A stretch of 64,000 nucleotides of DNA. Source: [Empedobacter] haloabium (lineage in GTDB: Bacteria > Pseudomonadota > Gammaproteobacteria > Burkholderiales > Burkholderiaceae_D). The notes beneath the pieces are model-generated. The model was given only the letters and a program-made list of their open reading frames with translations, did not search any database and had not been told where the DNA came from. Of the stretch, positions 1 to 64,000 are shown piece by piece (position 1 is the stretch's first letter; every line of letters starts with the position of its first letter). Location of the stretch: positions 5,022,001-5,086,000 of the forward strand of contig CP136508.1 in the NCBI GenBank assembly GCA_008011715.2, given 5' to 3'. The position numbers were made by a program, and so were the translations under genes.

Positions 1-3000
1 GCGTCGCGCCGCGATAGCTCTGGATGGCCGGGCGCGGCCGGTCCAGCGGCAGCGCGTGCACGGCCGGCGCGTCGGCCAGTTGAGCGTTCCAGTAGGCCAG
101 CTGGCGCAGCGCGGCCGGCTGCTGCAGCCAGTCGCGCTGCCAGTGCGCGAAATCGCTGTAGTGCAATGGCAGCGGCGGCAGCGCCGCGGCGCCGCCGGTC
201 GTGCCGGCGCGGTACAGCGCCGCGAGTTCGTCGGCGAGCACCGCCAGCGAACGGCCATCGCTGACGATGTGATGGACCACCAGTACCAGCACATGGTCGG
301 CATCGTCCAGCCGCAGCAGCGCCGCACGCAGCAGATTGCCCTGTTCCAGCACGAACGGCTGCAGCGTCACGGTGGCGGCGGCGCGCCGGGCCGCCTCCTC
401 GCGCTGCGCCGGAGCCAGTCCCGTCAGGTCCGTGAGCGCCAGCGGCACCGCTGCCGGTGCCAGGATTTCCTGTACCGGCTGGCCGTCCTGCGTGGCGAAG
501 CGGGTGCGCAGGGACGGATGGCGCGCGGCCAGCGCATCGAGGCTTTGCTGCAGCTGCGCCGGCACCAACGTGCCGCGCAGGCGCAGCGCGAGCGGGATGT
601 TGTAGAACGGGTTGGCGGGCTCGAAGCGGTCGAGGAACCACAGGCGCTGCTGCTGCGAGCTGAGCGGATGCCAGCCCGAGCGTTCGCGCGGCGCCGGCCC
701 GGCGTTGTCGCCGCCGGCCCGTTCCACCAGCCGCGCCAGCGCCGCCGGCGTGGGTTCCTCGAACACGGCGCGCAGCGGCAACTGCACGCCGCAGGCTGCG
801 CGGATGCGCGATACCAGGCGCGTCGCCAACAACGAATGGCCGCCCAGCGCGAAGAAATTCTCGGCCGGACCGACCGCGTCGCGGTTCAGCAGCTCGGCCA
901 TGAGCGCGCACAGCGAGGCTTCCAGTGCCGTCGCCGGCGCCGTGTCCGCCACCGCGGGCGTGGCCGCCGGCGCGGGCAGCGCACGACGATCGAGCTTGCC
1001 GTTGGGCGTCAGCGGCAGACGCTCGAGGACCACGTAGGCGGCCGGCCGCATATAGTCGGGCAAGGTGCCGCGCAAGGCCGCCGCGGCCGCGTCGGCATCG
1101 AAGGTGCCGCGCGGGACGACGTATGCGACCAGTCGACGCGCCTCGCCGCTGCCCAACGCCAGCACCACGGCTTCGCGCACTTGCGGCAGCCGGGCCAGCG
1201 CGGCCTCGACGTGGCCCAGCTCGATGCGGAAGCCGCGCAGCTTGACCTGCTGGTCGTTGCGGCCCAGGCCCGCCACCATGCCGTCGGGCAGATAGCGTCC
1301 CAGGTCGCCCGTGCGGTACAGGCGGTCGCCGCCACCGAACGGGTTGGCGACGAACTGGCGTGCCGTCATCGCCGCGTCGTCGCGGTAGCCGCGCGCCAGG
1401 TGCGGGCTGCGGATGCACACTTCGCCCACCTCGCCGATCCCGGCCAGCGTGCCGGCGCCGTTCAGCACCAGCAGCTGCACGCCGGGGATGCCGTGGCCCA
1501 GCGCGATGACGTCGCGCGTCAGGCCAGCCGCCGTACCCGGGGCGATCTCCACCATGCCGAACGCCCGCTGCGCCTCGGTGGCGCCGTAGTAGCTGACCAC
1601 GGCGCAGCGCGGCGCCACCTGCTGCAGCAGGGCCACGTCGGCCTGCGTCAGGATATCGCCCACCAGGAAGGCATGCCGCAATGTCGGCAGAGCGCGTGCG
1701 TCCTGGCACAGCAGCTGCAGCATGGCCGGCGTCAGGTTGACGGCACTGATGTTCTCGGCCGCCATCCAGTCGGCCAGCAGGCCCGGGCCGATGGCGTCCA
1801 CCGGCGGCACGTGCAGGCTGGCGCCCATCCATAAGGTATTGAAGATATCGCGCTGCAGCGGGTCGTGCGCGAGGCCCGACAACAGTGCGTAGCGATCCTG
1901 CGGCCCCATGCCGAAGTGTTGTTGCAGCCATGGGTAGAAGTGCGTCAGCGCGCCGTGGCGGCCTTCGACGGCCTTGGGCAGGCCGGTGGAGCCGGACGTG
2001 AACGTCAGCACGGCGACGTCGTCGGCCGTCCAGGCGGCCGGCACGGCACGCACGCCCGCTGCCAGCACCGGCCAGCCATCGTTCCCGCTCAGATCGAGTC
2101 GCGGCACCGGCGCGGGCAGGCAGGCAAGCAATGCGGCATCGCCGCCCTCGGCCACCGTCAGCCACGCGGCGGGCCGGGCCACGGCCAGGCAGGCGCGCAC
2201 GTGCTCGGCCGGGTAAGCGGGATCGACGATGGTATAGGCGGCACCCGCCTTCAGCACGCCCAGCACGGCCGGCACCAGCGCCGCGCGGCGGGCGGCGCAG
2301 ATCGCCACCACGGCGCCGGCGCCGACGCCGGCCTCCTGCAGCCAGCAGGCCACGGCCTCGCTGCGCTCGTCCAGTTCCGCGTAGGTCCACTGCAGGTGCG
2401 CCGCCGTGACGGCCAGCGCCGCCGGCTGCGCCGCCACCAGCGCGGCAAAGCGGCCGGGAATGCTGCCGTGCCAGGTCGCATCCAGGACGACCGCCGGATC
2501 GGGCAGGACCGCGCGCGCTGGCGCCGTCAGCAGCGACACGGCCTTGCAGGCGATGGCGGGCGCCTGGCTGACCTGCTCCAGCAAGCTGTGGTACTGCCGC
2601 AGCAATTCGCGCATGCGCTGCGCATCGAACAGGCCACGGTTGTACACCAGGTGCAGCAGGATGCCTTCTTCGCTGTCCTGCGCATACAGCGTCAGGTCGA
2701 ACTTGGCGTCCAGCAGCGTGCTTTGCAGTCCTTCGATCGCCAGCTCCGGCGACGTATAGTTCGTCTCCGGCAGGTTGAGCATGTTGAAGAAGACCTGGAA
2801 CAGCGGATTGCGGCTCAGGTCACGCTGCAGCGGCAACGCGTCGACGACCTGCTCGAACGGGATGGCGCTGTGTTCGTAAGCCTCCAGCGCGGTGCGGCGC
2901 ACCTGCTCCAGCAGCGTGCCGAAACCGGCCGCGTCGTCCAGGCGCATGCGCAGGACCAGGTTACCCAGCAGCATGCCGAGCATGCCCTCCAGCTCGCGCC

Positions 3001-6000
3001 GGTCGCGGGTGGCCTGCGGCACGCCGACCAGCACGTCGTCCTGGCCGCTGAGACGGCCCAGCAGCAGGCCGAACGCCGTGACCAGCGTCATGAACAGGCT
3101 GGCATTGTGCGCATGCCCCAGCTGGCGCACGGCGTGCGACAGCGCCGGGTCCAGCCGCAGCTGTTCATCGCCGCCATCGAAGCGCTGCACCGCCGGCCGC
3201 ACGCGGTCGGTCGGCAGGTCGAGCAGCTCCGGCGCACCGGCCAGTTGCCCGGTCCAATAGGCCAGCTGGCGCTCGCGCACGGCTTCGGTCAGTTGTTCGC
3301 GCTGCCAGTACGCATAGTCGGCGTACTGCAGCGGCAGCACCGGCAGCGCCGGCGCGCGGCCGGCGCGCAGGGCGTCGTACGCACGCAGCCATTCGTCGGC
3401 CAGGATGTTCAGCGACCAGCCGTCGCTGACGATATGGTGCACGTTCAGCAGCAGCACGTGCTGGTCGGCCGACAGCCGCAGCAGTTCGGCACGCAGCAAG
3501 GGCTCGCGCGCCAGGTCGAACGGCAGCGCCGCATGGCGCGCGGCACGCGCCTCCACCTCGTCCGGCGCGACGTCGGTAACGGCCAGCGTCACGGTACGCG
3601 ACGGCGCGATGCGCAGGTGCGGCACGCCCTCCACGCTGTCGAAGTTGGTGCGCAGGACCTCGTGGCGCTCGATCAGGTATTGCAGCGCGGCCTCCAGCGC
3701 GGCGGCATCCAGCCGCCCCGTCAGGCGCAGCGCGGCCGGCATGTTGTAGGTCGGCGTGGGACCTTCGAGCTCCTGCACGAACCACAGTCGCTGCTGCGCG
3801 AACGACAGGGGCAGCACCTGGTCGGGCGTACGCGGCAACGCGCGCAGCGGTGCGGTACCGGCGCTGTCCAGGCCATCGACGACGCGGGCGAGATCGGCCA
3901 GCACCGGCTGCTCGAACAACGCCCGCAGCGCCAGCTCACGCTGCAGTACCTGGCGTACGCGCGTGGTCAGCCGCACGGCCAGCAACGAGTGGCCGCCGAG
4001 TTCGAAGAAGTGGTCGCGGCGGCCAACGTCGCGTACGGCCAGCAGGTCTTCCCAGATCGCCGCCAGCGCCGTTTCGGTGCTTCCTTGCGGCGCTTCGTAC
4101 GGCTGGCGCAATTGCGCGGCGGCGTCGGGCGCCGGCAGCGCGCGCCGGTCCAGCTTGCCGTTCGGGCTGACGGGGAACGCCGTCATGCAGACAAAGGCGG
4201 CCGGCACCATGTAGTCCGGCAGCACGGTGGCCAGCCGGTCGCGCAGCGCCGCCGGTGCCAGCGTGTGGCCTGGCTGGGCCAGCAGATACGCCACCAGGCG
4301 CTTCTGTCCCGGCACGTCTTCGCGCGCCACCACGACCGCCTCGCGCACGCCGGCGCACGCGGCCAGTGCCGCCTCGACCTCGCCCGGCTCGATGCGGTAG
4401 CCGCGGATCTTGACCTGGCTGTCGTTGCGGCCCAGGTATTCGATATTGCCGTCCTCCAGCCAGCGGGCGATGTCGCCCGTCTTGTACATGCGCGTGCCTG
4501 GCCGGAAGACATTGCCGACGAAGCGCTCCGCCGTCAGGTCAGGCCGGTTCAGGTAGCCGTCGGCCAGGCAATCGCCGGCGATATACAGCTCGCCATGCGC
4601 GCCCAGGGCCACCGGCTGCAGCGCCGCGTCGAGAATGTAGATCTGGGTGTTGGCGATCGGCGCGCCGATCGGCGGCAACGCGGGCCACGCGCCCGGATCG
4701 CCGTCCAGCACATACGTCGTCACGACGTGGCTCTCGGTCGGGCCGTAGTAGTTGTGCAGGCTGCGGCCGGCGCGCATGCGGAAGAACTGCACGATGGCGG
4801 GACTGATGCGCAACTGTTCGCCTGCCGTGATCATCGTGTTCAGCGCAGGCAACGGTTCGCCCAGCTCCACCGCCGCCTCGGCGATGTTCTGCAGCGCGAC
4901 GAACGGCAGGAAAATGCGTTCCACGTCGTACCGGCGCATCAGCCGCACCAGTTCGCGCGGATCGCGCCGGATGGACTCGGCCAGCAGCACCAGGCTGGCG
5001 CCATAGCACAATGCGCTGAAGATCTCCTGGAACGTGGCATCGAAGCCCAGGGCGGAGAACTGCAGCGTGCGTTCGCGCTGGGCCAGCTTCGAACGCGACG
5101 AAGCCTGCCACCGGATCAGGTTGACCAGCGGGCCCTGGGCCATCGCGACCCCTTTGGGCCGGCCGGTCGAGCCGGACGTGTACAGCACGTACATCAGGTT
5201 GGCTGCGGCCTGCGCCAGCGGCGGCGCGGGCGGGTTCGCATCCGGCAGCCCGTCCAGCACCGCCAGGCCTTCGGCCAGCAGCAGGCAAGGCAGCTCGGCC
5301 GCCAGCCGGCGCACCGGCTCCAAGGCCGCCAGCAGCGGCGCCTGGGCCAGCAGCGCCCGGGGCGCGCTGTCGTCGAGCATATAGGCGATACGCTCGACCG
5401 GATAGGCCGGGTCGAGCGGCATGTAGGCGGCGCCGGCCTTGAGCACGCCGAGGATCGCGACCACCATCTCCAGGCCACGCTCCATGCAGACGGCGACGCG
5501 GTCGTTGGCACCGATGCCATGGCCGTGCAGGAATTGCGCCACCTGGTTGGCACGGCGGTTCAGCACCTCGTACGTCATCGTGTCGCTGCCGTACAGCAGG
5601 GCCAGCGCGCCGGGATCGGCGGCGGCCTGGTCTTCGACCATCTGGTGCAACTGGCGGGTGTCGTCGAAGTGCTGGGCGCTGTCGTTGAATTGCACCAGCA
5701 CGCGGTGGCGCTCCGCCGCGCCCAGCAGCGGCAGGCGCGACAGCCGCTCGCCCGGCGCGGCGGCGGCGCCTTGCAACAGCTCGGCCAGGTTGGCCGCGAG
5801 CCGGTCGGCGCCGGCGGCGTCATGGACATCGGCCGCCAGTTCGAGGCGGCAGGCGCCGTCGTCGGTCGCGACGATCGCCATGTCGGCCGGCAGCGGGCCG
5901 TCATCGGCCAGCGCGAACGCGGCCGCATGGCGTGCCGGCAGCAGGCTGGCGGGCACGCCGGCGTGTGCGGCGCAGGCCTGCAGCGCGCCAGCGGCACGCG

Positions 6001-9000
6001 TCAGCAGGACCGTTGCAGCCGGGTCGTCGCCGGTCTCGGCCACCAGCGGCAGCAACGGTCCGCCGGCGCGCAGGCGTACGCCGGTCAGCACGGTTTCCTG
6101 CCCGCTCAGGCGCGCCAGCAGTGCCAGCCATGCCCCCAGCAGGATGGCGCCGCGGGACAGCCCGGTGCGCGCGGTCAGGGCCGCCAGCGCCGCCGTATCG
6201 ACGGCCCGCACATGCCGCTCGTCCGTGCGTTCCGCGCCCGCGGCCAGCGCCAGCGTTTGCGGCAGGTTCAGGTGCGCTGGCGCTTCGGCCAGCCGGCCCC
6301 GCCAGAACGCCATGTCGTCTTCCAGCTGGCGCAGCGGCCATGCCGCTCCCTGCGCATCGCAAGCGACGGCGACGTCGCCCGCGGGCGCACCTGTCGCCAG
6401 CACGCGTTCCATCGTTTCGGACAGCAGGGCCGGCAGGTCGGGATGCTGCGCCCACTCCGGCGCGATCCGCCACTCCAGCCGCTGGCCGTCCTGCTCCACG
6501 CTGGCGGCGATATCGAACGGCGCCTGTGCCGGCGCGCGCTCGATTGCCGCGACACGCAGGGCGCAACGGGCCAGCGCCGCCTCCAGCACCGCCGCCGGGG
6601 CGACGCCCTGCCAGCGCAACCGGGCCACTGCCGCACCGGCCTGCGCCAGCACGGGCAGCAGGCGATCGGCACGCTGCGGGATCGGCGCGTCGAACGCCTG
6701 TGCCATGCAGTCGAGGGCGAACACGAACTCGCGCTGCAGCGTTGCGACCTGCGCCGCCGTCAGCGCCAGGCGGCTTTCGAGCGTCAGCGTCAGGCCGCTC
6801 TGCAGGTTGCCGTTGACCAGCACCGCCAGCTTGAAATTGGTTTCCTCATAGCTGTTGCCCGGCTCGATCTGCAGCCACTCGGCCGCCTGCAGCGCCTCGC
6901 TGACATGGAAGTTATTGTAGGTAAACAGCGTGTCGATCTGCAGCGCCCGTTGTTCGCGCACGATGTGCGCGAACGGGAAGCGCCGGAACGGCTTGCGCGC
7001 CACCTCGTCCGCCTGCAACGCGGCGGCCAGCTGGCGCCAGCTGGCGTCCAGGTCGAAGGCCACCGGCAGCACGTTGACGAACAGGCCGACGATGTTCTGC
7101 GCGCCCGGCGTTTCGGGCCGGCCGTTGTCCGTCAGCGCCGTGCTGAGGCGCTCACTCGGCAGGAGCGCGCGCAGCATGTACGCGTGCGCCATCATCAGCA
7201 GCGTTTTCAGCATCACGCCATCGGTCGCGACACGTTGCGCCAGGCGTGCGGGCAGGTCCGCCGGCAAGGGCAGCGTGTGCAACACCGCTTCGCCCTGTTG
7301 CGGCAGCCGCGCCGACAGCGCGCCGCTGCCGGCGGCGCGGCAATACGTACGCCAGTGCGCGGCCGCGGCGTCGTCCTGCTCGGCCGCGGCCTGCTGGGCG
7401 ACGTAGTCGGCGAACCGCAACCCGCCCGTGTCGAAGACGTCGGCCAGCGGCAGGCCGAAGCGCAGATGGCCGTAGTGCTCGAAGATCTGCCGCTGCAGCG
7501 TTGCCATGCTCCAGCCGTCCAGGATCGCGTGGTGCGCGTCGATCAGCAGCTGGATGCAGCCCTCGGCCTTGCGCAACACGGTGAAGCGGATCAGGCTCGG
7601 GCCGGACAGGGCGAAACCGGTGCGCTTGAGCGAAGCGATGGCCGTGGCCACCGCCGCCTCCTGCTCCGCCGCGGACAGGTGGCGCAGGTCCTGCTCCGAC
7701 CACTCCGGCTCGACGCGCGCATACACCAGTTGCAGCGGCTCGGACACGGTATCGAGTTCGAAGCCGGTACGCAGCACCTGGTTGTGGGCCAGCACCAGCC
7801 CCACGGCCTGCTTCAGCAGGGCGGCATCGTAGTCGAAACGCAGCTCGTAGCTGAAGACATCGTGGTACATCGCACTGTCCGGCTCCATCCGGCAGTGGAA
7901 CAGCATCCCCTGCTGCAGCGACGTGACCGGGTAGGCATCCTCCAGCCCTTCCGGCAGAGCGGCCAGGTCGGCCGGGTCGACCAGCGCGAACGGTGCGAGC
8001 GCCTCCGTGGTCGTGACGGCGACATGCGAACGACTGTCGCAGAACGCGGCCAGCTGTTCCAGTACCGGGTATTTGAAGATGTCGGCCACCGCGACCGCGT
8101 ACCCCAGCTTCTGCAATTCCGCCACCAGCTGGATCGAGAAGATCGAGTCGCCGCCGACGGCGAAGAAGCTGCTGTCCGCCTCCACCGCGACCTCGCCCAG
8201 CAACTGGTGCCAGATCGCGGCGATGGCCGCTTCGGTCGCACTCAGCGCGCGCGTGGCGGACTGGCGGGTGCTGCGGTGTTCCTCGTACAGCGCCAGCAAC
8301 GCCGCCGCCGCGATCTTGCCGTTGGCACTCAGCGGCATCGACGGCACGAAGACGATATCGGCCGGCACCGCGTGGCGCGGCAGGTGGCGCGCCAGTTCGG
8401 CACGCAGCTGCACGCTGTCCAGATCGGACGGCAGGCCCGCCACGAAGCCCACCAGCATCTCGACGCGGTCGCGCGCATAGCGCTGCACGCTCAGCGTGCG
8501 GCCCGGCAGCAGGCGCGCCATTTGCGCCAGCACTTCGCCCGTCTCCACCCGCTTGCCGCGGATCTTGATCTGGCCGTCGCGGCGGCCCAGGTACAGCACA
8601 TTGCCGTCGGCCTCATGGCAGGCATAGTCGCCGGTGCGATAGATACGCCCCTGTGCCAGCGCGGCGTGCACGAAGCTGCGCGCATCCGCGTCCGGCAGCT
8701 GGTGATAGCCGCGCGCGACGCCGCAGCCGGCAATCACCAGTTCGCCCGGCGTGCCGGGTGGGCACAGCGCCAGCTCGTCGTTCACGATGAAAGCCTGGGT
8801 GTTGCGGATCGGCCGGCCGATCGTCACCGTGGCGCGCGCCAGCCAGGTCGCGGCATCGGCCGCGAACGCCAGCGAGATATCGGTGCACTCGGTCGGGCCA
8901 TAGATATTGGCCAGCAGCGCACGGCAGTTCGGGCTGTCCAGCCACGGGCGTACCAGCCCCAGGTCCAGCGCCTCGCCGCCGACGGCGAACATGGTCAGCC

Positions 9001-11314
9001 CGGCCAGCGCCGCGTACTGGCGCGGCGCGTCCTGCTGCAGCAGCGCATACAGCGCGCTCGGCGCCGTGTTCACCACGGCCACGCCGCGGCTGGCGATCAG
9101 CGCCAGCAGGGCATCCGGATCGAACGGCGCCGCCGGTGCCAGCACCAGCGTCGCGCCCTGCATCAAGGGCGTGAAGATGTTCTTCAGCGAAGCGTCGAAG
9201 CCGATCGGAATCATCAACAGCACCGGGCTGTCGGGGCCGATTCGGGCGAACGAGGCATACCAGTCGCACAGATTGGCGAAGCCGGCGCGCGTGACGAGCA
9301 CGCCCTTCGGCCGCCCCGTCGAGCCGGAGGTGTACAGCTGGTAGACCAGGTCGTCGCCTTGCAGCGTGTCGTATGCGGGCAGCGCCTGCGGTGCCGGCGC
9401 CGCGCTCAGCGCGCCGATGTCCAGCCACAGCCCATAGAAATCGACGATGTCGTCGGCCCGCAGGCTTTCGCTCAGCACCACGTTGGCACCGCTGTCGTGC
9501 AGCACGAACGCGATGTGCTCCGGTGGATTGTCCGTGTCGAGCGGCACCAGCACCGCGCCCACGCGGGCGATCGCCAGCACGGCGACCACCAGGTCGGCCG
9601 AACGGTCGAGATAGACCGCCACCTTGTCGCCGCGGCCGGTGCCCAGCGCCGCCAGTTGCCCGGCCACGGCCTCCATGCGGCGTACCAGTTCGGCGTACGT
9701 CAGGTCGCCTTCGGCGCTGCCGATGGCGACACGCTCCGGCGTGGCACCCGCCCAGCTGGCGATGCGGTCGCACAGCGCCAGCCCGGCCGGGCCGGTCGCC
9801 TCGCCATGGCTGAACGGTGCGACCATGGCGCGCAGGCGCGCATCGAGCAGGCCGGCAAGCGGCTGCGCCGGGTCGGCCACGACCTCCTCGGCCAGCGCCA
9901 CATACAGTTCCAGCCAGCCGGCCACGCGCGCCGCGTCGAACAGGTCCGGGTTGAAATACGCTTCCACCGTGTCCGGCAGCACCTGCAGCGTCAGGTCGTA
10001 CTGGGACTGTACCGCGAACATCTCCTTGTTCCAGCTGCGCAGGCCGTCGAACAGGTCCGGCGTCAGGCTGTTGCGGCGGTACAGGAACTTCACCTGGAAC
10101 AGCGGCGAATAGGCCGGGTCGCGCTCCACCTGCAAAGCGTCGACCAGCTGGTCGAACGGCAGGTCCTGGAACAGCATCGCATCGTTGACGTCGCGCGCCA
10201 CCTGGCGCAGGAATTCATCGGCCTGGGCGCCGGCCGGGACCTGCTGGCGCAGTGCCAGCTGATTGACGAAGAAGCCCGCCACCTCGCGGAACCGGCCGTG
10301 ATCGCGGCCGAACACGTCCGTGCCGACCACGAGGTCGCGCTGCCCCGTCAGGCGGTGCAGCAGCAGTTGGTACAGGCCGAGATACAGCGCGAACTCGGAG
10401 ATGCCGAGCCGGCCGGCGCACTGGCTGGCGCGTTCGCGCAAGGCCGCCGGCAACGCAAGCCGCTCGAGGCCGGTGCGGTAGGTCTGGCGTGACGGGCGCG
10501 CGCGGTCCGCCGGCAATGCCAGCACGGGCTCCGCGTCGGCCAGGTGTTCGGTCCAGTAGGACCGGGCCGCTTCGTAGCCGCGCCCCGCATGCCGGCTGTT
10601 CTGCCAGGCGACGTATTCACCGTACGCCGGCACCGGCGCGGCGGGGCCGGTGCCCCGATAGGCGTCCGACAGTTCGCGCATCAGCTGCTGGATCGACCAT
10701 TCGTCGGTCGCGATATGGTGGAACACGATCAGCAGCGAATACGCCGCCTCGCCCTGGCGGAACAGGTGCATCCGCAGCGGCAGCTCGTTGGCCAGGTCGA
10801 ATGGCGTGGCGGCAATACGTGCGCGCTGCAGCGCCATCCGTTCATCGGCAGCGGCGGCATCGAGGTGGCGCAGGTCGTCCAGCCCGAGGGTGGGCTGCAG
10901 GTCGCTGCGCACGCGCTGGAATGGCACGCCGTCGCGCATGCCATACGTGGTGCGGTAGATGGGATGGCGCTGCACCACGTCGAGCAGCGCGCCGCGCAGG
11001 CGCTCGCTGTCGAGGGCGCCCTCGATGCCGAGCTCCATCGGCAGGTTGAAGTGCGTCGCGGCCGGCTCGTACTGGTACAGGAAATACAGGCGGCGCTGCG
11101 CGAACGAAAGTGGCTGCTCCCGTTCCGGTGCCGCGACATCGACCGGCGCGGGCTCGGCATAGTATGCGGCCACGTCCTTCTTGTGCTTCTTCAGCGCCGC
11201 CAGCGTGGCGTCGGGCAGGTCGCCGTCGGCGCTCGTCACCTGCAGCTTGCCGTCGCGGTTCTGCACCGAGACGCCGGTGGCATGCAGATGGGAGATCAGT
11301 TCATGGAGTTTCAT
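1..11314 (-). CDS. Non-ribosomal peptide synthetase B (partial, C-terminus beyond the window)
   Basis: Multimodular NRPS read on the minus strand from ATG at 11312-11314; it stays open to base 1, so more than 3770 residues are present and the end is missing. Domains (bases): TubC_N-type docking domain 11165-11314; C1 about 9830-11120, motif HHIATDE at 10700-10720; A1 about 8290-9830, TSGSTGRPKG near 9305-9335; PCP1 with GGDS (Ser 8144-8146); C2 about 6700-7960, HHAILDG at 7514-7534; a degenerate C-like segment about 5700-6690 with no HHxxxDG; A2 about 4140-5690; PCP2 (GGHS near 3987); C3 about 2560-3830, HHIVSDG; A3 about 950-2480 of Lys2 type; PCP3 about 720-930; C4 from about 690, HHIVSDG near 260-274. 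No epimerase or thioesterase is seen. It starts 1 nt after the CmlA-like stop. Translation of key stretches was checked by hand; domain edges are approximate. Confidence 0.95.
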   Translation of the reverse strand, partial: MKLHELISHLHATGVSVQNRDGKLQVTSADGDLPDATLAALKKHKKDVAAYYAEPAPVDVAAPEREQPLSFAQRRLYFLYQYEPAATHFNLPMELGIEGALDSERLRGALLDVVQRHPIYRTTYGMRDGVPFQRVRSDLQPTLGLDDLRHLDAAAADERMALQRARIAATPFDLANELPLRMHLFRQGEAAYSLLIVFHHIATDEWSIQQLMRELSDAYRGTGPAAPVPAYGEYVAWQNSRHAGRGYEAARSYWTEHLADAEPVLALPADRARPSRQTYRTGLERLALPAALRERASQCAGRLGISEFALYLGLYQLLLHRLTGQRDLVVGTDVFGRDHGRFREVAGFFVNQLALRQQVPAGAQADEFLRQVARDVNDAMLFQDLPFDQLVDALQVERDPAYSPLFQVKFLYRRNSLTPDLFDGLRSWNKEMFAVQSQYDLTLQVLPDTVEAYFNPDLFDAARVAGWLELYVALAEEVVADPAQPLAGLLDARLRAMVAPFSHGEATGPAGLALCDRIASWAGATPERVAIGSAEGDLTYAELVRRMEAVAGQLAALGTGRGDKVAVYLDRSADLVVAVLAIARVGAVLVPLDTDNPPEHIAFVLHDSGANVVLSESLRADDIVDFYGLWLDIGALSAAPAPQALPAYDTLQGDDLVYQLYTSGSTGRPKGVLVTRAGFANLCDWYASFARIGPDSPVLLMIPIGFDASLKNIFTPLMQGATLVLAPAAPFDPDALLALIASRGVAVVNTAPSALYALLQQDAPRQYAALAGLTMFAVGGEALDLGLVRPWLDSPNCRALLANIYGPTECTDISLAFAADAATWLARATVTIGRPIRNTQAFIVNDELALCPPGTPGELVIAGCGVARGYHQLPDADARSFVHAALAQGRIYRTGDYACHEADGNVLYLGRRDGQIKIRGKRVETGEVLAQMARLLPGRTLSVQRYARDRVEMLVGFVAGLPSDLDSVQLRAELARHLPRHAVPADIVFVPSMPLSANGKIAAAALLALYEEHRSTRQSATRALSATEAAIAAIWHQLLGEVAVEADSSFFAVGGDSIFSIQLVAELQKLGYAVAVADIFKYPVLEQLAAFCDSRSHVAVTTTEALAPFALVDPADLAALPEGLEDAYPVTSLQQGMLFHCRMEPDSAMYHDVFSYELRFDYDAALLKQAVGLVLAHNQVLRTGFELDTVSEPLQLVYARVEPEWSEQDLRHLSAAEQEAAVATAIASLKRTGFALSGPSLIRFTVLRKAEGCIQLLIDAHHAILDGWSMATLQRQIFEHYGHLRFGLPLADVFDTGGLRFADYVAQQAAAEQDDAAAAHWRTYCRAAGSGALSARLPQQGEAVLHTLPLPADLPARLAQRVATDGVMLKTLLMMAHAYMLRALLPSERLSTALTDNGRPETPGAQNIVGLFVNVLPVAFDLDASWRQLAAALQADEVARKPFRRFPFAHIVREQRALQIDTLFTYNNFHVSEALQAAEWLQIEPGNSYEETNFKLAVLVNGNLQSGLTLTLESRLALTAAQVATLQREFVFALDCMAQAFDAPIPQRADRLLPVLAQAGAAVARLRWQGVAPAAVLEAALARCALRVAAIERAPAQAPFDIAASVEQDGQRLEWRIAPEWAQHPDLPALLSETMERVLATGAPAGDVAVACDAQGAAWPLRQLEDDMAFWRGRLAEAPAHLNLPQTLALAAGAERTDERHVRAVDTAALAALTARTGLSRGAILLGAWLALLARLSGQETVLTGVRLRAGGPLLPLVAETGDDPAATVLLTRAAGALQACAAHAGVPASLLPARHAAAFALADDGPLPADMAIVATDDGACRLELAADVHDAAGADRLAANLAELLQGAAAAPGERLSRLPLLGAAERHRVLVQFNDSAQHFDDTRQLHQMVEDQAAADPGALALLYGSDTMTYEVLNRRANQVAQFLHGHGIGANDRVAVCMERGLEMVVAILGVLKAGAAYMPLDPAYPVERIAYMLDDSAPRALLAQAPLLAALEPVRRLAAELPCLLLAEGLAVLDGLPDANPPAPPLAQAAANLMYVLYTSGSTGRPKGVAMAQGPLVNLIRWQASSRSKLAQRERTLQFSALGFDATFQEIFSALCYGASLVLLAESIRRDPRELVRLMRRYDVERIFLPFVALQNIAEAAVELGEPLPALNTMITAGEQLRISPAIVQFFRMRAGRSLHNYYGPTESHVVTTYVLDGDPGAWPALPPIGAPIANTQIYILDAALQPVALGAHGELYIAGDCLADGYLNRPDLTAERFVGNVFRPGTRMYKTGDIARWLEDGNIEYLGRNDSQVKIRGYRIEPGEVEAALAACAGVREAVVVAREDVPGQKRLVAYLLAQPGHTLAPAALRDRLATVLPDYMVPAAFVCMTAFPVSPNGKLDRRALPAPDAAAQLRQPYEAPQGSTETALAAIWEDLLAVRDVGRRDHFFELGGHSLLAVRLTTRVRQVLQRELALRALFEQPVLADLARVVDGLDSAGTAPLRALPRTPDQVLPLSFAQQRLWFVQELEGPTPTYNMPAALRLTGRLDAAALEAALQYLIERHEVLRTNFDSVEGVPHLRIAPSRTVTLAVTDVAPDEVEARAARHAALPFDLAREPLLRAELLRLSADQHVLLLNVHHIVSDGWSLNILADEWLRAYDALRAGRAPALPVLPLQYADYAYWQREQLTEAVRERQLAYWTGQLAGAPELLDLPTDRVRPAVQRFDGGDEQLRLDPALSHAVRQLGHAHNASLFMTLVTAFGLLLGRLSGQDDVLVGVPQATRDRRELEGMLGMLLGNLVLRMRLDDAAGFGTLLEQVRRTALEAYEHSAIPFEQVVDALPLQRDLSRNPLFQVFFNMLNLPETNYTSPELAIEGLQSTLLDAKFDLTLYAQDSEEGILLHLVYNRGLFDAQRMRELLRQYHSLLEQVSQAPAIACKAVSLLTAPARAVLPDPAVVLDATWHGSIPGRFAALVAAQPAALAVTAAHLQWTYAELDERSEAVACWLQEAGVGAGAVVAICAARRAALVPAVLGVLKAGAAYTIVDPAYPAEHVRACLAVARPAAWLTVAEGGDAALLACLPAPVPRLDLSGNDGWPVLAAGVRAVPAAWTADDVAVLTFTSGSTGLPKAVEGRHGALTHFYPWLQQHFGMGPQDRYALLSGLAHDPLQRDIFNTLWMGASLHVPPVDAIGPGLLADWMAAENISAVNLTPAMLQLLCQDARALPTLRHAFLVGDILTQADVALLQQVAPRCAVVSYYGATEAQRAFGMVEIAPGTAAGLTRDVIALGHGIPGVQLLVLNGAGTLAGIGEVGEVCIRSPHLARGYRDDAAMTARQFVANPFGGGDRLYRTGDLGRYLPDGMVAGLGRNDQQVKLRGFRIELGHVEAALARLPQVREAVVLALGSGEARRLVAYVVPRGTFDADAAAAALRGTLPDYMRPAAYVVLERLPLTPNGKLDRRALPAPAATPAVADTAPATALEASLCALMAELLNRDAVGPAENFFALGGHSLLATRLVSRIRAACGVQLPLRAVFEEPTPAALARLVERAGGDNAGPAPRERSGWHPLSSQQQRLWFLDRFEPANPFYNIPLALRLRGTLVPAQLQQSLDALAARHPSLRTRFATQDGQPVQEILAPAAVPLALTDLTGLAPAQREEAARRAAATVTLQPFVLEQGNLLRAALLRLDDADHVLVLVVHHIVSDGRSLAVLADELAALYRAGTTGGAAALPPLPLHYSDFAHWQRDWLQQPAALRQLAYWNAQLADAPAVHALPLDRPRPAIQSYRGAT

Positions 11315-11315
11315 A

Positions 11316-12944
11316 TCAGCTCTTCGGTTCGAGGTTCCACACGCGCTTGGCGGCGAGGCGTTCAGCAGGGACGTCGCGCTCACCGCAGAAGCGCAACAGC
11401 TGGTCCGATTCGACGATCTGGCGCGCGTCGTCGTCGTAGTCCACGCCCATGAAGTAGCGGAACCACGGCTCCATCCCCAGTGCATAGATGCCCACGTGGC
11501 GTGGGCGGAAAATGTCCACCAGCCGGCTGGCCAGCGCGAAGTCGGAGCCGTTGAAGCGGCGCGATTCGTTGACGGCACGGGGGACGGGCTTGGTGAACAG
11601 CGCGCCATACAGCCAGCTCATGGGCGCGCCGACGCACTCCATGCCGATGAACAGCATGTCGAGATCGCCCGTGATGGCGTGGATGCGCTGGTACAACCGC
11701 TCGTCCAGGCTGGCGGCGTCGGCACCGGCGAAGATGCGGCGACCGTGCAGTTCGAAGTACCAGGCCGTCTTCGAGCGGATGTTCAGGTCCGCGTGTTCGC
11801 CCAGGAACGGCACCGCCAGGATATGGCCGCCGGCACACGCGATGCGCTCCATGTCCTCCAGCTCACGTACCGGCAGGCCAAGGGCCTGCAGCATCAGCTT
11901 GATCGACGGGTCGACCAGGTTGCCGCCACTGTTCTTCGGTACCAGCACCGTGCCGATCTTGTGGCGCAGCTGCAGCAGCGTTTCGATGCAGGTGTGGTCC
12001 ATGTGCGTGTGGGTGATGCAGACGTAGTCGATGAACGCCGGCAGTTCGCTGTAGCTGACGATGGCGTCGTCGTGCTTGCCGTCGCGGCTGGCGATGACGG
12101 GATCGACCAGCACGGCGACATCCGCCGTTTCCACCAGCAGCCCGGCGTGGCCGACATAGGTGACGCGCACGCCATCCCGCGGCGCGGCATGCACGCGCGA
12201 CGGCGGCGTGGTGGTGAACAGGCTCTGGTAATCCAGCCCGCCCGTCAGGCGCTGCTGCGCGAACAGCGCGTCGAGCGTCGCCTGCGATGCCGGCACGGTG
12301 CGCAGCGCGAACACGCGGTCCAGCCAGGGATCGTCGAGCCGGACGTCGGCATGCAGGTGATTACCGTCCGGCAGGCGGGGGGAGCTGAGGACGAAGGGAC
12401 GTTGCTCGACCCGCGACAACAGGCCGAACGACACGCTCTGCCCTGCGCGCTTGTACAGCGGGCCGGCGTACAGCAGGCCTTCGATCAGGCGGAACGAGGC
12501 ATGATGGTTCATGTCGTACACCAGTTCCACGTACCCGCGCAGTACGTCCGGAACCTGGCCGTACAACTGTTCCATCGACATGCCGGTCTGCGTTTCCAGC
12601 AATGCGTTCAATGCCGTGACGCCCTGGCGCAGGTCGAAGTAGTCGCGATTGTCCTGTTCCAACTCTTCGATCAGCCGGCGCACGTCGTCGATCTGGTCGG
12701 CGCTGCAGTTGACGAAGTCGCCGCCCGCCAGGCCGCGGTTCTGGCTGGCCGCGATGTGCAGCTGGGCGTTGGCGACGAAGGACTTCATCAGGCGCAGGTT
12801 GCGGCCGGTGAGGTTCATGGCCGCCGTCACGGGCGGCAGCAGGTAGGGCCACACATACCACTTGTGCAGCAGCGGTTCGAAGTAGGCGTCGTCGCGCAGG
12901 TAATACAGGGGCTCGTGTTGGTTCATATCGTTGTCAGCGTTCAT
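11316..12944 (-). CDS. CmlA-type diiron beta-hydroxylase, metallo-beta-lactamase fold
   Basis: 542 residues from ATG at 12944, whose ATGA overlaps the stop of the upstream MetA-like gene. An N-terminal helical domain of about 230 residues precedes a metallo-beta-lactamase fold with HTHMDH at residues 312-317. Further candidate ligands are Glu383 (FLGEH), Asp409 (FAGAD) and His483 (RPRHVG). This spacing is almost the same as in CmlA of chloramphenicol synthesis, recalled as H305, H307, D309, H310, E377, D403, H480 in a 532-residue protein. A Glu stands where ordinary metallo-hydrolases have His. CmlA uses a diiron centre and O2 to beta-hydroxylate an amino acid held on a carrier protein. Lying between two NRPS genes, this enzyme probably hydroxylates a PCP-bound residue of the same peptide. 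Which module it serves is not visible. Confidence 0.85.
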   Translation of the reverse strand: MNADNDMNQHEPLYYLRDDAYFEPLLHKWYVWPYLLPPVTAAMNLTGRNLRLMKSFVANAQLHIAASQNRGLAGGDFVNCSADQIDDVRRLIEELEQDNRDYFDLRQGVTALNALLETQTGMSMEQLYGQVPDVLRGYVELVYDMNHHASFRLIEGLLYAGPLYKRAGQSVSFGLLSRVEQRPFVLSSPRLPDGNHLHADVRLDDPWLDRVFALRTVPASQATLDALFAQQRLTGGLDYQSLFTTTPPSRVHAAPRDGVRVTYVGHAGLLVETADVAVLVDPVIASRDGKHDDAIVSYSELPAFIDYVCITHTHMDHTCIETLLQLRHKIGTVLVPKNSGGNLVDPSIKLMLQALGLPVRELEDMERIACAGGHILAVPFLGEHADLNIRSKTAWYFELHGRRIFAGADAASLDERLYQRIHAITGDLDMLFIGMECVGAPMSWLYGALFTKPVPRAVNESRRFNGSDFALASRLVDIFRPRHVGIYALGMEPWFRYFMGVDYDDDARQIVESDQLLRFCGERDVPAERLAAKRVWNLEPKS

Positions 12945-13735
12945 GCAGCCTGCGCCGTGGCACGGACGTGGCTGCGGATCCAGTTGGCCAGCACCGGGCT
13001 GCCGCCCTGGCTGAGAAGAAGCTCCATGTGGCGGAAGGACTCGTGCTCGTGCGCCGCGGTGTAGGTATTGGCGGGATCGTCGCGGTCGCGCAGCCATTCG
13101 CGGTACAGCATGTCGGCCGTGTACTCGGGGTGGCCCAGCATCATGACGAGCTGTTCGTCCTCGGTCGCGAGCATCAGGTCGCCGTATTCGCGATGGCGCA
13201 GCAGCGGCTTGACCGGGCGCGCGCCGGGCAGGCCGCCCGCCGGGTCCAGCAGGGCCCAGGTGCTGAGGGGCAGCTGCAATGTCCTGTTTCCGCTCCCCAG
13301 ATAGCGCTCGGCGCCGGGGCAGGCTTGCACCTCGTGCACGCCGAAGACCTTCTGTGCCATCAGGCGCTTGTCGTGTCCCAGGTATCGTGCCAGCGCCAAC
13401 GCACCGAAACAGATGCCCATCACGCCGATGCGGCGCCGCTCCGCTTCATGGAAGATCGCGCACAGCTCGGGGAAATAGTGAATCTGCTCGTACGGCAGGT
13501 GTTCGACCGGCGCCCCTGTCACCAGCAACAGGTCGAGCGCGACGCGTGCCGTCAGCTCCTCGAAATCCGGATAGTGGGCGACGTCGCCGCCACTGCTGCG
13601 GTACGCATGCGAGCGCAGCCGGACCGAATGCAGCTCGACGGGCACGTCGGCACATTGCAGCGCGGCCGCGACGCTGCGACCGTACGCCTGCGCGTTCGGC
13701 ATGAAATTGAGCACCCCTACGTGCAGCGGGTTCAT
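12941..13735 (-). CDS. MetA-like homoserine O-acyltransferase family protein in the NRPS operon
   Basis: 264 residues, class-I glutamine-amidotransferase-like fold of the homoserine O-succinyl/acetyltransferase family. N-terminal VLNFMPN matches the MetA start region. GICFGA carries the expected catalytic Cys, and LGHPEY gives the His and Glu of the triad, with a following REWLRD Arg. It is shorter than enteric MetA (about 309). Its ATG overlaps the stop of synthetase A (ATGA) and its own stop overlaps the CmlA ATG, so it is translationally coupled inside the NRPS operon. MetA enzymes transfer an acyl group from acyl-CoA to the homoserine hydroxyl. Here it may acylate a hydroxylated residue of the peptide or make an activated homoserine precursor; this is inference. 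A housekeeping MetA role seems unlikely from the context but cannot be excluded. Confidence 0.8.
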
Positions 13736-16700
13736 GCGGCTTCCTCCTCGTCGTCCAGGTCCAGTACCAGCACCTTCTTGCGGCTTGCCGTGGCAAGCGC
13801 CGCGGCGATATGGTCGGCCTGCTGCGCCAGCTGCTGCAGCTGGTAGAGCTGACCCAGGCTGAGCGTCACGCCGAACGCTTCCTGCACCAGGAAGCTGAGC
13901 TTCGTCAACGCCAGCGAGTGGCCGCCCAGCTCGAAGAAGTGATCGAAACGGCCCACCGCCGCGACACCGAGCACGCCTTGCCAGATGTCGGCCAGGCGCC
14001 GCTCGATGCCGTCCTGCGGCGGCACGAAAGCCTGCCGCGCCAAGGCATCGTCATCGGGCAGCGGCAGCGCATCGCGATCGAGCTTGCCGTTGGGTGTCTG
14101 CGGCAATGCCGGCAGCGCGATGAACGCTCCAGGCACCATGTAGTCCGGCAGGCGTGCCAGCAAGGCGCTGCGCAGGGCCGCCGGTTCGGGCGCCGTATCC
14201 GCGCGTGGCACCACATAGGCCAGCAGGCGCTGCTGGCCGTCCGCCCCCGCACGGGCGATCACGGCGGCATCGGCCAATGCCGGCTGGGCGCGCAGCACGG
14301 CTTCGATTTCGCCCAGCTCGATGCGGAAGCCCCGTACCTTGACCTGGAAATCGTTGCGGCCCGCATAGTGCAGCATGCCGGCCGCATCCCATCGCCCCAG
14401 GTCGCCGGTGCGGTACAAGCGGGTATCGGGGTGCCCCGGTTCGGCCAGGAAGCGCTGTGCGGTCAGGTCCGGCCGGTTCAGGTAACCGCGCGCCACGCCG
14501 ACGCCGCCGATATGGATCTCGCCGACCGCGCCGACCGGTACCGGCTGGCCCGCCTCGTCCAGGATATGGATGCGGGTACCCGCCAGTGGCCGCCCGATCG
14601 GAATGGCGCCGCCGGCGCGGCCGTCGTAATGCCAGGTCGTGGCGCAGACCGTGATCTCGCTCGGACCATAGGCGTTGACGAAACGGTGGCGCCGGCCCCA
14701 GTGGGCGGCGACGGACGGCGGGCAGGCTTCGCCGCCCACCAGCAACGTCATCGGCGCCAGCCGCTCGTCGTCAGCCATGATCGCCAGCACCGAAGGTGGC
14801 AGCAGCGCGTGGCTGATGTTCTGCTCGCCCAGGAACGCGAGCAGCGGCGCGCCCGGCATCAGCGCGGCGCGCGGTGCGGAAACCAGCGCCGCGCCGCTGG
14901 CCAGCGCCATGACGATTTCCCAGATGCTGGCATCGAAGCTGATCGACGCGAATTGCAGCACGCGGCTGCCGGGACCGATCGCCAGCGCCCGGTTCTGGTC
15001 CGCCGCCAGGCTGGCCAGGCCGCCATGTTCCACCTGCACGCCTTTCGGCTGTCCCGTCGAGCCGGAGGTATAGATCATGTAAGCGAGATGGCCGGGGCCA
15101 ACGGCGGCGCCCGATGCCGGCGCCGGCGCAGCGCCGGGCTGCGCGCCGCCCGCTTCGATCAGGCAGCAGGGCACGGCCGCCAGGGCCGGTCCCAGCGCCT
15201 GTGCCTCGGCCAGCAGCGCCGGTTCCGTGACGAGCGCCGCCGGCATGCAGTCCTGTGCCATGTATGCCAGCCGTTCGCGCGGATACGCCGGATCGAATGG
15301 CACGTAGGCGCCGCCAGCTTTCAGGATCGCCAGCACACCGGTGATCAATCCGATGCCGCGTTCGGCATACAGGACCACCCGGCTGTCCGGTCCCACCCCG
15401 GCGGCCGTAAGCGCGCGTGCCAGCGTGTCGGCCCGCGCGTTCAATTCGGCGTACGTCAGGGTGGTACCTTCGTGCGTCAATGCCACGGCGTCCGGGTTGC
15501 GTGCCGCGTGGGACTCGAATGCGCGATGCACCAGCGGCGCGGCGCCGGCGGGCGTGCCGGCGCCCAGCCGTGCCAGCAAGGCCTGCTCGGCTGGCGCCAG
15601 CAATGCCAGCGTTTGCAACGGTGCCTGCGGCGCGGCGACGATGCTGGCCAGCAGTGTGAGCAGGTTATCGGCCAAGCGCGCCACCGTGGCGCGTTCGAAC
15701 AGCGCGCAATCGTATTCAAAGCGGCAGTCCAGGCGGTCGCCGCGCGGCGTGATGTCGAGCGTCAGGTCGAATTTGGCGCCACCGTTGTGCACGTCGAGCA
15801 CGCGGCCGGACAGGGCCTCCAGCGCCACCTCGTCCTGCGGCGCGTTCTGCAGCGCGAGCATGGCCTGGAACAGCGGCGTCTGGCCGGCCTGGCGCGCACC
15901 GGCGCTGGCCGCCACGACCTGTTCGAACGGGAGGTCCTGGTTGGCGAATGCCTGCAGCACCGTTTCGCGCACCTGCGCCAGCAGCGCCTCGAAGCCGTGC
16001 GCCGGCTCGAGCGTCAGGCGCAGCACGAGCGTGTTGACGAAGAAGCCGACCAATCCTTCCAGCTCGCCATGATGGCGGTTGGCGATCGGCGTGCCGATGC
16101 ACAGGTCGCGCTGGCCGGAGTAGCGGCCCAGCAGCACACCGAAGGCGGCGCTCAGTACCATGAACAGGCTCGCCTGCCCTTCGCGCGCCAGGCGCCGCAG
16201 GCCTGCCAGCAGGCCCGGTTCGACGGTGAAAGCCAGCACGTCGCCGCGCAGGGCCGGCAGGGCCGGACGCGGATGGTCCAGCGGCAAGGCCAGCATGGCG
16301 GGCGCGTGCGCCAGGCGGTCGCGCCAGTAAGCCAGCTGATTGTCGAACGCGCCCTCTTCCGCGCGGCTGCGCTGCCAGCGGGCATAATCGCTGTACTGGA
16401 GCGGCAAGGCCGGCAGTGCCGCCGGCACACCACGGCGGGCGGCGTTGTACAGCACCGACAGTTCGCGGCTCAGGACACCGATCGACCAGCCGTCGGCAAT
16501 GATGTGGTGCATGACCAGCAGCAGCACGTGCCGGGCCGGCGCGACGTGCAACAGGGTCGCACGCGCCAGTGGCGCGCACTCCAGGTCGAACGGCACCTGC
16601 GCCGCGGCGACCAGCCAGTCGTGCACCGCCTGCGGCGCCGCGTCGGCCAGGCTGGCGGTCTGCAGCGGCAACGCGGCATGGGCGGCCACCGCGCACAGCG

Positions 16701-19700
16701 GCTCGCCGTCGACGGTGACGAAGGCGGTACGCAACGCCGCGTGCCGCCGCGCCAGCAGGTCCAGCGCGTGCTGCAACGCGGGCACGTCGACCGCCCCCTC
16801 GAGCTCGACGGCGAACGGCAGGTTGTAGACGGCCGGATTCTCGCCCAGCTTCTGCAGCACCCACAGGCGCTGCTGCGCATACGACAGCGGCGCCAACGCG
16901 CCCGCCGCGGCGCCGTCGCCGGCGGCCAGGGCCAGCGGGCCGCTCGCGGCCTTGTCGGCGCGGTCGATCTGCTCGCCCAGTGCCGCCAGCGTCGGGTATT
17001 CGAACAGGGTGCGCAGCGGCAGGTCGACGCCAAGGCGCGCGCGCACATGCGACATCACCTGCGTGGCCAGCAGCGAGTGGCCGCCCAGCTGGAAGAAGTC
17101 GTCGGCGCGACCCACGTCGGCACACTTCAGCACCTCCGCCCAGATTTGCGCGAGCGCCTGCTCGGTGGCGCCGCTCGGCGCGACGAACGGTGCATGCAGG
17201 TCCTGTACGGGTCGCGGCAACGCGGCCCGGTCCACCTTGCCGTTGGGGCTCAACGGGAACGCCGGCAGCTGGACGAAATGCGACGGCAGCATGTACTGCG
17301 GCAGGGTTTGCGTCAGCGCCGCACGCAGTGCGACGGGATCGAGCGCGGCCTGCGCATCGACGCCGACCAGGTAGGCGACCAGGCGCACATCGGCGGCCAG
17401 ATCGTCGCAGGCGAGCACCAGTGCCTGGTCGATGGCCGGCAGCGCCGCCAGCGCCTCTTCGATTTCCCCGAGCTCGATGCGCAGGCCACGCACCTTGACC
17501 TGGTGATCGATACGGCCCAGGTATTCCAGCACGCCGTCCGGCAGGGAGCGCACCAGGTCGCCGGTGCGGTACATGCGCGCGCCTGGCTGCCCGGCAAACG
17601 GATCGGGCAGGAACCGTTCGGCGGTCAGTTCGGGACGGTGCAGATAGCCGCGCCCGACCCCGTCGCCGCCCACATACAGCTCGCCCACGGCGCCTTGCGG
17701 CACCAGCTGGCGGCCGCCATCGAGCACATACAGGCGGGTGTTGGCGATCGCCCGGCCGATCGGCAGCGTCGTCACCGGCTCATGCGGGTGCCAGGCGTAG
17801 TGCGACACGACATCGGAGGCCTCGGTCGGGCCGTACGTGTTGTGCACCAGTGGTGGCGTGGCGACGTCGCGGTATGCCGCGCGCAGCAGGCCGACCTGGA
17901 TCGGCTCGCCGCCCAGGAAGACGGCGCGCAGCGACGCCATGCGCGCCGCGCCGCCGTCGGCCAGCAGCGGATAGAACGCGCTGGGCGCGCAGTTGATCAG
18001 CGTGATCCCGGCGGTCCCCGCATAGGCGCCGATGCGTTCCGGCGCGTAGTCGTCCGCCATCAGGTGCAGCTCGCCGCCGACCAGCAGGATGCCGAAGATG
18101 TTCTTCTGCGTCAGGTCGAAGCTGAAGGACGACACCAGCAGCACGCGATCGGCCGCGCCGATGGCGTACTCGCGCACGAACCACGTCAGCAGGTTCAGCA
18201 CGCCCTGGCGCTGCACCATGGCGCCCTTCGGCTTGCCGGTCGAACCGGACGTGTAGATGACGTATGCCAGGTCGTCCGGCCCGCCCACCGGAGCCGGTGC
18301 GCTGTCCGGGTGTGCCGTGTGATCGGCGTCGATCACGATGGCCGGCGCCTGCGCCGGCAGGCGCGCGGCCAGGTGCTGTTGCGTCAGCACCAGCGCCGGG
18401 GCGGCGTCTTCCAGCATGTATGCGAGGCGCGCGGCCGGATAGTTCGGGTCGAGCGGCAGGTAGGCACCGCCGGCCTTGACGACGGCCAGCACGGCCACGA
18501 CCATGTCGAGCGAACGCTCGACGCAGACGCCCACCAGCACGTCCGGCCCGACGCCGCGCGCGCGCAGCAGGTGGGCCAGGCGGTTGGCCCGGCCGTGCAA
18601 CTGGGCGTACGTCAGCACCGTGCCGGCGCAAGCCACCGCCGGCGCATCCGGCGTGCGCGCGGCCTGCTGCTCCAGCAGCGTGGCCAGGTTGGCCGTGCGC
18701 GGGTAATCGTGGCGGGCGGACTGCCACTGCGCCGACAGCGCCGCCAGCTCACCTTCCGACAGCAGCGCCAGCGCGGCGACACGCGCCTGGGCATCGGCGC
18801 CGACCTGTTCGAGCACGCGCACGTAGTGGCCGGCCAGCCGGGCGATCGTCGCTTGGTCGAACAGCGCCGTGCTGTACTCGAACACCAGGTCCAGCTCGGC
18901 GCCGACGCGGTTCATCTCGATCTTCAGGTCGAACGCCGCGTACTGGACGCTGGCCGCGTGGCGGCCTTCGATGTGGAGCGCGTCGCCGTCCGGTGCCAGC
19001 GCCGCCTGTTCCTGGCCTTCGAACTCGCTGTGGTAATTCAGTACCACCTGCGCATAGGGCGTGTAGGCCGGGCTGCGCTCGGACACCACGTGCTGCAGGA
19101 TCAACTCGAACGGCAGCTGGCAGTCGTAGGCGGCCAGCAGGTTCGCCGCCGTATCGGCAAGCAGCGCCGCGAACGTATCGTCGCCGTGCACGCGGGCACG
19201 CAGCGGCACCACGTTGACGAAGTTGCCCGGCATGTGCTCGGTACCTGCCGGGCGGTTGGCCGACAGGGCGCCGATGGCGAAATCGGTCTGGCCGGAATAG
19301 CGGTACAGCACGGCGTTCAACGCCGCGGTCAGCACCATGAACAGCGTCGCGTTCGAGCTGGCGGCAAGCCGGTTCAGGTCGCGCACCAGTGCCGCCGGCA
19401 CGCGCGTCTGCCATGCCCGGCCTTCGTGCGCCATCACATTGGCGCGCGGCCGGTCGGTCGGCAGCGCCAGCAGCGGCGAGGCGTCGGCCAGGTTGGCGCG
19501 CCAGAATGCCAGCGCCGCGGCCAGCGCCTCGCCCTGCCAGCGGCGCTGCTCCCACACGGCATAGTCGGCGTACTGCAAGGCCGGCGCAGGCAGGGCCGCG
19601 GCCTGACTGTCGCGCAGCGCCGCGTAGATGCGGCGCAGTTCGCCCAGCAGCACCGGCGTGGACCAGCCGTCGTGCACGATGTGGTGCAACGTCAGCAGCA

Positions 19701-22128
19701 GCACATGGCGCGTATCGGCAATCGACACCAGACTGGCTCGCAGCAATGGACCGGCCGTCAGGTCGAATGGCTGCGCGGCCTCGGCACGCACGATGCGTTC
19801 GGTGCGCGCCTCGGCCTCGGCGACCGGCAGCGCGGCCAGGTCGACGATGGTCAGCGGCAGCGCCAGCTGCGCCGCCACGTGCTGCCGCGGCACGCCGCCG
19901 TCGGCGGGGAAGCTGGTACGCAGCGTGTCATGCCGCGCGACCAGCGCGTTCAGCGCCCGTTCCAGCAGTGCGGCATCGACGGCGCCCGTCAGCGCGAGCG
20001 CCAGCGGGATGTTGTAGAACGGGTTGCCGGGCTGGTACTGGTCGAGGAACCAGAAACGCTGCTGGGCGAACGACAGCGGCGCCAGACCCGCGTGCCCGGC
20101 CGGCGCCAGCACATCGGTGGCGCCGCCCGCGGCCGCGTCACCGACCGCCGCGGCCATCGCCCGCGGGGTCGGCGCGTGGAACACGACCCGCAGCGGCAGC
20201 TGCACGCCGAATGCCGCGTTGACGGCACCGATCAGCTGGGTCGCCAGCAGCGAGTGGCCGCCCAGGCGGAAGAAATTGTCGTCCAGCGCCAGCGGCGCCT
20301 GCTCGAACAGCTCCTGCCAGATCGCCAGCATGCGCTGCTCGGCGGGTGCGACGGCACCCGCCACCGCGGCCACGCTGTCGTCTTCACGGCGCCAGCTCCA
20401 GATGGGATCGAGGGCGCCTTCCAGATACAGCTGGCGGCACGCCACGCGCTGCAGCTTGCCGCTGGAGGTGCGTGGAATGCGGCCCGCCTTGACCAGCACG
20501 ACACCGGCCAGGTCGAGGATGTCGTGGCGCTCGGCCAGCGCCTCGCGCAGTCGGGCCACCAGCGTGGCCGTGTAGGCCTGCTGGCGCGCCTCGAGCTCCT
20601 GCACGACGACCAGCGCGGTCGTGGCGTCGTCCTCCACCGCGAACACGGCGCAGCCGCTGGGCCGGAAAGCGGTATCGAGCTTCTCGACCGTGATCTCGAC
20701 GTCCTGCGGATAGACGTTGCGGCCGTTAAAGATCATCATTTCCTTGATGCGGCCCGTGATGTACAGGCGGCCATCGGCGACGAATCCCAGGTCGCCCGTG
20801 CGCAACCAGCGGCCGGGGCCACCGGCCAGCGCGGCGCCGAATACCGCCGCGCTGGCGTCCGGCTTGCCCCAGTAGCCATCGGCGACGGATGGGCCGCTGA
20901 TCCAGACTTCGCCGACCGCGTTGTCCGGCAGCGCCACGCGGCTGTCCGGCTCGACGCAAACGATGCGGTGCGCGCCGTTGACGGCCGCGCCCGTGCAGGC
21001 AATCTCGATCTCGTCCGCCGCGCCGGCGCTGTCGGTCACGACGTTGCGCTCCAGCGCCGCCTTGCTGAGATGGCGGCTGTGCGGCAAGGCGCCCGGCCGC
21101 TTGTCCATCGCCGCGCAAGCCAGCAGCACACACTCGGCCATGCCATACGCCGGCACCATCGCTTCCGGCCTCAGGCCGCAGTCGGCGAAGGCGGCGGCGA
21201 ACTCCCGTACCGTCTCCATGCGGATACGCTCGGCGCCGTTGACCGCGACCTCGAGGCAGGACAGATCGAGGCCGGCACGCTGCGCCGGCGTGACGCGCTG
21301 CGCGCACAACTGGTAGGCGAAGTTGGGCGCGCCGGTGATGCGGGCGCGGTATGCCGCGATGAGCTTGAGCCAGCGGTGCGGGCGCATCAGGAACGCGGCG
21401 GGCGGGAACTGCACGCTGTGGCAGCCGACATAGACCGGCGAGACGATCGTGCCGATCAGGCCGAAGTCGTGGTGCGGCGGCAGCCACGAGACGAACACGT
21501 CGTCGCCGCGCATGCCGTACAGCTGCTGGCTGAGGGCGACGTTGGCCAGCAGGCTGGCATGGCTCACCATGACGCCTTTGGGCGCACCGGTCGAACCCGA
21601 GGTGTACTGCAGGAACACGATGTCGCTGGCACGCACCGACGGCTCGCGCCATGGCGGCGCCGTCTCGTCCAGCGCATCGGTCGCCAGCCAGTGGCAGCGG
21701 CGCAGCGCGTCGTCGCCCGCCGCGCCATCGACGATCGTGGCGCGGATCGCGGCGCTGGTCAGGGCCGCGCTGGGCTGGGCGTCTTCCGCCTGCAGCCGCA
21801 GCCGCGGCAGGGCACGCGGATTGGCCGGCGGCAGCGCGGGCACGGCGGTGACACCGGCGTACACGCAGGCATAGAAGGCGACGATGTAGTCCAGGCTGGG
21901 CGGATACACGAGCAGCACGCGGTCGCCCGGGCTGGTGACCTGCTGCAGGTGCGCCGCCAGGCGCTGCGCCGCGGCGTCGAGCTGGGCATAACTGAGCGCA
22001 CCGCTGACCGATTCACCATCGTTCAGATAGGTGAAGGCCGGCCGGTCCGCCGTGCCGGCGGCGCTGGCACGATGGCGGAGGACGTCGAACAAGGTCGCGC
22101 AGGTGTCGGGTATGGCGGAGGTATGCAT
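13732..22128 (-). CDS. Non-ribosomal peptide synthetase A with fatty acyl-AMP ligase starter
   Basis: 2798 residues. Order: fatty acyl-AMP ligase (FAAL) 1-585 with [10 protein letters not shown] at 177-186 and the FAAL-type [10 protein letters not shown]; acyl carrier 590-665 (GGHS, Ser626); C1 682-1120 (HHIVHDG 815-821); A1 1140-1640; PCP 1655-1725 (Ser1685); C2 1745-2190 (HHIIADG 1874-1880); A2 2200-2690; PCP 2708-2778 (Ser2738); and an acidic tail ending DLDDEEEAA. It should load a free fatty acid as the acyl-adenylate, N-acylate residue 1, add residue 2 and pass the chain to synthetase B. Pocket residues by GrsA alignment: A1 D-L-K-N-F-G-T-D-V, not assigned; A2 D-A-W-L-L-G-A-V-C, suggesting a hydrophobic or aromatic residue. 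There is no epimerase or thioesterase. It starts 24 nt after the exporter and overlaps the next gene by 4 nt. Confidence 0.97.
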
Positions 22129-22152
22129 ACGGTGGCGAGTAAGAGAAAAAAT

Positions 22153-23775
22153 TCAGGCGGCGGCGCGCTGGAGATCCGTCAGCTGGCCGTGCTCCAGTTT
22201 CAGCAGCCGGTCGGCGCACTGGAAATAGGCATCGTCATGGCTGATGACCACGACGGTCTTGCCGCGTGCCTTCAGGTCAGGCAGCAGCTCCGTGTAGAAC
22301 ACCCGCTTGAACACGGGATCCTGGTCGGCGGCCCATTCGTCGAACAGATAGATCGGCCGGTCTTCCAGGTAGGCCAGCACGAGCGCGAGACGCTTGCGCT
22401 GTCCCGTCGACAAGTTGACCGTGGAGAACTTGCCGTCCACGACCTTGACCTTGTGGCCGAGGCCGAGCGCGCTGACATAACGCTGGGTTTTCTCGCCTGC
22501 CCCGGTTTCGTTGTTGAGCAGATGCTCGAACAGGTGAAAATCCGCCAGCACCGCCGAGAAGAACTGGCGATAGTGGGCGATGTTGGCGGACGTGACAGCC
22601 GTGCCGTTCAGGTGCACCGCGCCGCCTTCCGGCTCATACAGTCCCAGCAGCACCATGGCCAGCGTCGTCTTGCCGCTGCCGTTGCCGCCGATGATGAAAA
22701 CGATCTCGCCAGCATGCAGGCGCAGGTTCACCGGTCCCAGCGTGAAATGGGTGTCCTCGACGTCGCCCGGATAGCGGTGCGTGACCTGGTGCAGCTCCAG
22801 GACCACGGGCCGCGCGCGGTCGAACGGCTGCGGGCCCGCCAGCGTGGGGGGCGCCTGATTGAGCACGTTGTCCAGCTGCTGCATCTTGTTCAACGCGATG
22901 CCGGACTGGCGCAGCGACGGCAGTGCGCCCATCAGCTCGCCGATCGGGCGGATCAGGTACAGCAGCACCAGTGTCACCGTCGTCAGCGTCTGCACCGGCT
23001 GCGGGATCCAGCGCGGCACGATGAACAGCACCACGCCGATGACCAGGTAGAACAGGATCGCCCCCACGTTCAGCACCCACGTGTAGGCCGTCGTCCCCTG
23101 GACGAACGCCCGCTTGTAGAGCTGTGCGCCGGGCGCGATGACGCGGTGCACGAATGCCTCGCCCCGCTCGGCGTTGAGCTGCAGCTCGCGGCTGCCGTCG
23201 ACCAGGCTGCGGAAGTTATGGAACAGCAGGTCGACGTGCTCGCGGACCTGGCGCATCAGCCGGATCGGATGCTGCTCGGCCAGGTGGAACGCCCATGCGC
23301 CGATGACGAGGCAGGCGGCCAGGATGGCAAACAGCGACCAGGACAGCCAGGCCAGGTAAGCCAGGCAGACCACGATCAGGATCAGATTGCCCAGCGCCAG
23401 CGGCACCAGGACGAACGACTGCACGAAGACGTCGATGTCCTTGGTCAGCACGACCAGCAGGCCGGGCTTGCCCAGTTCCTGCAGGCGACGCGCCGGCGTG
23501 GCCAGCAGCTTGTTGCTCAGGTTGATGCGCAGCTGCAGGATCGCCCGTTGCGTCAGGTGCAACAGCGACAGCTCGGAAGCCGTCTTGGCCAGCATGTACA
23601 GCAGGCAGTTGCCGAAGAACATCCAGGCCAGCGTATCGAGCGGCGCACTGTTGCCGATGCCTTTGCTGATCAGCGCCACCAGCGAAGCGCCGGCCAGGCC
23701 GCTGATCAGGGCGCAGGTCGTGGACAGCCACAACAGCTTCCAGGATTGCTCGTGCAGATATCGCAGCAGGTTCAT
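22153..23775 (-). CDS. Cyclic-peptide/siderophore-type ABC exporter (SyrD/PvdE family)
   Basis: 540 residues from ATG 23775; an ATG at 23802 lies inside the upstream gene and is less likely. An N-terminal six-helix membrane domain (about 1-290) is followed by an ATPase domain: Walker A GGNGSGKTT at about 363-371, signature LSTGQRKR, Walker B PIYLFDEWAADQDP, and a switch His in VISHDD. The fused single-chain layout and the LSTGQ signature are typical of exporters of lipopeptides and pyoverdine precursors such as SyrD and PvdE. It lies 7 nt after the PLP enzyme and 24 nt before synthetase A, so it should export the finished or precursor peptide across the inner membrane, working as a homodimer. 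Confidence 0.92.
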   Translation of the reverse strand: MNLLRYLHEQSWKLLWLSTTCALISGLAGASLVALISKGIGNSAPLDTLAWMFFGNCLLYMLAKTASELSLLHLTQRAILQLRINLSNKLLATPARRLQELGKPGLLVVLTKDIDVFVQSFVLVPLALGNLILIVVCLAYLAWLSWSLFAILAACLVIGAWAFHLAEQHPIRLMRQVREHVDLLFHNFRSLVDGSRELQLNAERGEAFVHRVIAPGAQLYKRAFVQGTTAYTWVLNVGAILFYLVIGVVLFIVPRWIPQPVQTLTTVTLVLLYLIRPIGELMGALPSLRQSGIALNKMQQLDNVLNQAPPTLAGPQPFDRARPVVLELHQVTHRYPGDVEDTHFTLGPVNLRLHAGEIVFIIGGNGSGKTTLAMVLLGLYEPEGGAVHLNGTAVTSANIAHYRQFFSAVLADFHLFEHLLNNETGAGEKTQRYVSALGLGHKVKVVDGKFSTVNLSTGQRKRLALVLAYLEDRPIYLFDEWAADQDPVFKRVFYTELLPDLKARGKTVVVISHDDAYFQCADRLLKLEHGQLTDLQRAAA

Positions 23776-23782
23776 TGTGCGC

Positions 23783-25036
23783 TCAGTACGTGACGACGGC
23801 ACGCGCGTCGTGCGCTTCGATGCCGGCAGCCGCGCGCGCGGCCCCCTGCTGCACGGCCGCCGCCAGGTCGTCGAAATAGCGCTCGGCGACCTGCTCGTGC
23901 ACCAGGTTGACGGTCTGCTGGATCGCTGGCGGCTCGGCGACGAGGCTCATGTACCAGCCGCGTTCGCGCATGTCGTCGGCGATGCTGAAGATGTTCGCCT
24001 GCGGCGCCGTCACGGTCACGACGGCCAGGTCCGGCGGTCCCAGCACTTCCAGGCCCAGCGCGCGGAAACCGGCGATGTAGTGGTCGCGCAGGCGCATCAG
24101 CCGGGCGGTGGTGGCCAGGTAGCCCTCCTCGCCCAGGAAGTGCATGACGGCCCAGGCCGAAGCGATCGTGCCGCCCGAGCGCGTGCCGGCCAGCGTGGGC
24201 GTGAAATAGTCGCCCTTCGGCCAAGCGTCGAAGCGGCAATATTGATAGTCCAGGTCGGCCTCGTCGCGGTACAGCACCAGCGACGCGCCTTTGGCCGAGT
24301 AGCCGAACTTGTGCAAGTCGGCCGACATCGAACGCACGCCCGGCACGGCGAAATCGAACGGCGGCACGGGATATCCCAGCTTGGCGACGAACGGCGCCAG
24401 CATGCCGCCGATGCAGCTGTCCACATGCAGCCAGGTGCCCGTGCGCAGCGCCAGCTGGCCCACTTCGGCGATGGGATCGACGAGGCCGTAGGGCAGCGAT
24501 GGCGCCGAGGCGACCAGCAGGATCGTGTCTTCGTCCATGGCCGCTTCCAGTGCCGCCACGTCGCAGCGATAGCCCGGTTGCAGCGCGGTGCGCCGCACGG
24601 TCAGGCCGAGCAGATGCGCGGCCTTGTCGAACGCCGGGTGCACCGACCGCGGCAGCACGATATTGGGTTGCTTGCGCGGCCGGGTTGCCGCGGCGAAGTC
24701 ACGGGCGGCCTTGACGGCCAGGATGATGCTCTCGGTGCCGCCGGACGTCATGCAGCCGGCGCTGCCCGAGGGCCCGTGCAGCAGGCCCAGGGCCATCGCC
24801 ACCACCTCCTGCTCCATCTGGCGCGTGCTGGGGAATGCCACTGGCGCCAGCGCGTTGGTGCTGGCGAACATCGCATAGGCCTCGGCCGCGACCTGGCTGA
24901 CGTCATCGTTGGCGTAGTAGCAGTGCAACGGCAGGCGGCCGTCCCGGTGGGACCAGTCGAGCGATTGCAATTCGGCCAGGCGTCCCTTGATGCCGGCCCA
25001 GCTGGCACCGCGTGAAGGTAGCGTGTATGTGGTCAT
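23783..25036 (-). CDS. PLP-dependent enzyme, sphingosine-1-phosphate-lyase-like (group II decarboxylase fold)
   Basis: 417 residues; AGGAA lies 5 nt before the ATG. MTSGGTESI is the phosphate-cup motif, HVDSCIGG has the cofactor-binding Asp, and SADLHKFGYSAKG holds the Schiff-base Lys. The run GTRSGGTIASAWAVMHFLG is close to the bacterial and eukaryotic sphingosine-1-phosphate lyase signature rather than to glutamate or aromatic decarboxylases. S1P lyases cleave the C-C bond beside a beta-hydroxy amine by a retro-aldol step. Placed in an operon with hydroxylases and NRPSs, it may cleave or form a beta-hydroxy amine or amino acid, or decarboxylate a precursor; the substrate cannot be read from sequence. 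The family call is firm, the reaction is open. Confidence 0.85.
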   Translation of the reverse strand: MTTYTLPSRGASWAGIKGRLAELQSLDWSHRDGRLPLHCYYANDDVSQVAAEAYAMFASTNALAPVAFPSTRQMEQEVVAMALGLLHGPSGSAGCMTSGGTESIILAVKAARDFAAATRPRKQPNIVLPRSVHPAFDKAAHLLGLTVRRTALQPGYRCDVAALEAAMDEDTILLVASAPSLPYGLVDPIAEVGQLALRTGTWLHVDSCIGGMLAPFVAKLGYPVPPFDFAVPGVRSMSADLHKFGYSAKGASLVLYRDEADLDYQYCRFDAWPKGDYFTPTLAGTRSGGTIASAWAVMHFLGEEGYLATTARLMRLRDHYIAGFRALGLEVLGPPDLAVVTVTAPQANIFSIADDMRERGWYMSLVAEPPAIQQTVNLVHEQVAERYFDDLAAAVQQGAARAAAGIEAHDARAVVTY

Positions 25037-25144
25037 GGAGTTCCTAACAGGAAGTGGTGAGCGGCGACGCGGACGCAGGCATCCCCGGGGCCGGCATGGC
25101 GGCCCTGAAACGACAGCGGGGAATGGCCGCGCGCGGCGCCGGCG

Positions 25145-25924
25145 TCAACGTGCCGGCAATATGGCGCGCAGGGGATCGAAGCTGCGGGCGGACAGGAACG
25201 CCGGACGGTCTGACAGCTTGCGCGGCGCATTGCTGACCGCGTTGACCGTGATGATCATCAGGCGCCGGTCGGACCCGGACATGTTGTTGGAGGAACAGTG
25301 CGCAAGCTGTGGGTCGAACACGATCACGTCGCCGGCCTGCGCCAACATGAACTCCGCGCCGTGATTGTCGAGCAGGCGCGAGACGACGGATTTGTCCAGC
25401 TGATAGGTCAGGTCGGCGGAGACCGCCTTTTCCCAGCCGGCGTCCACTTCGCTGCCGTAATTGATGAGGTCACCATGCTTGTGGCTGCCCGGAATGAAAC
25501 ACATCGGCCCCTGCAGCATCGTGATGTCACCCAGCGCGATGGCGATGTTCAGCAGGCGGGGCGCCTCGATATGGTCGAACTCGCGCCAGTAGACGAAGTC
25601 CTGGTGCCACGGCCACGCGCGGCCCTCCAGGGCTTGCTTCATATTGATCTTGTACTGGTGGATGTAGACCTCGTCCTCCAGGTAACTGGTGCACAGGTCG
25701 ACCAGTTCCTCACGGCAAGCCAGGTCGAGGAAGGCGGCATCCTCCAGATGCGGACCGTGCACGCCACGCACGGCGGTGGAACCGGTTTCCCGCACCACAC
25801 CGGCACTGTTGTTGGCGATCAGCGCGTCGATTTTCGCATTGATCACGCCGATCTCGTCCAACGAAAACACGCCGGGCATCCGGCAAAAACCAGCTGCAGC
25901 AAGCTCACCCAGGAATCTGTTCAT
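25145..25924 (-). CDS. Fe(II)/2-oxoglutarate dioxygenase, phytanoyl-CoA hydroxylase (PhyH) family
   Basis: 259 residues. The WHQDF motif (residues about 106-110) supplies the iron-binding His and Asp. The distal His is in QLAHCSSNN, and the RRLMIITVNAV segment carries the Arg expected to bind 2-oxoglutarate. The WHQDF..W pattern followed by a leucine-rich strand is close to ectoine and free amino acid hydroxylases of this superfamily. It is the first gene of the NRPS operon, about 100 nt downstream of the predicted promoter and 108 nt before the PLP enzyme. It most likely hydroxylates a free or carrier-bound amino acid used in the peptide. The start ATG has only a weak ribosome site (AGATAAG). 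Confidence 0.88.
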   Translation of the reverse strand: MNRFLGELAAAGFCRMPGVFSLDEIGVINAKIDALIANNSAGVVRETGSTAVRGVHGPHLEDAAFLDLACREELVDLCTSYLEDEVYIHQYKINMKQALEGRAWPWHQDFVYWREFDHIEAPRLLNIAIALGDITMLQGPMCFIPGSHKHGDLINYGSEVDAGWEKAVSADLTYQLDKSVVSRLLDNHGAEFMLAQAGDVIVFDPQLAHCSSNNMSGSDRRLMIITVNAVSNAPRKLSDRPAFLSARSFDPLRAILPAR

Positions 25925-26420
25925 CGCTTATCTAACTGTCGCTTCAGAAATCAAATCGCCGTCATGTGTTAACCGGCTCCCCATACCTTGGACTCGTTGC
26001 GGTCGGCGCCGCTTTCTTAAAATCTATATTACGACTATAGCAGTGCAGACAAATTTGTCAACGAATCGGATTTTGCTGGGGAAAAGTTACAACATGATGA
26101 AAAAAATTCCTTTTTAGTATTGATTTTTCCTCAATACATCGCTATACGCGCGTAAGTCACTGATTTCCAAGCGATTGTTATATTTGGTGAGATTGTCGCA
26201 TTTTGAACATATCAGCCTTCTACGGCCGTATTTATCTGCAGACTTTGACAGTTGTGGTGAAACATTAGATGTGTTAGCTGCGATGTTGGGGCACATCGGT
26301 CGCGCATATTTATATTCGATTTTTGCATTATGTAATTCGCTTTATTTCCGTGATATATTCCGTGACGATTCAAATAGGAACCCTCCTCTTTCACCTCTGA
26401 TAATCCAGGCAATTACCTCT
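25925..26420. other. AT-rich divergent intergenic region upstream of the NRPS operon
   Basis: About 500 nt with far lower GC than its neighbours, between the minus-strand NRPS operon and the plus-strand hydroxylase gene. It holds the promoter/operator at 26034-26061 and an inverted repeat GTATTGA (26117-26123)/TCAATAC (26131-26137). Open frames run through it on both strands but lack ribosome sites and the coding bias of the neighbours. I see no convincing gene here. Confidence 0.6.
26034..26061 (-). promoter_or_regulatory. Predicted sigma70 promoter with palindromic operator for the NRPS operon
   Basis: On the minus strand, TTGACA (26056-26061), a 16-nt spacer and TATAGT (26034-26039) preceded by TGC make a near-consensus, extended -10 promoter. 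The perfect 12-bp palindrome GACAAATTTGTC (26048-26059) overlaps the -35 box, the place for a repressor or activator dimer. Transcription should start near 26026, leaving a leader of about 100 nt before the dioxygenase ATG at 25924. Confidence 0.7.
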
Positions 26421-27560
26421 ATGCTGAATTTGTACGGACAACGCGGATATCAATCTTTCACCGTCCTGCTGGGAATGCAGGCGCTGGCGTTCGCCGGCCT
26501 GGGCCTGATGGCGCTGGGCGGGACAGCCGCGCTGAGCCTGCCGGCCGCCATCGGGTCATGGCTGCTGGTAGCGGCGACGGCACTGTTTTCGCTTCGTACC
26601 TGGACCATTGTTTCGGAAGCCGGTTTCTGCCTGGGGCTGCTGACGTGGACAACGGCACTGCGCTATCAGTTGCGGCCCCTGCTGCTGCTGGCGCCGATCG
26701 GCTGCGTGGCCGAATGGGTGCTGCGCAGTTACGGTGTTGCGCAATGGGTCGCCGCCCTGCCGCTGCTGCTGATCAGCGGGCTTGGCCTGCTGTGTTCGGC
26801 CGTGCTGCTGTTCCTGGTCGTTACGCTGGCAAAGCGCAGCCGGCTGCGCGACGAGCGCCATGCCCAGGTGCTGGCGAAAGTCCACGCCGAACATGGGCCC
26901 GATGCGACCAGGCGGCTGACCGACAGCATCGACTGCCGCCGCGGCGCACTGGATGTGAACCCGTTCCAGATGCGGCGCGGGCTGATGCTGGCCGATCTCC
27001 CGGCCACCGCCTGGCACGATCCGGACGAGTTCCCGTGGGTCGCCGCGTTCGAATCCGCCGGCGACGCGATCCAGGCCGAAGCGTTGCGTGCGTGCGGCGG
27101 CGCCAGCGGCCTGGCCGCCTACCAGTATCCCGGCGCGGTGCAGGGCAACTGGAACGTGTTCTGGCTGGTCCGCAACAACCAGCTCACGCCCGAGGCCGAG
27201 GCCATGTGCCCCGCCACGGTCGCGGCGCTGCGCCAGGTGACGGGCTTCCCGTTCATGCGTGAGGCGCACTTCTCCATCCTGCAGCCACACAGCCGCATCC
27301 GGCCTCACTGCGACGAATCCAATACCTGGGTCACCGGCCACTTCGGCATCAGCGTGCCGGCGCAGTGCGGCATCCGCGTGGGCCGTGAGCGTCGCCGCTG
27401 GGAGGAGAAGAAATTCCTGTTCTTCGACACTTCCTACGAGCACGAGGCCTGGAACGATTCCGATTCGCCCCGCATCGTGCTGCTGTTCGACTTCCTGCAT
27501 CCACGACTGTCGACGGCCGAACGGGACTTCCTGATGCAACTGCGCGGCAAGGCTGCCTAG
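26421..27560 (+). CDS. Membrane-anchored aspartyl/asparaginyl beta-hydroxylase (LpxO/AspH) family protein
   Basis: 379 residues from ATG 26421. The frame is open back to 26175, but that stretch is AT-rich and non-coding in style. Several hydrophobic segments fill residues about 10-130. A soluble domain follows with the family landmarks: PHCDESN (first iron His), GHFGISVP, CGIRVG, a lysine-rich KKFLFFDTSYEHEAWN (second iron His), and RIVLLFDFLHP with the co-substrate Arg. The family hydroxylates Asp/Asn side chains or, as LpxO, lipid A acyl chains, using Fe(II) and 2-oxoglutarate. It is divergent from the NRPS operon and followed by the FkbH gene. It could tailor the lipopeptide or an envelope lipid. 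There is no clear ribosome site, so the start is uncertain. Confidence 0.8.
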   Translation: MLNLYGQRGYQSFTVLLGMQALAFAGLGLMALGGTAALSLPAAIGSWLLVAATALFSLRTWTIVSEAGFCLGLLTWTTALRYQLRPLLLLAPIGCVAEWVLRSYGVAQWVAALPLLLISGLGLLCSAVLLFLVVTLAKRSRLRDERHAQVLAKVHAEHGPDATRRLTDSIDCRRGALDVNPFQMRRGLMLADLPATAWHDPDEFPWVAAFESAGDAIQAEALRACGGASGLAAYQYPGAVQGNWNVFWLVRNNQLTPEAEAMCPATVAALRQVTGFPFMREAHFSILQPHSRIRPHCDESNTWVTGHFGISVPAQCGIRVGRERRRWEEKKFLFFDTSYEHEAWNDSDSPRIVLLFDFLHPRLSTAERDFLMQLRGKAA

Positions 27561-27589
27561 CCCAAACAATGACGAGAAGCGAACAAGCG

Positions 27590-29533
27590 ATGAGCAACGA
27601 CGCTGTATTCAATCTGCCCGGCATGGGCAAAATCAAGCTGGTCGTATGGGACCTGGACGAGACGTTCTGGCGCGGCATTCTGACCGAGGGCGGCATCGTC
27701 TACCAGCAGGCGCATCACGATCTCGTCATCGAACTGGCCAGGCGCGGCGTCGTCAGCGCGATCTGCTCCAACAATGACGAGGCGCCCGTGCGCGCCTACC
27801 TCGAGGAGCGCGGACTGTGGGACTATTTCGTGTTCCCGCAGGTGAGCTGGGCGCGCAAGGGCGGCATGGTGCGCCGGCTGATCGACAACGCCCAGCTGCG
27901 CAGCGCGAACGTGTTGTTCATCGACGACAAGCCGTCCAACCTGGACGAAGTGGCCCAGGCTTGTCCCGGCATCATGACCGCCCTGCCGGATCGCATCGAT
28001 GCGCTGATCGCCAGGGTCGGCGAACTGCCCGTCAGCGATCCCGCCATGACACGCCTGCAGCAATACAAGATACTGGAACAGAAGGCCGCGGCACGGCAGC
28101 AAGTGCTCGACCTGGGCGCTTCAGGCGACGATTTCCTGCGCCAGTCGGCGATCCGCGTGCGCTTCCTGACCGGCGCCCAGGCGCCCGTCGATCGCATCGT
28201 GGAGATGATCGAACGGACCAACCAGCTCAATTTCACGCGCATGCAGCCGCCGCGCGCGGCGATCGTCGACATGCTGCGGCATGCCGACTGGGAGGCGGGA
28301 TGTATCGAGGTCGCCGACAGGTACGGCGACTATGGCATCGTCGGTTTCTATGCCGTGCAAAAGGCAGGCGGGCGGCGCCTGTTGCGCCACTACCTCTTCT
28401 CGTGCCGCATCCTGAACATGGATGTGGAAGCATGGCTGTACCACCACCTGGGCCGTCCCGAGCTGGGCGACATCGCGACCAATGGCTTCGAGCGGCCGCG
28501 CGCGATCGACTGGATCACGGTCGAGCGTGCGCCGTCGGGCGCTTCGGGCGCGGGCACGGCATGCAAACGCAAGCCCAGCCTGGCCGCACGCGCCAGCTAC
28601 CAGCTCTTCCTGCTGACGCAGCGCCTGCCTGCGCTGCGCTACTGCTCGCTCTGGACCAGTGCCATGGCGGCGCGGCTGCTGCCGTATCGCCCGGTCGCCA
28701 GCGCGCCGATGCTGCTGCGCGGCGGCTGCGATACGTGGGCGATCGCCGACTTCCTGCGTGCCGACGGTGTCGCTTCCGTGCGCGAGGTGGGCGAATGGCG
28801 CCAGACGCTGGAAGCGCTGCGGTATCCGGAGTCGCTCGGCCATGTCTCGCTCGCGCGGCTGAGCCAGGCACTGCTGTGGTCCGGCGACCTGACCTTGGCG
28901 CACGGCACCTCGACCAGGGATCTGTTTGCCGGCCACGACATGGCCGTGCTGTCGCTGGCCCGCGACTACAAGGCAGGCCTGTACCGCTATCGCGACACCG
29001 ATGTGCTGCTGCCGATCGCGCCGTTCGACGTGGACCTGACCGACCCCGCGGTGTGGCCGGAGGTGACGTCATGGCGCACGCGGCATGGACCGGCGAGCGG
29101 CCCGTGGCTGGCGCCGTGCTACAGCCTGGCGGGCCTGCGCTGGTTGAAAGAAAATTGCACGCCGCTGAGCGCAGCCGAACGACGCCAGCGCATTCTGGAC
29201 AATATCGCGTGGTGCGCCGAACGCGCCGCCATCGGCGTCAGGCTCGTGTTCGTGACGGCGGCCGAGCTGGCGCCGGACGATATTTATCCCATGTGGCGCG
29301 GCATACCCGACGAGGTCAGTCTACTCAACAAGCACGTCGCGGCACTGGTCGCGAAACTCGACAACGCGACACTCTTGCCGGTGCAGGAGGTGGTGCGCGA
29401 CAAGGCGCTGCTGGCCGATCGCCATCCATATCACTATGTGCGCAGCGTCCACCAGACGCTGGCGCGCCTCTTGCAGAACATCGGCGACGATACCCGGGAC
29501 GCGGTGCCGCACATGCTGCACCGCGCTACGTGA
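27590..29533 (+). CDS. FkbH-type HAD-IIIC protein with a long unrecognised C-terminal extension
   Basis: 647 residues from ATG 27590 (GAGAAG upstream); an in-frame ATG at 27569 is also possible. WDLDETFWRGIL is the FkbH signature with the HAD DxDxT motif. SNND and FIDDKPSNLDE supply the other HAD motifs. The second FkbH half (YGDYGIVGFYAV, SCRILNMDVE) is present by about residue 310. FkbH proteins load a glyceryl unit from 1,3-bisphosphoglycerate onto an acyl carrier. The remaining 330 residues are not usual for FkbH; HGTSTRDLF and the end of the chain faintly resemble SGNH-like surface-sugar enzymes, which I cannot confirm. It starts about 30 nt after the hydroxylase gene, suggesting a two-gene operon. 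Confidence 0.8.
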   Translation: MSNDAVFNLPGMGKIKLVVWDLDETFWRGILTEGGIVYQQAHHDLVIELARRGVVSAICSNNDEAPVRAYLEERGLWDYFVFPQVSWARKGGMVRRLIDNAQLRSANVLFIDDKPSNLDEVAQACPGIMTALPDRIDALIARVGELPVSDPAMTRLQQYKILEQKAAARQQVLDLGASGDDFLRQSAIRVRFLTGAQAPVDRIVEMIERTNQLNFTRMQPPRAAIVDMLRHADWEAGCIEVADRYGDYGIVGFYAVQKAGGRRLLRHYLFSCRILNMDVEAWLYHHLGRPELGDIATNGFERPRAIDWITVERAPSGASGAGTACKRKPSLAARASYQLFLLTQRLPALRYCSLWTSAMAARLLPYRPVASAPMLLRGGCDTWAIADFLRADGVASVREVGEWRQTLEALRYPESLGHVSLARLSQALLWSGDLTLAHGTSTRDLFAGHDMAVLSLARDYKAGLYRYRDTDVLLPIAPFDVDLTDPAVWPEVTSWRTRHGPASGPWLAPCYSLAGLRWLKENCTPLSAAERRQRILDNIAWCAERAAIGVRLVFVTAAELAPDDIYPMWRGIPDEVSLLNKHVAALVAKLDNATLLPVQEVVRDKALLADRHPYHYVRSVHQTLARLLQNIGDDTRDAVPHMLHRAT

Positions 29534-29553
29534 TGGGGCCTGCCTGAACGGCA

Positions 29554-29611
29554 GGGAAAACGCTTGCGGCCCCGCTCCTCAGCGGGAAAAGTGATCTCCG
29601 GGCCGCAAGCG
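29554..29611. terminator. Bidirectional terminator-like hairpin between convergent genes
   Basis: A perfect 12-bp inverted repeat, CGCTTGCGGCCC (29561-29572) and GGGCCGCAAGCG (29600-29611), encloses a smaller hairpin CCCGCT/AGCGGG. Read on the minus strand it is followed by TTTTCCC. It sits between the FkbH gene (plus) and a PEP-CTERM gene (minus). Confidence 0.65.
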
Positions 29612-29621
29612 CGAGGGCTGC

Positions 29622-30155
29622 TTACTGCTTGCGGCGACGTGCGGCCACGCCGAGCAGCGCCAGGCCGCCCAGCATCATGCCGTAGGTGGCGGGTTCAGGT
29701 ACGGGGGTGACGGCCAGCGAGGCGCTGTAGCTGCCGGCAGCGCGCGACAGCACGGTGCCTTCGACCTGCAGGTAATAGCCGGTGCCCGACAGGCCGGAGG
29801 TGGTCAGGTGCCACTGGTCGGTCTTGCCCGTTTCGATTTGCGTGCCGGCCAGCACCAGCGTGCCGTCGGCGCGGTACAGGCCGAAACCGGTGATGTCCAG
29901 GCCGTTCTTGGCGTTGCCGCTGTACGAATACAGGTCGGCCACGACCGAGGAGCCAGCCGTCGCGTCGAAGCTGTACTGGTCGACGAACGTGTCGTTGGCG
30001 TGGTTGCCCGTGATCAGGCGGCCGAAGAAGCCGGCGTTGTCGGTCAGTTCGATGGCTTCGATCGGGTTGCTGATGTCAGCCGCCATTGCAGCTTGGCTAA
30101 CGAAGGTGGCGGCTGCCAGTGCCAGCGCGGATGCAAATTTCTTGGTCTTGATCAT
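29622..30155 (-). CDS. PEP-CTERM surface protein (FxDxF-type)
   Basis: 177 residues; TAGGAG lies 6-7 nt before the ATG. A signal peptide of about 25 residues (ending QAAMA) is followed by a domain with FVDQYSF and DLYSYSGN. The C-terminus is the sorting signal VPEPATYGMMLGG, a hydrophobic stretch and the basic end ARRRKQ. PEP-CTERM proteins are exported, cut by exosortase (EpsH/XrtA type) and placed on the surface or in extracellular polysaccharide. A paralogue of identical length lies at 31292-31825. No exosortase gene is in the window. Its regulatory region is described at 30180-30371. Confidence 0.92.
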   Translation of the reverse strand: MIKTKKFASALALAAATFVSQAAMAADISNPIEAIELTDNAGFFGRLITGNHANDTFVDQYSFDATAGSSVVADLYSYSGNAKNGLDITGFGLYRADGTLVLAGTQIETGKTDQWHLTTSGLSGTGYYLQVEGTVLSRAAGSYSASLAVTPVPEPATYGMMLGGLALLGVAARRRKQ

Positions 30156-30179
30156 TCATTGCTCCTAGATTCGATTCAT

Positions 30180-30371
30180 ACGGTTGGGGCCGCTGAGGAG
30201 TGCTCAAGGTAGCAAAAATGACACGCACAACAAATGTTGCATTACAGCTTATTACAAGTTGAGGAGGAGAAAATAGCGTTTACCAAGTGAATTCTATCGA
30301 AAAATCACTTTAAAATCAGCAGCTTGCTTGTTACATCCAGATGACAGTTTCACATGTAGGAGCGATCCTAC
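30180..30371 (-). promoter_or_regulatory. Upstream region of PEP-CTERM gene 1, shared with its paralogue
   Basis: Within the 420-nt gap 30156-30575, four elements match the region before the second PEP-CTERM gene in the same order and at nearly the same distance. They are ACGGTTGGGGCC (30180-30191), AAGGTAGCAA (30206-30215), TTCTATCGAAAAATCA (30292-30307), and the inverted repeat GTAGGAGCGATCCTAC (30356-30371), about 200 nt upstream of the start. This suggests common control by one dimeric regulator. Apart from the terminator at 30491-30530, nothing else is visible in the gap. Confidence 0.6.
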
Positions 30372-30490
30372 GTAAAGACAAGTCGTCCTTACACGTCGGC
30401 AAATGGCGACTATAAGGAACACATAAGGTTATGCCCTTGACGCATGCTCGGATTTGCTATCTACAAACGGTATTCGACAATAACCGGGAC

Positions 30491-30530
30491 GTAAAAAAGG
30501 CACCTGGTTCCGGCGGAACGCAGGTGCCTT
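30491..30530 (-). terminator. Rho-independent terminator of the outer-membrane protein gene
   Basis: AAGGCACCTG (30497-30506) pairs with CAGGTGCCTT (30521-30530), with an inner GTTCC/GGAAC stem and a GGC loop. On the minus strand the hairpin is followed by TTTTTT. It lies about 45 nt after the stop of the gene ending at 30576. Confidence 0.9.
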
Positions 30531-30575
30531 CGACGATCAAGAGGCGCGGCGCCCCGTGATTTCGTCAGGAAGCCA

Positions 30576-31085
30576 TCAGAACTTCCAGACCAGTGCGGCG
30601 TGCGCGTTGGTGACGCCACTGACGGGCTTCTGCACTTCGACGCGGCCGGACAGCTGGTTGCTGAACGAGTAGTTCAGGCCCAGGCCGAACAGTGCGCGGT
30701 CGTCCTTGACACCCACCGTGTAGGTTTCGGTGAAGCCACGGTAGGTGTACGAATACGTTTGCTCAGCCTTGACCTGGTTGTAACCCAGGCGTGCGTACAC
30801 ATCGGTTTGCGGGTTCAGCGGCAGGAAACCCAGCACGGAAACGTGGGTCTGCTTGGCGCGGATGTCGTCCCACTTGCCCAGTTGGCGATAACCGACTTCG
30901 ACGGCGAAGTTCTGGTTGAAGCCGTAGCCAACGAAGGCACCAACGCTGGCCTTGTTGCCATCGATGTAGTCGTCGGCATCGGTCACGCCCAGGTCCACGC
31001 CGCCGTAGAAGGCGACAGGAGCGGCAGCGAAGGAGGAGGAAGCCACGAAGGCCAGTGCTGCGGCAGCAGCGAATTTCTTCAACAT
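30576..31085 (-). CDS. Small outer-membrane beta-barrel protein (OmpA-like/porin-like)
   Basis: 169 residues. A signal peptide (MLKKFAAAAALAFVASSSFA) is followed by alternating amphipathic strands: YGGVDLGV, SVGAFVGYGFNQNFAVEVGYRQL, DVYARLGYNQVKAE, ALFGLGLNYSFS. It ends in Phe (ALVWKF), as outer-membrane barrels do for BAM recognition. An eight-strand barrel fits the length. Ligand and function are unknown. It has its own promoter (31159-31188) and terminator (30491-30530) and lies between two PEP-CTERM genes on the same strand. Confidence 0.85.
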   Translation of the reverse strand: MLKKFAAAAALAFVASSSFAAAPVAFYGGVDLGVTDADDYIDGNKASVGAFVGYGFNQNFAVEVGYRQLGKWDDIRAKQTHVSVLGFLPLNPQTDVYARLGYNQVKAEQTYSYTYRGFTETYTVGVKDDRALFGLGLNYSFSNQLSGRVEVQKPVSGVTNAHAALVWKF

Positions 31086-31118
31086 AGTGTTTCCGATCAG
31101 TGGTGATTTTTTCTTATC

Positions 31119-31188
31119 GCAATTCGAATAAAGTCGTTACACGAATTGCTGACCGGAAATTATACTGGAACTAACGCCATTCATGCAA
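31119..31188 (-). promoter_or_regulatory. Promoter and leader inverted repeat of the outer-membrane protein gene
   Basis: On the minus strand TTGCAT (31183-31188), about 18 nt, then TATAAT (31159-31164) form a sigma70 promoter. Just downstream GCAATTCG (31119-31126) and CGAATTGC (31142-31149) make an 8-bp inverted repeat with a 15-nt spacer, which may act as an operator or leader hairpin. Confidence 0.55.
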
Positions 31189-31291
31189 TAGCGACAAGTA
31201 TTTAATCCTTCCTGGCAGGACGGTGGTGCGCCCGCCGCCGCCCCCGGCGGCCAGGCTTCTGCGGCGGCTCCGCGGGCGCGAGGGCAAGGCT

Positions 31292-31825
31292 TTACTGCTT
31301 GCGGCGGCGCGCCAGCGCGCCCACCAGCGCCAGGCCGCCCAGCATCATTGCATAGGTAGCCGGTTCAGGTACCGGCGTCACGGCCAGGCTGGCCGAATAC
31401 ACGGCCGGGGTGCCGGATTTCAGGCTGCCGCTGACTTGCACGTAATAATTGTCGGCAGCCAGGCCGCTGGTCGTCAGTTGCCACTGCTCGATACCGTCCG
31501 ACCCGATGGCGGTACCGGTGCCGACCAGCATGCCCGAGGCCGTGTACAGGTCGATCCCCGTGATGTCGACCCCGTCCGTCGGGCTGCCGCTGTACGAGAA
31601 CAGGTCCGCGACGATCGAGCTGCCCGCGCCGACGCTGAAGGTGTAGTGGTCCGCGAACGTATCGCCGGCGGCATTGCCGGTGAACAGGCGGCCGAAGAAG
31701 CCAGCGCCTTCCGTCAGCTCGATGGTGCTGGCCGGATTCGAGATATCGGCAGCATGCACGCCGGGCGCGACGAGGGCCGCGCACGCCAGCGTAAGGGAAG
31801 CAACAAATTTCTTGGTATTGGTCAT
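31292..31825 (-). CDS. PEP-CTERM surface protein, paralogue of the 29622-30155 gene
   Basis: 177 residues from ATG 31825, chosen because AAGGAG lies 7 nt upstream; the longer frame to 31897 has no such support. A signal peptide ending GVHA is followed by FADHYTF and DLFSYSGSP. The sorting tail is VPEPATYAMMLGG, a hydrophobic stretch and ARRRKQ. Length, domain and upstream region match the first PEP-CTERM gene, so the two probably arose by duplication and are regulated together. It should be anchored or released by an exosortase encoded elsewhere. Confidence 0.92.
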   Translation of the reverse strand: MTNTKKFVASLTLACAALVAPGVHAADISNPASTIELTEGAGFFGRLFTGNAAGDTFADHYTFSVGAGSSIVADLFSYSGSPTDGVDITGIDLYTASGMLVGTGTAIGSDGIEQWQLTTSGLAADNYYVQVSGSLKSGTPAVYSASLAVTPVPEPATYAMMLGGLALVGALARRRKQ

Positions 31826-31847
31826 TCCAGACTCCTTGTTGTTCAGT

Positions 31848-32032
31848 ACGGTTGGGGCCTCCGGGAGCGGTAAAGGTAGCAACTTAAAACTCAGCAAAAG
31901 CGCCGGCCTTACAAGTCCTTACAACTTATCCAGGCGAAACCAGTGCCGTGCTGTCGAGTAGTTCTGTTGAAAAATCAACCAGTTAGCCGATGCCTTTTTG
32001 TCCACGTGAATTAACGTAGGATCAGGCCTACG
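31848..32032 (-). promoter_or_regulatory. Upstream region of PEP-CTERM gene 2, matching gene 1
   Basis: In the 347-nt gap 31826-32172 the four shared elements recur: ACGGTTGGGGCC (31848-31859), AAGGTAGCAA (31873-31882), TTCTGTTGAAAAATCA (31962-31977), and the inverted repeat CGTAGGATCAGGCCTACG (32015-32032). Distances from the start codon are 23, 48, 137 and 190 nt, against 25, 51, 137 and 201 nt in gene 1. No gene is seen between 32033 and 32172. Confidence 0.6.
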
Positions 32033-32172
32033 GAGGTGCGGGAAATTCGAGAAGGGGACGTTAAGGCCTGCTTAAGGCGCTGTACCTCGGTGCCAATGGA
32101 CTTTCCTGCAGGACCACGGTAAGCGCAAGTACGGCAGTTCGGGACAGGGGCACAGCGCCCTGCCCGCCCTGC

Positions 32173-33726
32173 CTAATGTGCCGGCGGTTGGTCCGGCAAT
32201 GCCGCTTGGACGCGATTGCGGCCAGCCAGCTTGGCCGCGTACAGCGCGCGGTCGGCCGCTTCCAGCAGCATGCCGACGCTGTCCTGGCCCCGGCGCGGCA
32301 CCAGCGCGGCGACACCGGCGCTGATGGTGACGATGCCCAGCGGGCTGTCTTCGTGCGCGACCTGCAAGGCCTCGACCGCGTCGCGCATGCGTTCGGCCAC
32401 CGCGTGGGCGCCGGCGCTGTCCGTGTTGGGCAGCAGGATCGCCAGCTCCTCGCCGCCGTAACGGGCCGCCAGGTCGCCGGGGCGCTTCGGCGTCTGCTAG
32501 CGGATCGCCCGGCTGACGGCGCGCAGGCACTCGTCGCCCGCGCCGTGGCCATAGCGGTCGTTGAAGCGCTTGAAATGGTCGACGTCGATCAGCGCCAGCG
32601 CCAGCGACGAGCCCTGGCGCACGGCGCGGCTGAACTCATTGGCCAGCGAAACGTCGAGCTGACGCCGGTTCGCCAGTCCCGTCAGGCCGTCCTGCAAGGC
32701 CATTTTCTCCAGCGTCGCGTTCAGGCCCGCCAGCGCGTCGCGCGCCTCGCGCAGCTCGCGTTCCACCTCCAGCCGGCGCCGCATCTGGCCGATCAGGCGC
32801 CGGCCGAACAGCGCGAGCAGGCCGGCCAGCAGCAGCACGCCCAGCGAATGCAGCAGCGTGTCGCGCCGCCAGTGCGCCAGCGCCTCTTCCTTCGACAGCG
32901 CGGCCGTAACGAACAGCGGGTAATGCTGCAGGGGCCGATAGCTGTTCAGGCGCAGTTCGCCGTCCTGGGTCGAGCGGAACATGCCGATGCCGGTGGTCGC
33001 CGAGTGGGCATAGGCACGATACAGGGGCGTATCGACGATACTGGCGCCGATCCCCTGCGCCCGGAACGGCCGCCGTACCAGCATCGTGCCCTGGTTGGAC
33101 AGCAGCGCCACCGCGCCGTGCACGCCGATATCGAAACTGGCATAGAAGCGGCGGAAGTAATCGATGTCGATCGTGGCCAGCACGACGCCGCCGAAACTGC
33201 CGTCCGCCCGGTCGATCCGGCGCGACACGGGGATCACCCATTTGCCGCTGGAGCGGCTGACAACGGGCAGGCCGATGTGCGGCCCTTCGTCGCGGTGCTC
33301 GCGATGGAAACGGAAGTATTCGCGGTCGGCGTTGTTGGCGCGCGGGTCGAACGTGGCCAGCGAGTTGACGATCCAGCGGCCGTCCGCGTCATAGGCATAC
33401 AGGCCGTCCAGCTGCGGCAGCGCGCGCACCTGGTCCTGCATCACGCGGTGCAGGCGGGCCAGCTGCCCCGGCCCCAGGCCGTCCGTCTCGATGCGCTCCT
33501 CCAGGTCGTTCAGGCTGGTATCGGCCGACTTGATGGTGTCGTCGGCATGCTGGCTCATCGCCCGCGCCAGGTTGGTGGCGGAGCGCTCGGTCCCCTCCAG
33601 CAGCACGGTGCGGGCATTCCAGCTGCGCCAGAAATCCAGACCGACCAGCGACACGCAGACGAGGGTCACGAAAACGGTGGCCCAGAACGTGATCGGAAGT
33701 CGCTGCAGCATGAGGGCGCGGAACAT
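32173..33726 (-). pseudogene. Membrane sensor diguanylate cyclase (GGDEF) split by an in-frame TAG
   Basis: Read from ATG 33726: a transmembrane helix, an extracytoplasmic Cache-like sensor (about residues 45-290), a second helix, then a GGDEF domain. The frame meets TAG at 32497-32499 just inside the GGDEF domain, after DECLRAVSRAIR. It then continues in the same frame for 108 codons through RYGGEELAILLP, the GGEEL active site, to a TAG at 32173-32175. One C-to-T change (CAG to TAG) would explain the break. As it stands, the product lacks the catalytic loop and would not make c-di-GMP. The downstream part lacks an obvious start. Suppression or a sequencing error are alternatives. Confidence 0.8.
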
Positions 33727-33754
33727 GAGCGGGAGCACCCGCGGTGGCTGAGGA

Positions 33755-35881
33755 CTATACCGCAAACCCGTCCGTGGCCGCGATCCGGCTGGCGCCCAGC
33801 ATCGGCTGCAAGGCCTGCCATACCATGCCGGCATCCAGACCGCGCATGCAGTCGTGGTGCCCCAGCGGACATTCGCGCTGGCGGCACGGCGCGCACGCCA
33901 GCCGCAGCGACAGCGAGCGCGCGACGGTGGCGAACGGCGGCGCGTGATCGGGGTCGGTCGGGCCATAGATCGCCACCACGGGACGGTCCAGGCTCGAGGC
34001 CACGTGCAGCAGGCCGGAGTCGTTGCTGACGATCGCCGCGCTGCGGCCGATCAGCGCGATCGCCTCGGCCAGACTGGTCTGCCCGGCCAGGTTGAACACG
34101 GCACCGGCCGCGTCGCTGCCGGCAACGGCGGCCACGATCTCGTCGCACACCGGACGATCTTTCGGCGAACCCAGCAGCGCCACCTGCGCCTGCGGCAAGC
34201 TCGCCACGACCTGCCGCGCCAGCGCGGCGAAATGCGCGGGCGGCCAGCGCTTGGCGGGGCCGAACTCGGCGCCCGGTGCAAATACCACCAGCGGCCGGTC
34301 CACTGCCAGCCCGGCCCTGGCGGCGGCGGCCTCCATCTGCGCGGCCGTCACCCGCAGCGCCGGGCGCGGCACGTCGCCGCGCAATGGCGCGCCTGGGGCG
34401 TCCGCCAGCGCCGCATAGAACGGCACCATCGGCCTCGGCGGCACGTCGTCATGGTGCATCACGTTGATCAGGCCATGGCGCGATTCGCCCTTGTAGCCGA
34501 CCCGGCGCGCGATTCCGGCCAGCCAGGGAATCAAGGCGTACTTCAGGGTATTCGGCAGCACGTAGGCTTCGGCGTAGCCGCGCGCCTTCAGCAGCCGCGC
34601 ATAGCGCCAGCGCTCGCGCAGCTGCAGCGCGCCGTGGCGGAATGGCGTCTGCAGCACTTCACTGACCTCGCGCATCTGCTGCCATGCCGGCGCCACCGCT
34701 GGCGGCGCCAGCACGTCGATCGGCCGCTCCGGATGACGCGCGCGCAGCAGCTGCAGCAGCGGCTGCGCCATCACGGCGTCGCCGATCCAGTTGGGCGAGA
34801 TCACCAGCGTACGCGGCCCCGACTGCGGCGGCGCGGCATGCAGGTCGGCCGCCGCGGCCGCGACGGCATCGCCTTCGGGTACGCACCACGACAGCAGGAT
34901 GGCTTCCACCTGCTCCGGCGTGATACCCGTCATGCAGCTGCACGTGGCCGCGTTGTCGCAGCCAGGGCAACTGCCATGCGCGCTCAGCGAACGGGCCCGC
35001 AGGCCCAGCGCGCCCCAGCGGCCGGCATCGATCGGCTTACGCTGCGGGAACAGGCCCAGCGTGGGCCGGCCCAACGCGGCCGCCACGTGCAACGGGCCCG
35101 TGCCGCTGGCCAGCAAGCCGCTGCAGGCGCCGATCAGCGCGCCCAGGCCGGGCAGATCGACCCGGCCGCACAGGTTGTCCACGTTCGGCAGCGCCAGCAG
35201 CTCGGGCGCTTCGCGCGCCAGCAGTTGCCCCTCGGCCGCGCTGCCGGTTACCCACAGCCGGATGTCCGGCCGCGCCTGCAACCGGCGGGCCAGCGCGGTG
35301 TAATGCGCGAGCGGCCATTCGCGGCCGTTGCCGTTCGACTTCGTATGCAGCACCAGGTTGTAAGGCGCACGCCGCGCCAGCGCCTGGATGTCCGGGCCGG
35401 TATCGGCCAGCGCCGGGGCTTCCAGGCCATACAGCGCGGGCAGCTCGGCCAGGCCGGGCACGTGGTCGATGCCGAGGGGGCGCAGCAGCGCGAAGTTGAG
35501 CTGGGCCTCGTGCAGCGGCGAATTGACGCGGCTGAAACGGGCCAGCCGGTTGCAATACCACAGATGGTACAGGCGATGGCTGGTGCCGACGCGGCGCGGC
35601 ACGCGGGCGCGCCATGCGGCGGCGGCCAGGCGGCGGTCCGGGTAGGCGAAGATCACCGTGTCGACGCCGCTGGCGGCAAAGAACGCGCGCGCATCGCCGA
35701 TCGATTCGAGCGTGATGACCTGGTTGAAGTGGCGGCAGTGGGCCATCAGCGGCGCCACGTAGCCGCGGCACAGCAGATCGATACGGCAGTCGGGATACAG
35801 GCGGCGCAGGTAGCCGGCCATCGGCAGGGTCAGGACGACGTCGCCGATATTGTCGGTACGGCAGATCAGAATATGCTTCAC
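33755..35881 (-). CDS. Tandem GT9 glycosyltransferase: heptosyltransferase-like domain fused to WaaF-like domain
   Basis: 708 residues from GTG 35881. Two complete GT9 units lie in one chain. Unit one (1-340) starts ICRTDNIGDVVLTLP and has the donor-site run LLASGTGPLHVAAALGRP. Unit two (357-708) starts VISPNWIGDAVMAQPL and has AYVLPNTLKYALIPWLAGI and SNDSGLLHVASSL, close to LPS heptosyltransferase II (WaaF). GT9 enzymes add ADP-heptose to the inner core of lipopolysaccharide on the cytoplasmic face. Fusion of two GT9 units is unusual. The gene follows an O-antigen ligase by 7 nt, which supports an LPS role. Confidence 0.88.
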   Translation of the reverse strand: MKHILICRTDNIGDVVLTLPMAGYLRRLYPDCRIDLLCRGYVAPLMAHCRHFNQVITLESIGDARAFFAASGVDTVIFAYPDRRLAAAAWRARVPRRVGTSHRLYHLWYCNRLARFSRVNSPLHEAQLNFALLRPLGIDHVPGLAELPALYGLEAPALADTGPDIQALARRAPYNLVLHTKSNGNGREWPLAHYTALARRLQARPDIRLWVTGSAAEGQLLAREAPELLALPNVDNLCGRVDLPGLGALIGACSGLLASGTGPLHVAAALGRPTLGLFPQRKPIDAGRWGALGLRARSLSAHGSCPGCDNAATCSCMTGITPEQVEAILLSWCVPEGDAVAAAAADLHAAPPQSGPRTLVISPNWIGDAVMAQPLLQLLRARHPERPIDVLAPPAVAPAWQQMREVSEVLQTPFRHGALQLRERWRYARLLKARGYAEAYVLPNTLKYALIPWLAGIARRVGYKGESRHGLINVMHHDDVPPRPMVPFYAALADAPGAPLRGDVPRPALRVTAAQMEAAAARAGLAVDRPLVVFAPGAEFGPAKRWPPAHFAALARQVVASLPQAQVALLGSPKDRPVCDEIVAAVAGSDAAGAVFNLAGQTSLAEAIALIGRSAAIVSNDSGLLHVASSLDRPVVAIYGPTDPDHAPPFATVARSLSLRLACAPCRQRECPLGHHDCMRGLDAGMVWQALQPMLGASRIAATDGFAV

Positions 35882-35888
35882 AGGAATG

Positions 35889-37181
35889 CTAACGCTTGAG
35901 AGGAGAGGGACCAGCGGTCAGGCACAGGCCTGCCAGCACGCACACCATCATGCCGTAGAAGATCTTGGGCATCATCAGCCAGAACATGACTTCGGTCTGG
36001 CCGAAGCCGAAATAGCACACCACCAGGCTCATGCCCGCAAGCGCCGCCGTGCGGCCCTCGCTGCCCGGCTGCGCCAGCACGCGCAGGAAAAACAGCAGCG
36101 GCGCCAGGTACATCACCAGCAGCAGGCTGAAGTCGAGCAGGCCGCCCGTGGCCAGGGTGTGGATCAGGTCGTTATGGCTGCTGCTGTAGACCAGTGCCGG
36201 CGATGCCTGCAAGCGGCCTTCGGCATGCAACGCGTTCAGCGCCGTGAAGAAATTGTCGCGCCCTACTCCCAGCCATGGATGTTCCGAGATCATCATCCAG
36301 GACGCCTTCCACAGTTCCAGGCGCACGCCCACGTGCGTGGTGGCGTCGTTGACGGCAAACCAGCGCTGCACCTCATGGACCGCATCCATCGTGCGACGCT
36401 CGATGCTGGTGGCCGGCACGAAGTAGGCCACGACGCACAAGGCCAGCACGGCCAGCACCGCATGGACGATGCGGCGGCCATGCACCGCGCTGCCATAGTG
36501 CAGCAGCGGCGGCACGACCAGCAGCAGCCCGACCCAGCCGCCACGCGAACCCGACAACACCGAAGCGGCCAGCCCGCAGACCAATGCGGCGACGGGCAGC
36601 CAGCCCCAGCGCCCGCCGCGCCATTCGGACAGCGAACACAACGCCATCACGCCCAGCGCCACGGCCAGGTCGCCGAACGTGATCGCATGGTGCGTGAACC
36701 CTTCCACCCGGTCCACGCCCGCGAGCTGCCACTCGGCCAGCGCGACGACGCCGGCGCCGATCGCACCGACGCACATGCCGAGCCAGAACCAGCGCTGGCG
36801 CGGCCGGTACAGGCAGACAAAGGCAATACAGCTGAGCGAGAGCAGCAGGCGGAACGGACCGTCCAGCGTGCGCAGCGGATGCTCGAACACCGCCAGGCGC
36901 AGCAGTGAGACTAGGAAGTAGCCGACAAAACCGAAGGCGATCCAGCGCACCGCGCGCCCGTGCAGGCGCCATATGGCGGCCCAGCGCGCGCGGCCGGCCG
37001 CCAGTACCGCCACCAGCATGACCGCCTGCACCACGGTCAGGCTGTCGGGCGTCGTCAATACCAGCGCCGGCAGCAGGAACATCAGGCCGTTGCCCAGCAG
37101 CACACGCATGGGATCGGCAACCGGCTGCCGGGGGACATCGACGGCGCGGTCCGCGGCCGGTGGGGCGATCATGGTTTTCAT
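35889..37181 (-). CDS. O-antigen ligase (WaaL/Wzy_C family)
   Basis: 430 residues with about ten hydrophobic segments and a large periplasmic loop (about residues 250-350). The loop contains a W..S..MISEHPWLGVGRDNF segment and SSSHNDLIHTLATGGL, which holds the conserved His of the Wzy_C family. The family joins undecaprenyl-linked polysaccharide to lipid A core or polymerises such chains in the periplasm. It is first in a three-gene minus-strand set with the GT9 protein and the GGDEF gene. WaaL versus polymerase cannot be settled from sequence alone; the heptosyltransferase neighbour favours ligase. Confidence 0.85.
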   Translation of the reverse strand: MKTMIAPPAADRAVDVPRQPVADPMRVLLGNGLMFLLPALVLTTPDSLTVVQAVMLVAVLAAGRARWAAIWRLHGRAVRWIAFGFVGYFLVSLLRLAVFEHPLRTLDGPFRLLLSLSCIAFVCLYRPRQRWFWLGMCVGAIGAGVVALAEWQLAGVDRVEGFTHHAITFGDLAVALGVMALCSLSEWRGGRWGWLPVAALVCGLAASVLSGSRGGWVGLLLVVPPLLHYGSAVHGRRIVHAVLAVLALCVVAYFVPATSIERRTMDAVHEVQRWFAVNDATTHVGVRLELWKASWMMISEHPWLGVGRDNFFTALNALHAEGRLQASPALVYSSSHNDLIHTLATGGLLDFSLLLVMYLAPLLFFLRVLAQPGSEGRTAALAGMSLVVCYFGFGQTEVMFWLMMPKIFYGMMVCVLAGLCLTAGPSPLKR

Positions 37182-37418
37182 CGGAAAAGCGGCGACAGCG
37201 GCTTGCAGGCTGAGATAAAGCGCTGATTATAAGGGACGAACCGGCGCGGGGCACGCGCCGATACACGGCGCCGGCCGCCCATCCGGAACGGCGCCCGGCG
37301 CGGCCGCGGGGTAGAATCGGCGGAAACGGGGCAGCAGCGGCCGCGTGTGAGGTAACGAACTGAGCCACTGCTTCGCTGCTGTCAAGCTGGCAACTCACGA
37401 ACCACAAGGAGAATTGCG

Positions 37419-37649
37419 ATGCGCCTGGACATCTACCGACGACCTGAACACGATGGCATCTTTTCGTACCTGGCCGTGCCAGAAGGCAAGCCCATTCCGC
37501 AGGAAGCCATCAACACCGACTGGGAGCCGGCAGCAAAAGCCCTGGAAGTCGATGACGAGGCCGATACCCTGCCCGATTTCCATATCGAGCAGCTGCCCCA
37601 GCAGATCGGTACCAAGGGTTACGCCATTACCGGCCTGAAAGACATGTAA
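37419..37649 (+). CDS. Small conserved protein (76 aa), DUF6139-like
   Basis: 76 residues, starting MRLDIYRRPEHDG, acidic and soluble. AAGGAG lies 8 nt before the ATG, a strong ribosome site. I recall similar short proteins of this start in Oxalobacteraceae; no function is known to me. It stands alone, with its stop directly abutting the stop of the convergent gene at 37650. Confidence 0.75.
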   Translation: MRLDIYRRPEHDGIFSYLAVPEGKPIPQEAINTDWEPAAKALEVDDEADTLPDFHIEQLPQQIGTKGYAITGLKDM

Positions 37650-38798
37650 TCAGTCGCGCGCCCGCGCCACCAGCCGGGCCGCGTCGCTGAACAGCCCGGG
37701 CTGGTCCGCCATGCAGGCGGCCCGCCCGGCGGCATCGCTCGCCCCGCCGCCCGGGTCGTCGAGACGAGCCAGCAAGACTTCCCCCAGCGCGGCCTTGAAA
37801 TGACCTGCCTCCCAGTACCACTTCGTCGTCGCGTCACTGCCTGCGGCCGGAATCGGCTCGCACTGCCAGCGGTCGTAAACGCCGAAATCGGCCAGCGCGA
37901 TGCGGGCGCCCGGATGGCGCAGGCGCGCCGCCGCCACTTCCTCCCGCAGCAAGGCCTTCCATGCCTCGAAGCGCTGCCACAAGCCTGCCGCCTCGAACAT
38001 CGCCAGCAACTGCGCGTGGTAAGGATAGATCAGCAGGTCGATCCGGACGGCAGGGTTGTCTCGCGCCGCCGCGTCCAGCAACGCGCGCACTTCGGCGCGC
38101 ACGGCCGCGACATCGAGCCCACCGCCAGCGCGCGCCGCCAGCTTGGGCGCGTTTTCCTGTGCGCGCTGGCGAAAGAGCGCGGCATACCCTTCCAGCCGCG
38201 CCGCGCTGCCGTACTGGCGCAGCGGATTGAAACCGCGCAGTGTCGCCATCGCCCCGTCGCCATCGCGCTGCAGCGCCACCGTCCACAGGGCGTCGCGCAG
38301 GGACGCGGCCGAGAGCAGCGCATCGAGCCGCCACAGCCGGCCCGGCCAGGGGATGCGCAGCACCGGCGCACGGGCCGGCGGTACCGGCTGCGAGGTTAGC
38401 GCGTCCACGACGTCCAGCCCGGCGATGACGCGGCGCGGCCGGATGCCGTGCGCGGCCAGGTAGCGCAGCTGGCCGATGGCCGTCGGTGTGCCGGTGCCGG
38501 CGATGCCGAGGTTGACGGCATTGGCGCCGCGCAGTGCCGGGCCGTCCGGATCGAAGCCGGCTTCCACCCGTGAATTGCCGACCAGGATTACCTGCGGCCC
38601 CAGCCGCAACGCGCGCGCCAGCTTGATCTCGTACTGGTAGCGCGCCAGCGGTGCCTTGACGCGGTTGAAGCCGGCCACGTCGACCCAGCCATACAGTCCG
38701 TACGGATCGATCAGCAGCACCAGGAGCGCGACCGCCATGCCGGCCGCGAGCATCGTCGCGCCGAGCCAGCGCAAGTAGCAAAGCGCGTGCCGGTCCAT
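37650..38798 (-). CDS. MBOAT-associated single-pass protein, SGNH-like
   Basis: 382 residues from ATG 38798; the frame is open further upstream but that part is antisense-style shadow of the MBOAT gene. One N-terminal membrane helix (about residues 12-32) precedes a periplasmic domain. VILVGNSRVEAGFDPD resembles the first block of SGNH-like partners of MBOAT enzymes, and NLGIAGTGTP could be a second block. It begins 2 nt after the MBOAT stop, so the two form an operon, as AlgI does with AlgJ/AlgX. The likely role is to complete transfer of an acyl group onto a periplasmic glycan. Catalytic residues are not certain. Confidence 0.7.
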   Translation of the reverse strand: MDRHALCYLRWLGATMLAAGMAVALLVLLIDPYGLYGWVDVAGFNRVKAPLARYQYEIKLARALRLGPQVILVGNSRVEAGFDPDGPALRGANAVNLGIAGTGTPTAIGQLRYLAAHGIRPRRVIAGLDVVDALTSQPVPPARAPVLRIPWPGRLWRLDALLSAASLRDALWTVALQRDGDGAMATLRGFNPLRQYGSAARLEGYAALFRQRAQENAPKLAARAGGGLDVAAVRAEVRALLDAAARDNPAVRIDLLIYPYHAQLLAMFEAAGLWQRFEAWKALLREEVAAARLRHPGARIALADFGVYDRWQCEPIPAAGSDATTKWYWEAGHFKAALGEVLLARLDDPGGGASDAAGRAACMADQPGLFSDAARLVARARD

Positions 38799-38800
38799 GG

Positions 38801-40327
38801 TCAGAACTGGAAATACAGGAAGTCGCTGGGCTGGTTCAGCGACAGCACGGCCAGCAGCGCCAGCATGCCGCAGGCCACGGCATGGCGCGGCGCCGGCTGC
38901 CATTCGAGCCAGCCGGGCGTGCCCAGGCGTGCGTCCAGCGCCGGCTCCCAGCGGCGCATGATCCGCTGCGTGTTCGGCAGTGCCAGCGCCACGACGGCGG
39001 CCACGGCCACCCAGCACCAGGTGGCGACGAAACGGGTGGTGCCGCCCAGGTACCACGTCACGCCCGCGCTCTCCAGCAATGGCCGCAGTGCGCCCAGCCG
39101 CGCGCCCAGGGCGGCCGGCAGCGCGACGCCGTCGCCGCCAGCCAGCGCGTGGACGATGCCCAGGGCCGCCGGTACGTGCGGCGCGCGGAAAAACACCCAG
39201 GCCACGCAGACGGCGCCGAACGTCAGCAGCCAGCCGGCGCAGCGTCCTGCCCGGCCACCGTCGCCCCAGCCGAGCCGCGCGCACGCCGCGCGCCAGGCAT
39301 GGTTGACGATCAGGTAGCCACCATGCAGCGCGCCCCACAGCAGGAAGGTCCAGCCGGCGCCGTGCCACAGGCCGCCCAGCACCATCGTCGCCATCAGGTT
39401 GACGTGGCGCCGCAGCGGCCCATGGCGGTTGCCGCCCAGCGGCACGTACAGGTAGTCGCGCAGGAAGCGCGACAGCGTCATGTGCCAGCGGCGCCAGAAC
39501 TCGGCGATGCTGGTGGCGCGGTAGGGCGAGTCGAAATTGAGCGGCAGGCGCACGCCGAACAGGCGCGCCAGGCCGATGGCCATGTCGGAATAACCGGAAA
39601 AGTCAAAGTACAGCTGGAACGTGTAGGCCAGCACCCCGCCCCATGCCACCAGCAGCGACGCCTCACCGGGCGCGTCGAACAGCGCGTTCGCGTGCGGCGC
39701 CAGGCTGTCGGCCAGCAGCACCTTTTTCGCCAGACCGATCACGAAGATCGACGTGCCGACGGCGAAGTTGACGGCGCGCGGCGCCAGGTTGGCCGGGTCG
39801 GCGAACTGCGGCATCATTTCGCGGTGGTGCAGCACGGGCCCCGCCACCAGGTGCGGAAAGTACGTGACGAACAGCAGGTAATGCATGAAGCGGCGCTCGC
39901 GCACGTGGCCGCGCGCGCTGTCGACAAGAAAGGCGATCTGGGTGAACGTGAAGAACGAGATACCGACCGGCAGCGCGATGTCGAGCGGCGCGGCCGGCCA
40001 GCCGGCCAGCTCGGTGACGGTCCGCGCGAAGAAGTTCGCGTACTTGTACCAGCCCAGCAGGGCGAGGTTGGCGCCCACCGCCAGCGCCAGCCAGGCCTGG
40101 CGCCGCCTGCCCGCGGCACCATGGATGCGCAGCGAGCAGGCGTAGTTGACGCCGATCGATGCCAGCAGCAGCGGCAGGTAGCGTACGTCCCACCAGCCGT
40201 AGAACATCAGCGAGGCCGTCGCCAGCACGGCGCTGGCCCAGGCGGCGCCGTGGCGCGCGGCGGCAAAGTACGCCAGCAGCACGACCGGCAGGAAGCCGAA
40301 CAGGAAAGCATACGAGTTGAACAGCAC
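38801..40327 (-). CDS. MBOAT-family membrane O-acyltransferase (AlgI-like)
   Basis: 508 residues from GTG 40327, with GGAGG 4 nt upstream. About ten membrane helices. FDFSGYSDMAIGLARLFG, RRWHMTLSRFLRDYLYVPLGGNR and GGLWHGAGWTFLLWG are the AlgI/PatA signature, the last carrying the invariant membrane His. These proteins move acetyl groups across the inner membrane for polysaccharide O-acetylation. The partner gene follows by 2 nt. The acceptor polymer is unknown; LPS genes lie nearby but on a separate transcription unit. Confidence 0.92.
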   Translation of the reverse strand: MLFNSYAFLFGFLPVVLLAYFAAARHGAAWASAVLATASLMFYGWWDVRYLPLLLASIGVNYACSLRIHGAAGRRRQAWLALAVGANLALLGWYKYANFFARTVTELAGWPAAPLDIALPVGISFFTFTQIAFLVDSARGHVRERRFMHYLLFVTYFPHLVAGPVLHHREMMPQFADPANLAPRAVNFAVGTSIFVIGLAKKVLLADSLAPHANALFDAPGEASLLVAWGGVLAYTFQLYFDFSGYSDMAIGLARLFGVRLPLNFDSPYRATSIAEFWRRWHMTLSRFLRDYLYVPLGGNRHGPLRRHVNLMATMVLGGLWHGAGWTFLLWGALHGGYLIVNHAWRAACARLGWGDGGRAGRCAGWLLTFGAVCVAWVFFRAPHVPAALGIVHALAGGDGVALPAALGARLGALRPLLESAGVTWYLGGTTRFVATWCWVAVAAVVALALPNTQRIMRRWEPALDARLGTPGWLEWQPAPRHAVACGMLALLAVLSLNQPSDFLYFQF

Positions 40328-40424
40328 GCCGCCTCCGCACTGACTGTGTCGGAGAATTATGCGGCGCGGCCGCGGCGCGCCGCTTGTGGCTGCTCAACGG
40401 CGCTGCCAGCGCCGGGCCGGAAAA

Positions 40425-40488
40425 TTGCGGGACTGTCCCGGAATCCAGGCGAGGTTGCCTCGGAAACCTGCGGGACGATCCCGGATTT
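40425..40488. repeat. Two 44-nt-spaced palindromic repeats beside dnaE
   Basis: GCGGGACTGTCCCGGA at about 40427-40442 and GCGGGACGATCCCGGA at about 40471-40486 differ by two bases and are each palindromic. Between them lies another hairpin, CGAGG-TTG-CCTCG. The set ends at the dnaE stop codon. It looks like a REP-like unit; no T-run follows on the dnaE strand. Confidence 0.55.
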
Positions 40489-43400
40489 CAGTATTCGACA
40501 GCGATCTCGCGCGCGCCCAGTACCTGCTCCAGCGCCACCGTCAGCGCGTCCGACGGGGCCACGCGCCAGTCGTCGCCCAGCTGCAGCACGCAGTCGATGC
40601 CCTGCGGCTTGATGCGCATCTGGATCGGCAGGCCGTAGTCGTCGCGGTGCGGCGCCAGCACGTCACGCAGCTTGGCGGCCGGCACCGGCTCCGGCAGCAT
40701 CCAGCCCATCTGGCGGCCGAACTGCAGGCGCGCGGACACGATGTCATACACCTTCTCGGCCGAGATGCGCAGGCCGCCCGTGAAACGGTCCTCCGACACC
40801 TTGCCCGTCACCGCCAGGAATTCGTCCTCCTTGAACGCCTTCTTGTTGGCCTCGAAGATCTCGCTGTACACCGTCACCTCGACCACGGCGCTCTTGTCGT
40901 CCAGGGTGACGATCAGGATCTTGCCGCGCTGCGTCATCTGGGTGCGGATGCCCGTGATGACGCCGCACAGCATGCGTGGCTCGCGCGAGGGCTCCAGCTC
41001 GGACAGCTTGGTGCGGGCGAAGCGCCGCGCTTCCTGCGCATAGCTGTCGAACATATGGCCGGACAGGTAGTAGCCCAGCGCCATTTTTTCCTCCGCCAGC
41101 TTCTGGCGGTCCGTCCACGGCATCGCCTGCACGTATTCGGGCGGCGCCACCAGGTCGCTGTCGTCGCCGCCGAACAGGCTGACCTGGTTGGCGGCGCGCG
41201 CTTCCTGGTCGGCGCATTCCATCGCGAAGCCGACCGAGGCAAACAACACGGCACGGTCCACGCCGAAGCAGTCGAACGCGCCGGAGCGGATCAGCGCCTC
41301 GATGGTGCGGCGGTTGATCTGCTTCTTGTCGACGCGGCGGCAGAAGTCGAACAGGCTGGTGAACGGCCCATCGGCCTCGCGCGCCGCGATGATCGCCTCG
41401 ATGGCGTTCTGGCCGGCGCCCTTGACGCCGCCCAGGCCGTAGCGGATGTTGGTGACCTTCTTGCCGGTGACGGAAGGCGGCGGGCCGTCCGGACGGAAGC
41501 GGTAGGCCGACAGGTTGATGTCCGGCGGCAGGATCGTCAGGCCGCACACCTCGATCGAGTCCTCGACCAGGATCTTGACCTTTTCCGTGTCGTCCATCGC
41601 CAGCGACATGTTGGCCGCCATGAACGCGGCCGTATGGTGCTGCTTCAGGTAGGCGGTGTGGTACGACAGCAGCGCGTACGCGGCGGCGTGCGACTTGTTG
41701 AAGCCGTAGCCCGCGAACTTCTCCATCAGGTCGAAGATCTCGTCGGCCTTTTCCGTCGTCAGCCCGCGTTCGCCCGCGCCCTTGCGGAAGATCTCGCGGT
41801 GCTCGGCCATCTCCTCGGCCTTCTTCTTGCCCATCGCGCGGCGCAGCATGTCGGCGCCGCCCAGCGAGTAGCCGCCGATGATCTGCGCCATCTGCATGAC
41901 CTGCTCCTGGTAGACCATGATGCCGTAGGTCTCGGACAGGATGCCTTCCGTGCGCGGATCGGGGTAGTCGAACTTCTCGCCGTGCTTGCGCTTGCAGAAG
42001 TCGGGGATCAGGTCCATCGGGCCGGGACGGTACAACGCGACCAGCGCGATGATGTCTTCGAAGCGGTCGGGCCGGGCGTCCTTCAGCATGCCCTGCATGC
42101 CGCGCGACTCCAGCTGGAACACGGCCACGGTCTTGGCCTTGGTCAGCAGGTCGTACGAGCCGCGGTCGTCCAGCGGCACGTTGGCCAGGTCGAAGTCCTT
42201 GTGGGCCGGATCGAGCTCGCGGATGTAGTTCACCGCGCGGTCCAGGATCGTCAGCGTGGTCAGGCCCAGGAAGTCGAACTTGACCAGGCCGACGGCTTCC
42301 ACGTCGTCCTTGTCGTACTGCGACACCACGCCCGAATCGCCGGACTGCGTGTACAGCGGGCAGAAGTCGGTCAGCTTGCCGGGCGCGATCAGCACGCCGC
42401 CGGCGTGCATGCCGATGCCGCGCGTGATGCCCTCGACCTGCTGGGCGAGATCGAGCAGCTGCTTGACCTCCTCCTCGTTCTCCAGGCGCTCCTTCAAGAG
42501 CGGCTCTTCCTCGATCGCCTCGGCGATCGTCACCGGCTTGCCCGGTTTGAAAGGAATCAGTTTCGAGATGCCGTCGCAGAAGTTGTAGCCGAAGTCCAGC
42601 ACGCGGCCCACGTCGCGGATCGCGCCCTTGGCCGCCATGGTACCGAACGTGGCGATCTGCGACACGGCGTCGCGCCCGTACAGGTCCTTCACGTGCTGGA
42701 TCACCAGTTCGCGCTTTTCCTGGCAGAAGTCGATGTCGAAGTCGGGCATCGAGACCCGTTCCGGGTTCAGGAAACGCTCGAACAGCAGGTTGTATTTCAG
42801 CGGGTCCAGGTCCGTGATCTTCAGCGCGTACGCGACCAGCGAGCCGGCGCCGGAACCCCGGCCGGGGCCGATCGGCACGCCATTGTTCTTGCCCCACTGG
42901 ATGAACTCCGCAACGATCAGGAAGTAGCCCGGGAACTTCATCTTGATGATGGTGTCGTTCTCGAACTTCAGGCGCTCCTCGTAGCGCGGCCGCATCTCCT
43001 CGCGCTTGTGCGGATCGGGGAACAGCTGCAGCAGGCGCTCTTCCAGGCCTTTTTGCGTTTCGGCGACGAGGAACTCGTCGATCGTCATGCCAGGCGTGGG
43101 GAAGTTCGGCAGCTGCGGCTTGCCCAGCGTGAGCGTGACGTTGCAGCGCCTGGCGATTTCGACGGAGTTCGCCAGCGCGGCCGGCAGGTCGGCGAACAGG
43201 ATCTCCATCTCTTCCTGCGTCATGAAGCGCATCTGCTCGTTGAAGCGCTTGACGCGCTTGGCGTTGGCGATCATCTCGCCCTCGGCGATACAGATGCGCG
43301 CCTCGTGCGCGATGAACTCGTGCTCCGACATGAACTGCACCGGATGCGTCGCCACCACGGGCAGGCGCAGCTTGGCCGCCAGCGCCACCGAATGGCGCAC

Positions 43401-44036
43401 CTGCGCCTCCTGGTTCGGCTGGCCGGCGCGCTGGATTTCGACGTAGAAGTGGCCCGGGAAGATCGCCGACCACTTCTGCGCGTTGCGCTCGGCCAGTTCC
43501 AGGTTGCCGTTGTCGATGGCGCAGCCGATGTCGCCGAACTGCGCGCCGGACAGCGCGATCAGGCCGTTGGCACCGCTTTCGCCGGGGTAGATGTCATAGG
43601 TCTTGTCCTTCAGCTCCGCCAGCCATTCGGTGCGCAACTCGGCGCGGCCCTTGTGCTGGTTGGTCAGCCAGGCCAGCGACAGCAGTTCGCACAGCTGCAG
43701 GTAGCCGACCCGGTTCTTCGCCAGCAGCAGCAGGCGCGCTGGCTTGTCGCGGTTGTCGTCGTTGGTGATCCAGACGTCGCAACCGATGATCGGCTTGATG
43801 CCCTTGCCGCGCGCCGACTTGTAGAACTTGACCATGCCGAACAGGTTGGACAGGTCGGTGACGGCCAGGGCCGCCTGCCTGTCGCGGGCGGCCGCCTTGA
43901 CCAGGTCGTCGATGCGCACCAGGCCGTCCACGATCGAGTATTCGGAGTGCACCCGCAGGTGGACGAAGCCGGGTCCGGCGGGGGCCGCGGGTTCGTCGGG
44001 CTGGATGACGGGCTGATCTAGGATTTCGGTGCTCAT
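40488..44036 (-). CDS. dnaE: DNA polymerase III alpha subunit
   Basis: 1182 residues, close to the usual 1160 of DnaE. An N-terminal PHP domain (LRVHSEYSIVDG) is followed by the palm with PDFDIDFCQEKR, which provides catalytic Asp residues, fingers with GRGSGAGSLVAY, and a C-terminal OB-fold region (GVITGIRTQMTQRGK). It is the replicative polymerase of the holoenzyme. It is a single-gene unit; the neighbours are unrelated in function. Confidence 0.98.
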   Translation of the reverse strand: MSTEILDQPVIQPDEPAAPAGPGFVHLRVHSEYSIVDGLVRIDDLVKAAARDRQAALAVTDLSNLFGMVKFYKSARGKGIKPIIGCDVWITNDDNRDKPARLLLLAKNRVGYLQLCELLSLAWLTNQHKGRAELRTEWLAELKDKTYDIYPGESGANGLIALSGAQFGDIGCAIDNGNLELAERNAQKWSAIFPGHFYVEIQRAGQPNQEAQVRHSVALAAKLRLPVVATHPVQFMSEHEFIAHEARICIAEGEMIANAKRVKRFNEQMRFMTQEEMEILFADLPAALANSVEIARRCNVTLTLGKPQLPNFPTPGMTIDEFLVAETQKGLEERLLQLFPDPHKREEMRPRYEERLKFENDTIIKMKFPGYFLIVAEFIQWGKNNGVPIGPGRGSGAGSLVAYALKITDLDPLKYNLLFERFLNPERVSMPDFDIDFCQEKRELVIQHVKDLYGRDAVSQIATFGTMAAKGAIRDVGRVLDFGYNFCDGISKLIPFKPGKPVTIAEAIEEEPLLKERLENEEEVKQLLDLAQQVEGITRGIGMHAGGVLIAPGKLTDFCPLYTQSGDSGVVSQYDKDDVEAVGLVKFDFLGLTTLTILDRAVNYIRELDPAHKDFDLANVPLDDRGSYDLLTKAKTVAVFQLESRGMQGMLKDARPDRFEDIIALVALYRPGPMDLIPDFCKRKHGEKFDYPDPRTEGILSETYGIMVYQEQVMQMAQIIGGYSLGGADMLRRAMGKKKAEEMAEHREIFRKGAGERGLTTEKADEIFDLMEKFAGYGFNKSHAAAYALLSYHTAYLKQHHTAAFMAANMSLAMDDTEKVKILVEDSIEVCGLTILPPDINLSAYRFRPDGPPPSVTGKKVTNIRYGLGGVKGAGQNAIEAIIAAREADGPFTSLFDFCRRVDKKQINRRTIEALIRSGAFDCFGVDRAVLFASVGFAMECADQEARAANQVSLFGGDDSDLVAPPEYVQAMPWTDRQKLAEEKMALGYYLSGHMFDSYAQEARRFARTKLSELEPSREPRMLCGVITGIRTQMTQRGKILIVTLDDKSAVVEVTVYSEIFEANKKAFKEDEFLAVTGKVSEDRFTGGLRISAEKVYDIVSARLQFGRQMGWMLPEPVPAAKLRDVLAPHRDDYGLPIQMRIKPQGIDCVLQLGDDWRVAPSDALTVALEQVLGAREIAVEY

Positions 44037-44206
44037 TTGCTAACGGCTCGGCTGGATGCTTGCTGACGGACCTGCTATTTTACCGCCGCGCGGCCGGCAC
44101 GGCCGGGAAATCGCCGCGTTGCAGGCCGCGGCGGCGCCAGCCGGTGCCAGCCGATTACAAGACACGGCACACTCGCGGCACGGCGCTTTTGCTGCTACGC
44201 TGGGTC

Positions 44207-44743
44207 ATGCACATTGGCCAGCACCCCACCCACACTCTCGAACTGCGCGTGCGCGAGCTGTCGCAACTGTTCAACTCGCTCGATCCGACGCCGTTCCTGA
44301 ACCGCGACCTGGACCGCGCCTGCGAGGCGTTCATCGAGAACTGGGCGTTGTCGCTTCCCAAGGAGAGCCGCCTGCAACTGCTCATCCACGTCGAGCAGGC
44401 CGTCGACCCCGTGCAGGCTGGCGAGCTGCTGGCCGACGCGATTCACAACCATTACGGCTACAAGATCGACCTGGTACGCGGCGAGCTGGCCCAGTTGCTC
44501 AGCCAGGGCCGCACCAGCCTGGCAATCGGCCTCGGCTTTGTTGCCGTGTGCCTGTCCATCGGAGAAATCGTCGCCGGGCTGGGCCACCTCGGCAAGATCG
44601 GGCGGGAAAGCCTGACGATCATCGGCTGGGTGGCCATGTGGCGGCCCGTGCAGATCTTCCTGTACGACTGGTGGCCGCTGACGCGCCGCATTCGCATCCT
44701 GGAAAACCTGCGTTACGCCCGCGTGTCGGTGCTGCAGGCCTGA
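44207..44743 (+). CDS. Uncharacterised membrane protein (178 aa)
   Basis: I do not recognise a function. From ATG 44207 there is a soluble N-terminal part of about 105 residues (ELRVRELSQLFNSLDPTPFLNRDLD and a Glu/Asp-rich helical stretch). Two hydrophobic segments follow, SLAIGLGFVAVCLSIGEIVAGL and ESLTIIGWVAMWRPVQIFLY, and the end is basic. The frame is open back to 44060, but the added part is Arg/Pro-rich and unlikely to be coding. It is divergent from dnaE and about 150 nt before trhO. Confidence 0.7.
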   Translation: MHIGQHPTHTLELRVRELSQLFNSLDPTPFLNRDLDRACEAFIENWALSLPKESRLQLLIHVEQAVDPVQAGELLADAIHNHYGYKIDLVRGELAQLLSQGRTSLAIGLGFVAVCLSIGEIVAGLGHLGKIGRESLTIIGWVAMWRPVQIFLYDWWPLTRRIRILENLRYARVSVLQA

Positions 44744-44892
44744 CTGCGCGCCCTGGCACCCTGCCCAAGTTGCGCGGTGCTATAGGGTCATCTCTGTCGC
44801 GCTGATGCGGCGGCGCCCGCGCCGCCTTGCTGTCCTGCCGGCAGCCGAACGGCTTATAATGATCGGTTTCCGGAATTTCCTCAGATCCCACT

Positions 44893-45786
44893 ATGCAAGC
44901 AAGCACTCTCGATGCCACGGCCGGCATGACGCAGGCAGTCCAAGCCGCGAACGAACCGTTCGTCAACATCGCCGCCTACAAGTTCATCACGCTCGACAAC
45001 CTGGAAGCGCTGCGCCCGCAGTACCAGGACATCACCCAGCGCCTGGGCCTGAAGGGGACCGTGCTGCTGACGCCGGAAGGCATCAATATGTTCCTGTCCG
45101 GCACCCGCGCCAACATCGACGAGTACCTGGCCTGGGTGCGCGGCGACGCCCGCCTGGCCGACCTGGAAGTGAAGGAAAGCCTGTCGGCCGAGCAGTCGCA
45201 CAAGCGCATGCTGGTCAAGATCAAGGCCGAGATCATCACGATGCGCATGCCGCTGATCAAGCCGGAGGAAGGCCGCGCGCCGTTCGTCGAAGCGCAGACG
45301 CTCAAGCGCTGGCTGGACCAGGGCCACGACGACGACGGCAAGCCGGTCGTCATGGTCGACACCCGCAACGATTTCGAAGTGGACGTGGGCACGTTCGACA
45401 ACACGGTCGACTACCGCATCAAGAAGTTCACCGAATTCCCGCAGGTAATCGCCGAGCACAAGGACGATTTCGCCGGCAAGACCGTCGTCACCTTCTGCAC
45501 CGGCGGCATCCGCTGCGAGAAAGCGGCGATCCACATGCAGAACATCGGCTACGACAACGTCTACCAGCTCGAAGGCGGTATTTTGAAATACTTCGAGGAA
45601 GTGGGCGGCGCCCACTACACGGGCGACTGCTTCGTGTTCGACTACCGCACGGCGCTGAACCCGAAACTGGAGCCGACCGAAACCGTGCAGTGCTTCGCCT
45701 GCCGCGCAGTCGTCACGCCGCGCCAGCAGTTGGCGCCGGAGTACGTGTACGGCGTGTCGTGCCCACATTGCCACGGCAGCAAGTGA
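44893..45786 (+). CDS. trhO: tRNA uridine(34) hydroxylase, rhodanese family
   Basis: 297 residues. An N-terminal acylphosphatase-like domain (FKFITLDN-type start, [13 protein letters not shown]) and a rhodanese domain with the active-site loop [11 protein letters not shown] holding the Cys identify TrhO (YceA). It makes 5-hydroxyuridine at position 34 of tRNA using O2 and prephenate-independent chemistry. The C-terminus carries CFACR and CPHC, a possible zinc ribbon. Its TGA overlaps the GTG start of the next gene. Confidence 0.93.
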
Positions 45787-46187
45787 TCGCCGCCTACGGC
45801 CGCCAACTGCGCTTCCTGGCAGCGGGCGGCTTCAACACGGTCGCCGGCTACGGCCTGTACCTGCTGCTGCAGCTGGTGCTGCCGTACCAGGCCGCCTATT
45901 TCGTGGCATTTGTCGCCGGGGTCGTCGGCGCCTACTGCCTGAACACGCTGTTCGTGTTCCGCACGCGCCTGTCCTGGCGCACGTTCCTGGCGTATCCGTC
46001 CATCTACGTCGCGCAATATCTGATCTCCGCCCCGCTGCTGGCGCTGCTGGTCGAATGGCTGCAGGTACGCTCCACCATCGCGCCGCTGATCGTCAGCGTC
46101 GTCATGATTCCCGTTTCTTACTTGCTGAACAAGCTGATGCTGACGCGCGGCGCCGCGCCCGCCAGCCTGGGCGACCCGCACGCCTGA
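45783..46187 (+). CDS. GtrA-family membrane protein
   Basis: 134 residues from GTG 45783, which overlaps the trhO stop as GTGA. Four membrane helices; the start [23 protein letters not shown] and FVFRTRLSW are GtrA landmarks. GtrA proteins are thought to flip polyprenyl-phosphate-linked sugars for cell-surface glycosylation. No cognate GtrB glycosyltransferase is next to it. It is tail to tail with the acyltransferase at 46192. Confidence 0.88.
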
Positions 46188-46191
46188 TGCA

Positions 46192-47316
46192 CTAGCCCAC
46201 GGTGGCCCCGTCGCGCTGCGCCGGGGCCACCGTAGCCGCCTTGTCGCCATAGCGCCCGCGCAGGTTCAGGAAGGGTTCCTCGATGGCTCCATAGCCCAGC
46301 GTCGCGATCGCCCAGGTGGCCGCGTAGACAGCCGCGCCCAGCAGCAGCGTGTCGGCCCAGGCGGTGCCCGTCACGCGCGGCACGCCCACCGCCCGCACCA
46401 GCGTGTGGATCGCCGCCGCATGCAGCAGGTAGAACGAAAAGCTGACCTTGCCGCCATGGCACGTGGCCCGCTCGATACAGTTGGGCAGGCGCTGCCGCAC
46501 AGAGACCCAGGCCACGATCAGCCCCGCCCACACGATGCTCTCCTGCAGTGACCAGGTGATCCAAAACGGCGCGTGGACCGCGGTGAACGGCGCCACCCGG
46601 GCCTGCACGGCGCTGTTGGCAATCGCCAGCAGCAGGGCCACCGGCGCCAGCCAGGCCGCATGCGGCACCAGACGCGGCTCCCAGCGCGGATACAGCGTGG
46701 CCGCCAGCATGCCGATCAGGAACTGGTCGAACCGCCCGACAAATGTGCTGAAGTACATCAGCGTGCTGCGTTCGTTCTCGTGGAACACCGCGACCTTAAG
46801 CAGTAGCATCAAGGCCAACAGCTTCACCAGGTAGCGCGGCCCCTGCTCCAGCGTGAAACGCGCCAGGAACGGGAACACCAGGTAGAACATGAACTCGAGC
46901 GAGATGCACCATGCGGCCCCCGTAACCACGCTGCGCGAGGTGGGCGAGTCGCCCAGGTTAGTGGCCAGCACGTACAGGATGTCCTGGGCCTGGAAGCGGT
47001 CGCGCTGAATCGACGTTGCAAGTAGAAACACAACCAGGAACAGCGGAAGGATGCGCAGTATGCGGTTACGCAGGAAGTCGCGATAGCGGATCGTGCCCTG
47101 GCGCTGGGCGATCTGCATGAACAGGAAGCCGGACAGCGTGAAAAACAGGCCCACCCCCGTATGCCCCTCTGTAACAATGCCCCACCACGGCCCCGTCAAC
47201 GCGGGGGCGCCGTGGCCGCGCACGGCGACCTCGAAGTGAAACAAGAACACGATCAGCGCGGCCAGCCAGCGCAGCTGGTCGATACGGGGGTTGTAATGGA
47301 TATTGAGCGACTTCAT
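46192..47316 (-). CDS. Acyltransferase 3 family membrane protein (374 aa)
   Basis: 374 residues from ATG 47316, with GGAG upstream; a TTG at 47346 in the same frame is less likely. IDQLRWLAALIVFLFHFEV carries the Arg and catalytic His of the family, and ten or so membrane helices follow, with FTLSGFLFMQIAQR near residue 70. Such proteins O-acylate surface sugars such as LPS, peptidoglycan or Nod-like oligosaccharides. It is divergent from a second acyltransferase at 47409; the two differ in sequence, so they are not a recent duplication. The substrate is not known. Confidence 0.88.
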   Translation of the reverse strand: MKSLNIHYNPRIDQLRWLAALIVFLFHFEVAVRGHGAPALTGPWWGIVTEGHTGVGLFFTLSGFLFMQIAQRQGTIRYRDFLRNRILRILPLFLVVFLLATSIQRDRFQAQDILYVLATNLGDSPTSRSVVTGAAWCISLEFMFYLVFPFLARFTLEQGPRYLVKLLALMLLLKVAVFHENERSTLMYFSTFVGRFDQFLIGMLAATLYPRWEPRLVPHAAWLAPVALLLAIANSAVQARVAPFTAVHAPFWITWSLQESIVWAGLIVAWVSVRQRLPNCIERATCHGGKVSFSFYLLHAAAIHTLVRAVGVPRVTGTAWADTLLLGAAVYAATWAIATLGYGAIEEPFLNLRGRYGDKAATVAPAQRDGATVG

Positions 47317-47408
47317 CGGGCAAAACTCCACGTCGCCGTCCGCCAACCGCGGCCAGGCGACTTATAATGTTTTTCTTTGCGCAACCGTGACGCCAAGGCC
47401 GCTGCTAC

Positions 47409-48524
47409 GTGAACAAATTCATCTTCGCCAACCAACTGCGGGGCATTGCCGCGCTGCTCGTCGTCATGACCCATTATTTTGGCACGTTCTTTGCTGAGCA
47501 ACAGCTCGTGGGAACGAAAACCATGTCGCCGGACTTGGGCTTCCGGCCGGCGACATGGGTCCGCGCCTTCGAACTGCCGTACCAGGGACCGTTCGGCGTT
47601 GCGATCTTCTTTCTGATCAGCGGTTTTGTCATCCCGTTCAGCCTGCGCAAGGCATCGTCCGCCGGCTTCCTCGTGCACCGGGCATTCCGGGTGCTGCCGA
47701 CCTATATAGGCTGCCTGGCTTTCGGCATGCTGGCCGTCTACCTGAGCGCAACCTACTGGCAGCAACCGTTCACCATCACGTGGCGCGACTTCCTGGCCAA
47801 CGCCTTCCTGGTCCACAACGTACTTGGCCTGCCGACGCTCGATTCCGTCAACTGGACGTTGGCCATCGAAATGAAGTTCTACCTGCTCGCGGCGCTGGTA
47901 CCGGTGCTGTTCCTGCGCGCGAACGCACTGTGGCTGGCGCTTTTCCTCGCTGGTGCGCTGGCCCTGACTGCCAGCCCACCCTGGCTGGTCGCCCGCTTCG
48001 TGCCGGCACACGTGCAGGTGCTGATGGAGCTGAACTATATCGTCTTCATGGTGACGGGCACGCAGTTCCATCACCATGTCACGGGCCGCATCACGACCCG
48101 GCAGTTGTGGCTGCGGGTGCTGGCCATCGTGGCCGTGTTCAGCGGCACCTGGTCGCTGGGACCGCAACAGGGACAGTTCCCGGCGGTGACCGTGTTCTAC
48201 TATTGCGCCGTAGTGGTATTCGGCGTGTGTTATGCGCTGCGCGAGCGCTTCCGGCCCGTGCGCGTGCTCGATTTCCTGGCCGACGTCAGCTATCCCCTGT
48301 ATTGCCTGCACAGCCTGTTCGGCTACTGCGCGTTGAAGTGGCTGATGGTGCAGGGGCTGCCGTTCGGCGCGGCCGTGCTGCTGACACTGGCGAGCGCGAT
48401 CGGGCTGGCGTGGCTGGTCCACCGGACCATCGAAGTGCCGACCAACCGGCTAGGCAAGCGCCTGGGCGACCGCCTGCCGCCGCGTGCGCGGGTGCTCGCG
48501 GGCGTCTCGACCGTGGCTGAGTAG
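47409..48524 (+). CDS. Acyltransferase 3 family membrane protein (371 aa)
   Basis: 371 residues from GTG 47409. NQLRGIAALLVVMTHYFG has the Arg/His motif of the family, and FFLISGFVIPFSL is the next conserved block. About ten membrane helices follow. The family moves acyl groups from cytoplasmic acyl-CoA to surface glycans. It is divergent from the related gene at 46192 and followed 20 nt later by a small membrane protein. Confidence 0.88.
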   Translation: MNKFIFANQLRGIAALLVVMTHYFGTFFAEQQLVGTKTMSPDLGFRPATWVRAFELPYQGPFGVAIFFLISGFVIPFSLRKASSAGFLVHRAFRVLPTYIGCLAFGMLAVYLSATYWQQPFTITWRDFLANAFLVHNVLGLPTLDSVNWTLAIEMKFYLLAALVPVLFLRANALWLALFLAGALALTASPPWLVARFVPAHVQVLMELNYIVFMVTGTQFHHHVTGRITTRQLWLRVLAIVAVFSGTWSLGPQQGQFPAVTVFYYCAVVVFGVCYALRERFRPVRVLDFLADVSYPLYCLHSLFGYCALKWLMVQGLPFGAAVLLTLASAIGLAWLVHRTIEVPTNRLGKRLGDRLPPRARVLAGVSTVAE

Positions 48525-48543
48525 CAAATCCAAAGGAGGGACA

Positions 48544-49155
48544 ATGCCGGAACTCGCCGGATGGGTAGCCGTGCTTGGTGGCGTGACCGGTGTATTCGCA
48601 TTGGTCAAAATCGTGATGGAAATCTCGGCTCTGCCTTGGACATTGCAGCGGAGCCGGTACGAGTTTGCCCATGCCTTTGCGGAGAAGGCCAACGATCCGG
48701 TGGTGGCGAGCTACGCGGTCGAGCTGGGATACATGATGCTGGTGAATGATGCCCGTTTATCGACCAGGCAACGCGCGGCGGTCCTGACGCTGCCGAATCG
48801 GGCCAGGAATATCCAAAGGTACCGCAAAGCGAAATCGCTGCTCGACGTCCACGTCACGGGCCCGGTGCTCAGCTGGAAATATACCCGCCATGGCCGAAGA
48901 TGGTATCGGAACGGTTTGATGGTGTCGTTCTGGCTTATCTATGTCGTTTCAGCCGGGATTGGCTCGATCGTCCTGCTTTCACCGTACGTCGTGTTCCAAT
49001 CCGAACAGTTCCAGCAGTTGACCATGCCGCTCTACCCTGGCCCAGCCGTAGCGTTTCTCGTCTTGGGCGGATGGCTGCTTTACCATTCGACCAAAATCAG
49101 CTTGGCCGAAGAGTTGATTCGCCTGGCGAATAGCTGCGGGCCCCAGCGCGATTGA
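48544..49155 (+). CDS. Uncharacterised membrane protein (203 aa)
   Basis: Function not recognised. ATG 48544 is preceded by AAGGAGG at an ideal distance. Three hydrophobic segments are seen: near the N-terminus (GWVAVLGGVTGVFALVKIV), about residues 120-150 (NGLMVSFWLIYVVSAGIG) and about 165-185 (AVAFLVLGGWLLY). A basic soluble loop of about 85 residues separates the first two. It probably shares a transcript with the acyltransferase 20 nt upstream. Confidence 0.8.
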   Translation: MPELAGWVAVLGGVTGVFALVKIVMEISALPWTLQRSRYEFAHAFAEKANDPVVASYAVELGYMMLVNDARLSTRQRAAVLTLPNRARNIQRYRKAKSLLDVHVTGPVLSWKYTRHGRRWYRNGLMVSFWLIYVVSAGIGSIVLLSPYVVFQSEQFQQLTMPLYPGPAVAFLVLGGWLLYHSTKISLAEELIRLANSCGPQRD

Positions 49156-49157
49156 CG

Positions 49158-49852
49158 TTATCCGGCCTTGCAGGTCGATCGTGCGTCGCGGATGATCCGG
49201 ACGATCTGCTCGATCTGGGCTGTGCCAAAGCGTACGTAGGCGTTGTTGACGAGATTATTCGTGCGCACCCACAGCGTACCGTTTATGCATTGCCACAGCA
49301 CGGTATGCCGGGTGCTGTCCGCCACGAGTTCGCTGTGCCAGCCGGTTCTGAACGGCGAGTCGGGGCGCTGGATTCACTGGTTATGCTGGCTCTTCCCATG
49401 CAGGAGAACGATCTCGGGCTTGTGCCTGGCGACCATGTCCAGCAGACGCTTTACCATTTCCGGCCGAACCTTGCGGATATAGTCCCGTGCGTATCGAACC
49501 ACTGCTTATAGATCGCTGGCCAAAGATGATGTTGGGGCCGGGGCAGCGGCAGCATTTCACCCAGCAGCAGATCGCTTTTCGCCGGGTCCAGGCGACCGGG
49601 CTCGGTATCCGTGCCGTACACGCCGCGGTAGATCCGGCGAGCGTTGTTCCATACCGGGACGTGGGCCGGCATTTTGTCATGAAGATCGAGATGGAAGCGC
49701 TCGACGTCGAGGAAGAGTTCTTGGTTGGCCTGGCGCAGTTTGATACGCTGTTCGATATCGGCTTCACCCCCGCAATGCTCCTCGAGACCGATGGCCCAGA
49801 AGCGCGACTGCGCGTGACCGTATGCGAAAAACGTCTTCATTGCTTCCAGCAT
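49158..49852 (-). pseudogene. Decayed gene of unknown function with one frameshift and one nonsense codon
   Basis: From ATG 49852 the frame reads as a normal protein (SRFWAIGLEEHCGGE, LLLGEMLPLPRP) until about 49485, then stops at 49451. The continuing protein is in another frame: DYIRKVRPEMVKRLLDM, then IVLLHGKSQHNQ, then TGA at 49374-49376, where TGG would restore Trp. It then goes on in the same frame to TAA at 49158-49160, ending IRDARSTCKAG. Joined, the pieces would be about 230 residues. The N-terminal FWAIGLEE block faintly recalls uracil-DNA-glycosylase-like proteins, which I cannot confirm. Confidence 0.7.
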
Positions 49853-49891
49853 GATGAGTCCTCCCGTCGGAACACGACAAAGCCAACCCTA

Positions 49892-49944
49892 GGGGACAGG
49901 CACGGTTCTTCAGGTCGTGGACCCGAACAAGCGTGCCTGTCCCC
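49892..49944. repeat. Perfect 13-bp inverted repeat downstream of tolC
   Basis: GGGGACAGGCACG (49892-49904) and CGTGCCTGTCCCC (49932-49944) are exact reverse complements; the loop contains GTTC/GAAC, which extends the stem. It lies just after the end of the secretion operon. It may act as a factor-assisted terminator or be a REP-like element; no T-run follows. Confidence 0.6.
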
Positions 49945-49957
49945 GCCGCGACTGATG

Positions 49958-51307
49958 TTAGCGGAAATACGCCGCGATATCGCGCACGTCGTTTTCGCCC
50001 AGCGTGCCGGCCGCGGCGCGCAAACGCAGCAGCGACAGCAGGTAGTTGTAGCGCGCCTGCGCTTGGTCGCGCTGGCTCGTGTACAGCGTCTGCTGCGCGT
50101 TGAGCAGGTCGAGGTTAATGCGCACGCCACCCTTGATGCTCTGTTCCGTCGCCTTGACCAGCAGCTTGGCCGAGCTGACAGCCTTGTCGAGCGCCTGGAT
50201 GCGCGCGGCGCTGCTGACGACGGCCGCGTATTGCTTGCGCAGCTCCACCATGATTTTGTCCGACTTGACCTGGTACTCGGCGCGGGCCTTTTCCAGCCCT
50301 GCCACCGACTGGCGCGTGATGGCGCTGACCTGGCCACCCGCGTACAGCGGCACGCTGACCTGGATACCGATCGCGCGGTTTTTCGATTCCTGCGTGTAGG
50401 TGTTCAGCGTTTCCGCGTCGTTCTTGCTGACGCTGGCGACCAAGTCGATCCGCGGATAATGGCCGGCCTTGCTCTTGTTCACTTCCTGGCGCGCGGCCTC
50501 GATGGCGAACGCCTGGCTGGCCAGGTCCGGGTTGTTTTCCAGGGCCAGCTTGCGCCATTGCTCGAAGCCGCCTTCGGACAGCGGCGCCAGGCGGAAGTTA
50601 TCGCCCAGTTCGCCCAGCCCATCGACACCCTGGCCGACGATGCCCGACAAGGTGGCCAGCGCCGTCTGCGCATTGTCCTGCGCTTCCAGCAGCTGCGCCT
50701 CGGCCAGGTCCAGGCGCGCCTGGGTTTCCAGCATGTCCGTCTTGGTGCCCTCGCCTTTGGCGAACAGCCGGTCGTTGACGGCACGCTGCTCGGCGTACAT
50801 ATCGCGTTGTACCGTGCTCAGGCGCACCTGTTCGCGTGCATACAGCGCGTCCAGGTAGGCGCCGACGACGCGCAGGATCATCTCGTGCGTGCGCAGGCGG
50901 AACAGCTCCTCGCTGTAGTCCGTTTGCGCGGCCCCCTGCTTGTAGCGGGCGTACGCGTCCAGGCTGAACAAGGGCTGGCGTACTTGCAGATTGGCGACCC
51001 GGCTGATGTATTCCGGCTCGCTGGGTACGCGCATGCCCGACGCCGTGCGCTGCACCAGGTCGGCATAGTTCTTGTTCGCCGTATAGCTGGCCGACACGTT
51101 CGGCAGCAGCGCCGCGCGGCCGATGATGCGGTTTTCACGCCCCGCCGCCGCGTCTTCGATGGCCTGGCGGAATGTCGGATCGTTCGCCAGCGCGGCCTGA
51201 TAGGCCTGCATCAGGCCCAGCGCGGACGCCGGCAGTGCCTGCAGGCCGGCGCCGGCCAGCAATGCCGTCGCCAGGGCCCGCGCCATCCTCGATTTGATCG
51301 ACCTCAT
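49958..51307 (-). CDS. TolC-family outer-membrane channel of the type I secretion system
   Basis: 449 residues. A signal peptide ends near residue 30 (LPASALG). Two repeats of long heptad helices and strands follow, with LQVRQPLFSLDAYARYKQG and the second-half equivalent VSVPLYAGGQVSAITRQS. These are the TolC duplicated-fold signatures. It forms the trimeric outer-membrane duct. It lies 4 nt after the HlyD-like gene, completing an ABC-HlyD-TolC operon. In operons encoding an S-layer exporter this position is held by the RsaF type. Confidence 0.92.
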   Translation of the reverse strand: MRSIKSRMARALATALLAGAGLQALPASALGLMQAYQAALANDPTFRQAIEDAAAGRENRIIGRAALLPNVSASYTANKNYADLVQRTASGMRVPSEPEYISRVANLQVRQPLFSLDAYARYKQGAAQTDYSEELFRLRTHEMILRVVGAYLDALYAREQVRLSTVQRDMYAEQRAVNDRLFAKGEGTKTDMLETQARLDLAEAQLLEAQDNAQTALATLSGIVGQGVDGLGELGDNFRLAPLSEGGFEQWRKLALENNPDLASQAFAIEAARQEVNKSKAGHYPRIDLVASVSKNDAETLNTYTQESKNRAIGIQVSVPLYAGGQVSAITRQSVAGLEKARAEYQVKSDKIMVELRKQYAAVVSSAARIQALDKAVSSAKLLVKATEQSIKGGVRINLDLLNAQQTLYTSQRDQAQARYNYLLSLLRLRAAAGTLGENDVRDIAAYFR

Positions 51308-51311
51308 CGTT

Positions 51312-52673
51312 TCAATCCTCCGACATCGCCGACTTGGTGCGATCGAAAATCGGCTTCAGCAGATAGCTCATCATCGTGCGCTCGCCCGTGATCACGTGCA
51401 GCTCGACCGGCATGCCGGACTGGATGTCCAGCTTCTTCGCGGCGATGATCTTCTGGCCTTCCGGCGTCACGCTGGCACGCACCTTGTAGTAGGCGTTGCC
51501 GGTACGTTCCTCCACCGTGCGGTCGGCGGAGACGCTGGTGACGACACCGGGGATGTGCGGCGTGCGATTGGTGTTGAAGGCCGAGAACACCAGCTCCACC
51601 GGCAGGCCCACGTGCACGCGGTCGATCAGGTTGACCGGCAGCTGCCCTTCTACGACCAGCGGGTCCGCCGAAGGCACGATGTCCATCATGCGCATGCCGG
51701 CGCCCACGACGCCACCCTTGGTAAAGATGTTCATGCCGACGATCGTGCCGTCCGCCGGCGCCTTCACCTCCGTGTTGGCAAGGTCGTAGTCCTGCCCCTG
51801 GATGCGGCTTTCCAGCGCTTCCGCCTCGCGCTGCACATCCGCCAGCTGCGTGCGCACCTCCTTCTGGTAGTCCTGGGTGCGCTGCAGGCGGCGCAGGGTC
51901 AGCTCCGTGATCTGGCGGCGGGCGCGGCCGATATTGCCGATGTCCTCCGAGATCGCGCCGCTCAGCTGCGCATAGGTGCGCTCCAGGTCCAGCATCCGGT
52001 TGCGGGCGATATAGCCCTCGCGCGACAGGTCGCGCATATTGTCCAGTTGCTCCTTCAGGATCTTCATCTGCTCTTTTTTACTGTCGCGCGATTCCTCCAG
52101 GCCCTTCATCTGCACTTTCAGGCCCTCGATGTTCTCGTTCGTGGCGCTCAGTTCGCTCTCCAGCGACGTCCGGCGCGACGTGAACAGCTGCTTCTGCAAC
52201 TCGTAACCTTCCAGCACGCGCGGGTCGTCGCGGAACGCCTCCAGCGCCGCCGGGAACGCCACGGATGCCTTGCCGTCTCGCTCGGCCAGCAGGCGTGCCT
52301 CGGCCAGGCGCGCCGTGAAGTACTGGGCGCGCGACGTCTCCGCCTGGGAGCGCGCCTGCACGCTGTTCATGCGCACCAGCACCTGGCCGCGCTTGACCAC
52401 GTCACCGTCCTTGACGAGGATATCGTCGACGGTGCCGCCCGTCAGGTGCTGGATGGCCTTGCGGTTGCCTTCCTTCGACACCACGCCGGCCATCGGCACG
52501 GCCTTGTCCAGCGGCGCCAGGCTGGCCCACAACATGAACCCGCCAAAGCCCAGCAGAACCACCAGCCAGCCCAGGCGGCTGTAGCCACGGGAGTCCGTCT
52601 CGACCGTCAACGGCGACACGTCATGCGAGATGACTTCCGCCGGCGGTCCCGGTTGTTTCTTGATCAGATCCAC
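51312..52673 (-). CDS. HlyD-family membrane fusion protein of the type I secretion system
   Basis: 453 residues from GTG 52673, with AGGAG 6 nt upstream; the longer frame is a shadow of the ABC gene. One N-terminal membrane helix (LGWLVVLLGFGGFMLWASL) is followed by a biotinyl-lipoyl-like half (VKRGQVLVRMNS), a long coiled coil (about residues 130-290), and the second half with the conserved VKAPADGTIVGMNIFTKGGVV block. The C-terminal segment (RTMMSYLLKPIFD) is typical of PrtE/RsaE-type proteins. It bridges the inner-membrane ABC protein and TolC. Confidence 0.95.
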   Translation of the reverse strand: MDLIKKQPGPPAEVISHDVSPLTVETDSRGYSRLGWLVVLLGFGGFMLWASLAPLDKAVPMAGVVSKEGNRKAIQHLTGGTVDDILVKDGDVVKRGQVLVRMNSVQARSQAETSRAQYFTARLAEARLLAERDGKASVAFPAALEAFRDDPRVLEGYELQKQLFTSRRTSLESELSATNENIEGLKVQMKGLEESRDSKKEQMKILKEQLDNMRDLSREGYIARNRMLDLERTYAQLSGAISEDIGNIGRARRQITELTLRRLQRTQDYQKEVRTQLADVQREAEALESRIQGQDYDLANTEVKAPADGTIVGMNIFTKGGVVGAGMRMMDIVPSADPLVVEGQLPVNLIDRVHVGLPVELVFSAFNTNRTPHIPGVVTSVSADRTVEERTGNAYYKVRASVTPEGQKIIAAKKLDIQSGMPVELHVITGERTMMSYLLKPIFDRTKSAMSED

Positions 52674-52675
52674 TG

Positions 52676-54583
52676 TTACTCCTGTTCCTTGGCGGCCTGT
52701 GCCGCCGCGTTGCGTTCTGCGATCATGTTCTGCTGGGCGGCGATTTCGTCCGCCTCGCGGCTGTCCTGCGGGGCCGGCGCGGTCGCTGCCGCCGTGCCGG
52801 CCTGGGCCGCCTGCTGCGCGGCCTGCTGTGCCGCGGCCTGCTGCGCGGCGGCCTGGCGCTGGGCCTGCTGCGCCTGCGCCATCTGCAACTGCTTCTGGTT
52901 CTGCTCCTGCAGCGCCTGCAGCACGCCCTGCGTCGGGCCGAACAACGAGACGGTGCCGTCGCGCAGCACCAGGAGCTTCGTCGTCACACCGATGACGCTG
53001 GTACGGTGCGTGATCAGCACCACCGTCTTGCCACGCTTGCGGAAGTCCTGCACCGCCTGCACCAGGGCGGCCTCGCCGACGTCGTCCAGGTTCGAATTCG
53101 GCTCGTCCAGCACGAGCAGGGACGGATCGTCGTACATCGCGCGGGCCAGGCCGATGCGCTGCTTCTGGCCGCCGGACAGGCCGGCGCCGCCGTCGCCCAG
53201 CAAGGTGTCGTAGCCCTTCGGGAAGTGCAGGATCAGGTCGTGCACGCCGGCGCGCTTGGCGGCCGCCACGACTTTCTCCGCGTCCACCTCGCCGAAGCGG
53301 GCGATATTCTCGGCAATGGAGCCGCCGAACAGCTCGATATCCTGCGGCAGGTAGCCGATGTGCGGGCCCAGCTCGGCCTTGTTCCATTGGTAGATGTCGG
53401 CGCCATCCAGGCGCACCTTGCCCATCGCGGCCGGCCAGATGCCGACCAGCAGGCGGGCCAGCGTGGACTTGCCGGAACCGCTCGGGCCGATCACGCCCAG
53501 CACGTCGCCCGCCTCGAGGGCGAAGGTGGCGCTGCGCAGCACAGGCGCGGTGACGCCAGGCGGCGCCGCAGTGACGGCCTCGACGGCCAGCTTGCCGGTC
53601 GGCTTCGGCAGTTCCATGCCGGCCGGGCGCTCCGGGTTGGTTTCCAGCAGCTTGGTCAGGCGCTCGTAGGCGCTGCGCGTGCTGGCAAAGCCTTTCCACA
53701 CGCCGATCACCTGCTGCACGGGCTGCAAGGCGCGGCCCACCAGGATCGACGCGGCAATCATCATGCCCGGCGTGATCTTCTGCTCCAGCACCAGCAACGC
53801 GGCAAAGCCCAGCACCAGCGACTGCAGCGACGTCTGCACGAACTTCGTGATCGCCGAGATCGTGCCGGCCTTCTGGCTGGCATCGGCCTGCAGGTTCAGG
53901 AAGCGGCTGTGCACCTTGTTCCAGCGGCGCATCAGGTTCGGCAGCATGCCCATCGATTCGATCACCTCCGCATTGCGCAGGTTATTGGTGGCCAGCGTGG
54001 TGGCCGCGATCGCCATCGTGTTGGCCTCGCCCAGCGGCTCGCGCGTGGCGCGCTCGTTGATATACGCCAGCGCCACCAAGATGATGGTGCCGCCCAGGGC
54101 GAACAGGCCCAGCGTGGGCTCGAAGAAGAAGATGACGATCAGGTAGATCGGAAACCACGGCGCGTCGAAGAACGCGAACAGCGCGTTACCCGTCAGGAAC
54201 TGGCGCAGGTTGGTCAGGTCGGTCAGCGCCTGGCCGGCGTTGCCGCCGGCGGCCTTCAGGTTCTGCTGGAACGCCGCGGTGTAGACGCGCTTGTTCAGCT
54301 CCAGGTCGAAGCGCGCGCCCACGCGGATCAGCACGAAGCTGCGGATCGCGTCCAGTGCGGCAACCAGCAGGAAGGCACCCAGCATCAGCACGGTCAGCAT
54401 GGCGAGCGTCATCTCGTTACGGCTGGACAGCACGCGATCATAGACCTGCAGCATGTACAGCGACGGCGTCAGCATCAGCAGGTTGCTGATGGCGCTGAAC
54501 ACGCCGACGGTGATGAACGTACGCTTGAGCGTGACCAGCACCTGCTGGATCTCGTTCTTCGGTTGCGAAAGAAGTTTTTTCAT
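52676..54583 (-). CDS. Type I secretion ABC transporter (PrtD/RsaD-like)
   Basis: 635 residues. A membrane domain (about 20-300, six helices) is followed by an ATPase: Walker A GPSGSGKST at 366-374, signature LSGGQKQR near 469-476, Walker B LLVLDEPNSNLD. There is no N-terminal C39-peptidase-like domain, as in PrtD/RsaD exporters of RTX proteases and S-layer proteins. After the usual end, a tail of about 75 residues (560-635) is rich in Gln and Ala. The gene heads an operon with hlyD (2-nt gap) and tolC. The probable substrate gene lies directly upstream, and a Crp-type site precedes the ATG by about 110 nt. Confidence 0.95.
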   Translation of the reverse strand: MKKLLSQPKNEIQQVLVTLKRTFITVGVFSAISNLLMLTPSLYMLQVYDRVLSSRNEMTLAMLTVLMLGAFLLVAALDAIRSFVLIRVGARFDLELNKRVYTAAFQQNLKAAGGNAGQALTDLTNLRQFLTGNALFAFFDAPWFPIYLIVIFFFEPTLGLFALGGTIILVALAYINERATREPLGEANTMAIAATTLATNNLRNAEVIESMGMLPNLMRRWNKVHSRFLNLQADASQKAGTISAITKFVQTSLQSLVLGFAALLVLEQKITPGMMIAASILVGRALQPVQQVIGVWKGFASTRSAYERLTKLLETNPERPAGMELPKPTGKLAVEAVTAAPPGVTAPVLRSATFALEAGDVLGVIGPSGSGKSTLARLLVGIWPAAMGKVRLDGADIYQWNKAELGPHIGYLPQDIELFGGSIAENIARFGEVDAEKVVAAAKRAGVHDLILHFPKGYDTLLGDGGAGLSGGQKQRIGLARAMYDDPSLLVLDEPNSNLDDVGEAALVQAVQDFRKRGKTVVLITHRTSVIGVTTKLLVLRDGTVSLFGPTQGVLQALQEQNQKQLQMAQAQQAQRQAAAQQAAAQQAAQQAAQAGTAAATAPAPQDSREADEIAAQQNMIAERNAAAQAAKEQE

Positions 54584-54688
54584 GAGATGCGTCCAGCCGG
54601 CGCTCGTGCACCGGCCTGGTCAATAAGGCGGAATTTGGTCGTCACGCAGGGACGAGACCTGCGTATTATCGCTGATTTCTGCTGAGAA

Positions 54689-54704
54689 TGTGATATTCGT
54701 CACA
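54689..54704 (-). promoter_or_regulatory. Perfect Crp-type site upstream of the type I secretion operon
   Basis: TGTGA-TATTCG-TCACA as read on the plus strand, an exact match to TGTGA-N6-TCACA. A -10-like GATAAT (minus strand, 54665-54670) lies 18 nt downstream of the site, a spacing like that of a class II Crp-activated promoter. Confidence 0.75.
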
Positions 54705-54740
54705 AATTATTACGCTCAGGGTGCACGTTTGGCCCTGAAT

Positions 54741-54813
54741 GAAAAAAACCTGCCCTTCGGGAGAAGGACAGGTTTTCGAGGCTTGCCTCAGGCATCCACC
54801 CGAAGGTGGATGC
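54741..54813 (-). terminator. Tandem terminator hairpins after the S-layer-like gene
   Basis: Two hairpins follow the stop at 54826. GCATCCACC-CGAA-GGTGGATGC (54792-54813) comes first. Then AAAACCTG (54745-54752) pairs with CAGGTTTT (54769-54776), with an inner CCTTC/GAAGG stem, and is followed on the minus strand by a T-run. They should insulate the abundant surface-protein transcript from the secretion operon. Confidence 0.85.
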
Positions 54814-54825
54814 TCGGACTCACAC

Positions 54826-57807
54826 TTAGGCGATCCAGATCGTGCCAGCGGTGTCGGTGGTCGACAGGCCGGTTGCGGTCGTCACGCCGGTCAGCTGGAT
54901 GATGTCGTTCGCTGCCAGACCGATTGCGTCGGTGATGACGTAGGTGTTGCCGTTCAGGACGAAGGCAGCGACGTCAGCAGCAGCAGCGTCTTCCAGCTGT
55001 TCGAAGATCAGCTTCAGTTCGCCGATCGAGTCAACCAGGGAAGCGTCAGCACCACCGATGGTGACGATGCCGTTCTTCACGGTTGCCGTCAGGTCCACCG
55101 AGCCGGTCACGGATGCCGTGATGTTCACGTCAGCCACGTCAGCGATCAGCGTGGCGGTCGACAGGTCCAGCTTGTCGCCGCCCAGAGCGATGTTGAAGTC
55201 GGTGACCTTGTCGGTACCGGTCACGCCTGCGTCGCCAGCGGCGAACACGAACGTGTCGGAACCTGCGCCGCCGGTGACGGAGTCGATTGCCGTGCCGCCG
55301 GTGATGATGTCATCGCCTGCGCCGCCGGAGATCGTGTCTTTCGCAGCGTTACCAGCCAGCTCGTCGTTACCAGCGCCGCCGGTGATCGACACGTTGGCCG
55401 ATGCCGTTGCGTTGTCGGACGTGTACTTGACAGCCAGGTTCGCAGCGGTGTCAGCCGTGCCGTTGCCGGTCACGCCCGATGCGTCGAAGGTGGTGACCTT
55501 GGCAGCCACGGAAGCGGACAGGTCCACACCGTTGTTGCCGGTTACGACGATCTTCGTTGCGTCAGCAGCGGTCAGCGTGAAGGAATCCAGCGTTGCAGCC
55601 GATGCCTTGCCTGCGTCGACGGTCGACACGTTGATCGTTTCAACACCAGCGACGGTGACGCCGCCGAAGTTGACCTGGGTCGTGCCCGAGTTGCTCAGTG
55701 CGAAGTTGAACACGTCGGTTGCGCTGAAGCTTGCGTCACGCACGGCAACGGTAGCCGCGGTGCTGGCGCCCGTCAAAGTCAGCGTGCCGTTGTTGGCGAT
55801 GTTGTTCAGCGTCAGGCCATTGGCACCGATCGTCGAAACCTGATTCACATTGCCCAGGCCCAGCAGGTTCAGCGTTTCGGTAGCGCCGGTAGCGATGCCC
55901 AGAACTTCGAAGCCCGTGAACTTGGTGTTGAAGGTCGAATCGACGTCAGCCGCGTCGGCTTGCGCGCCGGTCAGGACGATCGTGTCCACGCCGTCGCCAC
56001 CTACCACGGAACCGCCCGTGCCAGCTGCGCCACCGTAGACGACGGTGTCGTTACCTGCGCCCATGTTGATTACCTTGGTGAAGGCGTTCGACAGGGTTAC
56101 GGAATCGGCACCTGCGCCGCCGGTGAAGGTCACGCCAGCAGCAATTGCGGTACCCAGCGATGCACCGGCCGAGTTCGTCACGACGACGTCGGTCAGGGCG
56201 CCCAGGGTCTGGCCGGTCAGCGTAACAGCTGCGTCACCGGAGATGTTCAGCGTCTTGACGCCAGCAGCAACCAGCGAGTTGATGGTCGAAGCAGCCGTTG
56301 CGCCAGCCAGGTTCAGCGTGGTGATGTCGGTGTCGATCGTCACTGCGCCGGTGGTGGTCAGACCATTGGTGTTGACAGCCAGGGTCGTGTTGGCGGCCGT
56401 TGCCAGCGCGCCCAGCGTGCCAGCGTTGACGGAGGTGCCGGTACCCGACAGGTTCAGCGTGGTCAGCGCGCCGGAGTTGACGGTCGCTGCGCCGAAGTTG
56501 TTCAGGCTGACGGTGGTGATCTTGCCGGCGTCGGTGGTCGATGCGGCGTTCGCGTCGGTCACGGATACGGCGCCGTTGACGTGGCCAGCAACGGTACCGG
56601 AAGCGGTAGCGGCAGCAGCGTCGGTAACGGTGACGGTCGTGGTGTTGGCATCGCCAACGATGGTGACGGCACCAGCGGTCGACGTCGTGTTGACGGCGTT
56701 GCCAGCAACTTGCGTCACGCTGATTTCTTTACCGCCGGTGACAGCGATCGCGTCGCCGGTGACGGCGCCGGTGATCGTGGAGGTCACGGTCACGTTGCCA
56801 GCAGCAGCCGTCGTGGCGCCGATGGTCACAGAGCCGCCGTTGGCGCCGGTTTCGGTCACGGTGACGTTCTTGCCGCCGTCAACCGCCACTGCATTGGTTG
56901 CGCCGGTGCGGGTCACGGTTACGTCGGTCGTTGCAGCTGCGGTCACGGTCTGGGCGCCGGTACCGGTCACGCTCAGGGCTTCAACACCGGCCCAGGTCGT
57001 GGTGTTGATCACGGAACCGGTGGTGCCGGTGATCAGGTTGACGTTTTCCACGTTGGTGACGCTAACGTTCAGCGGCAGCGCGAAAGCGGTCGTTTGGGTG
57101 ATGTTCAGCGTGTCGACGCCGGAACCGCCGTTGATCTTGTCGCCGATCGACAGGGAAGGAGCGGTCGAGCCGCCAGCAACCACGTCAGCTGCGGTGAAGG
57201 TGTCCTTGCCGTTCGTGCCGGTCACGGTGTCCGCGCCCAGCGTCAGGCTGACTTGCTGGCCTGGGGTGTCGTTGTGAGCGTCGATAGCATCGCCGATTAC
57301 GACGCCCAGGGCTTCTTCGGTCGTGGCTGCTTCTTGCGTTGCAGCGTCGACAACTTGCGACAGCCATGCGCGGGCAACGGCGTTTGCCGCGTCGCCGGAG
57401 TAGCCAACGATTTCTTCGGTTGTGTCCAGAGCAGAGGTGAAGGCGGTCGAAGCAGCGACTTTGGCGTCGATGGCAGCGCGGTCTTCGTTTTGTGCGGCCT
57501 TGGCGATCGTCAGGGCGATCGAACCGAACGTTTCGGTACCAGCCAGCAGCTTGCCAGCCCAGTACAGCAGGCCAGCAGGTTCAGCGTCACGGCCGAACAG
57601 GTTGTTGTAGATGGCGTTGACTTGCTCGGCGGCCGTCATATCCTTGTAGGTTGCACGATACTCGTCCGAGTTGGCGAATTCATTGGCGACGGTTGCCAGG
57701 CTGCTGGCGTTGGCGCGTGCCAGCCAGAACGGCAGGCCCAGTGCATCAGCAGGACGGTTGAAATACGCAACGTACAGTTGCTGGATTTCGGTAGCGGTAA
57801 TAGCCAT
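54826..57807 (-). CDS. DUF4214/RTX surface protein, S-layer-like, probable type I secretion substrate
   Basis: 993 residues with no signal peptide. The N-terminus (about 1-110) is a DUF4214-type region: LYVAYFNRPADALGLPFW and YNNLFGRDAEPAGLLYW. A very long Thr/Ala/Gly/Val-rich part with few charged or large residues fills about 190-850. RTX nonapeptide repeats follow near 855-905 (GGAGNDEL, GGAGDDIITGG, GGAGSDTFVF) and bind calcium. The non-cleaved C-terminus is the expected type I signal. Composition, size and gene order match the Caulobacter S-layer protein RsaA beside its ABC/HlyD exporter. It probably coats the cell; an adhesin or matrix protein is the alternative. An AGGAG ribosome site precedes the ATG. 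Confidence 0.88.
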   Translation of the reverse strand: MAITATEIQQLYVAYFNRPADALGLPFWLARANASSLATVANEFANSDEYRATYKDMTAAEQVNAIYNNLFGRDAEPAGLLYWAGKLLAGTETFGSIALTIAKAAQNEDRAAIDAKVAASTAFTSALDTTEEIVGYSGDAANAVARAWLSQVVDAATQEAATTEEALGVVIGDAIDAHNDTPGQQVSLTLGADTVTGTNGKDTFTAADVVAGGSTAPSLSIGDKINGGSGVDTLNITQTTAFALPLNVSVTNVENVNLITGTTGSVINTTTWAGVEALSVTGTGAQTVTAAATTDVTVTRTGATNAVAVDGGKNVTVTETGANGGSVTIGATTAAAGNVTVTSTITGAVTGDAIAVTGGKEISVTQVAGNAVNTTSTAGAVTIVGDANTTTVTVTDAAAATASGTVAGHVNGAVSVTDANAASTTDAGKITTVSLNNFGAATVNSGALTTLNLSGTGTSVNAGTLGALATAANTTLAVNTNGLTTTGAVTIDTDITTLNLAGATAASTINSLVAAGVKTLNISGDAAVTLTGQTLGALTDVVVTNSAGASLGTAIAAGVTFTGGAGADSVTLSNAFTKVINMGAGNDTVVYGGAAGTGGSVVGGDGVDTIVLTGAQADAADVDSTFNTKFTGFEVLGIATGATETLNLLGLGNVNQVSTIGANGLTLNNIANNGTLTLTGASTAATVAVRDASFSATDVFNFALSNSGTTQVNFGGVTVAGVETINVSTVDAGKASAATLDSFTLTAADATKIVVTGNNGVDLSASVAAKVTTFDASGVTGNGTADTAANLAVKYTSDNATASANVSITGGAGNDELAGNAAKDTISGGAGDDIITGGTAIDSVTGGAGSDTFVFAAGDAGVTGTDKVTDFNIALGGDKLDLSTATLIADVADVNITASVTGSVDLTATVKNGIVTIGGADASLVDSIGELKLIFEQLEDAAAADVAAFVLNGNTYVITDAIGLAANDIIQLTGVTTATGLSTTDTAGTIWIA

Positions 57808-57900
57808 TGAAAAACTCTCCTAGGGATTAAGATTAACTGCTTCGGTGCACTGCGAGCAGTACCACGGCAGCCATAGTGGCAGAACACGCAAACCCAAGGA

Positions 57901-57916
57901 TGTGACGTACGTCACA
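57901..57916 (-). promoter_or_regulatory. Perfect palindromic Crp-type site upstream of the S-layer-like gene
   Basis: TGTGACGTACGTCACA is a fully symmetric 16-bp palindrome and an exact TGTGA-N6-TCACA match. Its centre is about 101 nt upstream of the ATG, so a long leader would follow if the site activates transcription. Confidence 0.78.
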
Positions 57917-58122
57917 CGAATCAGGTCTTTGTCGTTTTTTTTCACATATTTCTATGAAAAATTCCGCGGCACATTATCGGAGATGGGTGGCGGGAAATCA
58001 ATAGACCTTCCCGCCAGCGCCACTGCCGCCCCTTCAGGACGGCAGGCAAATTAGAATCGCGCCTCCAATCAGGCCTTCAACGCGATAGCGGCGAGTGTAG
58101 GCGATAACAAAGCTGGACGGCG

Positions 58123-58156
58123 CACGAAAAAAAAGCGCTGCCGAAGCAGCGCTTTT
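58123..58156 (-). terminator. Rho-independent terminator of the fecR-domain gene
   Basis: AAAAGCGCTGC (58131-58141), loop CGAA, then GCAGCGCTTTT (58146-58156); on the minus strand the stem runs into a T-run. It lies about 30 nt after the stop at 58184. Confidence 0.9.
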
Positions 58157-58183
58157 ATTGTCCAGTTTACAACTCCAGCCAGC

Positions 58184-59512
58184 TTATTTGACCCAGTAGG
58201 TCACGCCATTCGCCGTGCGGCGCGCATCCAGCCGCGCCGAGAAGATGTAGGCGGCATCATTCTGCGCGCCCAGCGCGCCGGACACGTTCATATTACTGGA
58301 TGGCAGAAACTGATTGATCGCCGAGATAGCGCCGTTCTCCGACATATTCCCTGCCGCATTCAAACGGAACGTGTCCTTTCCGGTCGTCAAATCAAATCCG
58401 GTGGTAAATGTGCGGGCACCGAAGTCCACGTTCAATTGCCCATTGCTGAGCGCGGCGGCCGTTACCAGCTTGGTTGCCGAATCCGATACCAGCGCTTCGC
58501 TCTGATTCAACGCGAATGCGGCGCTGCCCGATTGCGGCAACAGCACATCCGAGCCTTGCGTGCGATAAATCGAGTAATACGAATTGGTGGCCACCACCTT
58601 GCCACCCGCAGCGACGATTTCGCTGCCTTTCAGCGTACCTGGTTGGCCGGCCAGGCTGGCCCAGCGTCCCCACACCAGCTGGCTGGGCGGCACTTCCTGC
58701 ACGACGGGTTGGTCGGCCGGCGCGGTCACCGGCGGCTGCACGGTTTGCTTGACATTATTCAGGGCCAGCTGCAATACGGTGCTGGCCTTCTGCGGATCGA
58801 GGCTGGGCTCGGTCGACGACGTCGACGTACCGCTGCTCTTGCCCGGCTCGTCGGAACGGGGCGGCGCCGCCGCATCCGGGCTCACCGCGCCGCCCTGCAA
58901 AAGGTTCGGTTCGGCACGGCCGCGCCGCACCTGCAACACCTGGCCGGCCTGGGCCGCCGACAGTTCGCGGCTGGCCTGGTGTTCGCATGGGCCCGCGCCG
59001 CCCGGCTGGCAGCTGCCGCCGAAGCCGCTGACGACGATCGCACCGGACAGCACCGTCACGTTCGACGTTTCCTGGTCGGTAAACACGGTAAAGTCGGTGC
59101 CGCGCACGCCGATCGCGGCGACCGGCGTATTGAAGCGGAAGTTCTGGCGCGCGGCCTTGACACCGCTTCCCGACACGCTGCGCGCCACGCCTTCCAGCAA
59201 CTCCAGCTTGACGCGGGTGTTGGCAGGATTCTGGCGATCGATATGGTAGGCCTCGATGCGGGCGCGGCTGGATGGGCGCAGCACGAGCAGCCCGTCGTCC
59301 ACCGTTTTCACGTAGACATAGCCGCTCTTGCCGGTGCTGATCTCGTCGCCTTCCTGGACGGCGTCGTTCAGCGCCACGGCACGGCGCCCCAGCTGGACGT
59401 CGCCGCTGACAAAGACGACGCGGCCGGCCTCGGCGGCCAGTGCACCGGCGCTCGCCAGCAGCAGCGCGGCGCCCGCCGCGACCTGGCGCAAATGCATACG
59501 TGAATTGAACAT
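58184..59512 (-). CDS. Secreted FecR-domain protein
   Basis: 442 residues from ATG 59512, preceded by GAGGAG; an ATG at 59527 overlaps that ribosome site and is unlikely. A signal peptide ends ASAGALA. A FecR domain (about residues 30-180) follows: GRVVFVSGDVQ, DEISTGKSGYVYVKT, and NTPVAAIGVRGTDFTV, the usual FecR core. The rest is a low-complexity linker and a C-terminal domain of unknown type (about 270-442). Unlike iron-regulator FecR it has no inner-membrane anti-sigma helix and no sigma factor beside it. Divergent pairing with a CHASE2 cyclase is a known betaproteobacterial arrangement; the protein may be a periplasmic signal input. Confidence 0.85.
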   Translation of the reverse strand: MFNSRMHLRQVAAGAALLLASAGALAAEAGRVVFVSGDVQLGRRAVALNDAVQEGDEISTGKSGYVYVKTVDDGLLVLRPSSRARIEAYHIDRQNPANTRVKLELLEGVARSVSGSGVKAARQNFRFNTPVAAIGVRGTDFTVFTDQETSNVTVLSGAIVVSGFGGSCQPGGAGPCEHQASRELSAAQAGQVLQVRRGRAEPNLLQGGAVSPDAAAPPRSDEPGKSSGTSTSSTEPSLDPQKASTVLQLALNNVKQTVQPPVTAPADQPVVQEVPPSQLVWGRWASLAGQPGTLKGSEIVAAGGKVVATNSYYSIYRTQGSDVLLPQSGSAAFALNQSEALVSDSATKLVTAAALSNGQLNVDFGARTFTTGFDLTTGKDTFRLNAAGNMSENGAISAINQFLPSSNMNVSGALGAQNDAAYIFSARLDARRTANGVTYWVK

Positions 59513-59560
59513 GACAGTACTCCTCATAACTGCTATTGTCGCCCATCAACATGGAAATTC

Positions 59561-59576
59561 TGTGATGGGCGTCACA
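59561..59576. promoter_or_regulatory. Perfect Crp-type site between the fecR-domain gene and the adenylate cyclase
   Basis: TGTGATGGGCGTCACA matches TGTGA-N6-TCACA exactly. On the minus strand a -10-like GACAAT (59535-59540) lies 20 nt downstream, then GAGGAG and the fecR ATG. The cyclase ATG is about 200 nt away on the other side, so the site could also affect it. In the remaining bases to 59772 I see no gene. Confidence 0.75.
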
Positions 59577-59772
59577 AACCCCCTGCTATACACAGCACTG
59601 TACCGCATGCACGATTCAAGCCCAACGCCTGTTACCAATTCTCACGCTTTAGCGGCAGCGCCGGGATGGCGCATCTTTCGCTGGGAGCAACGTCTGCCGG
59701 AGCCGCCGCGCCGTTAGGCGTTATACTTACGGGTTCACCCCCATCCCAGCCGTACAGGCCGCCTTCCCACAG

Positions 59773-61620
59773 ATGAACTTCTTGCACCCGCTACGTCGTG
59801 ACCGCCTCGCGCCCCTGGCGCGCTGGGTCGTGGCCGCATGCGCGGTGGCGATCGCGGCGGCGGCGCAGTGGGCCGGTGCCCCCCTGCCCGGCGAGGAACG
59901 ACTGCGCGACGTGATGCTGCGTGCGCAGGCCAGCAACGCGCCGGAAGAGCGCCTGGTTGTCATCGACATTGACGAAAAAAGCCTGCGCCGCGTTGGCCCG
60001 TGGCCGTGGTCGCGCGAACAGCTGGCGCACCTGGTGGAAAACCTGCTGGGCCCATACGACGTGAAGACGATCGGGCTGGACATCGTGCTGCCCGAGCCGG
60101 CGGACGCCGCGGGCGACGAGCGCCTGGCGATGCTGACCCGTTTCGGGCCGGTCGTGGTACCGCAATCGTTCGTGTTCGACGGCAGCGCCGGGCTGCACGT
60201 GGGCACGCTGGCGGGCGGCGCCCCGGCAGCGGCGGGCGATGCGGTGCGCGCCCGCGGCTATGTCGCCAACCATGCCGGCCTGGCGCAGGCTGGCCGCTTC
60301 GGCAATATCGGCTTCCTGCCGGACGAGGACGGCATGCTGCGGCGCCTGCCGATGCAGACTTGGTACCAGGGCCGGCGCTGGCCGGCGCTGTCGCTGGCGA
60401 TGCTGCAGTGCTGCCAGGGCGGCCGCGGCCCGACCGGCGGCCTGCACTCGGGCGACGGCCTGCGCCGCATCCCGTACAGCCGCACCTGGGACGCCTACAC
60501 GGTCGTGCCGGCGGCGGACATCCTCCAGCCGGCCGTGCCGGCCGAGTGGCTGCGCGACAAATATGTGCTGATCGGTTCGTCCGCGCTGGGCCTGGCCGAC
60601 CGGGTGGCTACGCCGCTCAGCCCGAATACGAGCGGCCTGCTGGTGCACGCGGCCGCGCTGACGGGGCTGCTGGACGTGCGCGATGGCAGGGCGCCAGCAC
60701 CGTGGCCCGGCCAGGCCATCGCGATCGGCTATGCCGTGCTGGTGGCCGGCCTGATGCTGTACGCCCTGCCCCGCCTGGCCGCCTGGGCCAACGTGGCACT
60801 GCTGCTCGCCTCCGCGCTGGCCTGGCTGGCGCTGGCCTGGACGATCCTGCCGCACGACGCCCTGTTTTCCGTGACGGGGCCGCTGCTGTCCTGCCTGTTC
60901 CTGCTGCTGGTGGGTGTGCCGCTGGCCTGGCAGCTTGCGCAGCGCCATTCGCGCCGGCTGCTGGGCACGCTGCGCCAGTACGTGGCCGACGCCGTCGTCG
61001 ACGAGCTGTTGCGCAGCGACCTGGCCGACCCGCTCGCCCCGACCCGCCGCCAGGTGACGACCCTGATCGCCGACATGCAGGGCTACACCACCCACGTGGC
61101 GGCGCTGCCAGTGGAACAGGCGGCGCAGTTGACGCGCAATTTCCTGAACTGCCTGACCGGGCCGGTGCTGGAGGCGCGCGGCACATTGGACAAATTTACC
61201 GGCGACGGGCTGGTCGCGTTCTGGGGCGCGCCGCTGCCGGTGGACGACCACGCCGACCGCGCCCTCGATGCCGCCATCGCCATCATGGCCGCGATGAAGC
61301 GCTTCAACGCGGCGCGCACGGCCACGGGACTGGCGCCGATCCGTGTGCGTATCGGCATCGAAAGCGGCGAGGCGATGGCGGGCGATTTCGGCTCCGCCGC
61401 CCGCAGCATCTATACTGCGGTCGGTGACAGCGTCAACGTGGCCTCGCGGCTGGAGACGGCCGCGCGCGATTTCCCGTGCGACGTGCTGGTGGGACCCGGC
61501 ACGGCCGCCCAGGCGCGCCGTCACGCGCTGTTCCGGGTGGGCCAGATCGTGCTGCGCGGGCGCGACAGCGAGACGACGCTCTATACGCCGGCGCAGCTGG
61601 CGGCTGAAGGAACGATTTGA
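59773..61620 (+). CDS. CHASE2-domain class III adenylate cyclase
   Basis: 615 residues. One helix near the N-terminus, a CHASE2 extracytoplasmic sensor (about 45-310, with VIDIDEKSLRRVGPWPWSR and IGLDIVLPEPADA), and three helices (about 315-395) precede the cyclase domain (about 410-600). Metal-binding Asp residues lie in LIADMQGYT and FTGDGLVAFWG. The Lys of LDKFTGD and the Thr of IYTAVGDSVNVASRLE match adenine-selecting positions, so cAMP is the likely product. It overlaps the next gene by 4 nt. A Crp-type site lies upstream and a Crp-family gene lies downstream, suggesting a local cAMP circuit. Confidence 0.9.
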   Translation: MNFLHPLRRDRLAPLARWVVAACAVAIAAAAQWAGAPLPGEERLRDVMLRAQASNAPEERLVVIDIDEKSLRRVGPWPWSREQLAHLVENLLGPYDVKTIGLDIVLPEPADAAGDERLAMLTRFGPVVVPQSFVFDGSAGLHVGTLAGGAPAAAGDAVRARGYVANHAGLAQAGRFGNIGFLPDEDGMLRRLPMQTWYQGRRWPALSLAMLQCCQGGRGPTGGLHSGDGLRRIPYSRTWDAYTVVPAADILQPAVPAEWLRDKYVLIGSSALGLADRVATPLSPNTSGLLVHAAALTGLLDVRDGRAPAPWPGQAIAIGYAVLVAGLMLYALPRLAAWANVALLLASALAWLALAWTILPHDALFSVTGPLLSCLFLLLVGVPLAWQLAQRHSRRLLGTLRQYVADAVVDELLRSDLADPLAPTRRQVTTLIADMQGYTTHVAALPVEQAAQLTRNFLNCLTGPVLEARGTLDKFTGDGLVAFWGAPLPVDDHADRALDAAIAIMAAMKRFNAARTATGLAPIRVRIGIESGEAMAGDFGSAARSIYTAVGDSVNVASRLETAARDFPCDVLVGPGTAAQARRHALFRVGQIVLRGRDSETTLYTPAQLAAEGTI

Positions 61621-62837
61621 AGAAGCTATTTTTGTCACTGTTGATTGCCTGGCTGGCCGGTCCTGGCCTGGCCCTGGCCCAGGAGCCTCCCGCCGCGCCG
61701 GCGGCCGATCCGTATGCCGAAGCGATGCGGGCGCTGGGCGAAGGCCGCACGGCCGACGCGGCCGACGCACTCAATCGCATGATCGCCGCCGGTCCCGAGG
61801 GCCCGGCGGAATGGCTCGACCTGGCGATGCTGCACTGCGCCCTGGGCCATGCCAGCGAGGCGTTCGCGCTGTTCGCGGACATCGAACGCCGCTTCGATCC
61901 GCCGGCCGGCGTGCGCCGCCTGATGGACGACCAGCGCCAGCAGGGTTGCCGCTATGCGCGCCGCGCCAGCCTGTGGTCGGTGCAGGCGCAGCGTGGCTAC
62001 GACAGCAACGTCAACCAGGGCGCGAAGAACCCGGAATTTGTCGCCGGCAACGGCACGCCGCTGGAGCTGCTGCCCGAGTACCTGCCGCACGCCGACCACT
62101 ACACGGTGCTGTCGGGCGACTACATGACGGAGCTGAATGAGCGCGGCGACTTCGCCTTCGTGCAGGTGCACGGCCGCCGCAACGATCACGAGTCCGGCTA
62201 CAACACCCTGTCGCTGTTCGCCGGCCTGGAGCACCCCTGGCGCGCCGGCGGCTGGCGCATGCGCAGCGTGGCGCTGGGCGGCCTGCTGGCCCTGGGCGGT
62301 GAGCTGTACCAGCAGCAGGCGCAGGCCCAACTGCGCGCCACCCCACCGCTGCGGCTGCCGAAGAACGTCGACTTCAGCATGCTGGCCGGCGCCAGCTACA
62401 CGCATTACCGCACGCTGACCAACTTCGACGCCCTGACCCTGGAACTGCGTGGGGTGCTGGCCTACCGCAGCAAGACCGTGTGGGGCCAGGCCAGCCTGGG
62501 CTACCTGGACGACCACGCGCAGGGCACGCGCCCCGGTGGCGACCGCAATGGCTGGACCGCGCGCCTGTTCGCGCGCGGCGTGCTGGCAGGCGGCGTCGAG
62601 GGCGAACTGGACCTGAGCCACCAGCGCTGGCAGGGCAGCAACCCATACTCACCCGGCCTGATCGACGCGGTACGGTTGCAACGCACCAGCAGCGCGCGCC
62701 TGGCGCTGATTTATCCGTTCACGGCCGAACAATCGCTGCAACTGGAATGGCGCAAGGTGCGCAACCGCGAGAACATTTCGATCTTCCAGTACGACAGCCG
62801 TCAGATCGCGTTGAGCTGGCGCTGGGACGGCCGGTGA
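61617..62837 (+). CDS. TPR-containing outer-membrane protein, cyclase operon
   Basis: 406 residues from TTG 61617, supported by GAAGGA 5 nt upstream; it overlaps the cyclase stop. A signal peptide (ending GLALA) is followed by a short TPR-like helical part (about 30-110, ALGEGRTADAADALNRM). A C-terminal domain of alternating amphipathic strands (YDSNVNQG, WTARLFARGVLAGGVEGELDLS) ends in a barrel-like QIALSWRWDGR. The YDSNVNQG start is common in outer-membrane barrels attached to TPR domains. Function is unknown; it may sense or export something for the fecR/cyclase system. Confidence 0.78.
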   Translation: MKKLFLSLLIAWLAGPGLALAQEPPAAPAADPYAEAMRALGEGRTADAADALNRMIAAGPEGPAEWLDLAMLHCALGHASEAFALFADIERRFDPPAGVRRLMDDQRQQGCRYARRASLWSVQAQRGYDSNVNQGAKNPEFVAGNGTPLELLPEYLPHADHYTVLSGDYMTELNERGDFAFVQVHGRRNDHESGYNTLSLFAGLEHPWRAGGWRMRSVALGGLLALGGELYQQQAQAQLRATPPLRLPKNVDFSMLAGASYTHYRTLTNFDALTLELRGVLAYRSKTVWGQASLGYLDDHAQGTRPGGDRNGWTARLFARGVLAGGVEGELDLSHQRWQGSNPYSPGLIDAVRLQRTSSARLALIYPFTAEQSLQLEWRKVRNRENISIFQYDSRQIALSWRWDGR

Positions 62838-62871
62838 CCTTACATTTGCTTACGTTGACGGCTGGTATTTC

Positions 62872-63219
62872 ATGCAGTTAGAGGTAATACTGTTCGGCAT
62901 CATCGTCGCTGGCGTGCTGGCCGGCTGCCTGCTGCCAAACGAGTGGCTGCCGCCGCTTCCGAACGACAAATTCATGCACTTTGCCGCCTATGCGGTGCTG
63001 ACGCTGCTGGCGGCCCGCATCGCCGCTGACTGGGGTGCGTTCGCGCTGTGGAGCGTGGGCCTGCTGGCGGCCGGACTGGTCGTCGAATGCCTGCAGCAAC
63101 TGGTGCCCGGGCGGGGATTCAGCTGGCCCGACCAGCTGGCCAATGCGGCGGGCATCGCCTGTGTCGCGCTTGCCGTCGGGTTATTACGGCTGGCCGGGCA
63201 CGACCTGCTTATTTTGTAA
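62872..63219 (+). CDS. VanZ-like membrane protein
   Basis: 115 residues, three or four helices. LPNEWLPPLPNDKFMHFAAYAVLTLLAA has the Asp-Lys-x-x-H-F pattern of VanZ-like proteins, and EQQLVPGR-type residues appear as LQQLVPGRGFSWPDQLANAAGI. Members of this family sit in many exopolysaccharide and exosortase loci and their action is poorly known. The gap after the TPR protein is 34 nt, so it likely shares the transcript. Confidence 0.82.
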   Translation: MQLEVILFGIIVAGVLAGCLLPNEWLPPLPNDKFMHFAAYAVLTLLAARIAADWGAFALWSVGLLAAGLVVECLQQLVPGRGFSWPDQLANAAGIACVALAVGLLRLAGHDLLIL

Positions 63220-63228
63220 AATATCGTA

Positions 63229-63969
63229 ATGACGACCCAAACCGATCAACCGGCCAGCCAGCAATCCAGCGCCGACGTGGCGCCCACGCAGAACGTGCAG
63301 GTCCACCTGCGCAAGATTCCGCTGCTGGCCGACCTCAGCGACGAGGAAATGGCGCGCGTGAAGACGCAGTTGCGTTTCCGCCAGCATGCCAAGCGCGACG
63401 TGGTGCTGCAAAAAGGCGGCGCCGGCGACGGCCTGCTGTTCCTGCTGTCCGGCCAGTTGCAGGTCATCGACGTGACGGAAGACGGCCGCGCGATCGGCCT
63501 GCGCCTGCTGGCGCCAGGCGACTTCTTCGGCGAGATCGCCGTCATCAGCGGCTCGGTGCGCACAGCCTCGGTAGTCGCCATGAGCCCGGTGCTGGTGGCG
63601 TTCCTGCCCGCGCCCGAAGCGCTGCACCTGTTCTCGCACTCGCCTTCGGTGGCCAACAAGATGCTGCGCCACCTGGCCGAGAAGATTCAGCGCGACTCCG
63701 AATTCCGCTCGCTGCTGTCGATCAACAACACCACGCGGCGCATCTACACCTTCCTAGTGCAGATGAAGAAAAGCCAGCCCGGCCAGCCGGACGTGGTGGA
63801 AAACCTGCCCACCCACCAGGACATTGCCAACATGATCAACACGAGCCGCGAGACGGTCACCCGCGCGCTGCTCACGCTGGCGCAGCAGGGCATCATCCAG
63901 AAGGATACGCACCGCCTCATCATCCTCAAGCCGAACGACCTGCAAAAGCTCGTCGACGGCGCCACCTGA
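63229..63969 (+). CDS. Crp/Fnr-family transcription regulator, probably cAMP-binding
   Basis: 246 residues. A cyclic-nucleotide-binding domain (about 25-150) holds GDFFGEIAVISGSVRTASVVA, where GE and R-T-A-S match the cAMP phosphate and ribose contacts of Crp. No Fnr-type Cys cluster is seen. The dimer helix is about 150-175. In the HTH (about 195-235) the recognition helix is SRETVTRALLTL, keeping the Arg, Glu and Arg by which E. coli Crp (SRETVGR) reads TGTGA. It begins 9 nt after vanZ. It is the natural candidate to bind the three TGTGA-N6-TCACA sites in this locus. Confidence 0.93.
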   Translation: MTTQTDQPASQQSSADVAPTQNVQVHLRKIPLLADLSDEEMARVKTQLRFRQHAKRDVVLQKGGAGDGLLFLLSGQLQVIDVTEDGRAIGLRLLAPGDFFGEIAVISGSVRTASVVAMSPVLVAFLPAPEALHLFSHSPSVANKMLRHLAEKIQRDSEFRSLLSINNTTRRIYTFLVQMKKSQPGQPDVVENLPTHQDIANMINTSRETVTRALLTLAQQGIIQKDTHRLIILKPNDLQKLVDGAT

Positions 63970-64000
63970 CCCCCGAAGCGTCCGCGCCGCGAACATGCCG

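Follow-up and report, generated by a model that had tools for sequence, protein, structure and literature searches.

An apparently undescribed, FAAL-primed peptide assembly line in a Massilia-type bacterium with a MetA-like protein beside a CmlA-type hydroxylase

The analysed stretch of 64,000 nucleotides (the window) carries, at positions 1-25924, an operon of seven co-directional genes, as an earlier sequence-only reading had described. All seven are uninterrupted frames on the minus strand. They are listed here together with a promoter-like site.

25145..25924, minus strand: PhyH-family dioxygenase, GriE/EctD-like, 259 aa (Pfam PhyH, 5.5e-28)
23783..25036, minus strand: PLP enzyme, similar to S1P lyases and MfnA-type decarboxylases, 417 aa (PDB matches and MfnA model)
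22153..23775, minus strand: cyclic-peptide export ABC transporter, 540 aa from ATG (TIGR01194)
13732..22128, minus strand: synthetase NRPS1, FAAL-T-C-A-T-C-A-T, 2798 aa
12941..13735, minus strand: MetA/HTS-like acyltransferase of an NRPS-linked clade, 264 aa (Pfam HTS, 2.5e-37)
11316..12944, minus strand: CmlA-type di-iron beta-hydroxylase, 542 aa (CmlA_N, E 8.5e-76)
1..11314, minus strand: in-window part of synthetase NRPS2, which extends past base 1 to -2578 (whole protein, 4630 aa)
26034..26061, minus strand: promoter-like site upstream of PhyH, TTGACA-16-TATAGT (11/12 consensus matches)

The promoter-like site is weak, with one found against 0.8 expected in shuffled sequences. The four-base overlaps (ATGA) reported earlier occur at two of the six in-window junctions, NRPS1/HTS and HTS/CmlA, and a further one joins NRPS2 to NRPS3 outside the window. 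CmlA and NRPS2 are separated by a single base, PhyH and the PLP gene by 108 bases. To the left of the window, on the same strand, the operon continues with NRPS3, a TonB-dependent receptor 107 bases further on and, six bases past the receptor, a 450-aa orphan gene; the whole operon was taken to span -12332 to 26175. The last module, the release domains and the receptor all lie beyond the stretch seen by the earlier reader. Two longer gene models were rejected: a 593-aa CmlA frame has a false N-terminal extension, its homologues starting later, and a 98-aa extension of NRPS2 precedes the start of its TubC_N docking domain. The family matches of the listed genes exceed chance by a wide margin, and the exporter, scored on a longer GTG frame, reaches 472.4 bits with TIGR01194 (cut-off 286.2). 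Ectoine, chlorinating-enzyme and siderophore-receptor names in the family table fell below their cut-offs and were left out of the reading.

Together the three synthetases comprise one FAAL domain, seven A domains for amino acids and, at the end, tandem thioesterases (TE), so that an N-acyl heptapeptide is expected; this count agrees with the earlier prediction of an N-acylated peptide longer than five residues. NRPS1 starts with the FAAL domain followed by a carrier. NRPS2 contains four C-A-T modules and a fifth C-type stretch. NRPS3 (2035 aa) is ordered docking-C-A[monooxygenase]-T-TE-TE, its C-A-T module running into thioesterases with the motifs GWSAGG and GHSFGG. The domains that lie in the window are as follows.

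20869..22068, minus strand: FAAL domain, the fatty acyl-AMP ligase start (AMP-binding match, FAAL-type models)
17641..18675, minus strand: A domain of residue 1, DLKNFGTDVK, homoserine type (compared with published Hse codes)
14479..15519, minus strand: A domain of residue 2, DAWLLGAVCK, hydrophobic or aromatic, low confidence
8702..9757, minus strand: A domain of residue 3, DAKNAGIDIK, followed by a T domain with GGDS
5705..6682, minus strand: degenerate condensation-like stretch without HHxxxDG, the fifth Condensation stretch of NRPS2
4550..5635, minus strand: A domain of residue 4, DAQFIAYVVK, Pro-like (compared with empedopeptin-type Pro codes)
1385..2437, minus strand: A domain of residue 5, DPRNFVYRAK, Lys2/aminoadipate-reductase-like (TIGR03443)

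Residue 1 would be homoserine: in the available text of the respective papers, DLKNFGSDVK is read as Hse (PMC7524897), and DLKNVGSDVK and DLKNLGTDVK as Hse/Hsl (PMC12283262). The residue-4 code has 7/10 positions in common with each of two Pro codes from the genome's own empedopeptin-type cluster, and a proline-like residue is proposed. For residue 5, an aminoadipate-type residue is predicted. Its A domain scores 427.5 bits with TIGR03443 against 358.8 with the generic A-domain model, and TIGR03443 is not listed for the other five A domains scanned. The automatic alignment gave VE for RA at the last variable positions of this code, and the ungapped reading was used. A special link of this domain to LgrA module 2 was discarded, the 433-bit PDB score being spread over two domains (~206 and ~226 bits). 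The degenerate stretch separates the C domain that follows residue 3 from the A domain of residue 4. It was considered as a conserved interface domain and rejected: the match is weak in G237 (24%, 6.9e-4), no better than an ordinary C domain in M. rubra and absent from P. luteoviolacea. Code reading was also tried on the empedopeptin-type cluster, where seven of eight A domains could be read and gave Pro-Ser-Pro-Arg-Asp-Ser-(unread)-Asp, the pattern published in the part of PMC8069584 available. The full empedopeptin order, Pro-Ser-Pro-Arg-Asp-Ser-Pro-Asp, is not matched by the codes of the window cluster.

The residue-3 module stands out. Its code family, DAKNAG[ILV]DIK, is uncommon and lies beside CmlA in at least seven clusters. 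Among the matches listed, a MetA-like protein adjoins CmlA in five of seven DAKNAG-code clusters, namely those of the window, G237, M. rubra and two P. luteoviolacea records. A contig scan for relatives returned at least 12 loci, two of them at chance level; of the at least ten remaining, five carry the DAKNAG code (L030-L032, L036, L037) and five were not seen with it. The CmlA-type protein itself has a CmlA N domain and a metallo-beta-lactamase-fold domain with HxHxDH. It matches PDB 8a90, which we take to be FrsH, at 380 bits and CmlA at 338 bits, and its THTHMDH and GEHAD motifs are invariant in three relatives.

In a tree of MetA-like proteins, the five from NRPS clusters form a separate clade (support 0.999). 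This clade keeps the catalytic Cys/His/Glu, with C109, H202 and E204 invariant. The lysine of the MPxK motif, implicated in MetA catalysis, is present in the other seven proteins of the alignment and is replaced by A or L in all five clade members, the window protein reading MPNA. The clade is not widespread: the window genome is its only carrier among 369 genomes of the class. In a scan of the phylum, 9/398 genomes passed the threshold, and the other eight hits are MPKK/MPDK-type MetA without CmlA nearby; in the family, MetA-like matches occur in 7/294 genomes, four of them, from one genus, being K-type MetA. The earlier suggestion that residues are perhaps O-acylated is thus left as a suggestion, with the retained Cys/His/Glu for it and the lost lysine against it. 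With the lysine gone, the enzyme could also be inactive or serve another purpose. Two Lysobacter genomes have the DAKNAG module and CmlA with no MetA-like match at E 1e-5, so acylation would be at most optional.

For residue 3 we propose the following route. The DAKNAG[ILV]DIK A domain would load a homoserine-like residue on the GGDS carrier, CmlA would beta-hydroxylate it while bound, and the lysine-less MetA-like protein, remodelled to take a carrier-bound or hydroxylated substrate, would then acylate (probably acetylate) the side-chain hydroxyl. A further reading, possible but rather unlikely, makes these three a tailoring cassette movable between beta- and gammaproteobacteria, with the first MetA-fold enzyme devoted to an assembly line. 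Here the cassette would be joined to a terminal beta-alanine/isoserine module that draws its beta-alanine from an aspartate decarboxylase resembling S1P lyases. Another, considerably less probable arrangement is that the MetA-like protein makes a free O-acyl-homoserine block, or a blocked form that does not lactonise, for direct loading by the DAKNAG A domain. The code does share 6/10 positions with the homoserine code, and its Ala for Phe at position 299 possibly gives room for an acyl group. The same code without a MetA-like match (E 1e-5) in the two Lysobacter genomes speaks against a free block, as does the missing lysine. The partner enzymes, including a changed copy from the methionine pathway, are found together again in distantly related bacteria, and they probably modify a single residue of the peptide.

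Hydroxylated residues had also been predicted from the sequence alone, and CmlA, the PhyH protein with its WHQD motif and an in-line flavin monooxygenase are consistent with them. The PDB relatives of the PhyH protein are 7e01 (164 bits), the leucine hydroxylase 5nch (146 bits) and EctD (91-97 bits), and a homologue (48%) lies in the P. luteoviolacea cluster region. Residue 4 is its possible target. Pfam and NCBIfam gave no match to the orphan protein, and the PDB no convincing one. Its gene is carried by 2/294 genomes of the family, in both beside a Lys2-like module; in G018, a DPRHFVIRAK-type A domain immediately precedes the homologue. The orphan may modify residue 5, the aminoadipate-type residue. 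Its assignment as an ATP-grasp enzyme, made by eye, was dropped: there is no family match and the structure model was unusable (mean pLDDT 41.7).

The residue-7 A domain, in NRPS3, has the code VDTMISTGDK and is beta-alanine-like. The presence of VD... in place of D235 is the rule for beta-alanine codes, and the NRPS3 code fits it, a match to the general rule rather than to a reference beta-alanine code. Residues 1005-1341 of NRPS3, between the A8 and A9 motifs of this domain, are an inserted luciferase-type monooxygenase that scores 458.6 bits with TIGR04020 (MupA/Atu3671 luciferase-like; cut-off 244) and is closest in the PDB to PuwE (338.9 bits). We propose that residue 7 is loaded as beta-alanine and alpha-hydroxylated in line, making isoserine the likely last residue; the TE pair would then release or cyclise the product.

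Alternatively, the inserted enzyme could oxidise the carbon next to nitrogen and split the last residue, releasing a terminal amide instead of isoserine. MtaG and MelG release amides by glycine alpha-hydroxylation in myxothiazol and melithiazol (PMC10204066, available part), and five of the seven readable monooxygenase insertions in the genus are in glycine-type modules. The geometry makes such a release unlikely here: the nitrogen of a beta-amino acid is not attached to the carbon alpha to the thioester, hence alpha-hydroxylation gives no carbinolamide. The insertion point is moreover that of SolF, where hydroxyglycine is kept, and not A4/A5 as in MtaG, according to the same portion of PMC10204066.

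The PLP enzyme would make the beta-alanine of residue 7 from aspartate. The similarity to S1P lyase named by the sequence-only reading holds (317 bits in the PDB), and supply of beta-alanine is inferred to be the better reading of the gene's role. Among 74 genomes of the genus, a close homologue (67%) occurs in one other, G333. Codes could be read for seven of the ten monooxygenase hits in the genus (L021-L023 remained unread), and among these seven G333 has the only other beta-alanine-type module, with the code VD.MIS.GDK in common with the window. The presence of both in G333 suggests that the enzyme supplies beta-alanine. The two genes lie on different contigs there, neither with MetA-like, CmlA or PhyH homologues. 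The L-Tyr/L-Asp decarboxylase MfnA is matched at 97 bits, and the score of the MfnA model is below its cut-off (245.2 vs 299.4 bits). That S1P lyases outscore MfnA counts against the supply role.

One possibility for the product, doubtful on balance, is a siderophore or another metallophore. The acylated peptide would be exported and retaken through the TonB receptor, following the pattern of pyoverdine precursors, with the beta-hydroxylated residue 3 and the terminal isoserine (an alpha-hydroxycarboxylate) as ligands. The evidence is mixed. The receptor follows NRPS3 closely on the same strand, and in G237 and M. rubra the related synthetase clusters likewise have a receptor of the same broad family next to them. 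Yet its closest homologues in these two genomes (53% and 51%) lie elsewhere, the in-cluster receptors reaching 40-41%, and we discarded the idea that it is conserved with the cluster; the P. luteoviolacea region shows no receptor homologue. The receptor scores 45.5 bits against a siderophore-receptor cut-off of 223.5, the 250 bases upstream hold no Fur-box-like site (best 11/19, shuffled mean 11.1), and the cluster genes scanned by Pfam include no standard chelator gene. A penicillin-acylase gene adjoins the exporter in several relatives, a point for the siderophore; the five in this genome are all away from the cluster, which holds no PvdQ-like acylase of a pyoverdine-style pathway, a point against it. 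Within the same genome, the five flanking genes scanned at the empedopeptin-type cluster include no TonB receptor, and one is found at a second NRPS locus, which encodes a chorismate-binding enzyme; both points favour a metal role.

We see an even chance that the product is instead a secreted cyclic lipodepsipeptide that acts as an antibiotic or surfactant and plays no part in metal handling, the receptor being a neighbour or serving another substrate. The tandem TE, which the available part of PMC8069584 reports for empedopeptin and Pseudomonas cyclic lipopeptides, and the cyclic-peptide exporter (TIGR01194) favour it, as do the mixed receptor data. The co-directional receptor 107 bases from NRPS3 and those beside two related clusters do not.

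Taken as a whole, the proposal that the operon makes an N-acylated heptapeptide started by the FAAL, with these residue and tailoring assignments drawn from sequence comparison, may equally well hold or fail. If true, it would add a new decoration of nonribosomal peptides, MetA-derived acylation coupled to di-iron beta-hydroxylation, and a handle for genome mining, an MPNA/MPDL-type MetA beside CmlA and a DAKNAG A domain. It would also provide a simple in-line route to isoserine and a concrete function for an S1P-lyase-like gene otherwise annotated as lipid metabolism.

Full-text searches of an open-access library, some of them aimed at the question, brought up nothing to contradict the earlier reader, who knew of no described cluster with this gene set, and the assembly line is apparently undescribed. 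The empedopeptin cluster, also present in this genome at ~2.30-2.33 Mb, shares with it a Massilia-type host, a lipopeptide NRPS, tandem TE and separate hydroxylase genes. As far as the available text of PMC8069584 describes it, it differs in its starter-C in place of FAAL, its residue order and its TauD dioxygenases, as opposed to CmlA, PhyH and the in-line flavin enzyme. Puwainaphycin, in the accessible part of PMC4219810, has a FAAL start and a luciferase-type monooxygenase, PuwE, assigned to making a 3-amino-2-hydroxy acyl unit: it would hydroxylate a beta-amino acyl unit alpha to the thioester, as proposed here. That domain belongs to a PKS/NRPS hybrid and a fatty chain, whereas ours is inserted in a beta-alanine-type A domain. 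In SolF (solanimycin), MtaG and MelG, too, an NRPS A domain carries an inserted flavin monooxygenase, which in SolF occupies the same position between A8 and A9, but these are glycine modules in the available sections of PMC10204066. Kasumigamide resembles the operon in its CmlA-type KasD, beta-alanine residue and cyclic-peptide exporter; the portion of PMC5061366 available gives it other modules, no FAAL and no MetA-like protein. The Pseudoalteromonas luteoviolacea region (L036, L063-L065) differs in having a penicillin acylase beside the exporter and a second CmlA, with no receptor homologue found and no close monooxygenase-domain match reported. Like the operon described here, it combines a MetA-like protein, CmlA, FAAL, the code DAKNAGIDIK (for its first residue), the exporter and the PhyH homologue.

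The seven co-directional genes described in the sequence-only reading are present on the minus strand of a one-contig genome of 6,478,808 bases, of which the window covers bases 5022001-5086000. NRPS2, the last of them, runs past window base 1 and ends, in the neighbouring sequence read, at -2578 (negative positions lie to the left of base 1). The start of a third synthetase, NRPS3, overlaps its end by 4 bases; a TonB-dependent receptor follows after 107 bases and, 6 bases further, an orphan gene for a 450-aa protein. Farther left on the same strand lie a Cupin_8 protein and, recognized by eye, an alpha/beta-hydrolase and a long peptidase-like ORF. The operon's unusual parts are two: a clade of MetA-like (homoserine O-acyltransferase-related) proteins with CmlA and DAKNAG partners, the latter being the adenylation (A) domain code DAKNAG[ILV]DIK (residue 3 in this operon), and a beta-alanine module with an in-line oxygenase and a likely supply enzyme.

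Features of the window.
25924 to 1, minus strand: operon of seven genes, namely PhyH dioxygenase, S1P-lyase-like PLP enzyme, ABC exporter, NRPS1 (FAAL-started), MetA/HTS-like protein, CmlA and NRPS2.
26175-27560, plus strand: divergent gene with a C-terminal Asp/Arg beta-hydroxylase domain (PF05118, 3.4e-41); it adjoins the operon's promoter region and could be either a cluster gene or just a neighbour.
27569-29533, plus strand: 654-aa ORF whose sole match, DUF2608, is sub-threshold.
30001-32000: stretch of low GC (0.575 versus 0.65-0.72 in the surroundings), in which two ORFs were scanned and gave no Pfam match.

NRPS1 has the domain order FAAL-T-C-A-T-C-A-T, NRPS2 combines four A domains with five condensation-type stretches, and the C domain of NRPS3 carries HH[IL]xxxxGD, the motif of dual condensation/epimerisation domains. 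The predicted chain is a fatty acid followed by seven amino acids. The earlier proposal of an N-acylated peptide of more than five residues fits the FAAL start and the seven amino-acid A domains, and holds to the extent that sequence evidence reaches.

Ten-residue codes were obtained by alignment and by eye. As a control, the identical procedure was applied to another NRPS locus of the same genome at 2.30-2.33 Mb, an empedopeptin-type cluster with eight A domains (about 2301700-2330000; L057, L058, L062). Seven of the eight lie in the sequence covered and were read (Pro, Ser, Pro, Arg, Asp, Ser, unread, Asp), a pattern equal to that published for empedopeptin of Massilia sp. YMA4 in PMC8069584. 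Two TauD dioxygenase genes lie downstream of these A domains. The host appears Massilia-like, to judge by its class sample, by this empedopeptin-type cluster and by the relative M. rubra.

A-domain codes of the operon.
Residue 1: DLKNFGTDVK, homoserine type.
Residue 2: DAWLLGAVCK, substrate ambiguous.
Residue 3: DAKNAGIDIK, substrate ambiguous; 6/10 positions in common with the homoserine code.
Residue 4: DAQFIAYVVK; 7/10 positions in common with each of the control's Pro codes.
Residue 5: DPRNFVYRAK, Lys2-like.
Residue 6: DVGDLGAVNK; 6/10 positions in common with the control's Arg code, low confidence.
Residue 7: VDTMISTGDK, beta-alanine type by the code rule for such modules.

Codes nearly identical to that of residue 1 are assigned to Hse in PMC7524897 and PMC12283262.

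At 1e-20, MetA-like matches occur in 7 of the 294 family genomes sampled, and three are close: the window, G237 (48%) and G138 (43%). In both relatives the gene adjoins CmlA (69% and 59% identity), and the NRPS after the pair opens with an A domain of code DAKNAG[LV]DIK. A CmlA alignment scan of named genome contigs gave at least 12 loci, 10 of those listed being real; among the matches listed, five of these ten, in Lysobacter antibioticus, L. chinensis, Massilia rubra (its record is identical with G138) and two strains of P. luteoviolacea, bear the DAKNAG code. The code thus stands beside CmlA in at least seven clusters, a set found through CmlA and biased towards it. A MetA-like protein is encoded in 5/7 of the clusters listed; both Lysobacter genomes are without a match at E 1e-5.

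The five MetA-like proteins encoded in these clusters group as one clade (support 0.999) in a 12-protein tree. Their MPxK lysine is replaced by A or L in 5/5 members and kept in the 7/7 others aligned, while the Cys, His-x-Glu and TGAPVE or SGAPVE are retained in 5/5; P. luteoviolacea has an additional, ordinary MetA. No extra clade member was found in 369 class genomes, where the one match is the window genome, nor in 398 phylum genomes, where the eight of nine matches besides the window keep the lysine and have no nearby CmlA. On the simplest reading, the MetA-like protein would be an acyltransferase dedicated to the NRPS, with the residue that the DAKNAG module loads as its target. The P. 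luteoviolacea locus (L036, L063-L065) is a 78-kb NRPS region with FAAL, penicillin acylase, MetA-like protein and two CmlA, and its PhyH protein is 48% identical to that of the window.

Among six A domains scanned, TIGR03443 (aminoadipate reductase) is listed for residue 5 only and scores 427.5 bits there, higher than the 358.8 of the generic A model. DPR-type codes are called aminoadipate or Asn in PMC12283262 and PMC3547906. The 450-aa orphan has matches in 2/294 family genomes, those of the window and G018, a different genus. The G018 homologue lies between NRPS genes, directly after a module of code DPRHFVIRAK, whose A domain is closest to window residue 5 (312 bits versus at most 196 for the six other A domains). 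Given this position, the operon's orphan is likely a cluster gene tied to residue 5. The G018 NRPS cluster (L085-L088; G018:C1 3930001-4000000) also includes a module of glycine type that carries a flavin monooxygenase insertion.

The TonB receptor directly 3' of NRPS3 could mean that the product is a siderophore, which we consider rather doubtful. TonB receptors also adjoin the G237 and M. rubra clusters, but the nearest homologues of the operon's receptor lie elsewhere in the relatives' genomes, and none was found in the P. luteoviolacea region; the operon's receptor itself scores low against siderophore-receptor models. In G237, M. rubra, P. luteoviolacea, Marinibactrum and P. amylolytica the exporter has a penicillin acylase for a neighbour, an arrangement reminiscent of pyoverdine maturation, yet the window cluster has no acylase. 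Neither a Fur-like site nor, among the cluster genes scanned, a known chelator gene was found. A second NRPS locus of the genome (about 2509000-2533000; L059-L061) combines a chorismate-binding enzyme with a TonB receptor of its own; it probably makes a catecholate siderophore.

The predicted acylated chain of seven amino acids ends in the beta-alanine-type module. Relatives of its monooxygenase domain occur in 10 of 74 genus genomes, and the parent A code is readable in seven: five are glycine-type, of which three have the insertion at A8/A9 and the others at A4/A5; the remaining two, in the window genome and G333, are beta-alanine-type. The S1P-lyase-like enzyme has three matches in the same 74 genomes, namely the window, G333 (67%) and G323 (38%), so that the sole other genome with a close homologue also has the second beta-alanine-type module. 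A caveat is that in G333 the two are on separate contigs, neither of which has a MetA-like, CmlA or PhyH homologue; the PLP gene there comes after an NRPS gene that lies at the end of its contig. The PLP enzyme is likely the supply enzyme for the beta-alanine module.

According to PMC10204066, monooxygenase domains of this kind that form part of PKS modules hydroxylate the position alpha to the thioester. The best solved-structure relative of the operon's domain is PuwE (338.9 bits), which PMC4219810 assigns to making a 3-amino-2-hydroxy acyl unit; the beta-alanine counterpart of that unit is isoserine.
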